A stretch of 34,660 nt of DNA from Candidatus Agathobaculum pullistercoris (GTDB lineage Bacteria > Bacillota > Clostridia > Oscillospirales > Butyricicoccaceae). The position numbers and the translations under genes were made by a program. This document shows positions 1-34,660 of this stretch, one piece after another (the stretch's first letter is position 1; the number at the start of each line of letters is the position of its first letter). The stretch lies in assembly GCA_019114345.1 (NCBI GenBank), contig DXFS01000095.1, positions 1 to 34,660 on the forward strand. The letters are read 5' to 3'. The notes beneath the pieces were generated by a model. That model was not told where the DNA came from and made no database searches. It saw only the letters and a program-made list of their open reading frames with translations.

Positions 1-6
1 CGTCAT
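1..6 (-). CDS. pstA: Start of phosphate ABC transporter permease PstA (partial)
   Basis: On the minus strand an ATG at 6-4 overlaps the TGA stop of pstC in an ATGA arrangement, and only two codons (Met-Thr) lie inside the window. The gene identity is inferred from order alone: pstS-pstC is normally followed by pstA, the second membrane subunit of the PstSCAB phosphate importer. The overlap implies translational coupling with pstC. Nothing of the protein itself can be checked here. Confidence 0.55.
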
Positions 7-905
7 GCGTCCTTCCTCCTTTTGAGCACCGAGAACGCCAGATTGATCAGCAGGATGAACACAAACAGCACAACGCCGGTAGCAATCAGCGCCTCACGGT
101 GCAGGCCGCTCGCATAGCCCATCTCGATGACAATGTTCGCAGTCATGGTGCGGATGCCGTCCAGCAGGCTGGCCGTCAGGCGCGGCTGGTTGCCCGCCAC
201 CATGATAACCGCCATGGTTTCGCCGATCGCGCGGCCGATGCCGAGCACGATGCCCGCCAGCACGCCGGACTTGGCCGCCGGCAGCATAACCGAGAACACC
301 GCGCGCTCATGGGTTGCGCCCATGGCAACCGCGCCCTCATAGTAAGCGTTAGGCACCGCGCGCAGCGCAGCCTCGGATACGCCGATGATGGTCGGCAGGA
401 TCATGATACCGAGCAGGATGGCTGCGGACAGGATGGTCGCACCCGAGGAGATGTCCGCCCCGAAAAACTGGGCCACATCCAGAACGACCGGGGCGATCAC
501 GACCATACCGAAAAAGCCGTATACAATCGACGGGATGCCCGCCAGCAGTTCAGTGCAGGGCTTGAGAATACCGTAAATACGCTTCGGGCAGTAGAACGCC
601 ATGAAAATTGCGGTCAGCAGGCCGATCGGCACACCGACAACGATCGCTCCTGCGGTGATGTAAAGACTGCCGACGATCATCGGCAGGATGCCGTAAATAT
701 CATTACCCGGCCGCCAGGTCGTACCCGTGAGGAAATTCAGGAAACCGATCTCCCTCATGGCCGGCAGGCCGTTGGCAAACAGGAACACGCAGATCAGGGC
801 GACCGCCAGGATAGACGCCAGCGCACAGATAAAGAACACAGCATGCATGATATTCTCGCGCAGGTTAATCCAGCCGCTCCGCTGCCGGGTTGCGGAATCA
901 TTCAT
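3..905 (-). CDS. pstC: Phosphate ABC transporter permease PstC
   Basis: This is one of the two transmembrane subunits of the high-affinity PstSCAB phosphate importer. The 300-residue product has a hydrophobic helix near residues 22-46, then a binding-protein-dependent permease core of alternating hydrophobic segments. It carries the ABC-contacting loop GAVAMGATHERAVFSVMLP followed by the GIGRAIGETMAV stretch typical of PstC. The ATG at 905 is preferred over a TTG at 911, because the AGGGAG ribosome site is 9 bases before the ATG but only 3 before the TTG. It lies 74 bases downstream of pstS and overlaps pstA. Length and motifs are normal for the family. Confidence 0.95.
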   Translation of the reverse strand: MNDSATRQRSGWINLRENIMHAVFFICALASILAVALICVFLFANGLPAMREIGFLNFLTGTTWRPGNDIYGILPMIVGSLYITAGAIVVGVPIGLLTAIFMAFYCPKRIYGILKPCTELLAGIPSIVYGFFGMVVIAPVVLDVAQFFGADISSGATILSAAILLGIMILPTIIGVSEAALRAVPNAYYEGAVAMGATHERAVFSVMLPAAKSGVLAGIVLGIGRAIGETMAVIMVAGNQPRLTASLLDGIRTMTANIVIEMGYASGLHREALIATGVVLFVFILLINLAFSVLKRRKDA

Positions 906-979
906 TATCAATATCTCCCTATATACAGTGGGAAAGGGCGAAAATCCATTCCGCCCTTCATTCCCTGTTCTTCTTGTGC

Positions 980-1876
980 TTACTCCGCTACTTCGGACCA
1001 GTCGGTGGTCTCGCCGACGTAGATGCTGCGGATCTGATCCATGGTCAGGTTGTCAACGGTGTTCGCCGGGTTGACAATAACCGCAATGCCGTCCATTGCA
1101 ATCGCCTGCGCGGTCAGCTGGCCCGCCTCGTCTTCGTGCAGCTCGCGGGACGCCATGCCGATAGCAAAGGTGCCGTCCATTGCGCCGGTCATGCCGGAGG
1201 TGGAGTCAGAGGTCTGCAGGTCGATCTGTGCATTCGGGTTGACTGCCTTATACGCCTCGATCAGCTGCTCCATAACCGGGGATACGGAGGAGGAACCGCC
1301 GACAGTGATCTGGCCGGAAGATCCGTCCGAAGCGAAGGCTTCCGCCTCGTCGTTTACAGTGATGTAGTCCTCGCCGACGATCGCCTGGCCGTCCGCGCTC
1401 ATGATGAAGTTGATGAAGTCAGCCGCAACGCCGGTCGGCTCGCCCTTGGTCGCAATGTTGAACGGACGGGACAGGGTGTAGGTGCCGCTCTTTACGTTAT
1501 CAACAGTCGCCTCAACGCCGTCAACCGTAACCGCCTTAACGGTATCGTTCAGGGAGCCGAGGGAAACATAACCGATCGCAGCTTCGTTGCCCGCAACCGT
1601 GGTCAGAACCGCATCGGTGCGGTTTGCGATCTCAGCCTCAACCGTGGTGTTGTCGCCGTTGTCGTCCTCAACGCCGGTCAGCTCGACGAACGCGCCGCGG
1701 GTGCCGGAGCCGTCCTCACGGGATACAACGTGGATCGCGCCGGACATGCCGGTGGACTCGCTGGTCTGCTCGGTCTGGGAATCGGTGTTTTCAGCGGTGT
1801 TGTTGTTGCCGCCGCAGCCTGCCAGTGCGCCGCACAGCATCAGGCCAGCCAGCAGCAGGGAAACACTCTTTTTCAT
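980..1876 (-). CDS. pstS: Phosphate-binding lipoprotein PstS, domain order circularly permuted
   Basis: This lipid-anchored protein captures phosphate and delivers it to PstCAB. The start at 1876 has AAAGGAG before it and opens a lipoprotein signal with the lipobox LAGC (Cys21). The phosphate-binding blocks are clear but in unusual order. SREDGSGTR (residues 52-60) and the AIGYVSLGSLND region (100-111) come first, and GSSSVSP (194-200), SDSTSGMTGAMDG (223-235) and MASREL (241-246) come last. The chain ends at TDWSEVAE. In ordinary PstS, GSSSVSP is N-terminal and the W-S-E segment runs straight into SREDGSGT. All expected parts are present in 298 residues, so I see a circular permutation rather than a truncation. 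pstC follows, and PhoP-like repeats lie upstream. Confidence 0.93.
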   Translation of the reverse strand: MKKSVSLLLAGLMLCGALAGCGGNNNTAENTDSQTEQTSESTGMSGAIHVVSREDGSGTRGAFVELTGVEDDNGDNTTVEAEIANRTDAVLTTVAGNEAAIGYVSLGSLNDTVKAVTVDGVEATVDNVKSGTYTLSRPFNIATKGEPTGVAADFINFIMSADGQAIVGEDYITVNDEAEAFASDGSSGQITVGGSSSVSPVMEQLIEAYKAVNPNAQIDLQTSDSTSGMTGAMDGTFAIGMASRELHEDEAGQLTAQAIAMDGIAVIVNPANTVDNLTMDQIRSIYVGETTDWSEVAE

Positions 1877-1938
1877 TGGTAATTTCTCCTTTGCAATTGA
1901 TCTTGTTTTTTTACTACATGAACATCTTACGGAGATTA

Positions 1939-1997
1939 TGTAAAATCCAAAAGTGAATGTTTGTAAAATCCGCGTTAAGCGCAAAACCTTGTGTAAA
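1939..1997 (-). promoter_or_regulatory. PhoP-box-like direct repeats upstream of pstS
   Basis: Read on the minus strand, hexamers TTAACG (1978-1973), TTTACA (1967-1962), TTCACT (1957-1952) and TTTACA (1944-1939) follow one another at about 11-13 bp. A further TTTACA lies at 1997-1992. Bacillus PhoP binds TT(A/C/T)ACA-type direct repeats spaced about 11 bp, so this is a good match for phosphate-starvation control. A TAAGAT at 1930-1925 could be the -10. Assignment to PhoP is inference. Confidence 0.65.
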
Positions 1998-2004
1998 GTG
2001 TGCA

Positions 2005-2042
2005 AAAAAGGACGGCGAAACTCCGGTTTCGCCGTCCTTTTT
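2005..2042 (-). terminator. Strong intrinsic terminator after the RHH gene
   Basis: A perfect 17-bp stem (2005-2021 with 2026-2042) closes a TCCG loop and carries an A-run on the left arm that becomes a T-run on the minus strand. It ends the 2099-2245 minus-strand gene and insulates pstS from it. The right arm ends in five Ts, so it may also work on the plus strand. Confidence 0.9.
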
Positions 2043-2098
2043 CACCTATTTCATATATGTTTGCTCTTGCGGGCACAGTACTCCACCCAGTGTGACAC

Positions 2099-2245
2099 CT
2101 ATTTTTCCTTTTCTTCCAAGTGGCGACGCAGCACTTGATTGATATACTGCGAAACCGACCGGTCATCTTCTTCTGCCAGTTCATGTACCTTTTCCAGGAT
2201 GTCACTGTCCAACGTGATCGAGATTTTCTTTTTCAGCGGTCTCAT
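2099..2245 (-). CDS. Small ribbon-helix-helix (CopG/Arc-type) DNA-binding protein
   Basis: A 48-residue product is encoded from an ATG at 2245 with GGGAG 9 bases upstream. It begins MRPLKKKISITLDSDILEKV and continues HELAEEDDRSVSQYINQVL to a charged end. The pattern is a basic strand (KKKISITLD), a helix (ILEKVHELAEE), then SVSQYINQVLRRHLEE as second helix, which is the ribbon-helix-helix fold of CopG/Arc regulators. Such proteins bind operators as dimers and often control themselves or act as antitoxins. It diverges from the small membrane-protein gene at 2350, and a tandem repeat between them is a plausible operator. No toxin-like partner is adjacent on the same strand. Confidence 0.8.
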   Translation of the reverse strand: MRPLKKKISITLDSDILEKVHELAEEDDRSVSQYINQVLRRHLEEKEK

Positions 2246-2305
2246 CAGCTTCACTCCCTGCACGAATCATACCACTGTATCGCTTTTAATATTGTATTAT
2301 CGCTT

Positions 2306-2325
2306 AAAGTAGTATAAAGTAGTAT
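2306..2325. promoter_or_regulatory. Tandem AAAGTAGTAT repeat, candidate RHH operator
   Basis: AAAGTAGTAT occurs twice in direct succession (2306-2315 and 2316-2325), one helical turn apart, in the AT-rich space between the divergent RHH gene and the 2350 gene. Tandem short repeats are typical operators for ribbon-helix-helix dimers. Both divergent promoters must lie in 2246-2349. The assignment is inference. Confidence 0.45.
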
Positions 2326-2349
2326 TATCATATTTGCGGAGTGATTCTC

Positions 2350-2643
2350 ATGAAAAATATTACAAAGCTTCAATTCCTGCTTTTTACTCTGGCCGCCCTG
2401 AGTTTGCTGCTTTCTATCGTCATTTACTCTTATGAAACCGGCTATGAGCATGGTTATGATGCCTACCAGAGAGAACCGACTGTAGTCACCATTCGGAAAA
2501 CGCCGCAATATACCGGCGATATCCAAACGCAAATCTATCACGGCGAATGGTGCAGCCATACCGTCGACCCTTATTATGCCATTTATTTTGATAAACCCGA
2601 TGTTGCAGAGACACTTGGCTATGAAGCCTGCATATTTTTCTAA
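2350..2643 (+). CDS. Small membrane-anchored protein with an Ada-like Cys/His tail
   Basis: The 97-residue product starts at ATG 2350 (GGAG 8 bases upstream) and has a single hydrophobic anchor at about residues 8-29 (LQFLLFTLAALSLLLSIVIY). The remaining part has the spacing Y-x-G-x6-YHGEWC, then YYAIYF, then AETLGYEAC. This resembles the short zinc-binding-like domain (YH-x3-C ... GY-x-PC-x2-C) seen at the end of many Clostridia surface proteins, but the final Cys is replaced by Phe (ACIFF-stop). The function is unknown. The divergent RHH regulator is its only obvious partner. Confidence 0.65.
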   Translation: MKNITKLQFLLFTLAALSLLLSIVIYSYETGYEHGYDAYQREPTVVTIRKTPQYTGDIQTQIYHGEWCSHTVDPYYAIYFDKPDVAETLGYEACIFF

Positions 2644-2681
2644 AGATATCCTTGTGAGCTTATAATCCACTTGAAAATCTT

Positions 2682-2710
2682 TTGCTTCCTGCGCCGAACT
2701 GCGGTATCAT
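2682..2710 (+). promoter_or_regulatory. Candidate promoter of the PfkB-family gene
   Basis: TTGCTT (2682-2687) and TATCAT (2705-2710) are separated by 17 bases and lie about 35 bases before the AAGGAGG-led start of the kinase gene. Confidence 0.5.
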
Positions 2711-2745
2711 TATAGTACATAGCAAGGACAAAGGAGGCTGCTGCC

Positions 2746-3669
2746 ATGATCTATACCGTCACGCTCAACCCCTCGCTAGACTACCTCGTCCGTACGGATG
2801 CACTGCGCCCGGGCGCGTTATGCCGTACCCACGATGAAACGCTCTACCCGGGCGGCAAGGGCGTCAACGTATCGCTTGTCTGCGCCGCGCTCGGCCTGCC
2901 GACGCGCGCGCTCGGCTTCATTGCGGGACGCACGGGCGCGATGTTCGCTTCCCTGCTTGCCGAAACCGGCGTGGAATACGATTTCTGCCGTCTGGAACAG
3001 GGCATGACGCGCATCAATGTCAAGGTTTCCGCCCATGAACAGACCGAGCTCAACGCCGCCGGCCCCGCTATCCCCGCGGCGGCGATCAAGCGGCTGGCCG
3101 CGACGCTTGACACGCTCGGCGAGGGCGACTGGCTGGTGCTGTCCGGCTCGCTGCCGGCGGACGTCCCCGCGGACACCTATGCCCGCCTGCTGGACCGCGT
3201 CCGCGGGCGCGGCGTCCAAACGCTGGTGGATACCTCGGGCGACGCGCTCAAGAACGCCCTGCCCTGCGCGCCGGATCTGATCAAGCCCAGCCTCCAAGTG
3301 CTGGACGAGCTGGTCGGCGGCGCGCCGCGCACCCCGGCGGGCATCGCAGCCTGCGCCCGCGAGCTGCAGCGCGCCGGCGCGCAGGATATCCTGATCCCGC
3401 TCGGGGACGGTGGAGCTGTGCTCGTCCCCGCGTCAGGCGACGCGCTGTACCTGCCTGCCGCGCCGGTCGAACCCGTGCAGCCGGTCGGCATGAACGACTC
3501 CATGGCCGCCGGCTGGCTGTATGCCAAGGCGCACCATTTCTCCGCCCCCGACGCCCTGCGCTTTGCCGCCGCCGCGGGCACTGCGGCTATGCTCTCTGCC
3601 TGGCTGCCCGACCGGCATGCGGTCGAAAGCGCGCTTGCGCGGACTGAACAGCCGCGGCCCTGTCAGTAA
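2746..3669 (+). CDS. 1-phosphofructokinase-like PfkB-family sugar kinase with altered catalytic motifs
   Basis: The N-terminal half reads like FruK/LacC kinases: TVTLNPSLDY (residues 4-13), PGGKGVNVS (35-43), LGFIAGRTG (56-64), RINVKV (89-94) and LSGSLP (132-137). The C-terminal half departs from the family. The usual KPNxxEL magnesium motif is KPSLQVL (180-186), the GAGD anion-hole/catalytic motif is GMND (248-251, Asp kept), and the nucleotide strand is PLGDGGAVLV. The length of 307 is normal and the frame is open, so it is not an obvious pseudogene. It stands alone with its own promoter, without fruA or fruR. It could be a kinase with shifted specificity or a low-activity paralogue. Confidence 0.8.
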   Translation: MIYTVTLNPSLDYLVRTDALRPGALCRTHDETLYPGGKGVNVSLVCAALGLPTRALGFIAGRTGAMFASLLAETGVEYDFCRLEQGMTRINVKVSAHEQTELNAAGPAIPAAAIKRLAATLDTLGEGDWLVLSGSLPADVPADTYARLLDRVRGRGVQTLVDTSGDALKNALPCAPDLIKPSLQVLDELVGGAPRTPAGIAACARELQRAGAQDILIPLGDGGAVLVPASGDALYLPAAPVEPVQPVGMNDSMAAGWLYAKAHHFSAPDALRFAAAAGTAAMLSAWLPDRHAVESALARTEQPRPCQ

Positions 3670-3758
3670 CCAGCTTCCCTGCCATGATCCAACCGCAAAC
3701 CAACCAGCATCTTCCCTATACTGTATTGCATACCAGAGCGGAAATCTCACCCTGCGGT

Positions 3759-3787
3759 TTGACAGCATGCATCCAGTCTGCTATAAT
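3759..3787 (+). promoter_or_regulatory. Consensus sigma-A promoter for tRNA-Leu
   Basis: TTGACA (3759-3764) and TATAAT (3782-3787) are both perfect consensus with a 17-base spacer, and the -10 ends 8 bases before the mature tRNA. Confidence 0.92.
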
Positions 3788-3795
3788 CTTTTTAT

Positions 3796-3882
3796 GCCGC
3801 CATGGCGGAACTGGTAGACGCAGGGGACTTAAAATCCCCCGGTAGCGATACTGTGCCGGTTCGATTCCGGCTGGCGGCACCA
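3796..3882 (+). tRNA. tRNA-Leu (anticodon TAA)
   Basis: The acceptor arms GCCGCCA and TGGCGGC pair fully. The anticodon stem GGGGA/TCCCC closes the loop CTTAAAA, giving anticodon TAA (reads UUA). The long variable arm is typical of Leu, the T arm contains GGTTCGATTCC, and CCA is encoded. The 87-nt length fits a class II tRNA. Confidence 0.97.
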
Positions 3883-3895
3883 AATGGAATACCTG

Positions 3896-3945
3896 AAAAC
3901 AGAACGGAAGGCTGACCAGACAGGGCAGCCTTCCGTTCTGTTTTT
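3896..3945 (+). terminator. Bidirectional intrinsic terminator after tRNA-Leu
   Basis: A 19-bp stem (3896-3914 with 3926-3944) ends in a T-run and starts with an A-run. It can stop the tRNA transcript on the plus strand and the histidine-kinase operon coming from the minus strand. Confidence 0.92.
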
Positions 3946-4045
3946 GATCCGCATGTACATATATAGCAATCCAGCGCAGAAAGCAGCCGAAGGATCCGTA
4001 AGCAGCGCTTTCCGGAGAATATTTCTGTCCAAAACACTTCAGTTC

Positions 4046-5314
4046 CTATAATACGATCCGCAGGATGAACCAGCCGTCCCTGGTTTCATACTGGCAGGAT
4101 GCCCGGTATTTCCTGCAAAATGCAGCAATCGACTGGGTTCCCCATCCATGCCCGGCCTTACTGGGCCCGGGCATGCCGCGGGCATCCAGCCTTACAGTCC
4201 CCGCGCAGGTATTTTTTATCTCCATCATCAGCTGCGGATGGGCAATCACCCTGCATTGCAGCCTTCTTTCGTCCTCCGGCAGTTCCAGGCAGGCATGGAT
4301 CGCATTTTCCAGCGCGTTAGCCAGCACAATGGCAAATTCCCCTTCTGCTACCGGAAGGGAATCCGGCAGCGCGATGCGGACATCTGTCCGGATCTTCTGC
4401 TGCTTTGCCTCTTCCAAATAGGCTGTAAATACCGCATCCATCACGGGCGGCCGGCACCAATGCTCTGTTTTTTTCTCGTTCAGCCGCTGTTCAGACAGCC
4501 CGATAAAATCCAGGGCAGCCCGGGTTTTGCCCTTTTTCACCAGCTCACCCACGGTCAGCAGTCTGTGGCGCAGGTCGTGCCGCTCCACCCGAACCATTTC
4601 TTCCGCTCCGCGGATCGCATCCATACGCTTCTGCAGTGCGGAAACCTGCATGGAAAACATTTGCGCATCGTGCCGTGCTTCCTCCTCCCGCTGCACCAGG
4701 GAAAGGAAAACCATCAGCACCGCGTAAAACCCGATCATGAGGCAGGATATCGCCGGTTTCAGCATCGTACTGCTCAGCGACTCCCCCACATATCCAGGGA
4801 TCAGATATATGCCAATCCAGTAGTACATGGCAATGATCAGGCACATCATCCACCACCCGCGGTTCAGCAGCAGACAGACGCGGTAGAACAGCGGGCGAAG
4901 CCAGCGCATTAAAAACCAGAACATACCGGCAGTAAGCAGGAGATATGCAGACAGCAGCGACCAGAACTGCTGTCCGGTCAGATAAAAAACCAGCCCTCCC
5001 CCATGGTGGATCAGGTTGCAAAACAATACCGCAGAGAAAATTTGAAAGACCAGACGCCATCCGCGGATACTGCTGAGCAGCATAAAAAGCAGCAGGGACG
5101 GCAAATGGACAATCAGCGGATATGCCTGCACCAGGGTATCGATTCCCGCCTCCAGATACACCAGTACAACCAATGCACTGATCATTATTATAGCGCTGCA
5201 GACAATCCATACGGTTCGGCATCGTGAAAAACGGCTCTCTACGAAAGCGGCTCCCATCGACAGGCCCACCACTGTCATATAGAGCATAATGAACAATCTT
5301 ACCCAATCGGACAT
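4046..5314 (-). CDS. GHKL-type sensor histidine kinase (AgrC/VirS-like)
   Basis: The 422-residue product has about six hydrophobic segments between residues 5 and 205, then a coiled linker, the phospho-acceptor motif ERHDLRHRL (His246), the N-box ANALENAIHAC (332-342) and a G-box AGHGWGTQSI (387-396). This is the HPK10/GHKL class, which usually phosphorylates LytTR regulators and often senses peptides or other small ligands at the membrane. It overlaps the upstream regulator gene by 16 bases, so the two are translationally linked. I found no agrB/agrD pair next to it, so the signal is unknown. Confidence 0.92.
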   Translation of the reverse strand: MSDWVRLFIMLYMTVVGLSMGAAFVESRFSRCRTVWIVCSAIIMISALVVLVYLEAGIDTLVQAYPLIVHLPSLLLFMLLSSIRGWRLVFQIFSAVLFCNLIHHGGGLVFYLTGQQFWSLLSAYLLLTAGMFWFLMRWLRPLFYRVCLLLNRGWWMMCLIIAMYYWIGIYLIPGYVGESLSSTMLKPAISCLMIGFYAVLMVFLSLVQREEEARHDAQMFSMQVSALQKRMDAIRGAEEMVRVERHDLRHRLLTVGELVKKGKTRAALDFIGLSEQRLNEKKTEHWCRPPVMDAVFTAYLEEAKQQKIRTDVRIALPDSLPVAEGEFAIVLANALENAIHACLELPEDERRLQCRVIAHPQLMMEIKNTCAGTVRLDARGMPGPSKAGHGWGTQSIAAFCRKYRASCQYETRDGWFILRIVL

Positions 5315-6045
5315 CCAGAATCTTCCTCCAGCCAGAATCTGCCCCAGTTATCCTTAAATGAAGACGCACTGCGCGGCAGTATCAGCCTCCCGCCATTGTC
5401 CAGAAGTGCCTCCCGGCCATCCACGCCGGTAACATGCTCCATATTCACCAGGAAGCTGGCCCCGCACATGCAGAATCGCCGTTCTTCCGTCAGCGGATGG
5501 ACTGCATCACGGAACGTGCAGCGGATCGTCTGCGTATCCACTGTTCCATCCGTGCAGTAGTACCGCACACGTCGTCCGATCCGTTCCGCATACAGAATAT
5601 GATCCATCCGAATATGTCTCGGCCCGTCTGGCGTCATCACTAAAATCCCCCTGCTTCGGCGCTGCTGCAGCTTCTCTGCTGCTTCATCCAGCAAGCCAAA
5701 CAGTTTTTTCTCGGTTACCGGCTTGATCAGATAGAAAAAAGCCCGCGCCATATAGCTGTCCACTGCGTATTCGCTGGATGTGGTCAGGTAAATAATTTCG
5801 CCGCCGTCGCCCATTTTGCGCAATTCCATGCCTGTCTGGATACCATTCAGCCCCGGCATGATAATATCCAGAATATACAGGTCAAAGCCACCCTGTTCCC
5901 TGACGCGGGACAGCAGTGTGCGGCTGTCTGAAAACACGCTGATTCGGCCCGGAAGCGCCGGCCGCGCCCGGAAATAGTCTTGCAGCATCCTTTCCATTTG
6001 TTCCAACTGTGCCGATTCATCGTCGCAGGCGGCAATTTTCAGCAT
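5299..6045 (-). CDS. LytTR-family response regulator (AgrA/VirR-like)
   Basis: The start at 6045 is chosen because AAAGGAG lies 9 bases before it; an in-frame ATG at 6066 would place that site inside the gene. Residues 1-125 form a receiver with acidic pair D8-D9, phospho-acceptor Asp60 in YILDIIMPGLNG, Thr89 and Lys108. Residues about 138-240 form a LytTR DNA-binding domain (RMDHILYAER ... FLVNMEHV). It should bind paired short direct repeats and activate transcription. It is the first gene of a two-gene operon with the GHKL kinase and diverges from the diguanylate cyclase at 6422, a candidate target. Confidence 0.93.
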   Translation of the reverse strand: MLKIAACDDESAQLEQMERMLQDYFRARPALPGRISVFSDSRTLLSRVREQGGFDLYILDIIMPGLNGIQTGMELRKMGDGGEIIYLTTSSEYAVDSYMARAFFYLIKPVTEKKLFGLLDEAAEKLQQRRSRGILVMTPDGPRHIRMDHILYAERIGRRVRYYCTDGTVDTQTIRCTFRDAVHPLTEERRFCMCGASFLVNMEHVTGVDGREALLDNGGRLILPRSASSFKDNWGRFWLEEDSGCPIG

Positions 6046-6117
6046 TGCGTGTTTCTCCTTTATCATCCATTTTATCTTCAGAAATAAATCCTTTTTTATC
6101 CTGGTATTTTTATTTTG

Positions 6118-6146
6118 ACGATATCACGAAACCATCCGTACGTCAA
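6118..6146 (-). promoter_or_regulatory. Candidate promoter of the LytTR/GHKL operon
   Basis: On the minus strand TTGACG (6146-6141) and TATCGT (6123-6118) are separated by 17 bases, about 70 bases before the regulator's start. An inverted TTGACG/CGTCAA pair (6115-6120 and 6141-6146) brackets the element. Confidence 0.5.
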
Positions 6147-6257
6147 GCATCCTCTGCCCGCACCGAAATGCAATTTTTCCAGAAAGGATCCATCTTTTCA
6201 GGCAGACCGTCTTCAGCCAGACCGGAAATCGCGTGTCCGCGCCGTCGAATCATGATG

Positions 6258-6323
6258 AATTTTGCGCATATATGAACAAATTTTGCAACTGCACTTCCCC
6301 GCACCCTCACCGTTCATTATAAT
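6258..6323 (+). promoter_or_regulatory. Direct repeats and -10 upstream of the diguanylate cyclase
   Basis: This belongs to the 376-base gap 6046-6421. AATTTTGC occurs at 6258-6265 and 6279-6286, 21 bp apart, which is two helical turns and the spacing at which LytTR regulators contact DNA. TATAAT at 6318-6323 lacks a good -35 in the matching place, as expected for an activated promoter. The sequence does not match the AgrA consensus closely. The rest of the gap shows no gene. Confidence 0.35.
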
Positions 6324-6421
6324 ATAAAATATTATTTAATACTTTTTTTCAACAAAACAAAATGCAGCTGTGCCGTGATCCGGCTCAAATGGAAATCTGC
6401 AACCGTGGAGAGGAATGTCTT

Positions 6422-7543
6422 ATGAAGCAGTCTATACTGAAATTTTTGTCTGCACCGCCGGAAATCAGATCGGAATTGCGGCAGGATGCTTTCCTGAAAA
6501 ACCGGCGTTCGCTTTTTTTGATCTGTATCATGATTTTTTTCATGGAGCTGTTTAACATTGCCCGCGTGCTTTTCTGGTCCCGATCTGGTCTGGATTCGGT
6601 CAACAACCGGATCTATTTCGGGCTGTACTGCGCGCTGCTGCTTTCCGCAGCCCTTTACCTGTTGCTGGACCGCCTTCTTCGGCAGCGTTCTGCACGGCTG
6701 CAGCAGGCCGTACAGTATGGTTCCGTATTCTTCTTTTTTCTGTGGCATGCACTGCTCAATTCCTATGACCTCATGCGGGATCCTTTCGGAGGCACCGGCG
6801 TTTTTGTCACGGCAGTGCTTGCGTTGGCAGTTTTTATACACATGCCGGCGGCTTTCAGCATCACCGCCTATGTTCTGACCTATGTATTGTTCCTGCTTCT
6901 TTCCCACTCCAATATGACGAGCGGGGATATCATCAATCTGACCTTCAGCACCATTGTTGCGCTGGCCGTCTCATTAACTGACATGCACAATCTTTCTACT
7001 ATCATCTCCCAGCGCCGGGCGCTTGAAAATGCCAATGCCCAGCTGCAGGCAATGTCGCAAAAAGACCCGCTTACAGGCCTGCTCAATAAAACAGCCTTTC
7101 AAAGCCATACAGAGCTGGCCATCCGGAACGCCGGCTCGTCGGATGCCTTTGCGCTTTTGCTGATTGATTTAGATAACTTTAAGCGTATCAACGACTTATT
7201 CGGACACTTATGCGGCGACTATGTCATTGAACAGACGGCAGAGGCATTGCAGTCCGCCTTTCCGGATGCCGCGGGGATCGGCCGTGTCGGCGGGGACGAA
7301 TTTGCCGTAGCGCTGTATGGCCCAGCCGCCGCACGCCCTGAAGCCGCAAGCCGGCAGCTGATCCAGTCTCTCGTCAGCCTGCAGTGGCGGGACGAACCGG
7401 TGCATGCCTGCTGCAGCATCGGTATCTGCCGGACAGCACACCCCGATGTCGCATACCGGAAGCTCTATGAGCTGGCAGACCATGCATTATATCAAGCAAA
7501 ACGGCTCGGCAAAGGACGTTATTACATTTTCACCCCTGATTAA
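6422..7543 (+). CDS. Membrane-bound diguanylate cyclase (GGDEF)
   Basis: It makes the second messenger cyclic-di-GMP from two GTP. The start at 6422 has GAGAGGA in place; an upstream in-frame ATG at 6362 has none. Residues about 31-190 form some six membrane helices with no recognised sensor name. A short linker leads to the GGDEF domain (from about 212), with KDPLTGLLNK, DLDNFKRINDLFGH and an intact GGDEF at 290-294. No RxxD inhibitory site is at the expected position (AFPD there), so product inhibition may be weak. It is the first gene of the c-di-GMP/polysaccharide region and is separated from DUF4956 by a 245-base structured gap. Confidence 0.93.
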   Translation: MKQSILKFLSAPPEIRSELRQDAFLKNRRSLFLICIMIFFMELFNIARVLFWSRSGLDSVNNRIYFGLYCALLLSAALYLLLDRLLRQRSARLQQAVQYGSVFFFFLWHALLNSYDLMRDPFGGTGVFVTAVLALAVFIHMPAAFSITAYVLTYVLFLLLSHSNMTSGDIINLTFSTIVALAVSLTDMHNLSTIISQRRALENANAQLQAMSQKDPLTGLLNKTAFQSHTELAIRNAGSSDAFALLLIDLDNFKRINDLFGHLCGDYVIEQTAEALQSAFPDAAGIGRVGGDEFAVALYGPAAARPEAASRQLIQSLVSLQWRDEPVHACCSIGICRTAHPDVAYRKLYELADHALYQAKRLGKGRYYIFTPD

Positions 7544-7606
7544 CCGCCGGCCCATGAATCCTTATATGCAGACTATTGTGGATAACATATTTTTATGATA
7601 AAATTA

Positions 7607-7612
7607 TATAAT
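7607..7612 (+). promoter_or_regulatory. -10 element for the DUF4956-CotH operon
   Basis: A perfect TATAAT at 7607-7612 lies in an AT-rich stretch, with no convincing -35 at 17 bases (AACATA there). A transcript starting near 7620 would carry a leader of about 170 nt before the DUF4956 gene. Confidence 0.5.
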
Positions 7613-7619
7613 ACTACTC

Positions 7620-7788
7620 CGCTTTCAACATGCACTTTCGGATTTATCATGGTCACCAGTTGACCGAACAGGCGGGATCCGCAAAGCAGATCAGTTGCCG
7701 GTCTCTGCCCTGAACGAGCGCATTACCTGCGCCTACGGGCGCGCGGCCGCGCCATTACAAAACAGATAAGGGGGAGAACACTAAGGTA
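7620..7788 (+). ncRNA. Highly structured 5' leader upstream of DUF4956, candidate cis-regulatory RNA
   Basis: Successive helices can be drawn. GGTCA/TGACC is at 7651-7655/7661-7665. CAGG/CCTG (7669-7672/7709-7712) encloses CGG-GAT-CCG and GCAGA/TCTGC (7686-7690/7704-7708) as a three-way junction. GCGCA/TGCGC (7718-7722/7728-7732) and GGCGCG/CGCGCC (7738-7743/7748-7753) follow. CGCAAAGC at 7680-7687 recalls the core of the c-di-GMP-I riboswitch, but the rest of that consensus is absent. No T-run follows the last hairpin, so control of translation is more likely than termination. Class unknown. Confidence 0.4.
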
Positions 7789-8472
7789 ATGAGAGAATAT
7801 TTGATGCAGCTTCTGGAATCCACAGGCGAACTCACTGCGGAGTCCATCCTGCTGCGGCTTGCGGTTTCCGCCGTAATCGGCGGTTTTATTTTCCTTTCTT
7901 ACCGCCTGTCCCACAACGGCAGCGTGTACAGCAAAAAGTTCAATGTATCGCTGGTGGCGCTGGCCGTTATTACCACCACAGTTATGATCGTAATCGGCAA
8001 TAATATCGCGCTGTCGCTCGGCATGGTGGGCGCGCTGTCCATCGTCCGTTTCCGCACGGCGATTAAGGATTCGCGCGATACCGTCTACATCTTCTGGGCG
8101 ATCGTTGTGGGCATCTGCTGCGGCTCGGGCGATTATCTGATCGCCGCTGCTGGCAGCGCTGTAGTTTTTCTGGTGCTTCTTTTGTTCGGCCGCATCCGGA
8201 ACGATAACCGTGCCTTGCTGGTTATGCGCACAGCCCGCATCAATGAGGAAAAAATTGAGGCGCTGATTTTCCAGTATTATGCGCGCAAGGCGATTTTACG
8301 TGTGAAGAACACCACAGAAAGCAGTATTGAATTGATTTATGAACTCAATGCACGCTATCTGGACTCCCGCAAGCAGCCGCCCGGTCAAAAAAGCATTACC
8401 GATGCGGTTTACGAGATCGGCAATATCGAATACTTCAATATTGTCATGCAGAGCGACGAGATCAGCAGCTGA
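7789..8472 (+). CDS. DUF4956 membrane protein
   Basis: The 227-residue product has hydrophobic segments near 19-37, 50-68, 70-85, 96-112 and 115-133, then a soluble C-terminal half. The signature stretch GNNIALSLGMVGALSIVRFR followed by TAIKDSRDTVYIFWAIVVG is that of the DUF4956 family. Its biochemical role is not established. DUF4956 genes are commonly found beside VTC-domain and CotH-kinase genes, and both occur here (CotH immediately downstream, VTC 11 kb further on). ATG 7789 is preceded by GGGGGAG at some distance, and an ATG at 7804 is an alternative. CotH follows after 35 bases. Confidence 0.88.
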   Translation: MREYLMQLLESTGELTAESILLRLAVSAVIGGFIFLSYRLSHNGSVYSKKFNVSLVALAVITTTVMIVIGNNIALSLGMVGALSIVRFRTAIKDSRDTVYIFWAIVVGICCGSGDYLIAAAGSAVVFLVLLLFGRIRNDNRALLVMRTARINEEKIEALIFQYYARKAILRVKNTTESSIELIYELNARYLDSRKQPPGQKSITDAVYEIGNIEYFNIVMQSDEISS

Positions 8473-8507
8473 CCGCCCTCAGCAGCCGCACTGGAAAGGA
8501 GAACGCA

Positions 8508-10052
8508 ATGCGCTACAAAATAATGGGGTTCGCCATGATGGCATTGATGTTCTTCTGCTCCTTTGCGGCTACTGCACTGGATCAGGACAACAGTCAAAAC
8601 CGCATCCACCAGCACCGCAGCTACCAACTGCCGGAAACGGAGTGCACCTGTGACGGCATGGAGCTCTGCACCCACCTGCCGCTGATCCGCATTGATACTG
8701 CAGGACAGTATATTCCCGGCGAGATCATCCGGGATCCGGAAAACAGCGAAGCCGTGCTTGGCTACACGACCACGCAATCCGGCGCAAGCGAGATCCTGGT
8801 GACCATCGAAACCGTTGAGACCGAGGGCGAGTGGCACCATGCCTCCGACCCTGCCGATCAGAGCAGTCAGGCGCTCTTCCGCATCCGCGGCAACAGCTCA
8901 AGGAATTTTGACAAGAAAAGCTACCGCATCAAGCTGGTGGAGGACGAAACGGCTGCAAGCGGCAATGACCTGCCGCTGCTCGGCATGAACCCGGACAACG
9001 ACTGGGCGCTGCACGGCCCATTTCTGGATAAAACACTGCTCCGTAATTACATGTGGATGAATATTTCCGCTGAGGTGATGGGCTATGCGCCCAATGTCCG
9101 GTTCTGTGAACTGATTCTCAACGGCGAATACCGGGGCGTCTACGTACTGATGGAAACCATCAAGGAGAGCGAGTACCGGGTCGATTTGAGCGATTATGAG
9201 GAAGGCTCGACCGCTACCAGTTATCTTCTGCAGCTGGACGCCGTAGGTACGCCTGCAGACCAGAACAGCGCCGATGTCTATTTGGAGAATTATACCTGGT
9301 ACACCCACCAGACTGAGTTCAGCGAAGTTTCCCGGACCGGTTTTTCTATATTATATCCACAAAAAGAGTACCTCTCGGAAGATGTGGTCGGCTATATCCA
9401 GCGGGATGTCAGCCGCATTGAGCGCGGCCTGTATTCCTCCGATATGGTGACTGGTACTTATGATTATCAAAGCGAACTGGATGTGGACTCCTTTGTCGAT
9501 TACTACATTTTGCAGGAGTTCCTTGCAGTGAACGATGCGTTCTCCCGCTCCACCTATCTCTACCGCGATATCCGCGGTACGCTGCACATGGGCCCGGTAT
9601 GGGACTATAACAACGTGCTGAATAATTTCTTCATCGACCTTTCCCGCCGCGGCTTCCTGCTGGCCAACCGCGGCTGGTACGGACGGCTGATAACAAGCGA
9701 AGATTTTGTCGAACGCGTAATTGGCCGCTACCGTCAGCTGCGCCAAGGCGTACTTTCCGACGAATACCTGACAAATTATATCGACGAGGTGATAGCGTTT
9801 CTTGGTCCCGCGATCGAACGCAACGATGAGGTGTGGGGCTACAGCTACAACCCCAGCCTTTTAGAACGGCGCCAGCGCAGAGAGCCCGATGAAGGCGAAA
9901 CCCTCGAGGAAGCCAATCCATGCAGCTACGAGGACGCCATCGGCCGTATGGAGGGCTATATGCTCTCCCGCGCGGAATGGCTGGATGAGCACATCGATAC
10001 GCTTTACCAGTATTGCCATCCGTCCAAAAACGCCTCGCAATGGCTGGGATAA
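8508..10052 (+). CDS. Secreted CotH kinase-like protein
   Basis: The 514-residue product begins with a signal peptide or anchor (residues 1-23) and has the CotH fold. RIRGNSSR (125-132) is followed by KKSYRIKL, NDWALHGPFLDKTLLRNYM (164-182), the strand GEYRGVYVLMETIKES (206-221) and the GPVWDYNNVL metal-binding segment near residue 365. CotH of Bacillus spore coats is an atypical secreted protein kinase; in Clostridia such proteins are often extracellular and sit with DUF4956 and VTC genes. The start has AAAGGAGA upstream. The next gene begins 10 bases after the stop. The substrate here is unknown, and one of the operon's surface proteins would be the first guess. Confidence 0.88.
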   Translation: MRYKIMGFAMMALMFFCSFAATALDQDNSQNRIHQHRSYQLPETECTCDGMELCTHLPLIRIDTAGQYIPGEIIRDPENSEAVLGYTTTQSGASEILVTIETVETEGEWHHASDPADQSSQALFRIRGNSSRNFDKKSYRIKLVEDETAASGNDLPLLGMNPDNDWALHGPFLDKTLLRNYMWMNISAEVMGYAPNVRFCELILNGEYRGVYVLMETIKESEYRVDLSDYEEGSTATSYLLQLDAVGTPADQNSADVYLENYTWYTHQTEFSEVSRTGFSILYPQKEYLSEDVVGYIQRDVSRIERGLYSSDMVTGTYDYQSELDVDSFVDYYILQEFLAVNDAFSRSTYLYRDIRGTLHMGPVWDYNNVLNNFFIDLSRRGFLLANRGWYGRLITSEDFVERVIGRYRQLRQGVLSDEYLTNYIDEVIAFLGPAIERNDEVWGYSYNPSLLERRQRREPDEGETLEEANPCSYEDAIGRMEGYMLSRAEWLDEHIDTLYQYCHPSKNASQWLG

Positions 10053-10062
10053 GGGGTCTGCA

Positions 10063-12192
10063 ATGAAACGGTTTATTATTATAGTCTGCGCTGTCCTGCT
10101 GCTGGCAGGCGGTACCTGGTACGCATCCCTTTATTTCGGCCTGTATATTGACCTGAACCCGGATACGCCGGTTACTGTGCTGTTCCGCACACAGGGAACT
10201 GAGATCCAGCGCCAGGCAGGTGCAGGCGCTTGGGAAAGCATGCGGATACGCGGTGTGGATGTATCCTCCAACCTGCCGGGCGAGCCGCCCATGGATTTCG
10301 CCCCGGAGGAGGAAGATTACCTGCGCTGGTTTGAGCAGATCGGCGCCATGGGCGCCAACACCATCCGCGCCTATACGCTGATGGACGACGATTTTTACAG
10401 CGCTTTTTACACCTATAATATGACACATGATGATCCGCTGTACCTGCTGCAGGGCCTGCAGGTATCGGACGCTGCCAACTACGGCGCGGAGGATGTTTAT
10501 GATTCGGATTTCTTCGGCCTGCTGCTGAAAAACGGCAGGGCCGTGGTGGACGTTATCCACGGGAACCGGATTGTCAGCCCGGGCGATACCAGCGGCACCG
10601 GTTTTTACCGCTGGGATGTCTCCGAATGGGTGGTGGGCTATCTCGTGGGCAGCGAATGGGACAGCGGCAACATCGCTTATACCAACAACAGCACCACCTA
10701 TCCCTCCTCTTATATGGGCACTTACTTTACCACCGGGCCGGATGCGTCCCGCTTTGAAGCGGCCATAGCGCAGGTGATGGATCAGATCACTGGATACGAG
10801 ACGGCAAAGTATAGAACCCAGCGTCTGATCGGTTTTGTCAACGACGCCAACAACGATCCATTTGAATACAGCTATCTGTATTCCACCCGCTTTTTCAAAT
10901 ACAACCAGATTGATGCCGAAAATATTCTGCCAACGCAGGAGCTGCAGTCCGGCTATTATGCAGCGTACCGGCTGAGTTATATTAACCCGGAGTTTGTGCA
11001 GTATCTTTCCGACCAGCAGAAGGCAGAGCTGTCCGGCATACTGGATGCGCTGGATACCTCGGATATTTACCACGGCTACCTGAACCTGCTTGGACAATAT
11101 CACACCATGCCGGTCATTGCAGCAGGCTATGGCTTTTCCACCTCGCGCGCAGCACTGTATGAGGGACAGGAGCCTCTGACCGAACAGCAGCAGGGCGAGT
11201 CGCTCATCCGTGTCTGGCAGGATGCCACAAAAGCCGGCTGGGCGGGTGTGTTTATCTCTACCTGGCAGGATGTGTGGAACCGCCGCACCTGGAACACCGG
11301 CTATGCGACGCTGGATTCGGTCATGCCGGTCTGGCAGGATGCACAATCGGACGGGCAGGGCTATGGCCTGATGGAGTTTTATCTCGGAGAACAGACACGA
11401 TCCTGCTATGTGGGCGGAGACGCATCCGAATGGACACAGGCGGATATTGTGCTGGAAAATGAGCAAGGCAGCCTGTCCATGCAGTATGACGAAAAATATC
11501 TGTACTTTTATGTGCAGGCGGATGCGTTCGACCCCGGGCAGGATATCCTGTACATTCCGATCGACACCCTCTCTTCCCTCGGCAGCACATATTGTGAAAA
11601 CTACGGCGTTTCCTTTGACCGGGCGTGTGATTTTGTGATTTGTATCGACGGACGGGACAACAGCCGTGTCTTGGTGCAGGAACGCTATGAGATCTTATGG
11701 GCGATGCACGCCTATGAGCTTGGCCGCGCGGATGCCTATGACGAGATCCGTTCCGCCAGTTCCCCGGTTTTCCGGACCATCAACTTGATGGTGCAGCGCC
11801 AGGACCCTGTCCCGATCGGAGAATGGTACCCCGCAGTCACCTATGAGACCGGTAAGCTGCGCTACGGCAATACCAATCCGGCATCTGCAGATTTCGATTC
11901 TTTGGCGGACTTCATGTTCACTGAAAAAGGGGTGGAAATCCGCATCCCCTGGCAGATGCTGAATTTCGGCGATCCCGCGGAGCGCAAGATCCATGATGAT
12001 TACTATGAAAACTTTGGCGTTGAATATATCCAGATCGACGAGATGTATGTGGGATTCTCCACAGCAGCTGCAGCCGGTACCCGGATCCGCACCGCTCCTT
12101 TCTCACTGGAGGGCTGGGGTACGGATGTCACCTATCACGAGCGGCTGAAGGAATCCTACTACATGCTGCAAAATTTATGGACCGCCGCATAG
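10063..12192 (+). CDS. Membrane-anchored TIM-barrel (glycoside-hydrolase-like) protein with C-terminal beta-sandwich
   Basis: The 709-residue product starts at ATG 10063 (AAGGGG upstream), has a signal anchor (residues 4-25) and faces outward. MRIRGVDVSSNLPGE and DYLRWFEQIGAMGANTIRAYT are the opening strands of a GH2-type TIM barrel found in polysaccharide gene clusters. Near residues 398-410 it reads ISTWQDVWNRRTWNT; relatives usually show FEW-x-DEW here, so the usual Glu residues are Thr and Val. Residues about 445-705 look like a CBM9/DOMON-type beta-sandwich (GGDASEWTQADIVLENE; YLYFYVQADAF). It may bind rather than cut the polymer. It sits between CotH and the HEAT-like/glycosyltransferase pair. 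Confidence 0.72.
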   Translation: MKRFIIIVCAVLLLAGGTWYASLYFGLYIDLNPDTPVTVLFRTQGTEIQRQAGAGAWESMRIRGVDVSSNLPGEPPMDFAPEEEDYLRWFEQIGAMGANTIRAYTLMDDDFYSAFYTYNMTHDDPLYLLQGLQVSDAANYGAEDVYDSDFFGLLLKNGRAVVDVIHGNRIVSPGDTSGTGFYRWDVSEWVVGYLVGSEWDSGNIAYTNNSTTYPSSYMGTYFTTGPDASRFEAAIAQVMDQITGYETAKYRTQRLIGFVNDANNDPFEYSYLYSTRFFKYNQIDAENILPTQELQSGYYAAYRLSYINPEFVQYLSDQQKAELSGILDALDTSDIYHGYLNLLGQYHTMPVIAAGYGFSTSRAALYEGQEPLTEQQQGESLIRVWQDATKAGWAGVFISTWQDVWNRRTWNTGYATLDSVMPVWQDAQSDGQGYGLMEFYLGEQTRSCYVGGDASEWTQADIVLENEQGSLSMQYDEKYLYFYVQADAFDPGQDILYIPIDTLSSLGSTYCENYGVSFDRACDFVICIDGRDNSRVLVQERYEILWAMHAYELGRADAYDEIRSASSPVFRTINLMVQRQDPVPIGEWYPAVTYETGKLRYGNTNPASADFDSLADFMFTEKGVEIRIPWQMLNFGDPAERKIHDDYYENFGVEYIQIDEMYVGFSTAAAAGTRIRTAPFSLEGWGTDVTYHERLKESYYMLQNLWTAA

Positions 12193-12219
12193 CGGCCGGT
12201 AAAAAAGGGGGAAAGCGGC

Positions 12220-13323
12220 TTGGGAACCGAGATCCTGTTATATTTCTACGGGCTGGTCTGCCTGAGCATGCTGGCCTTTAACATCGTTTATAGTTTATAT
12301 CTGCGTTTGGGCGACCGAAAGCTGGACCAGCGCGTCAGCTTTTTTTCACGCGCGGTAAGCGACCAGCTGCAGCACATCCGGGCAGGGCAGCCCGTAGAGA
12401 CGCGCCACCTTGCCTCCCTCAACCGCAGGCTTTCCCGTGTGAGTAATCTGCTCGCATACGACCGCGCGCTGGAAGCATTGCCGCGGCAGGACGCCGCAGT
12501 AGAGTCTTATCTGCATCAGATCGAGCCGACCATCTTGTACCTCGCCACCAAATACCGCAGGCGTGAAAACACTCAGGCGGCATTTTTCTGTTATTTTTTG
12601 GCGCAGAACCGTATTTTGCGTCAGATGCCGATGGATGAAATACAACGCATTCTTGTTACTTTTACGTCCCGCGACAGCCTGTACTGCCGCGTCAATGCGC
12701 TGAAGGCGCTCTGCGCTTTCGGCAGCGCGGAAACCATTGTGGATACCCTGCTGTACTGCGACCGGCAGAGCAGCTTCCTGCATGCCAAGGTGCTGGTAGA
12801 AACCCTGCTCTCCTTCACCGGGAACCATGCGGAATTAATCCGGCTGGTCTGGGAACGGTTTGACCGTTTTTCCAATGGGACAAAACGGGCGCTGCTGGAT
12901 TACATACGTTTCAACAGCGGGGCGTATTGCGAGCAGATGCTGGGCCTCATGCTTGATCCCAAAACAGATAAGGAGCTGCGCCTTGCGGCAATCCGCTATT
13001 TTGGCCGCTACTATTACCTGCCGGCCAAACAGCCGCTTTTGGAATTTGTGTCCAGCCCGGATGAGCTGAACTGGGAATATGCCGCAATCAGCGCGACAGC
13101 GCTTTCCAATTACACGGGGGAAGACGTGGATGCAGCGCTTGTGCGCGCCATACACAGCTCGAACTGGTACGTGCGCTACAATGCGGCCATCAGCCTCGAG
13201 TCGCATGGGATGACCTATGAAGAAATGCTGGCGGCCGTTGGGCCAGGCGACCGCTATGCACGCGAAATGCTGGCGTACCGCCTGGAGAGCAGGCGTCAGC
13301 AGGAGGAGACACTACTGGTATGA
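12220..13323 (+). CDS. Membrane-anchored HEAT-repeat-like protein coupled to the glycosyltransferase
   Basis: The 367-residue product begins with TTG at 12220, supported by AGGGGGAA 7-8 bases upstream. One N-terminal helix (residues 5-28) anchors it, and the rest is a series of helix pairs: VNALKALCAFGSAETIVDTL, ELRLAAIRYFGRYYYLPAK, WEYAAISATALSNYTGEDVD, WYVRYNAAISLESHGMTYEE. This is the look of HEAT-like repeats facing the cytoplasm. Its stop overlaps the start of the glycosyltransferase by 4 bases (ATGA), so equal amounts of both are likely made. It is a plausible regulatory or scaffold subunit of the synthase. No PilZ motif is present. Confidence 0.8.
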   Translation: MGTEILLYFYGLVCLSMLAFNIVYSLYLRLGDRKLDQRVSFFSRAVSDQLQHIRAGQPVETRHLASLNRRLSRVSNLLAYDRALEALPRQDAAVESYLHQIEPTILYLATKYRRRENTQAAFFCYFLAQNRILRQMPMDEIQRILVTFTSRDSLYCRVNALKALCAFGSAETIVDTLLYCDRQSSFLHAKVLVETLLSFTGNHAELIRLVWERFDRFSNGTKRALLDYIRFNSGAYCEQMLGLMLDPKTDKELRLAAIRYFGRYYYLPAKQPLLEFVSSPDELNWEYAAISATALSNYTGEDVDAALVRAIHSSNWYVRYNAAISLESHGMTYEEMLAAVGPGDRYAREMLAYRLESRRQQEETLLV

Positions 13324-14723
13324 GGGATTTCATTCAATTATTCCTGCGCTGCGTGGAATTCTTTTTTATCCTATACATGGTGGGCTATGCGAGTTTTCTG
13401 TTTCTGTCCGTCACCGTGGGATCATCCACACTGTATGCGGCAAAGCGGCGCAACGCGCTGAAAAACGAGCTGTCCAACGATTATTATGTGCCGGTATCGG
13501 TTATTGTACCGGCGTACAACGAAGAAGTGACCATAGAGGCAACCATCCGTTCCCTGCTCGCGCTGGATTACCGGCTGTATGAGATCATCGTCGTGGATGA
13601 TGGTTCCTCTGACCGGACAAGCGAGACGGTCCAGCATGCATTTGGCATGCGGCGCATAGACCGGCCGATCCAGCAGCGCATTGCCTGCCAGCCGCAGGAA
13701 GCGGTCTATGAGACACGCAGCTGGAAAGTGCCGATCACCCTTGTGCGCAAAAAGAACGGCGGCAAGGCGGACGCGCTGAACATGGGTATCAATGTATCGG
13801 GCTACCCTTATTTCCTGTGTATTGATGCTGATTCCGTGCTGCAGCGTGATTCGCTGGACAAAATCGTGCGGCCTGTCCTCGAGAGCGACAATGTTATCGC
13901 CGTTGGCGGCTCCGTGCGTCCCTGCAACGGGGCGGAAATCGAACAGGGCACGGTCATCCGCTACCGGATGCCGAATAACCTGATCGCCTGCATGCAGGTG
14001 CTCGAGTACGACCGGTCCTTCCTGGCATCACGCATCCTGTTCGACCAGTTTAATGGAAATATTATTATTTCAGGCGCATTCGGCCTGTTTCAGAAAAATC
14101 TGGTGATCGATGCCGGCGGGTACGACCACAATACCATGGGAGAAGACATGGAACTGGTCGTCAAGCTGCATGTCTTCTGCCGCGAACACGGTATCCCCTA
14201 CCGCATCCGCTATGTGACCGATGCGATCTGCTGGACGCAAGTTCCCGAACGGCTGCGCGACCTGTGTAAGCAGCGCCGCCGCTGGCATATCGGCCTGTTT
14301 CAGAGCATGATGAAACACCGCAATATTCTGGGGAATCCAAAATACGGTGCAGTAAGCTTTATCTCGTATTTCTACTTCCTGATCTATGAGCTGTATTCCC
14401 CTTATATCGAAGTATTCGGTATTTTCGCCACCCTGCTGGCCTTTGCGGTGGGGCTGATCAATGTTCCGTTCATGATTTTATTCTTCGGTATTTATGTGGT
14501 TTATTCCGCGGTTCTTTCACTCTCGGCCTTTTTCGCCCGTGTGCATACAGTGGATCTCAAGCTTCATATCACGGACATGCTCAAGGCCATTGGCCTGTGC
14601 ATCGTTGAAGTATCCTGCCTGCGGTTTATCCTGGCGTGGGTGCGCATCACAGCATTGATTGGCTACCGGCAGAAAAAGGACGAATGGGGCAAAATCGAGC
14701 GGCAAAAAATCGAGTTCAAATGA
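13320..14723 (+). CDS. Processive family-2 glycosyltransferase (polysaccharide synthase, IcaA/BcsA-like)
   Basis: The 467-residue protein has an N-terminal membrane helix (about 10-33), a cytoplasmic GT2 domain and three to four C-terminal helices (about 345-450). The processive-synthase residues are all there: DDGSSD (93-98), DAD (169-171), TMGEDME (272-278, catalytic Asp276) and the Q-x-x-R-W motif KQRRRW (317-322). Enzymes of this type polymerise a UDP-sugar and push the chain through the membrane; poly-N-acetylglucosamine, hyaluronan or a beta-glucan are possible and cannot be told apart here. It is coupled to the HEAT-like gene and followed by a coiled-coil gene after 20 bases. There is no C-terminal PilZ domain. 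Confidence 0.93.
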   Translation: MRDFIQLFLRCVEFFFILYMVGYASFLFLSVTVGSSTLYAAKRRNALKNELSNDYYVPVSVIVPAYNEEVTIEATIRSLLALDYRLYEIIVVDDGSSDRTSETVQHAFGMRRIDRPIQQRIACQPQEAVYETRSWKVPITLVRKKNGGKADALNMGINVSGYPYFLCIDADSVLQRDSLDKIVRPVLESDNVIAVGGSVRPCNGAEIEQGTVIRYRMPNNLIACMQVLEYDRSFLASRILFDQFNGNIIISGAFGLFQKNLVIDAGGYDHNTMGEDMELVVKLHVFCREHGIPYRIRYVTDAICWTQVPERLRDLCKQRRRWHIGLFQSMMKHRNILGNPKYGAVSFISYFYFLIYELYSPYIEVFGIFATLLAFAVGLINVPFMILFFGIYVVYSAVLSLSAFFARVHTVDLKLHITDMLKAIGLCIVEVSCLRFILAWVRITALIGYRQKKDEWGKIERQKIEFK

Positions 14724-14743
14724 GTCTTGAAGGAGGGATATAT

Positions 14744-15262
14744 ATGCGGATAGACGAAATGAAAAAAGGCTTTTGGGGCTATAAAAAGGAGAGTGTTTTT
14801 CAGTATATCGCCGAGCAGGAGGAAACTTACTCCCACAGGCTGCAGGAACAAACCGCATCTGCCGAGCAGCAGCTGCAGCAATACCGGAAACGTGTGGACG
14901 AGCTGGAGGAGGAACTGCGCCGCATGCAGACCGAGCTTTCGCAAGCAAGGAAGCATCAGGACATGATCTCCGATGCCCTGCTGGAGGCGCAGGCCTGCGC
15001 GGAACGCATGAAAGCGGAAACACGCAGCCAGGAACTGGAGGCGCGCGAAAAAATACAGGAAACCTTGCGCGCTGAGATGGCTGCGTTGGAACAGTATCAG
15101 GGGAAGATCACGGAATTGCGCAGCTTTTTGCAGGAAATGCTGCAGGTCTTTCAGCAGGCTGCTGCGGATGCATCGCAGAAAGCAGAACAGCTGGCATCTG
15201 ATTCGCCGGCTGAGAATCTGACACTGTTCCAGAAAGCCCAGGAGCAGGAGGACGCAATGTGA
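14744..15262 (+). CDS. DivIVA-like coiled-coil protein
   Basis: The 172-residue product starts at ATG 14744 behind AAGGAGGG. Its head, IDEMKKGFWGYKKESVFQYI, matches the DivIVA/GpsB pattern of a short helix, a GY turn and a V-x-x-Y/F-(I/L) helix start. Residues about 25-150 are a continuous heptad-rich coiled coil (RVDELEEELRRMQTELSQ), and the tail is acidic. DivIVA relatives mark curved or polar membrane and recruit other proteins, so this may position the synthase complex. It shares 4 bases with the downstream EAL gene. Confidence 0.75.
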   Translation: MRIDEMKKGFWGYKKESVFQYIAEQEETYSHRLQEQTASAEQQLQQYRKRVDELEEELRRMQTELSQARKHQDMISDALLEAQACAERMKAETRSQELEAREKIQETLRAEMAALEQYQGKITELRSFLQEMLQVFQQAAADASQKAEQLASDSPAENLTLFQKAQEQEDAM

Positions 15263-17100
15263 GCGCAGGCGGTCTGATTTACATCGCGGGCAATCCGGAT
15301 CTGTACCCGCTGGAATACTATGACCCGGATGCAGGCACCTATCAGGGAACGATCCCTTCCGTACTGGCGCAGTTTGCACAGGAAAGCGGCTACGACCTGC
15401 AGTATTACCAGCCCGGCGCAACCGACCGCCGGGCGGAGCTGGCAGAGAACAAGCAGATCGACGCTGTCTCCGGCTGTACGGACCGGGAAGCGGTATCCGG
15501 CGCAGAACAGGTCACTCTGTTCCAAGCAGAAATCGACGGCCAAACGGTCACATATTCTCTTATTTTCACGGATTCGGCTCCAGAGGACTTTGTGCAGGCA
15601 CTGCGCTCCTATCTGTCCGGGGTAACACAGCCCGAATGGACCGGGGCTATGCTGCAGTCTGTTTCCCAAAGCCCGCAGTCCGTTTCCCTGCTGCCTGTCT
15701 CCATAGGGCTGGGCCTTACGGTCTGCCTGCTGCTGGCAGCACTGACATTGTCTGTACGCCGGTTCCGCAGGCAGCTGCGGCAGGCTGAACGCTTTCGTTC
15801 CATTGATCCGGAAACCGGTTTGGATACCATGGAATACCTGCAGCGCCGTTTTCCTGCCTTTGTTCATGACAAAAACCGTGTCCTTTACCATGTTGTTTAT
15901 TTTTATCTGGATCTCGGACACGTCGAGCGGCTCGGAGGACACATGGCCGCCACTGCAATGCGGCGCCACGCGTCTGCCGTTCTCCGGGCACGTCTCGGTC
16001 CCGGCAGCGCTGCTGCTACGGCGTCAAATGCTGGTATTGCTGCCGTGATTCTGGCCGGAACCACGCAAAAAGCCAGAGAATGGGCGCTGTCCGTGCTGGA
16101 ACAGATCCGTGCCTTTACCGACGAAGGCGGGAATATTTACCCGCTGGATGCAGCGGCAGGTCTGTATTCCCTGCAGCCCGGCGACCACGATCTGAATCTG
16201 GCGCTGTTTTATGCGGAACAATGCGCACGTCTTGCCTGCCGCGAAGGGGAAGGCCTGCGTCTCTGCTCACAGGATGTCTGCCGGGCCTTTGAAGAGGAGC
16301 GGCAGCTGCTGGCAGATGTCAGCGAAGGGTTCCGGCAGGAGCAGTTCCGGATCTATCTCCAGTTTTATGTCAACGCCTCCAACTTCGAAATAGTGGGCGG
16401 CGAAATGCTGGCACGCTGGCAACATAACCGGAAAGGCCTGCTGCTGCCGGGGCAGTTTGTGCCGTTGATGGAGCGGGAGGGACTGGTCAGCAGGCTGGAT
16501 TATTACTGTCTCGAAAAGGTCTGTGCTTTTCTCGAAATGCTTGGCCGGAACGGCGTGCAGAATTTCTTTATCTCCTGTAACTTTGCCCGCAGCACAATCA
16601 CCTCTGCCAGCTTTGTAGAGAAATGCAAAGAAATTATCTCCCGCTATCGTTTTTCCCGTGAACTACTGGTTTTCGAGGTTACCGAAAGCGAAAAAAGCCG
16701 GGATCAGACCCAGATGGATGCCCATATCCGGGAAATGCGTGCATTCGGCGTGCGCGTACTGTTTGATGATTTCGGCGTGGGCTTTTCTTCCTTCCACGAT
16801 CTGCAGGAATCCGACATGGACGGATTGAAGCTGGATAAATATCTGGTGGAAAATATCTCCACTCCGCAGGGCCGCTCTATCCTGAACGCCATGGTGCAGG
16901 CGGGACACGAACTCGACCTGACCATTCTTGCCGAAGGCGTAGAGCAGGCGGCGCAGGCGCAAGTACTGCAGCAGCTCGGCTGTGATGTGCTGCAGGGCTT
17001 TTACTTCTCCCGCCCTATGCCTGCGGAGCAGTCTGCGCAAAAGATCATCAAGCAGTTCCGGACATCAACCGGACATTCTGAGACGGACGCCCGCGGCTAA
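15259..17100 (+). CDS. EAL phosphodiesterase with degenerate GGDEF and a short solute-binding-like N-terminus
   Basis: The 613-residue product starts at GTG 15259 (AGGAGG 7 bases upstream), overlapping the coiled-coil gene. Residues 5-75 resemble lobe 1 of a type-3 periplasmic solute-binding domain (YIAGNPDLYPLEYYDPDAG), but no signal peptide precedes it and the domain is short. A membrane helix follows at about 142-165. The GGDEF site reads SNAGI (about 256-260), so cyclase activity is lost. The EAL domain keeps E-M-L (382-384), FEVTES (472-477), DDFG (503-506), KLD (524-526) and AEG (558-560), so c-di-GMP hydrolysis is possible. It is the last gene of the synthase operon. Confidence 0.88.
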   Translation: MSAGGLIYIAGNPDLYPLEYYDPDAGTYQGTIPSVLAQFAQESGYDLQYYQPGATDRRAELAENKQIDAVSGCTDREAVSGAEQVTLFQAEIDGQTVTYSLIFTDSAPEDFVQALRSYLSGVTQPEWTGAMLQSVSQSPQSVSLLPVSIGLGLTVCLLLAALTLSVRRFRRQLRQAERFRSIDPETGLDTMEYLQRRFPAFVHDKNRVLYHVVYFYLDLGHVERLGGHMAATAMRRHASAVLRARLGPGSAAATASNAGIAAVILAGTTQKAREWALSVLEQIRAFTDEGGNIYPLDAAAGLYSLQPGDHDLNLALFYAEQCARLACREGEGLRLCSQDVCRAFEEERQLLADVSEGFRQEQFRIYLQFYVNASNFEIVGGEMLARWQHNRKGLLLPGQFVPLMEREGLVSRLDYYCLEKVCAFLEMLGRNGVQNFFISCNFARSTITSASFVEKCKEIISRYRFSRELLVFEVTESEKSRDQTQMDAHIREMRAFGVRVLFDDFGVGFSSFHDLQESDMDGLKLDKYLVENISTPQGRSILNAMVQAGHELDLTILAEGVEQAAQAQVLQQLGCDVLQGFYFSRPMPAEQSAQKIIKQFRTSTGHSETDARG

Positions 17101-17194
17101 TTCCGACGAATCCGCTGCCCTGCTGTGGCCATGTAGTTCCCCTCTTTGGCTGCGCCGGAAGCATTGTTCGCCGATGTATGCGACCCGCTTCTGC

Positions 17195-17273
17195 TCTTTC
17201 CGCGTTTAGGAATATACCGGGCATGCAAACCGCAAGCCCAGACATCGTTATAACCGGTTGCCACGCGGAAAGA
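17195..17273 (+). ncRNA. Candidate structured RNA with pseudoknot upstream of the dCache-EAL gene
   Basis: Within the 227-base gap 17101-17327, an 11-bp stem TCTTTCCGCGT/ACGCGGAAAGA (17195-17205/17263-17273) encloses a hairpin GGGCATGC/GCAAGCCC (17219-17226/17232-17239, one A-A mismatch) with loop AAACC. The loop can pair with GGTT at 17256-17259 as a pseudoknot. Alternatively GCAAACCG (17225-17232) pairs with CGGTTGC (17255-17261). The next gene starts 55 bases later after GGAGG. I recognise no known class. Confidence 0.4.
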
Positions 17274-17327
17274 TGAGCATGGCCAGCCCTGATACAAGTC
17301 CAGAAAACCGCATTTCAGGAGGAACCA

Positions 17328-19604
17328 ATGGAAAAGAAGTATTCAAAACGCCGCCGCAGCCAGCGGATACTGGCGGTCTTATTCGGCGCAGTCATACTGG
17401 CGCTGTCCTGGGTGTTCCTTCAGAATTCCCTTCATATCTACGAACAGTCACGCGGACGCACCAAGCAGTATCTGATCGATATCACCTACCAGCTGCATGA
17501 GCACATCGAAACCCAGATCCAAAATTCGCTGGAGATGCTGCGTCTGATCCGCAACGGCGCGCTGGAAATCGAACCGGAGGAAAGGGAACGCTATCTGACA
17601 GATCTTGCGGATTTTTCCAATTTTAACAGCCTGCACCTGGTTAGTGATTTCGACCAGGCCGAGGCATGGCTCCGGCAGCACTATGGCGGGCAGTATGTGC
17701 TGGACCGCGACTTGCTGCAGCAGGGGCAGGCCCAGCTGATTGCAATCCCCGGGAAGAGCATGGTTGTATATTTCACTGCGGATCATGCCGATCAGGATAC
17801 TTCGGTGATCATCGGGGAAAAGGGAAACGAGCTGCTGAAAGAACTGCTCAGCAACAACAGCTTTGACGGCCAGGCGCTGACACTCACCATCACCCGGCAG
17901 GGCACCGTTATCACATCGCAGATTGAACAAAACTTTTTTGACGAAATCGCCGCATCCTATGCCGGGACAGAATATGCCGAAGTACCGCAGCTGTTTGAAA
18001 AAATGCGGGCAGACCTGCGTACTGGCCAAAGCGGTACCCTCTCCTTCCCTTCGCGCAGCGGCGAAAGCCTGCTGCTCAGTTATGAGCCGCTCTCCTTCTC
18101 AGACTGGTGTGTTTTCACTGTGATCCCCGCCTCCGTGCTGAATGCCGGCATAGAGGATCTGACAATGCAAAATCTGGTGCTGACGCTTGTCACCATATTG
18201 CTTTTGGTAAGTGTCGGGGGCTTTCTTGTCATTTTGCAGCGGAAACACACCCGGCGTTTAACCGATATTGCTTTTATGGATGAGATAACCGGCGGCTGGA
18301 ATGAGCTTCGATTCCGGCTGGAAGCAGAACAGATACTGAAATCATCGGATGCTGCCTGGTCCATAGTATCGGTGGATATCGCGGATTTTACCTTTCTCAA
18401 CAATATTTATGGTGCACAGGCCGGCGATGCCGTACTCCGTCATGTCTTTGCACAAATCAGGAACATGCTGCAGCCGGGCGAAATTGCGGCGCGCAGTTCC
18501 GCAGATATTTTTTATATTTTGCTTCAGACGCAGGACCGGGATGCAATCATCCGCAGGCTGTCGGGCCTCAAACGCAATGCCGAAGCCTTTACCGGATTGG
18601 ATAACGGGAGCTACCGGTTCGAGTTGCGTGCCGGCGTGTATCTGATCCACGATTGCAGCCGCAATCTAGCATGGATGGAAGAAAGCGCCAACCTTGCCCG
18701 GAAATACCGGGACGGGCAGGAATGTTCGTTTTATCGCGAAGAAAGGATGCAGGAGCAAAAGCTTGAGCGTGAACTTATCAGCGATATGCCGTCCTCCCTC
18801 CGCAGCGGTGCATTTGAGGTATATCTGCAGCCCAAGGTGCGCCTGTCCGACGGCTGTATCAGCGGCGCGGAGGCGCTGATACGATGGAACCATCCCGAAA
18901 AGGGCATGTTATCGCCCGGGATCTTCATCCCTATTTTGGAAAAGGCAAAAATGATCAGTCGACTTGACCATTTTATGTTTGAACAGGTCTGCCTGCTGCT
19001 GCAGCGCTGGCAGCAGGAAAGCCGGGAAACTTGCGTCATATCCGTAAACCTGTCGCGGCAAAATCTGTCTATTCCCGACCTGCTGCAGCAATATCGTGCG
19101 ATCTGCGAACGCTATGGTGTCGCCCCTTCCAGCATTGAACTGGAGCTGACAGAAAGCATTTTCATGGAAAATACGGCATGGATGCAAAAGTTCGTACAGG
19201 AAATGCATCAGCTCGGCTTCCGCTGTTCGCTGGATGATTTCGGGGCGGGTTATTCTTCACTTGGCCTGCTCAAGGATCTGGATATCGACGTCATCAAGCT
19301 GGACCGGAGCTTTTTTGCCGGAAATGTACCGGACGGCGGTAAAGGCCGCTTGATTGTATCCTCCATCCTAAATCTGGCGCAACAGCTGCATATCCATACA
19401 GTAGCTGAAGGGATCGAGCAGACAGAGCAGGTCAGCGCGCTGCGCAGGATGGGCTGCGATGTTGTACAGGGCTTTGTTTTCTTCCGCCCCATGCCCGTAG
19501 CGGATTTTGAACAGCAGGCCTATAACGGCGGCAAACTGCGGTGTCTGCCCTGCACTGCAGCTGAAGAACCAAACAACAGCAAGGAGCCTCCCTCTCATGA
19601 ATGA
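17328..19604 (+). CDS. Membrane EAL phosphodiesterase with extracytoplasmic Cache-like sensor and degenerate GGDEF
   Basis: The 758-residue product has membrane helices at about 14-32 and 282-303, bracketing a ~250-residue outside region laid out like a dCache sensor. A linker leads to a GGDEF domain whose active site is SADIF (391-395) and should not make c-di-GMP. A full EAL domain follows: EALIRW (515-520), SVNLSRQNL, ELELTES (604-610), DDFGAGYSS (636-644), KLDR (657-660), AEGIEQ (693-698). It should degrade c-di-GMP in response to an outside ligand. The start is behind CAGGAGG. Its last codons overlap the VTC gene by 8 bases, tying the two together. Confidence 0.92.
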   Translation: MEKKYSKRRRSQRILAVLFGAVILALSWVFLQNSLHIYEQSRGRTKQYLIDITYQLHEHIETQIQNSLEMLRLIRNGALEIEPEERERYLTDLADFSNFNSLHLVSDFDQAEAWLRQHYGGQYVLDRDLLQQGQAQLIAIPGKSMVVYFTADHADQDTSVIIGEKGNELLKELLSNNSFDGQALTLTITRQGTVITSQIEQNFFDEIAASYAGTEYAEVPQLFEKMRADLRTGQSGTLSFPSRSGESLLLSYEPLSFSDWCVFTVIPASVLNAGIEDLTMQNLVLTLVTILLLVSVGGFLVILQRKHTRRLTDIAFMDEITGGWNELRFRLEAEQILKSSDAAWSIVSVDIADFTFLNNIYGAQAGDAVLRHVFAQIRNMLQPGEIAARSSADIFYILLQTQDRDAIIRRLSGLKRNAEAFTGLDNGSYRFELRAGVYLIHDCSRNLAWMEESANLARKYRDGQECSFYREERMQEQKLERELISDMPSSLRSGAFEVYLQPKVRLSDGCISGAEALIRWNHPEKGMLSPGIFIPILEKAKMISRLDHFMFEQVCLLLQRWQQESRETCVISVNLSRQNLSIPDLLQQYRAICERYGVAPSSIELELTESIFMENTAWMQKFVQEMHQLGFRCSLDDFGAGYSSLGLLKDLDIDVIKLDRSFFAGNVPDGGKGRLIVSSILNLAQQLHIHTVAEGIEQTEQVSALRRMGCDVVQGFVFFRPMPVADFEQQAYNGGKLRCLPCTAAEEPNNSKEPPSHE

Positions 19605-20292
19605 AGTGCTGCGGAAAGAGCGCAAATACCTTATCAACCTGGAACAAATGTACCGTGACACCCATGTCCTGTCGCAGATCCTCCATGAGGATAAGCACAA
19701 CTGCGGCAGCGGGTATATGATCCGTTCACTGTATTTTGATACGCCCGATGACCGAGACTTCCACGAAAAAGAAGACGGCATTGAGCTGCGCCGCAAGATG
19801 CGGCTGCGCTGCTATTCTCCGGATGCGGATTTCGCCGTACTGGAAATGAAGCAGAAACAGGGTGATTCGCAGCGCAAGCGCTCGCTCCGTATGTCCCGCA
19901 CGGATGCGCAGCGCCTGATCCGCGGTGAGTACAGCGTTCTGCTGCAGTATGCCGAGCCCTTTGCTGCGGAATGTTTTGCGATGCTGCAGATGCACGCCTA
20001 TCGTCCCAAATCGGTCGTAGAATATCGCAGGAAGGCGTATATCGCGAAAGAAAACAAAATCCGTATCACGTATGACCACCATATAACCGGTACTGAAAGC
20101 TGTTTTGATATTTTCTCGCCCCATCTTCTTCAAAACCCGCTGTTTGATCCCGGCCTGGTGGTGGTTGAAGTGAAATATAACGGTTTTCTGCTCAGTTATA
20201 TCAAGGATATGATGGATCGGTGCAACGCGAGTGAGCTTTCGGTTGGCAAGTATAGCCTGTCGCGTTCTTTGAGCAAACATTATTATTTCTGA
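19597..20292 (+). CDS. VTC-domain (polyphosphate polymerase fold) protein
   Basis: The 231-residue product is a single VTC domain of the CYTH/triphosphate-tunnel type. It shows RKERKYLI near the start, SLYFDTPDD (46-54), the basic run RRKMRLRCY (67-75), LEMKQKQGD, the KIRITYD strand and VVVEVKYNG, ending in VGKYSLSR. In yeast VTC4 this fold makes polyphosphate from ATP. Bacterial relatives are annotated as polyphosphate polymerase domain proteins, but I do not know that activity is proven for this subfamily. It overlaps the EAL gene by 8 bases and uses AAGGAG inside that gene. A conventional polyphosphate kinase is also present at 27432. Confidence 0.9.
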   Translation: MNEVLRKERKYLINLEQMYRDTHVLSQILHEDKHNCGSGYMIRSLYFDTPDDRDFHEKEDGIELRRKMRLRCYSPDADFAVLEMKQKQGDSQRKRSLRMSRTDAQRLIRGEYSVLLQYAEPFAAECFAMLQMHAYRPKSVVEYRRKAYIAKENKIRITYDHHITGTESCFDIFSPHLLQNPLFDPGLVVVEVKYNGFLLSYIKDMMDRCNASELSVGKYSLSRSLSKHYYF

Positions 20293-20301
20293 TCCCCCGT
20301 A

Positions 20302-20334
20302 CCGGCCCCCAGCAGCGCTACGGCTTCGGGCCGG
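20302..20334 (+). other. Intercistronic hairpin
   Basis: CCGGCCC (20302-20308) pairs with GGGCCGG (20328-20334) between the VTC and cyclase genes. No T-run follows, so it is more likely an RNA-stability or attenuation element than a terminator. Confidence 0.4.
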
Positions 20335-20357
20335 CAAAACAGAAAAGAGGCAAGCCA

Positions 20358-21734
20358 GTGAATAATAAATTTGATTTTTTCAAAGACAACAGCACAAAAT
20401 GGTATATACTGGGTACCATAATCGCCATTGAAATTCTTGTATCCGAGTCCTTCCTGGGATATATCCATATTGAACCGATCTCTATCACCTTTGCGTATAT
20501 TCCGATCCTGATTGCAGGTGTTCTGATGGGACCCGCCGAGTCCACTGCAGTGGGGGTTGTATTCGGCCTGATCAGTATGGGGAAAGCTTCTGCAAGCTAT
20601 GTAATGGCCGGCGACCAGGTATTTTCCCCACTGATGAGCGGCCATCCGGTCAACAGCATTATCCTCAGTGTAGGGATGCGCGCCCTGTTCGGTTTTATAT
20701 CCGGTTTTCTGTATGCGCTGGCTAAAAAGCACAGCCGCCATCCGGACCTGTGGATCTGTATCATTTCCTTTTTCGGCAGGACAATGCACTCCGCCCTCGT
20801 GTATGGCTGCATGGCCTTACTGTTTCCGGAGCTGGGCTATGGGGTAACCGATGTATTCCAGGGGTTCTTTTCCCCCAGCAATTTACTTTCCCTTCTTATA
20901 ACCGCCGCAATCATCTGGGGCTGCCGGTGCGCGCTGCGCACGCGCTCTTATAAACGTTTTGTGCAGCGTATGAGTATGGTAAAGAACCTCCGGCTCACAG
21001 AGACTTACCGAAACCGGCCGCTGGCTATCTTTATCACCACTGAGTTTTGCATTGCCTGCGCGGTAACCGTCTATTTTGTAGGACGCATCCGGTACATGCT
21101 GGTGCAGAAAGGGATCGCCGTCTCTGATGAAACCGTTTACGACCTGGTTCTGCTCCAGGCGCAGTTTTTAATCGGCATACTGGCACTGATGTTCCTGCTG
21201 ACGGTATTCCAGGTATTCAACCGCAGATGGCACACCTGTGTGGAGTATGAAATACGCCTGGATACGCTCACCGGTGTGTGGAACCGGCGGAGTTTTTTCC
21301 AGCGAGGGGAAAGCATGCTGGCCGAGACGAATCGTCAAGCCGCCTGTTATGGCTATTTCATCATGGTGGACGTGGACTGGTTCAAGCAGATCAATGATGA
21401 ATTCGGCCATCCCGAAGGGGACCGTGTCTTACATGACATTGCCAAATGCCTGCGAGAGATTTTTTCTCCTATTGGGCTGATCGGCCGGCTGGGAGGCGAC
21501 GAATTCGCCATTCTGATCGATAAGCCGGTTCCGCGCCAGCAGTTGGAGGAAAATCTTGATCAATTCGCCAGACGGATCGACACGCTCAGCAGCGAAGCTT
21601 CCAGCCTGACCTGCAGTATCGGTGTGCTCATTATTTCCCACCCGGCGCCGCTCGAAGAACTCTATAAAAAGGCCGACCGGCTGCTCTATCTTGCGAAACA
21701 GCAGGGACGAAACCGCTACATCTTCAGCGAATAA
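20358..21734 (+). CDS. Diguanylate cyclase fused to an ECF-transporter S-component-like membrane domain
   Basis: The 458-residue product starts at GTG 20358 with AGAGG 8 bases before it. Residues about 15-190 resemble the substrate-capturing S component of ECF vitamin transporters: ITFAYIPILIAGVLMGP (43-59) followed by a glycine-rich VGVVFG helix. Further helices at about 222-242 and 265-287 lead to a GGDEF domain with LDTLTGVWNRR, DVDWFKQINDEFGH and intact GGDEF at 379-383; no RxxD inhibitory site is in register. I infer a cyclase that reports a small ligand such as a vitamin, without an attached transporter. It is last in the c-di-GMP region, before a terminator. Confidence 0.88.
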   Translation: MNNKFDFFKDNSTKWYILGTIIAIEILVSESFLGYIHIEPISITFAYIPILIAGVLMGPAESTAVGVVFGLISMGKASASYVMAGDQVFSPLMSGHPVNSIILSVGMRALFGFISGFLYALAKKHSRHPDLWICIISFFGRTMHSALVYGCMALLFPELGYGVTDVFQGFFSPSNLLSLLITAAIIWGCRCALRTRSYKRFVQRMSMVKNLRLTETYRNRPLAIFITTEFCIACAVTVYFVGRIRYMLVQKGIAVSDETVYDLVLLQAQFLIGILALMFLLTVFQVFNRRWHTCVEYEIRLDTLTGVWNRRSFFQRGESMLAETNRQAACYGYFIMVDVDWFKQINDEFGHPEGDRVLHDIAKCLREIFSPIGLIGRLGGDEFAILIDKPVPRQQLEENLDQFARRIDTLSSEASSLTCSIGVLIISHPAPLEELYKKADRLLYLAKQQGRNRYIFSE

Positions 21735-21755
21735 GCCGCAGCCATACCGTCATAC

Positions 21756-21790
21756 AAAAAACCGGCTGCCAGTTTTCCTGGCAGCCGGTT
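21756..21790. terminator. Bidirectional terminator between the cyclase gene and pfkA
   Basis: A 12-bp stem AACCGGCTGCCA/TGGCAGCCGGTT (21760-21771/21779-21790) has six As on its left flank, giving a T-run on the minus strand for pfkA. The plus-strand side has only TTGATTTT, so it is weaker for the cyclase transcript. Confidence 0.88.
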
Positions 21791-21808
21791 GATTTTCGTT
21801 ATGTCAGT

Positions 21809-22885
21809 TCAGTCCCCCATGGACAGGCCGAGCGCACGCGCCGCGCGGACGACCTCGCCGTCGGGCGGGACGGTCTTGAGCTTGCCCGCAACCTCGGAGA
21901 GCGGCACGGGGACGATCTTGTCGTCCTGTACTGCGACCATATATCCGTATTTCTTCTGTTCGATCAGCTGCGCCGCTGCTGCGCCCAGACGGCTGGTCAG
22001 CAGACGGTCCGCCGGGCAGGGTGCGCCGCCGCGCTGATAATGGCCCGGGATGGTAACGCGGATCTCCTGGCCGGTCAGCTCCTTAAGCTCGTCCGCAATG
22101 CGGTACGAAATCGAAGGATAGGTCATCTTCTCGCGCGCCGCCTTGAACTCCTTTTTGCTCATCTTTGCTTCTTCCTGGCTGATCGCGCCTTCCGCCACAG
22201 CAATAATGGAAAAACGCTTGCCGCTCTGCTCGCGCTTCTGGATCGCCTTCGCAATCGCCTTCGCGCTGTACGGAATCTCCGGGATAACAATAATATCTGC
22301 GCCGGACGCGATGCCCGCGTACAGTGTCAGCCAGCCGGCCTTATGTCCCATGACTTCGACAATAAACACGCGCGAATGGGAGAATGCGGTCGAGTGGATG
22401 GAGTCAATAACCGTGGAGGCGATATCCATTGCAGACTGGAAACCGAATGTCATCTCGGTGCCCCAGATATCGTTATCGATCGTCTTGGGAAGCGTGACCA
22501 CATTCACACCGTTCTGAGAGAGTAAATTGGCCGTCTTATGCGTACCGTTTCCGCCCAGGATGACAAGGCAGTCAAAGCCCTCGTCGCGGACCGTTTTGAG
22601 CATTTTTTCCAGCTTGGTCTCTTCACTGTCCTCTTCCGCTTTCTGCATTTCCTTGAACGGCTGGCGCGAGGTGCCGAGAATGGTGCCGCCCAGCGTCAGG
22701 ATATCCGAGAAATCCTTGGGGCTCATCACATGGTAGTCGCCCTCGATCAGGCCGCGGTAGCCGTCCCGGATGCCATAAATGGTCACCTTGTTGCCCAGCT
22801 CGTTGTACAGCGTCTTGGCCACGCCGCGCAGCGCAGAGTTCAGACCCTGGCAGTCGCCGCCGCTTGTCAGCATACCGATTTTCAT
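21809..22885 (-). CDS. pfkA: 6-phosphofructokinase, ATP-dependent type by active-site residues
   Basis: It phosphorylates fructose 6-phosphate in glycolysis. The start at 22885 has AGGAGG 7 bases upstream. The 358-residue chain has the opening GMLTSGGDCQGLN, the nucleotide motif GGNGTHKTAN, the catalytic PKTIDND, MGHKAGWLTLYAGIA and a late GHYQRGGAPCPADR. A Gly after GGN points to ATP, since pyrophosphate enzymes have Asp there, while the Lys of PKTIDND is the version shared with group III/pyrophosphate enzymes. It stands alone on the minus strand, diverging from pflB. ATP use is inference; pyrophosphate use should be tested. Confidence 0.92.
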   Translation of the reverse strand: MKIGMLTSGGDCQGLNSALRGVAKTLYNELGNKVTIYGIRDGYRGLIEGDYHVMSPKDFSDILTLGGTILGTSRQPFKEMQKAEEDSEETKLEKMLKTVRDEGFDCLVILGGNGTHKTANLLSQNGVNVVTLPKTIDNDIWGTEMTFGFQSAMDIASTVIDSIHSTAFSHSRVFIVEVMGHKAGWLTLYAGIASGADIIVIPEIPYSAKAIAKAIQKREQSGKRFSIIAVAEGAISQEEAKMSKKEFKAAREKMTYPSISYRIADELKELTGQEIRVTIPGHYQRGGAPCPADRLLTSRLGAAAAQLIEQKKYGYMVAVQDDKIVPVPLSEVAGKLKTVPPDGEVVRAARALGLSMGD

Positions 22886-22915
22886 AAGATCGCCTCCTGC
22901 ATATTTATTATGTTT

Positions 22916-22944
22916 ATCATACCCCTTTTTCCCCCGCTTGTGAA
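22916..22944 (-). promoter_or_regulatory. Candidate pfkA promoter
   Basis: On the minus strand TTCACA (22944-22939) and TATGAT (22921-22916) are 17 bases apart, about 30 bases before the pfkA start codon. Confidence 0.6.
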
Positions 22945-23049
22945 GATGCTTTTTGTATGTTTTGTCCAACCTCTGCTCAACCATTCCTTTTTTGACTGCT
23001 TTCCCAGTGAGGAGCTGTTTCAGAGCGAAAATTTTGTGCGATTCGGCAG

Positions 23050-23079
23050 TTGCCCTGCATCCGTCCTTCGTGGTATCCT
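23050..23079 (+). promoter_or_regulatory. Candidate promoter of the ZTP-riboswitch/pflB transcript
   Basis: TTGCCC (23050-23055) and TATCCT (23074-23079) are separated by 18 bases; the -10 is preceded by TGG, forming an extended -10. It would start RNA just before the aptamer. The remainder of 22945-23049 shows nothing I can name. Confidence 0.45.
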
Positions 23080-23091
23080 TAATGCAGACAG

Positions 23092-23173
23092 ATTCCCTGC
23101 AACTGACGGACAAAGGTGGAGCGCAAACCACCGGGGAGCAGGGGTTCCGCAATAAATGCCGACCGTCTGGGCA
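23092..23173 (+). promoter_or_regulatory. ZTP/ZMP riboswitch (pfl RNA motif) aptamer
   Basis: The hallmark segment AACCACCGGGGAGC (23126-23139) follows a GGTGG/CCACC helix (23115-23119/23128-23132), and the 3' block AATGCCGACCGTCTGGGC (23155-23172) matches the family's AAUGCCG-CCGCCUGGGC end. The outer helix is GACGG (23105-23109) with CCGTC (23163-23167); where the consensus has GGCG/CGCC, both sides have changed together, which supports the fold. These RNAs sense ZTP/ZMP, the alarm for 10-formyl-tetrahydrofolate shortage, and commonly precede pfl. Here it is directly upstream of pflB. Confidence 0.92.
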
Positions 23174-23204
23174 GTGTCGCAAAAAAGCGATACTGTCCTT
23201 TTTT
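23169..23204 (+). terminator. Riboswitch-controlled intrinsic terminator
   Basis: GGGCAGTGTCGC (23169-23180) pairs with GCGATACTGTCC (23187-23198, one G-T) around an A6 loop, then TTTTTT. The first GGGC belongs to the ZTP aptamer's conserved UGGGC, so ligand binding should block the terminator and switch pflB on. A second possible stem (23192-23205 with 23211-23224) uses the T-run and competes with it. Confidence 0.88.
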
Positions 23205-23253
23205 GTTTGCCAAAAAAGGACAGTTCAGCCAGAAAACAGGAGGAGAACAAAAC

Positions 23254-25482
23254 ATGAACGCATGGAACACCTTCAACGGCGGCGTTTGGCAGGATGAGAT
23301 CAACGTCCGCGACTTCATTCAGAAAAACTACACCCCGTACGACGGCGACGGCGCCTTCCTTGCGCCCCCGACCGCACGCACCACCGCGCTGCGCGAAAAA
23401 TTCGACGCGCTGCTCGCGGAGGAGCGCGACAAGGGCGGCGTGCGCAATATCGACACGGAAACCGTTATCACCATCACCGCATTTGGTCCGGGTTATCTGG
23501 ACAAGGACAACGAGATCATCGTCGGCCTGCAGACCGACGAACCCTTAAAGCGCGCCTGCAACCCGTTCGGCGGCATGCGCATGGTGCGCGAGGCGTGCAA
23601 GGCCTACGGCTACGAGGTCTCCCCCCAGATCGAGGAGGAGTTCAAATACCACAAGACGCATAACGACGGCGTGTTCTCCGCCTATACCAAGGACGTGCGC
23701 GAGGCGCGCCACGTCGGCCTGCTGACCGGCCTGCCGGACGCCTACGGCCGCGGCCGCATCATCGGCGACTACCGCCGCGTTGCGCTGTACGGCGTGGATC
23801 GTCTGATCGAAGAAAAGCAGAAGGACAAGGACGCGCTCGGCGCGGTCCCGACCACGGAAGCCGAAATCCGCACTGCTGAGGAGCTTTCCGACCAGATTAA
23901 AGCGCTGCGCGATATGGTCAAAATGGCCGCTTCCTACGGCTTTGACATCACCCGTCCGGCAGAAAATGCCAAGGAAGCCGTCCAGTGGCTGTACTTTGCC
24001 TACCTCGCGGGCATCAGGGAGCAGAACGGCGCGGCGATGAGCCTCGGCCGCACCTCCACCTTCCTCGATATCTACTTTGAGCGCGATCTCAAGGCCGGCA
24101 TCCTGACCGAGTCCGAGGCGCAGGAGATCATGGACGATTTCGTGCTGCACCTGCGCATGGCGCGCCACCTGCGCACGCCCGAATACAACGAGCTGTTCGG
24201 CGGCGACCCGATGTGGATCACCGAGGCGGTCGGCGGCATCGGCGAGGACGGCCGCCACATGGTCACCAAGAACAGCTACCGTATGCTTAATACGCTCTAC
24301 AATCTCAATCCCGCGGCCGAGCCCAACCTGACTGTGCTGTGGAGCGAGCAGCTGCCCGAAAACTGGAAGAAGTTCATCGCCAAGACCTCGATCGACACGG
24401 ATGCGCTTCAGTACGAGAACGACGACGTGATGCGCCCGCACTTCGGCGACGATTACGCGATCGCGTGCTGCGTTTCTGCGATGCGCGTAGGCAAGGATAT
24501 GCAGTTCTTCGGCGCGCGCGCCAATATCGCCAAGCTGATGATGATGGCGATCAACGGCGGCCGCGACGAGAACAAGTTCGAGCAGGTCGGCCCGGAAATG
24601 CCGGTTTACGAAGGGGAATATCTGGATTATAATGAGGTTATCAAACGGATGGATTTTTACCGTCCATGGCTGGCCAAGACCTATGTCTCCGCGATGAACA
24701 CCATCCACTATATGCACGACAAGTACGCCTACGAAAAGAGCCAGATGGCGCTGCACGACACCGAGGTGCGCCGCCTGATGGCGTTCGGCATTGCGGGCAT
24801 GAGCTGCATGGCGGACTCGCTTTCCGCGATCAAATACGCAAAGGTGCGCCCTATCCGAAACCCGGAGAACGGCATCATCGTGGACTTTACGATCGAGGGC
24901 GATTTCCCGAAGTTCGGCAACGACGACGACCGCGTGGATGCCATCGCCTGCGAGCAGGTTGAAAAGTTCTACGAGGCGCTGAAACAGTACCCGCTCTACC
25001 GCGGCGCGGTGCACACCCTGTCCATCCTGACCATCACCTCCAACGTGATGTACGGCAAAAAGACCGGCAACACGCCGGACGGCCGCCGCAAGGGCGAGCC
25101 GCTCGCGCCGGGCGCGAACCCGATGTCGGGCCGCGACAAGTCGGGCGCGCTGGCCTCGCTCAACTCGGTCGCCAAGCTCAGCTATGAATACTGCCGCGAC
25201 GGCATTTCCAACACCTTCTCGATCACACCGGGCGCGCTCGGCAAGACCGACGAGGAGCGCGTGGACAATCTGGTCGCGATCATGGGCGGCTACTTCGCGC
25301 AGAAGGCGCACCACCTGAACGTCAATGTCATGAACCGCGACACCCTGATGGCGGCTTATGAGCACCCGGAGCAGTACCCCAACCTGACCATCCGCGTGTC
25401 GGGCTATGCGGTCAACTTCTACAAGCTCAGCCGCGAGCAGCAGCGCGAGGTCATCTCCCGCACGTTCCACGAGGCGATTTGA
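23254..25482 (+). CDS. pflB: Formate C-acetyltransferase (pyruvate formate-lyase)
   Basis: This glycyl-radical enzyme converts pyruvate and CoA to acetyl-CoA and formate in anaerobic fermentation. The start at 23254 follows AGGAGG. The 742-residue length is normal. The active-site cysteine pair is Cys405-Cys406 (IACCVSAM), and the radical glycine is Gly717 in RVSGYAVNF near the C-terminus. Its expression is placed under a ZTP riboswitch, linking formate supply to one-carbon folate status. The activating enzyme gene pflA follows after an unusually long, hairpin-rich spacer of 424 bases. The codon use is strongly GC-biased, as expected for a highly expressed gene here. Confidence 0.97.
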
Positions 25483-25488
25483 TTTTTG

Positions 25489-25869
25489 GCCGCTTGCCAA
25501 GCGGCAGGAAGATGGTACCCACTTTCCAAGTGGGCGGAAGTTTGTGGCCTGCGCGGCCACACTGCGGGCAAGAGGGAGACAACCTGCGGTTTTCTCCCTC
25601 TTGTCAATCACCCACTTTCCCTTAGGGCGCGCTGCGCGCGCAAAGGTAAGTACCTGTTTTCGGCCTGCGCCCAGCTTTGGGGACACGGCAAGAAAAACGG
25701 GTTCCACCCCAGAGGGTGCAGATGGGATAAAAGAGCGCTTATACATCTTCGCAAGCTCTCCCGCTCCCAGGGACAGGCGCGCGGCTTAACAGCCGCGACG
25801 TCATCGCAACGCCTTGCCAGGCGTGTACCCGCCGCACGCAGCGGCACTTCCGTCCCACTTGGGAAGTGG
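25489..25869. repeat. Dense array of short hairpins between pflB and pflA
   Basis: At least nine short palindromes fill the spacer: GCCGCTT-GCC-AAGCGGC (25489-25505), CCCACTT-TCC-AAGTGGG (25518-25534), GTGGCC/GGCCAC (25544-25560), an 11-bp stem (25569-25579/25593-25603) with nested AACC/GGTT, GCGCGC-TGC-GCGCGC (25627-25641), CACCC/GGGTG (25705-25718), CGCGGCT-TAAC-AGCCGCG (25780-25797), ACGCCT-TGCC-AGGCGT (25809-25824), GCCGC/GCGGC (25831-25845) and CCACTT-GGG-AAGTGG (25855-25869). CCCACTT recurs at 25518, 25611 and 25854. No gene is visible in this stretch. Confidence 0.75.
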
Positions 25870-25906
25870 AACCCCCTTGCAAACTGATGAAAGGTTGCGA
25901 ACAGAA

Positions 25907-26605
25907 ATGACAGGCTATGTCCACTCCATTCAGTCGCTTGGCGCGGTCGACGGGCCGGGCGTGCGCTACGTCGTATTCATGCAGGGCTGCCCGCTGCGCT
26001 GCGTCTACTGCCACAACCCGGATACCTGGCTGACCGAGGGCGGCGAGGAGTACACCGCCGACGAACTGGTGCGCAAGGCGCTGCGCTTCCGCCCTTACTG
26101 GCGGAACGGCGGCGGCGTAACCGTCACCGGCGGCGAACCGCTCCTGCAGGCCGCGTTTGTCGAGGAATTCTTTGCAAAGCTGCACGAACACGGCGTACAC
26201 ACCGCGCTCGATACCTCGGGCGTGGGCAACCTCGCGGCGGCCGAACGCGTGCTGCGGCACACCGATCTTGTGCTGTGCGACCTGAAATTTCTTACCAAAG
26301 CGGAGTACCGCCAATACTGCCGCGCGGATTTTGGACAGGTCGAGCGCTTTCTGCAGCTGACCGCCATGAAAAGCGTGCCGCTCTGGGTGCGGCATGTGGT
26401 CGTGCCCGGGCTGACCGACAGCCTGGAAAACCTGCGCCTGGTCAAGGCACGCGCAGAAAGCTGTCCCAACCTGCAGAAACTTGAGTTCCTGCCTTTCCAC
26501 AAACTGTGTATTGAGAAATACGACCGGCTGGGGATCGAGTTCCCCCTGCGGGACACCCCTGCCATGAACGAGGCTTGGCTCAAGCAGCTGCTGAAAAAGC
26601 TGTGA
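25907..26605 (+). CDS. pflA: Pyruvate formate-lyase activating enzyme (radical SAM)
   Basis: It installs the glycyl radical on PflB using S-adenosylmethionine and a [4Fe-4S] cluster. The cluster motif is GCPLRCVYCHNPDTW with Cys28, Cys32 and Cys35 (CxxxCxxC), preceded by SIQSLGAVDGPGVRYVVFMQ and followed by the SAM-binding TVTGGEPLLQ. The 232-residue length is near the usual 240-250. The start at 25907 has only a weak AAAGG about 12 bases away, so translation may be modest or depend on the spacer's structure. It ends in a strong terminator, so the pfl unit closes here. Confidence 0.95.
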   Translation: MTGYVHSIQSLGAVDGPGVRYVVFMQGCPLRCVYCHNPDTWLTEGGEEYTADELVRKALRFRPYWRNGGGVTVTGGEPLLQAAFVEEFFAKLHEHGVHTALDTSGVGNLAAAERVLRHTDLVLCDLKFLTKAEYRQYCRADFGQVERFLQLTAMKSVPLWVRHVVVPGLTDSLENLRLVKARAESCPNLQKLEFLPFHKLCIEKYDRLGIEFPLRDTPAMNEAWLKQLLKKL

Positions 26606-26608
26606 ACG

Positions 26609-26641
26609 AAAAATGCGAGGGAACAATCCCTCGCATTTTTT
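26609..26641. terminator. Bidirectional terminator between pflA and ppa
   Basis: A 14-bp stem (26609-26622/26627-26640) with loop ACAA has five As on the left and six Ts on the right, so it can end both pflA (plus) and the pyrophosphatase gene (minus). Confidence 0.93.
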
Positions 26642-26654
26642 GTATCTACCGGGC

Positions 26655-27221
26655 TTACAGCGCGGCATGCGGTTCCTTTTCCGGCCGCACGCCGCAGAAA
26701 TGCACCTCATACCGCTGCATGCAGTCCTTGATAACCTCGACTGCCTGCTCGCGCGTCAGCGCATCCGACGTTGTGGTATGCTTATGTTCCAGGCCTTTAT
26801 ACACCTCAAAAAAATGAGTGATCTCGCTCGCGTAATGCGGCGGCAGCTGGTCAATGTCGTGATAAAAGTTCCAGGTCGGATCCCCAAACGGCAGTGCGAT
26901 AATCTTATCGTCGATCTCCTCGTCATCGATCATGCGGATGACGCCGATCGGATAGCAGTCCACCTCAACCAGCGGGTCGAGCGCTTCTGTGCACAGCACC
27001 AGTACGTCCAGCGGGTCACCATCGTCCGCATACGTGCGAGGGATAAAGCCGTAGTTTGCCGGATAGTGCGTAGAGGTATATAAGATCCGGTCCAGCCGCA
27101 GCAGGCCAGTATGCTTGTCCAGCTCGTACTTCTTCTTGCTGCCCGCAGGGATCTCAATCACGGCGGTAAACCGTTCCGGGGTCACACAGCGCGGGTCGAT
27201 GTCATGCCAGATATTTCTCAT
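26655..27221 (-). CDS. ppa: Family I inorganic pyrophosphatase
   Basis: It splits pyrophosphate to two phosphates and pulls biosynthetic reactions forward. The 188-residue chain has the family I markers: FTAVIEIPAGSKKKYELD, the NYGFIPRTYADDGDPLDVLV segment with the metal-binding Asp cluster (Asp67, Asp69, Asp72), and IDDKIIALP. The start at 27221 has AAAGGAGG. It is divergent from polyphosphate kinase, so two phosphate-metabolism genes share one control region. Confidence 0.95.
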   Translation of the reverse strand: MRNIWHDIDPRCVTPERFTAVIEIPAGSKKKYELDKHTGLLRLDRILYTSTHYPANYGFIPRTYADDGDPLDVLVLCTEALDPLVEVDCYPIGVIRMIDDEEIDDKIIALPFGDPTWNFYHDIDQLPPHYASEITHFFEVYKGLEHKHTTTSDALTREQAVEVIKDCMQRYEVHFCGVRPEKEPHAAL

Positions 27222-27250
27222 GTCGCTCCTCCTTTTGTTGTCCTATATTT

Positions 27251-27279
27251 AGTATACCAAAGGCCGACATCCGCTGCAA
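27251..27279 (-). promoter_or_regulatory. Promoter of ppa
   Basis: On the minus strand TTGCAG (27279-27274) and TATACT (27256-27251) have a 17-base spacer and lie about 30 bases before the start codon. Confidence 0.7.
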
Positions 27280-27307
27280 GAAGGAGGATCAGAAAGCCGA
27301 AAACAAT

Positions 27308-27362
27308 TTTACATGATTTTTACAGAAAAATACATTGTTCCTCCGCAAAAATGCAGTATAAT
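27308..27362 (+). promoter_or_regulatory. PhoP-box-like repeats and promoter of ppk1
   Basis: TTTACA at 27308-27313 and 27319-27324 are exactly 11 bp apart, and AATACA at 27329-27334 continues the phase. TTGTTC (27335-27340) and TATAAT (27357-27362) with a 16-base spacer follow directly. This is the layout of a Bacillus PhoP-activated promoter. Binding by PhoP is inference. Confidence 0.6.
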
Positions 27363-27431
27363 ATCAATATAATGATTTATAATATGGCCGTTATGCGTTT
27401 GCATGCTACGGACCGAAACAGGGGGATATTC

Positions 27432-29567
27432 ATGACACAGGCCATCTGGGAACAGGGCTATACACAGAACCGCGAGTTATCGTGGCTGCAGTTCAATGCC
27501 CGCGTGCTCGCGGAAGCGGAGGATGATGCAGTACCGCTGCTCGAACGGTGCAAGTTCCTGTCCATTTTCACCAGTAATCTGGATGAATTTTTTATGATCC
27601 GCGTGGGCAGCCTGTGCGATATGGCTGCTGTAGACAAAGACAGGATCGACAACAAATCCGGCATGACCGCCAAGGAGCAGCTGCGCCGCATCTATACGGC
27701 GGTCGAGCCGTTGTATGAGCGCCGCGACCGCGCTTTTGCGGATGTGGATAAGCGGCTGCGCGCCGAGGGGCTGTGCCGCCTGGCGATCAGCGATCTGGAT
27801 CCTGCCGAACATAAGTACATCAAGCAGTATTTCAAAAACGTGGTTGCTCCCGTGCTTTCGCCGCAGATCGTGGATGCACACCACCCCTTCCCCCATCTGG
27901 AGGGCAAGGTGCTGCACATCGCCGCGCTGCTCGGCCACAAAAAGAGCGAACGCCTCGGCCTGCTGCCCGTACCCGCTTCGCTGCCCGCGCTGGTGTTCCT
28001 TCCCGGGGACGGGGCGCGTTACGTACCAATCGAGGATATCCTGCTCGAATACACCGGAAACGTGTTTGAAATGTACGACGTATTGGAAAAAACCGTTTTC
28101 TGTGTCACCCGCAACGCGGATATCAACCCTGATGATGAAACCTTCGGCGCGGAGGAAGGGGACTTCCGCAAAAAAATGGAAAAGCTGCTGCGCATGCGCC
28201 GCCGCATGGCTGTAGTGCGCGTCGAGCTTAACCGCCCGATCAGCGACCATTTCCGCGAATACTTCCGCAGCCGCTTTGATGTGGCGGATGCGCAGATTTT
28301 CCTGTCCCGCAAGGCGCCGCTTCAGATGGGGTATGTTTTCTCGCTGGGCAGCCATCTGCCGGAGAAGCAGCGCGCCGCCCTGTCCGACCCGCCGTTTACC
28401 CCGCAGCAGCCCGCCATGCTGCCCGCAGGCCAGAGCCTGCTCAAGGCTGCGCTCAAGCGCGACATCCTGCTCTCCTATCCGTATGAAAGCATGGAGCCGT
28501 TCCTGCAGATGATCCGCGAGGCAGCCAACGATCCTGCGGTGCTCTCTATCCGCATTACGATCTACCGCCTGGCACGCAAGGCCAAGCTGGTCGAATACCT
28601 GTGCGCGGCAGCAGAAAACGGCAAGGACGTCACCGCGCTGATCGAGCTGCGCGCCCGTTTTGACGAGCAGAACAACATCGACTGGTCCGAACGTCTGGAA
28701 GAAGCCGGCTGCAAAATCATTTACGGCTTTGAGGATTATAAGGTGCACTCCAAAATCTGCCTGATCACCCGGCAGGAACGCGGCGTGGTACGCCATATTA
28801 CCCAGGTCGGCACCGGCAACTACAACGAAAAAACCGCCACGCAGTATACCGATGTTTCGCTCATCACCTCAGATGAGACGATCGGCGCGGACGCGGGCGC
28901 GTTCTTCAACAATATGGCGCTGGGCAACCTCGAGGGTAAGTACGACCGGCTGTTCGTGGCACCCACCAGCCTGAAAAACAATATCCTCGCACTCATGGAT
29001 GAACAGATTGCCAAGGGCAGCGAGGGATATATCCTGCTCAAGTTCAACTCCCTGACGGACATCGATGTGATTGAAAAGCTGCGGGATGCATCGTGCGCAG
29101 GCGTCAAGATTGAAATGATTGTGCGCGGCATCTGCTGCCTGCTTCCCGGCGTCAAAGGCCATACGGAGAATATCACGGTCACGAGCATCGTCGGCCGCTT
29201 CCTGGAGCATTCGCGTATCTATGTGTTCGGCCGCGGTGCAGAGGAAAAAATGTATATTTCCTCCGCGGACCTGATGACCCGCAACACAGAGCGCCGCGTG
29301 GAAATCGCCTGCCCCGTTGATTCCTCCGAGGTGCGCGCGCGGCTGCACGACATCCTGTACGCCATGCAGCACGACACGGTCAAGGCGCGCGTTCTCCAGC
29401 CGGACGGCACCTATCACAAAAAAACGCCTGTACCCGATCCGCTGTGCGCACAGGTCCTGCTCATGCAGCAGGCCATCAACCAGGCGCGTGAGCAGGCTTC
29501 CCACCCCGAACCGCCCGAACCGGGCTGGAAAAAGTTTTTTGGCCGCCTGTTCGGCCGCAGGGACTGA
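27432..29567 (+). CDS. ppk1: Polyphosphate kinase 1
   Basis: It makes polyphosphate from ATP. The start at 27432 is preceded by GGGGG. The 711-residue protein opens with NRELSWLQFNARVLAEA and SNLDEFFMIRVGSL, typical of PPK1. The phosphorylated histidine is His439 in EDYKVHSKICLI, followed by HITQVGTGNYNEKTA. The late HSRIYVFGRGAEEKMYISSADLMTRN block completes the two phospholipase-D-like catalytic halves. It lies beside pyrophosphatase and behind PhoP-like repeats, suggesting induction on phosphate limitation. A VTC-type gene at 19597 offers a second possible polyphosphate-related enzyme. Confidence 0.96.
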   Translation: MTQAIWEQGYTQNRELSWLQFNARVLAEAEDDAVPLLERCKFLSIFTSNLDEFFMIRVGSLCDMAAVDKDRIDNKSGMTAKEQLRRIYTAVEPLYERRDRAFADVDKRLRAEGLCRLAISDLDPAEHKYIKQYFKNVVAPVLSPQIVDAHHPFPHLEGKVLHIAALLGHKKSERLGLLPVPASLPALVFLPGDGARYVPIEDILLEYTGNVFEMYDVLEKTVFCVTRNADINPDDETFGAEEGDFRKKMEKLLRMRRRMAVVRVELNRPISDHFREYFRSRFDVADAQIFLSRKAPLQMGYVFSLGSHLPEKQRAALSDPPFTPQQPAMLPAGQSLLKAALKRDILLSYPYESMEPFLQMIREAANDPAVLSIRITIYRLARKAKLVEYLCAAAENGKDVTALIELRARFDEQNNIDWSERLEEAGCKIIYGFEDYKVHSKICLITRQERGVVRHITQVGTGNYNEKTATQYTDVSLITSDETIGADAGAFFNNMALGNLEGKYDRLFVAPTSLKNNILALMDEQIAKGSEGYILLKFNSLTDIDVIEKLRDASCAGVKIEMIVRGICCLLPGVKGHTENITVTSIVGRFLEHSRIYVFGRGAEEKMYISSADLMTRNTERRVEIACPVDSSEVRARLHDILYAMQHDTVKARVLQPDGTYHKKTPVPDPLCAQVLLMQQAINQAREQASHPEPPEPGWKKFFGRLFGRRD

Positions 29568-29584
29568 CCCGTTCCGACAGACTG

Positions 29585-29611
29585 GCGGCCGCCCGAAAGG
29601 GCGGCCGCTTT
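29585..29611 (+). terminator. Terminator after ppk1
   Basis: GCGGCCGCCC-GAAA-GGGCGGCCGC (29585-29608) is a 10-bp GC-rich stem with a GNRA loop followed by TTT. The T-run is short, so efficiency is uncertain. Confidence 0.65.
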
Positions 29612-29612
29612 G

Positions 29613-29948
29613 CTATTCAGGCGAAGTGGTTTCCGCGGTACGCTCCTCGTTTGTGATTTCCCAGTGGATCAGCAGCGTAAGCGATGCCCGCAGCAGGATG
29701 ATCGCGCCTACCAGCCAGATCTCCCGGAACTCACGCACGATCACCGTACGCAGGATCTCGCTGCCCAGCTTGAATTCCAGCCCCAGCGCCATCCCCTTGG
29801 CGAGCTGCAGACGGGTTGCCGGATCCCTCCGCAGGCAGCGCATAATACCCATGATTCCCGTTGCAATGATCACGCCTACCCCCGTATATTCAAACAGCAA
29901 AATCGCACTGCCTGTCAGCAGGCTGAGCGCAGTGTGCAGTCCTTCCAT
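29613..29948 (-). CDS. DUF1622 family small membrane protein
   Basis: The 111-residue product has hydrophobic segments at about 8-20, 22-36 and 77-95, with the conserved middle RLQLAKGMALGLEFKLGSEILRTV (about 46-69) typical of DUF1622. The start at 29948 is 6 bases after GGGAG; an ATG at 29954 would touch it. The biochemical function of this family is unknown. It lies between two terminators and on the opposite strand to ppk1, so it appears to be a single-gene unit. Confidence 0.85.
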   Translation of the reverse strand: MEGLHTALSLLTGSAILLFEYTGVGVIIATGIMGIMRCLRRDPATRLQLAKGMALGLEFKLGSEILRTVIVREFREIWLVGAIILLRASLTLLIHWEITNEERTAETTSPE

Positions 29949-30003
29949 CCGCATCTCCCTCTTTCATACAGGCGTAGTATGCCGCATCCGGCTCCGGCGC
30001 ATG

Positions 30004-30037
30004 CAAAAACCGGCGCACCGCTTTTGGTGCGCCGGTT
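30004..30037 (-). terminator. Terminator of trpB
   Basis: A 12-bp stem AACCGGCGCACC/GGTGCGCCGGTT (30008-30019/30026-30037) is followed on the minus strand by TTTT, 19 bases after the trpB stop. Confidence 0.88.
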
Positions 30038-30055
30038 CTGCTGTCCGCACATTGT

Positions 30056-31423
30056 TTAGTCCATCGGAGGCAGGGTATCAAAGCCGGTCTGCAGTTCCTC
30101 GTCCGTGGGCACATGGTTTTTCATTGTGCCGTTGTGGTAGGATTCGTATGCCGCCATATCAAAGTATCCCGTACCGGTCAGGCCAAACAGAATGGTTTTC
30201 GCCTCGCCGGTCTCCTTGCATTTGAGCGCCTCGTCGATCGCAACGCGGATCGCGTGCGAGGACTCGGGCGCGGGCAGTATGGTCTCGACCTTGGCGAACT
30301 GCACCGCCGCATCGAACACGTCGGTCTGCTTGGCAGAGACCGCTTCCATGTAGCCGTCGTGGTACAGTTTGGACAGGATCGGGCTCATGCCGTGGTAACG
30401 CAGGCCGCCCGCGTGGTTGGGGGCGGGCATGAAGCCGTTGCCCAGCGTGTACATGCGCGCCAGCGGGGTGACATGGCCGGTATCGCAGAAGTCGTAGGCG
30501 TACTTGCCGCGGGTGAAGGACGGACAGGACGCCGGCTCGACTGCGATAATACGCGGGTCAGCCTTGCCGGTCAGCTTATCCTGCATGAACGGCGCGATCA
30601 GGCCGCCGAGGTTGGAACCGCCGCCCGCGCAGCCGATGACAATATCCGGGTATTCGTCCAGCATCTCCATGGCCTGCTTGCTCTCCAGGCCGATGATCGA
30701 CTGGTGCAGCAGCACCTGGTTGAGCACCGAGCCGAGCACATAGCGGTAGCCCTCGTGTGTGGTCGCAACCTCGACTGCCTCGGAGATCGCGCAGCCGAGC
30801 GAGCCGCCGGAGTGCGGATCGTGCGCAAGGATGGCGCGGCCCGCCTCTGTGGTATTGGACGGGGACGCGGTCACATCCGCTCCAAAGGTCTGCATGACCG
30901 CCTTGCGGTAGGGCTTCTGCTCATAGGACACCTTGACCATGTAGACCTTGAGGTCGAGCCCGAAGTATGCGCATGCTTCGGACAGCGCCGTGCCCCACTG
31001 GCCGGCCCCGGTCTCGGTCGTTACGCCTTTGAGTCCCTGCTTTTTGGCATAATACGCCTGTGCAATGGCCGAGTTGAGCTTGTGCGAGCCCGAGGTATTG
31101 TTTCCCTCAAACTTGTAGTAGATCTTTGCCGGGGTATCGAGCGCCTTCTCCAGATTGTACGCGCGGCACAGCGGCGACGGCCGGTACAGCTTATACATCT
31201 CCAGAACGGGTTCCGGGATATCGAAATACCGTGTGGTGCAGTCCATTTCCTGCTGCGCCAGCTCCTCACAGAAAATCGGATATAACGCCTCTACAGGAAG
31301 CGGTTCATGCGTACCGGGGTGGATCAGCGGGTCGGGCTGCTCCTTCATATCGGCGCGCAGGTTGTACCACTGCCGCGGCATCTGGTCTTCGGTCAAATAC
31401 AGTCTGTACGGAATCTTAGCCAT
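30056..31423 (-). CDS. trpB: TrpB2-type tryptophan synthase beta chain
   Basis: It condenses indole and serine to tryptophan with pyridoxal phosphate. The 455-residue length, the extended N-terminus (IPYRLYLTEDQMPRQWYNL) and PLHPGT-like IHPGTHEPL place it in the TrpB2 group rather than the TrpA-partnered TrpB1. The PLP lysine is Lys115 in NTSGSHKLNSA; GAGQWG and the phosphate-binding GCAGGGSN are present. No trpA or other trp gene is adjacent. AAAAGGAGA precedes the start. Expression is governed by a T-box with a UGG specifier, so it rises when charged tRNA-Trp falls. It may salvage indole made by neighbours, which is inference. Confidence 0.94.
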   Translation of the reverse strand: MAKIPYRLYLTEDQMPRQWYNLRADMKEQPDPLIHPGTHEPLPVEALYPIFCEELAQQEMDCTTRYFDIPEPVLEMYKLYRPSPLCRAYNLEKALDTPAKIYYKFEGNNTSGSHKLNSAIAQAYYAKKQGLKGVTTETGAGQWGTALSEACAYFGLDLKVYMVKVSYEQKPYRKAVMQTFGADVTASPSNTTEAGRAILAHDPHSGGSLGCAISEAVEVATTHEGYRYVLGSVLNQVLLHQSIIGLESKQAMEMLDEYPDIVIGCAGGGSNLGGLIAPFMQDKLTGKADPRIIAVEPASCPSFTRGKYAYDFCDTGHVTPLARMYTLGNGFMPAPNHAGGLRYHGMSPILSKLYHDGYMEAVSAKQTDVFDAAVQFAKVETILPAPESSHAIRVAIDEALKCKETGEAKTILFGLTGTGYFDMAAYESYHNGTMKNHVPTDEELQTGFDTLPPMD

Positions 31424-31478
31424 GATGGGTTCTCTCCTTTTATGATCATGTTATTTGTAGACGCCGGAATCGGAATAC

Positions 31479-31518
31479 AAAAAGGCTCCTGCCCCATGTA
31501 TTCCATGGGACAGGAGCC
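31479..31518 (-). terminator. T-box-controlled terminator before trpB
   Basis: On the minus strand GGCTCCTG/CAGGAGCC (8 bp) plus six inner pairs (31484-31498 with 31504-31518, one mismatch) precede TTTTT, 55 bases before the trpB start. Confidence 0.92.
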
Positions 31519-31768
31519 TGTAAACAGCTCTTGCGGTACCACCCAAGTTGACGCAGAAATGCGCCCGCTCACTTTCGCGCATCCGACAATGCACGCTCCC
31601 CTGATAACGGGCGGAGTCCCCGTCGCAGATACTCGGGATACGATCCCTTTCGCCTTGCCCTGCTGAAGTCCATTCACCGGGTCCTTGCCTGCCGCGATCT
31701 CACCGCCCGCGGCTCTCTTGGAGGTTCGGTCTCCCTGCTACTCGTCTTCGTCATTGGTTTTTCGGTAT
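31479..31768 (-). promoter_or_regulatory. T-box riboswitch, tRNA-Trp specific
   Basis: Read on the minus strand, a stem I with AGAGAGCCGCGG and GGTGAGAT apical motifs is followed by the specifier segment GTGAATGGAC, whose GAA-x3-A frame gives codon UGG (31672-31670), i.e. tryptophan. The T-box core TTGGGTGGTACCGCAAG (31547-31531) pairs with the tRNA acceptor end. A competing terminator lies at 31518-31479. Uncharged tRNA-Trp should prevent termination and turn on trpB. Confidence 0.94.
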
Positions 31769-31774
31769 GGCCAC

Positions 31775-31803
31775 AGTATATTCTCATCTTCCAGGTTTGT
31801 CAA
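31775..31803 (-). promoter_or_regulatory. Promoter of the T-box/trpB transcript
   Basis: On the minus strand a perfect TTGACA (31803-31798) and TATACT (31780-31775) are separated by 17 bases; initiation near 31768 starts the T-box leader. Confidence 0.9.
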
Positions 31804-31907
31804 GCATGTTTTGAGAATTTTTATAAATTATTACCGTGATATTTTATTATTGCAAAAATCATTTCCATCATACCGCTCCAGTGCCCGGTTAAATCATACT
31901 GCTTTGG

Positions 31908-31936
31908 TTGCCGATTCGCCGTGTCTGTGCTATAAT
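31908..31936 (+). promoter_or_regulatory. Promoter of the LRR/VWA/AAA+ genes
   Basis: TTGCCG (31908-31913) and a perfect TATAAT (31931-31936) have a 17-base spacer, 37 bases before the next start codon. The stretch 31804-31907 between the two divergent promoters shows nothing else. Confidence 0.8.
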
Positions 31937-31972
31937 CGAAACCGAACAGAAATCTGTGAAAGGAGGCGCTCC

Positions 31973-32947
31973 ATGCGTACGATCGAGGGCGAAAACGACC
32001 TTTTGCTGACCTGCGAAGCAGAGCCGGACGGCATTGCCATCCTGCGGTGCGAGACACGCGACGGCAACGTGTGCCTGCCGGACGAGATCGGCGGTGCACC
32101 GGTGGTCTCGCTCGGGAATTACGCGCTGAGCGAACGAGCTCCCGACCTTGCCGGACGCGATATCTTCCGCGTCCGCATCACCTGCGGCGGGCCGGAACCC
32201 GTGCACGACGCGAATGCCATTCGCGCAGTCACGCTGCCCAAGCATCTGCGCAGTGTGGGCGGGCACACGTTTTACAACTGCCGCCGGTTGGAGCAGCTGG
32301 AACTCACCGCCTCGGTATGCGACTTCGGCGGCGATACGCTGATGAACTGCCACGCGCTGCACCGTATCCGCCTGCACGCTGATCCCGCCGGGCCGACCTG
32401 CCTGCGCAAGATCCTCGGCGAGCACATGGGCGAGCTGGACGTAGTGATCGGACAGGGCGGCACACAGGCGCGGCTGCTCTTCCCTGCTTACAGCGAGGTG
32501 CTCGAACCAGTCACACCCGCGCACATCTTCCAGCGCCGCATCCACGGCGCGGGATACGGCTACCGCGAGTGCTTTGAGACCGGCGTCTTCCAGCCCCATC
32601 AATACGACCGCGCGCTCGAGAGCCTGCTTGCGCGGCACGATTTCATCGATGCGGCGCGCATCGCCGTACGGCGGCTGGCCGCCCCCTTCGGCCTGTCGGA
32701 CAAGGCGCGCGCGGCCTATCTGGACTGCCTGCGGGCGCACGGCGGCGAGCTGGCGCGTGCCTGCGCCGCGGCGGGCGAGAGCGCCGCACTCCGCTTCCTG
32801 CTGTCGCTCGGTGTGCTGTCCGCGCAGGACATTGCCGCCGCATGCGACACCGCACGCGAAAACGGGCAGACCGCTGCGCTTTCCGTGCTGCTGGCCGCGG
32901 CCGGACAGCAGCAGCCCAAGGGGCGCGCAAAATCATTTGACCTGTGA
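31973..32947 (+). CDS. Leucine-rich-repeat (BspA/LRR_5-like) protein of unknown function
   Basis: The 324-residue product starts at ATG 31973 behind AAAGGAGG and has no signal peptide or membrane helix. Residues about 20-165 contain BspA-type repeats (AIRAVTLPKHLRSVGGHTFYNCRRLEQLELTA, NCHALHRIRLHA), normally a protein-binding surface. Residues 170-310 are helical and Ala/Arg-rich (YDRALESLLARHDFIDAARIA), with no family I recognise. It is the first gene of an apparent operon with a VWA-like protein and an AAA+ ATPase, 26 bases before the next start, and may serve as the target-binding part of that assembly. Confidence 0.75.
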   Translation: MRTIEGENDLLLTCEAEPDGIAILRCETRDGNVCLPDEIGGAPVVSLGNYALSERAPDLAGRDIFRVRITCGGPEPVHDANAIRAVTLPKHLRSVGGHTFYNCRRLEQLELTASVCDFGGDTLMNCHALHRIRLHADPAGPTCLRKILGEHMGELDVVIGQGGTQARLLFPAYSEVLEPVTPAHIFQRRIHGAGYGYRECFETGVFQPHQYDRALESLLARHDFIDAARIAVRRLAAPFGLSDKARAAYLDCLRAHGGELARACAAAGESAALRFLLSLGVLSAQDIAAACDTARENGQTAALSVLLAAAGQQQPKGRAKSFDL

Positions 32948-32973
32948 TACCGCATCCCGAAGGAGGTGTCCCC

Positions 32974-34266
32974 ATGCCCCAAAGTGAACGCTGGCGCAAG
33001 ATCGGCCGGGAGATCCTGTTTTCCGCCCGTACCGAACTGTATATGAGCCTGCCCTTTCTGGACGCGGCGCTCGGCGCGCTTGCGGTCACGGAGGAAGGCT
33101 ACGACACCGACACGCTCGCGACCGACGCCAGACACCTGTATTTCAGCGGCGCATGGCTCGCCATGCAGCTCGAGCATACGCGCACAGCGGTCAACCGCTC
33201 CTATCTGCACAGCGTGTTCCACTGTCTGCTGCGGCACCCTGTCAAGTCGAAAAACCGCGACACGCCGCTCTGGGATCTTGCATGTGATATTGCGGTGGAA
33301 AGCATGCTCGATTCACTCGACTACCGCTGCGTGCAGGCGGACAAGCCCTCCGTCCGGCGGCAGAACGTCTACCGCCGTCTGCGGAAAAGTATGCCCGTGC
33401 TGACTGCGGAGGCGGTCTACCGCCAGTTCCGCCGCGAACGGCTGAACAGCTACGACTGCGCCACGCTCGCCCGCGTATTCCATGTGGACGACCACTCGCT
33501 GTGGGAAACCGCGGACGATGGCCAGCAGGACAAGCAGTGGGAGCGCACTGCCGCGCGCACGCAGACCGCGATGGAGACCATGTTCAGCGACCAGGCGGCC
33601 GGCGGCGAGGCTGTACGCGAACAGCTTGCCGTCTCCGCCCATCCCACCACCGACTACCGCGCGTTCCTGCGCCGCTTTGCCGCCCTGCGCGAGGAGGTCG
33701 CGATCGACGCGGATTCGTTCGACTACGGCTACTATGCCTACGGCCTGCGGCACTACGGCAACATGCCGCTGATCGAGCCGCTTGAGACGCGCGAGGTGCG
33801 CAAGATCGAGGATTTCGTCATTGCGATCGACACTTCGATGTCCACCTCGGGTGAGCTGGTGCGCAGCTTTTTGTTCTACACCTACTCGCTTTTGAAGGAC
33901 AGCGAGAGCTTTTTCCGGCACATCAACCTGCGCATTTTACAGTGCGACGACCAGCTCCGCTCGGACAGGCGCATTACCAGCGAGCGCGACCTGCGCGACT
34001 ATATGGACCACTTTGAGCTGATCGGCCAGTCCGCGACCGACTTCCGCCCGGTGTTCGAGCATGTGGACAAGCTGGTCGCTGAAGGCGCGTTCCACCATTT
34101 GCGCGGGATGATCTATTTCACCGACGGGCTGGGGATCTATCCGAAAAAACGGCCCAAATACGACGCCGCCTTTGTCATGCTCGAGGGTGAAGCGCACCCG
34201 GAAAACATCCCGCCCTGGGGCATCCGCGCTGTACTGCGCGAAGCTGAAATTATCCCGTCCCCGTAG
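32974..34266 (+). CDS. VWA-like protein with N-terminal metallopeptidase-like domain (DUF2201 type)
   Basis: The 430-residue cytoplasmic product starts at ATG 32974 behind AAGGAGG. The N-terminal part has clustered histidines LHSVFHCLLRHP (His79, His83, His88) as in the putative metallopeptidase domain of DUF2201 proteins. The C-terminal part is a VWA domain with the metal-adhesion motif DTSMS (286-290), Thr355 in SATDFRP and Asp384 in YFTDGLG. Such proteins pair with MoxR-like AAA+ ATPases and are thought to act as chaperone or metal-insertion assemblies. The ATPase follows after 53 bases. The client is unknown. Confidence 0.86.
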   Translation: MPQSERWRKIGREILFSARTELYMSLPFLDAALGALAVTEEGYDTDTLATDARHLYFSGAWLAMQLEHTRTAVNRSYLHSVFHCLLRHPVKSKNRDTPLWDLACDIAVESMLDSLDYRCVQADKPSVRRQNVYRRLRKSMPVLTAEAVYRQFRRERLNSYDCATLARVFHVDDHSLWETADDGQQDKQWERTAARTQTAMETMFSDQAAGGEAVREQLAVSAHPTTDYRAFLRRFAALREEVAIDADSFDYGYYAYGLRHYGNMPLIEPLETREVRKIEDFVIAIDTSMSTSGELVRSFLFYTYSLLKDSESFFRHINLRILQCDDQLRSDRRITSERDLRDYMDHFELIGQSATDFRPVFEHVDKLVAEGAFHHLRGMIYFTDGLGIYPKKRPKYDAAFVMLEGEAHPENIPPWGIRAVLREAEIIPSP

Positions 34267-34286
34267 GGGCGCGCACTGTGCGCCCA
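34263..34286. repeat. Short GC palindrome of a dispersed type (GTAGGGGC...GCCC)
   Basis: GTAGGGGCGCGCACTGTGCG continues to CCCA, forming a 6-bp GGGCGC/GCGCCC stem around GCACTGT immediately after the VWA stop. Similar elements lie at 7735-7753 and 25623-25641. The form resembles REP-like intergenic palindromes known from several Clostridia. Confidence 0.5.
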
Positions 34287-34319
34287 CCTGCCCCGCAACC
34301 AAATACAAGGAGCCTGTTT

Positions 34320-34660
34320 ATGAACATCAAACGAGCCAAAAACGAGATCAAAAACGCGCTGCGCGCCTATCTCGCGCGCGACGAGTTCGGCGCGTACCGC
34401 ATCCCGCCCATCCGGCAGCGCCCCATCCTGCTGATGGGTCCGCCGGGCATCGGCAAGACCCAGATCATGGAGCAGATCGCAAACGAGACCCATGTGGGGC
34501 TGGTGTCCTACACGCTCACCCACCATACCCGCCAGTCCGCGCTCGGCCTGCCCTACATCGAGCACCAGAAGTTCGGCGGGCAGGAATACGCGGTCACGGC
34601 CTACACCATGAGCGAGATCATCGCCTCGGTCTACCGCGAGATGGAGCGCACGGGCGTCAA
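34320..34660 (+). CDS. MoxR-like AAA+ ATPase (cut by window end)
   Basis: The first 113 codons are present from ATG 34320, with AAGGAG 7 bases upstream. The Walker A motif GPPGIGKT lies at about residues 40-47, after a short helical lead (IKRAKNEIKNALRAYLARDE) and the RPILLMG strand. LTHHTRQSALGLPYIE then resembles the substrate loop region of ATPases that accompany VWA proteins. It probably remodels a client together with the VWA protein encoded just upstream. Walker B, sensor and arginine-finger parts lie outside the window. Confidence 0.88.
   Translation, partial: MNIKRAKNEIKNALRAYLARDEFGAYRIPPIRQRPILLMGPPGIGKTQIMEQIANETHVGLVSYTLTHHTRQSALGLPYIEHQKFGGQEYAVTAYTMSEIIASVYREMERTGV

Follow-up and report, generated by a model that had tools for sequence, protein, structure and literature searches.

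The window, a stretch of 34,660 nucleotides from Candidatus Agathobaculum pullistercoris (contig DXFS01000095.1), carries at positions 6422-21734 a rearranged version of a widely conserved operon, likely one that makes a surface polysaccharide. Taken as a whole, the locus is likely to serve the synthase-dependent production of an exopolysaccharide, with c-di-GMP driving the operon. The six-gene order at its core is already in print as the NELoc-2 locus of Clostridium perfringens (available text of PMC2879425); new here is the evidence that ties the operon to c-di-GMP. If the explanation is true, gut Bacillota possess one more type of exopolysaccharide under c-di-GMP control, in addition to Pel, cellulose and Pss.

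Eleven open reading frames, all on the plus strand, fill the interval. Their products match the Pfam families GGDEF (6422-7543), DUF4956, CotH, HEAT_2, GT2, EAL (twice) and VTC, and include a second GGDEF-only protein. The eleven-gene content reported in a first-pass annotation is real, and the overlaps of 4 and 8 bases that it described lie at three gene junctions (HEAT/GT2, 4 nt; coil/EAL1, 4 nt; PDE2/VTC, 8 nt). The features are:

6422..7543, +, DGC1, membrane diguanylate cyclase (Pfam GGDEF)
7789..8472, +, DUF4956 membrane protein (Pfam; alignment)
8508..10052, +, CotH-family kinase-like protein (Pfam; signal-like N-terminus read from the sequence)
10063..12192, +, membrane-anchored TIM barrel of predicted clan GH-A type, with C-terminal beta domain (AlphaFold model; alignment)
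12220..13323, +, HEAT protein, long N-terminal helix plus alpha solenoid, TTG start (Pfam HEAT_2)
13320..14723, +, processive-type GT2 synthase, PgaC/IcaA- and BcsA-like (Pfam; NCBIfam)
14744..15262, +, DivIVA-like coiled coil (DivIVA match under the Pfam cut-off)
15259..17100, +, EAL1: SBP_bac_3-like N-terminal domain (weak match), one TM helix, degenerate GGDEF, EAL (Pfam; alignment)
17328..19604, +, PDE2: membrane sensor region, GGDEF domain, EAL domain
19597..20292, +, VTC-domain polyphosphate-polymerase-like protein, displaced (Pfam)
20358..21734, +, DGC2, diguanylate cyclase with ECF S-component-like membrane domain
21760..21790, no strand assigned, terminator-like inverted repeat with 13-bp stem, 3′ of the last operon gene

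Relatives were gathered with an alignment of the TIM-barrel protein as query against genome contigs; a search of genome contigs with the HEAT protein alone gave no match. At least 570 stretches coding for a TIM relative were found (stretches, not counted as distinct genes), and the matches listed include many from Clostridia and one from a Paenibacillus. The 80 loci analysed are the best 80 TIM matches to the window among these stretches, and counts made on them therefore lean to close relatives. The two locus sets share contigs, as judged by length (L048 is L059, L051 is L082, L042 is L138), and were therefore not summed; L049 and L067 lie on the same 72356-base contig.

GT2 is absent from three of 81 sources (L083, L111, L127), and dropping these leaves 78 GT2-bearing loci. 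The core, VTC-DUF4956-CotH-TIM barrel-HEAT-GT2, is complete in 74 of them, counting the window; 73 of these keep it colinear, and the sole exception is the window. VTC stands at the head of the core in 75 of 81 sources, and is displaced in the window. Three incomplete cores (L059, L069, L095) belong to loci that begin at contig ends. L091 departs genuinely: its CotH is short, and VTC and DUF4956 are absent from 9.4 kb upstream. In a comparison of six genes between the window and its nearest named relative, dN/dS lies at 0.04-0.18, values that are rough since dS is 1.3-1.9. Because of this range and the completeness of the core, the gene set is beyond chance. The proposal of one conserved system is borne out: homologous clusters, far from always lacking CotH, DUF4956 and VTC, nearly always carry all three. 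The window copy itself is atypical, in that VTC has moved, a riboswitch is undetected and the presumed nucleophile of the TIM barrel is gone.

The first-pass interpretation stands as regards a conserved system, a processive-type GT2 and control by c-di-GMP; its view that the combination had not been described does not, as the same order is printed for NELoc-2 (CP4_0460-0468), without a function, in the available text of PMC2879425. Compared by published table rather than by sequence, that locus has VTC, a membrane protein of 222-226 aa in the place of DUF4956, CotH (497 aa), a 685-aa protein of unknown nature, HEAT (377 aa) and GT2 (466 aa), arranged as in the core. It differs in that VTC and the 222-226 aa gene are doubled around a resolvase and no c-di-GMP gene is listed in it. 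All the defining elements of a NELoc-2-type locus (VTC, DUF4956, CotH, a 685/710 aa protein, HEAT and GT2 in one operon) are found in the window, with VTC displaced; the C. perfringens side of this comparison comes from the available text of PMC2879425 only. The names 'chitin synthase' and 'tubulin/FtsZ' given there to NELoc-2 genes are partly misnomers, and if our explanation is true this 'chitin synthase and tubulin' locus would be recast as a matrix locus. Two of its genes (VTC and DUF4956-like) are lower in vivo in C. perfringens according to the available text of PMC4983038, which counts against that explanation. Neither PMC8250860 nor PMC2864571 describes this operon in the text available.

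The synthase retains the motifs DDG, DAD, GED and QRRRW, and the processive GT2 proposed from the first reading is supported as processive-type. Its top NCBIfam match is PgaC/IcaA. It is very improbable that the locus is a known operon (cellulose, PNAG or Pel) plus decoration: GT2 is indeed similar to PgaC/IcaA and BcsA, but it falls far under both cut-offs (TIGR03937, 150.6 bits against an equivalog cut-off of 422.3; CelA, 49.3 against 699.1), and at the thresholds used none of the eleven operon proteins matched a PilZ, BcsB, PgaD or Pel family. PilZ was not found in the window genome either (77% complete; control detected in 5/14). The cellulose operon ccsZABHI also has a clostridial GT2, there with a clan GH-A hydrolase (GH5), but has PilZ on its GT2 and O-acetylation genes, and its text does not mention CotH (PMC7710045). 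The gts operon of Lactobacillus acidophilus shares a GT2 synthase, a membrane partner and an EAL protein, which there binds c-di-GMP; it differs in consisting of gtsA-gtsB-pdeB only, its EAL protein lacking catalytic residues (PMC6123363).

A PF01522-type polysaccharide deacetylase occurs in 7 of the 80 loci, at four positions within or adjoining the operon, and points to an N-acetylhexosamine polymer; none was found within 6 kb in the other 73, and the eleven operon proteins of the window have none either. According to a later survey, 18 of 23 NELoc-2 strains carry a polysaccharide deacetylase (available text of PMC11677781). The polymer is most likely N-acetylhexosamine-based.

VTC, DUF4956 and CotH, the three genes that lead the core, would make up an accessory module at the envelope through which the matrix is modified or licensed, possibly via phosphate transfer. 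In DUF4956 a block, SLGMVGALSIVRFRTA, is nearly invariant across 74 aligned copies; searched by sequence against solved structures, CotH gave a weak match to spore-coat CotH only and VTC gave none. VTC, DUF4956 and CotH might instead constitute a separate polyphosphate or surface-protein system with only transcription in common with the GT2 genes. This would accord with a second VTC-DUF4956 pair in the window genome, adjoining a secreted Cthe_2159/SLH protein, and with distant relatives that have synthase genes while VTC, DUF4956 and CotH were not seen there (TIM, HEAT and GT2 in L054, L056 and L057; HEAT and GT2 on the 3.9-kb contig of L055). We regard it as unlikely, given the near-complete linkage in 74 of 78 GT2-bearing loci and the printed occurrence of the same gene set beside an unrelated synthase, Pel (available text of PMC7112168).

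In those Gram-positive Pel clusters CotH, polyphosphate polymerase, DUF4956 and a glycoside hydrolase adjoin the synthase; the synthase is PelDEADAFG, not GT2/HEAT, and the hydrolase is DUF4832 (available texts of PMC7112168 and PMC12345266). In S. intermedius, Pel amount and aggregation changed on deletion of either the CotH gene or a membrane gene whose product has MgtC/ACT domains and which we read as DUF4956-like (available text of PMC12345266). A joint reading, which we hold to be distinctly doubtful, is that VTC and DUF4956 are a split bacterial counterpart of the eukaryotic VTC complex: VTC would make cytosolic polyphosphate, DUF4956 would move it over the membrane, and extracytoplasmic CotH would use it, where ATP is absent, to phosphorylate a matrix protein or the growing polymer chain, itself partly de-N-acetylated, giving a phosphorylated polyhexosamine matrix under a c-di-GMP riboswitch. 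The operon gives a setting in which this unexplained module can be tested.

Of 27 related loci scanned with Rfam, 15 have a c-di-GMP riboswitch upstream of the operon that reaches the gathering score. With our own models a class I or II riboswitch was found in 34 of 81 sources, every one upstream of the operon (30 class I, of which 11 are the training set; 4 class II, all training set); of 73 eligible relatives, 40 have none by these models. In another set of 28 sources, which overlaps this one in part, there are 7 strong class I matches, one of them (L051) on the contig of L082. Riboswitches of two classes are in this way tied to one synthase operon. A terminator-like hairpin has its 5′ arm in the 3′ end of the aptamer in 29 of the 30 class I cases and all four of class II (shuffled controls: 0.2% of 600, 3.8% of 80); a cruder overlap test gave 26/30, and in one hairpin scan the strongest hairpin of L062 fell outside the aptamer. 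An aptamer 3′ end able to form a terminator arm (33/34) is an ON-switch architecture, from which we infer ON polarity. Rfam and our own models found no riboswitch in the window, and loose thresholds on 6000-8000 likewise gave nothing; none was found in the window genome, where absence is not established since control genomes also gave no match.

It is quite improbable that the product is a non-matrix envelope glycan or a spore or coat polymer, with CotH a coat kinase and c-di-GMP setting timing only. Switches turned on by c-di-GMP suit sessile growth more than sporulation, which counts against it. The many clostridial hosts and the one Paenibacillus would accord with this reading, as would the place of CotH in a spore-coat kinase family, which PMC7112168 also states; yet the available text of that source puts CotH, polyphosphate polymerase and DUF4956 next to Pel in non-spore-forming streptococci and bifidobacteria.

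With these riboswitches in relatives and four GGDEF/EAL proteins in the operon, c-di-GMP control is supported more strongly than could be seen at first. DGC1 has an intact GGDEF motif and lacks the RxxD I-site five residues upstream (read from sequence); in the GGDEF domain of PDE2, SSADIF stands where the motif should be; the EAL domain of EAL1 has catalytic-type residues. DGC2 has relatives in loci L059, L062 and L065. A search of the window genome (77% complete) for GGDEF and EAL domains found six such proteins, four of which lie in the operon.

EAL1, with its SBP-degenerate GGDEF-EAL layout, is coded next to GT2 on its downstream side or else behind the coil gene. Of the 62 loci whose sequence runs at least 2.5 kb beyond GT2, 50 have it (fused L084 included), a fairer figure than a tally of 58/71 that includes loci picked because EAL1 was seen. 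Eleven of the 12 loci that lack it have no other GGDEF/EAL gene nearby, and none is annotated on a Planococcus plasmid copy, so c-di-GMP control is not essential. EAL1 is present in 31 of 31 judgeable riboswitch loci and a riboswitch in 0 of 12 EAL1-less loci, 14 of the 80 loci being impossible to judge. An in-frame GT2-EAL1 fusion, considered as strong proof of contact, was downgraded: it occurs in L084 only, whose genus mate is unfused, and the only other match spanning both proteins in a family search contains stops. A possible connection of the coil gene with the EAL1 signal peptide, inspected by eye, was dropped.

For an exopolysaccharide operon driven by c-di-GMP we propose that GT2 would polymerise and extrude the polymer, with HEAT as its constant membrane-anchored partner. 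Control would act at two levels. First, the riboswitch that slightly fewer than half of the examined relatives carry would, as an ON switch, pass RNA polymerase only at high c-di-GMP; second, at the synthase EAL1 may read or remove c-di-GMP, closing a feedback loop. The operon of the window lineage, where no riboswitch was found, instead has a pair of cyclases and a pair of EAL proteins. Riboswitch-fronted relatives make the function and control of the operon testable.

The extracytoplasmic TIM protein would bind or trim the chain. It has no Pfam match, and its profile, searched by sequence, matches no solved structure; the AlphaFold model resembles clan GH-A hydrolases (GH157, GH2, GH72) at 9-13% identity. 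The presumed acid/base Glu is retained in the window (codon 10654-10656), and this strand-4 Glu is present in 77 of 81 sources. At the strand-7 position, that of the presumed nucleophile, 70 of 81 sources have Glu, two a gap and nine Gly, the window among the last (codon 11125-11127); the TIM protein of the window lineage has probably turned into a non-hydrolysing polymer handler.

The first-pass annotation had described a single-strand set of eleven genes with overlaps of 4 and 8 bases. Both the gene set and the overlaps are borne out: Pfam and NCBIfam assign eleven forward-strand open reading frames across 6422-21734, three junctions of which overlap, by 4, 4 and 8 nt. Intergenic gaps are short apart from two, 245 nt upstream of DUF4956 and 227 nt upstream of PDE2 (the second of two EAL proteins). 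The operon is followed by one further feature:

21760-21790, terminator-like stem of 13 bp, 3′ of the operon

Comparison with Candidatus Agathobaculum merdigallinarum (L059) gives dN/dS ratios of 0.04 (GT2), 0.06 (VTC), 0.09 (TIM), 0.14 (DGC2, the second diguanylate cyclase), 0.16 (HEAT) and 0.18 (EAL1), all rough because dS is 1.3–1.9. Judged from these sequences, purifying selection acts on the compared genes.

The HEAT protein occurs in 22 of 391 genomes in a sample of the class, four weak matches and the window's genome among the 22, and in 7 of 87 genomes of the host family; a profile of the TIM protein matches 22 of 398 genomes in a sample of the phylum, again with the own genome included. 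Named genome contigs scanned for TIM relatives yielded at least 570 encoding stretches, from which the best 80 were retained as loci; these include Anaerotignum, Flavonifractor, Niameybacter, Paenibacillus, Holdemania and Eggerthellaceae. With the window counted, 74 of the 78 GT2-bearing sources have the complete six-gene core, and in 73 of the 74 the order is VTC-DUF4956-CotH-TIM-HEAT-GT2. The sole deviant is the window, where VTC lies 3′ of PDE2; in Ca. A. merdigallinarum it lies 3′ of EAL1. A Planococcus maritimus plasmid carries the same six genes in the core order, with no c-di-GMP gene among the annotations of the 17 kb around the operon. Three distant relatives (L054, L056 and L057) retain TIM, HEAT and GT2 without VTC, DUF4956 and CotH; a fourth, L055, on a short contig, has HEAT and GT2 only.

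The core has a counterpart in print. The table of the Clostridium perfringens locus NELoc-2 in PMC2879425 lists six products identical in kind and order to the core, with matching sizes. Two further papers report a deacetylase in 18 of 23 NELoc-2 strains (PMC11677781) and two NELoc-2 genes that are lower in vivo (PMC4983038). Elsewhere CotH, polyphosphate polymerase, DUF4956 and DUF4832 adjoin Pel clusters (PMC7112168), and deletion of the CotH gene or of SIR_1592, which encodes a membrane protein bearing MgtC and ACT domains and taken by us for the DUF4956 homologue, is reported to alter Pel amount and aggregation (PMC12345266). The systems described in PMC6123363, PMC7710045 and PMC7112194 differ from the core operon. 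In the literature covered (DUF4956; CotH with polyphosphate polymerase or HEAT; NELoc-2; c-di-GMP riboswitches with core genes), which takes in few subscription papers and preprints, we recognised no account of the core operon as a c-di-GMP-controlled polysaccharide system. The core operon is real, widespread and uncharacterised, and adds a new form to the exopolysaccharide systems that depend on a synthase.

Control of the operon family by c-di-GMP is well supported. Of 27 related loci examined with Rfam, 15 have a c-di-GMP-I or -II aptamer. Models built from these aptamers (R1, class I, on 11 sequences; R2, class II, on 4) detect a class I aptamer in 30 sources and a class II aptamer in 4, so that 34 of 81 sources have one, 15 of the 34 being training sequences. 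All 34 share the operon strand and lie 5′ of the operon (in L084 upstream of a deacetylase gene that itself precedes VTC), and elsewhere in the 1.5 Mb scanned there is no match to either model at E values up to 0.5. Among the 73 loci that begin with VTC and have over 400 nt of sequence ahead of it, 33 have a riboswitch and 40 have none by these models. Seven strong class I matches, each upstream of VTC, come from a further set of 28 sources that shares some members with the first; two weak matches there (E 0.097 and 0.14) are left out of the count. In 29 of 30 class I and all 4 class II cases a terminator can form with the aptamer 3′ end as its 5′ arm, as against 0.2% and 3.8% of trials with shuffled downstream sequence (600 and 80 trials, respectively). 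An earlier, cruder test against the estimated P1 stem found overlap in 26 of 30 class I cases; in L062 the strongest hairpin lay outside the aptamer. Because bound aptamer and overlapping terminator would be mutually exclusive, we infer that the riboswitches of the relatives are ON switches.

EAL1 combines a weak SBP_bac_3 match, a transmembrane segment, a degenerate GGDEF domain and an EAL domain. Of the 62 loci in which 2.5 kb or more follows GT2, 50 have it. Each catalytic-type EAL residue (E382, N441, D503, D504, E559 and Q579, window numbering) is found in 48–51 of 51 aligned copies, and the GGDEF motif is missing from all 51. Riboswitch and EAL1 occur together in 31 loci, EAL1 alone in 23, the riboswitch alone in none and neither in 12 (Fisher p = 2e-4, uncorrected for kinship). 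The N-termini of EAL1 vary: some are clearly signal-like, and others, that of the window included, begin a few residues ahead of the SBP-like domain. In L084 (8332-11661) GT2 and EAL1 form a single 1109-aa frame, either a true fusion or the loss of a stop codon in one MAG. The most frequent further neighbours belong to one similarity cluster, found at 34 loci. Of the three members scanned, one is a response regulator carrying an HD_5 (HD-GYP-type) domain and the other two are dCache histidine kinases.

Neither Rfam nor the R1 and R2 models detects a c-di-GMP riboswitch in the window. The gene content of its operon makes c-di-GMP control likely. In the own genome, which is 77% complete, GGDEF occurs at five places, three of them within the operon, and EAL at three, two of them within it; together these make six proteins (one weak, on contig 47). 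Since the operon holds four of these six and PilZ was not found in that 77%, EAL1 is the best candidate c-di-GMP receptor in the window lineage, judged on this portion of the genome. In DGC2 (20358-21734) GGDEF is combined with a membrane domain that resembles an ECF S-component (PF12822, 29.4 bits, slightly below the cut-off of 30.7), and the protein may be a vitamin-sensing cyclase; relatives occur in L059, L062 and L065.

The chemistry of the polymer, like the role of the phosphate module, is something we infer. GT2 scores best against PgaC/IcaA, yet far under cut-off, and its alignment to BcsA spans the DDG, DAD, GED and QRRRW motifs. A polysaccharide deacetylase family (Pfam applied to three of seven members) is present in 7 of 80 loci, between DUF4956 and CotH in four, and once each between TIM and HEAT, between the DivIVA-like coil gene and EAL1, and 5′ of VTC; its presence suggests an N-acetylated hexosamine chain. 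The predicted TIM fold (mean pLDDT 84) resembles enzymes that structure entry titles assign to GH157 and GH2, and Gel4, a GH72 enzyme. Of 81 sources, 77 keep a Glu at the end of strand 4; at the end of strand 7, 70 have Glu, 9 have Gly, the window among them, and 2 have a gap. With this Glu replaced by Gly, the window TIM copy is probably not a hydrolase. The HEAT model, a long N-terminal helix followed by an alpha solenoid (mean pLDDT 92), has a predicted shape fit for a scaffold.

A polyphosphate kinase gene (27432-29567, forward strand) lies 7 kb downstream in the window and an inorganic pyrophosphatase gene (26655-27221, reverse strand) likewise within a few kb of VTC, so that two kinds of polyphosphate enzyme share one region. 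A purple-acid-phosphatase-like gene lies 3′ of GT2 or EAL1 in 3 of 80 loci (L110, L133 and L135). On contig 38 of the own genome (L058, 7319-11283) a second VTC-DUF4956 pair, with no CotH seen beside it, adjoins a secreted Cthe_2159 carbohydrate-binding/SLH protein. In the window, a ZMP/ZTP riboswitch (23089-23179) precedes a formate-acetyltransferase-like gene, so named from its sequence.
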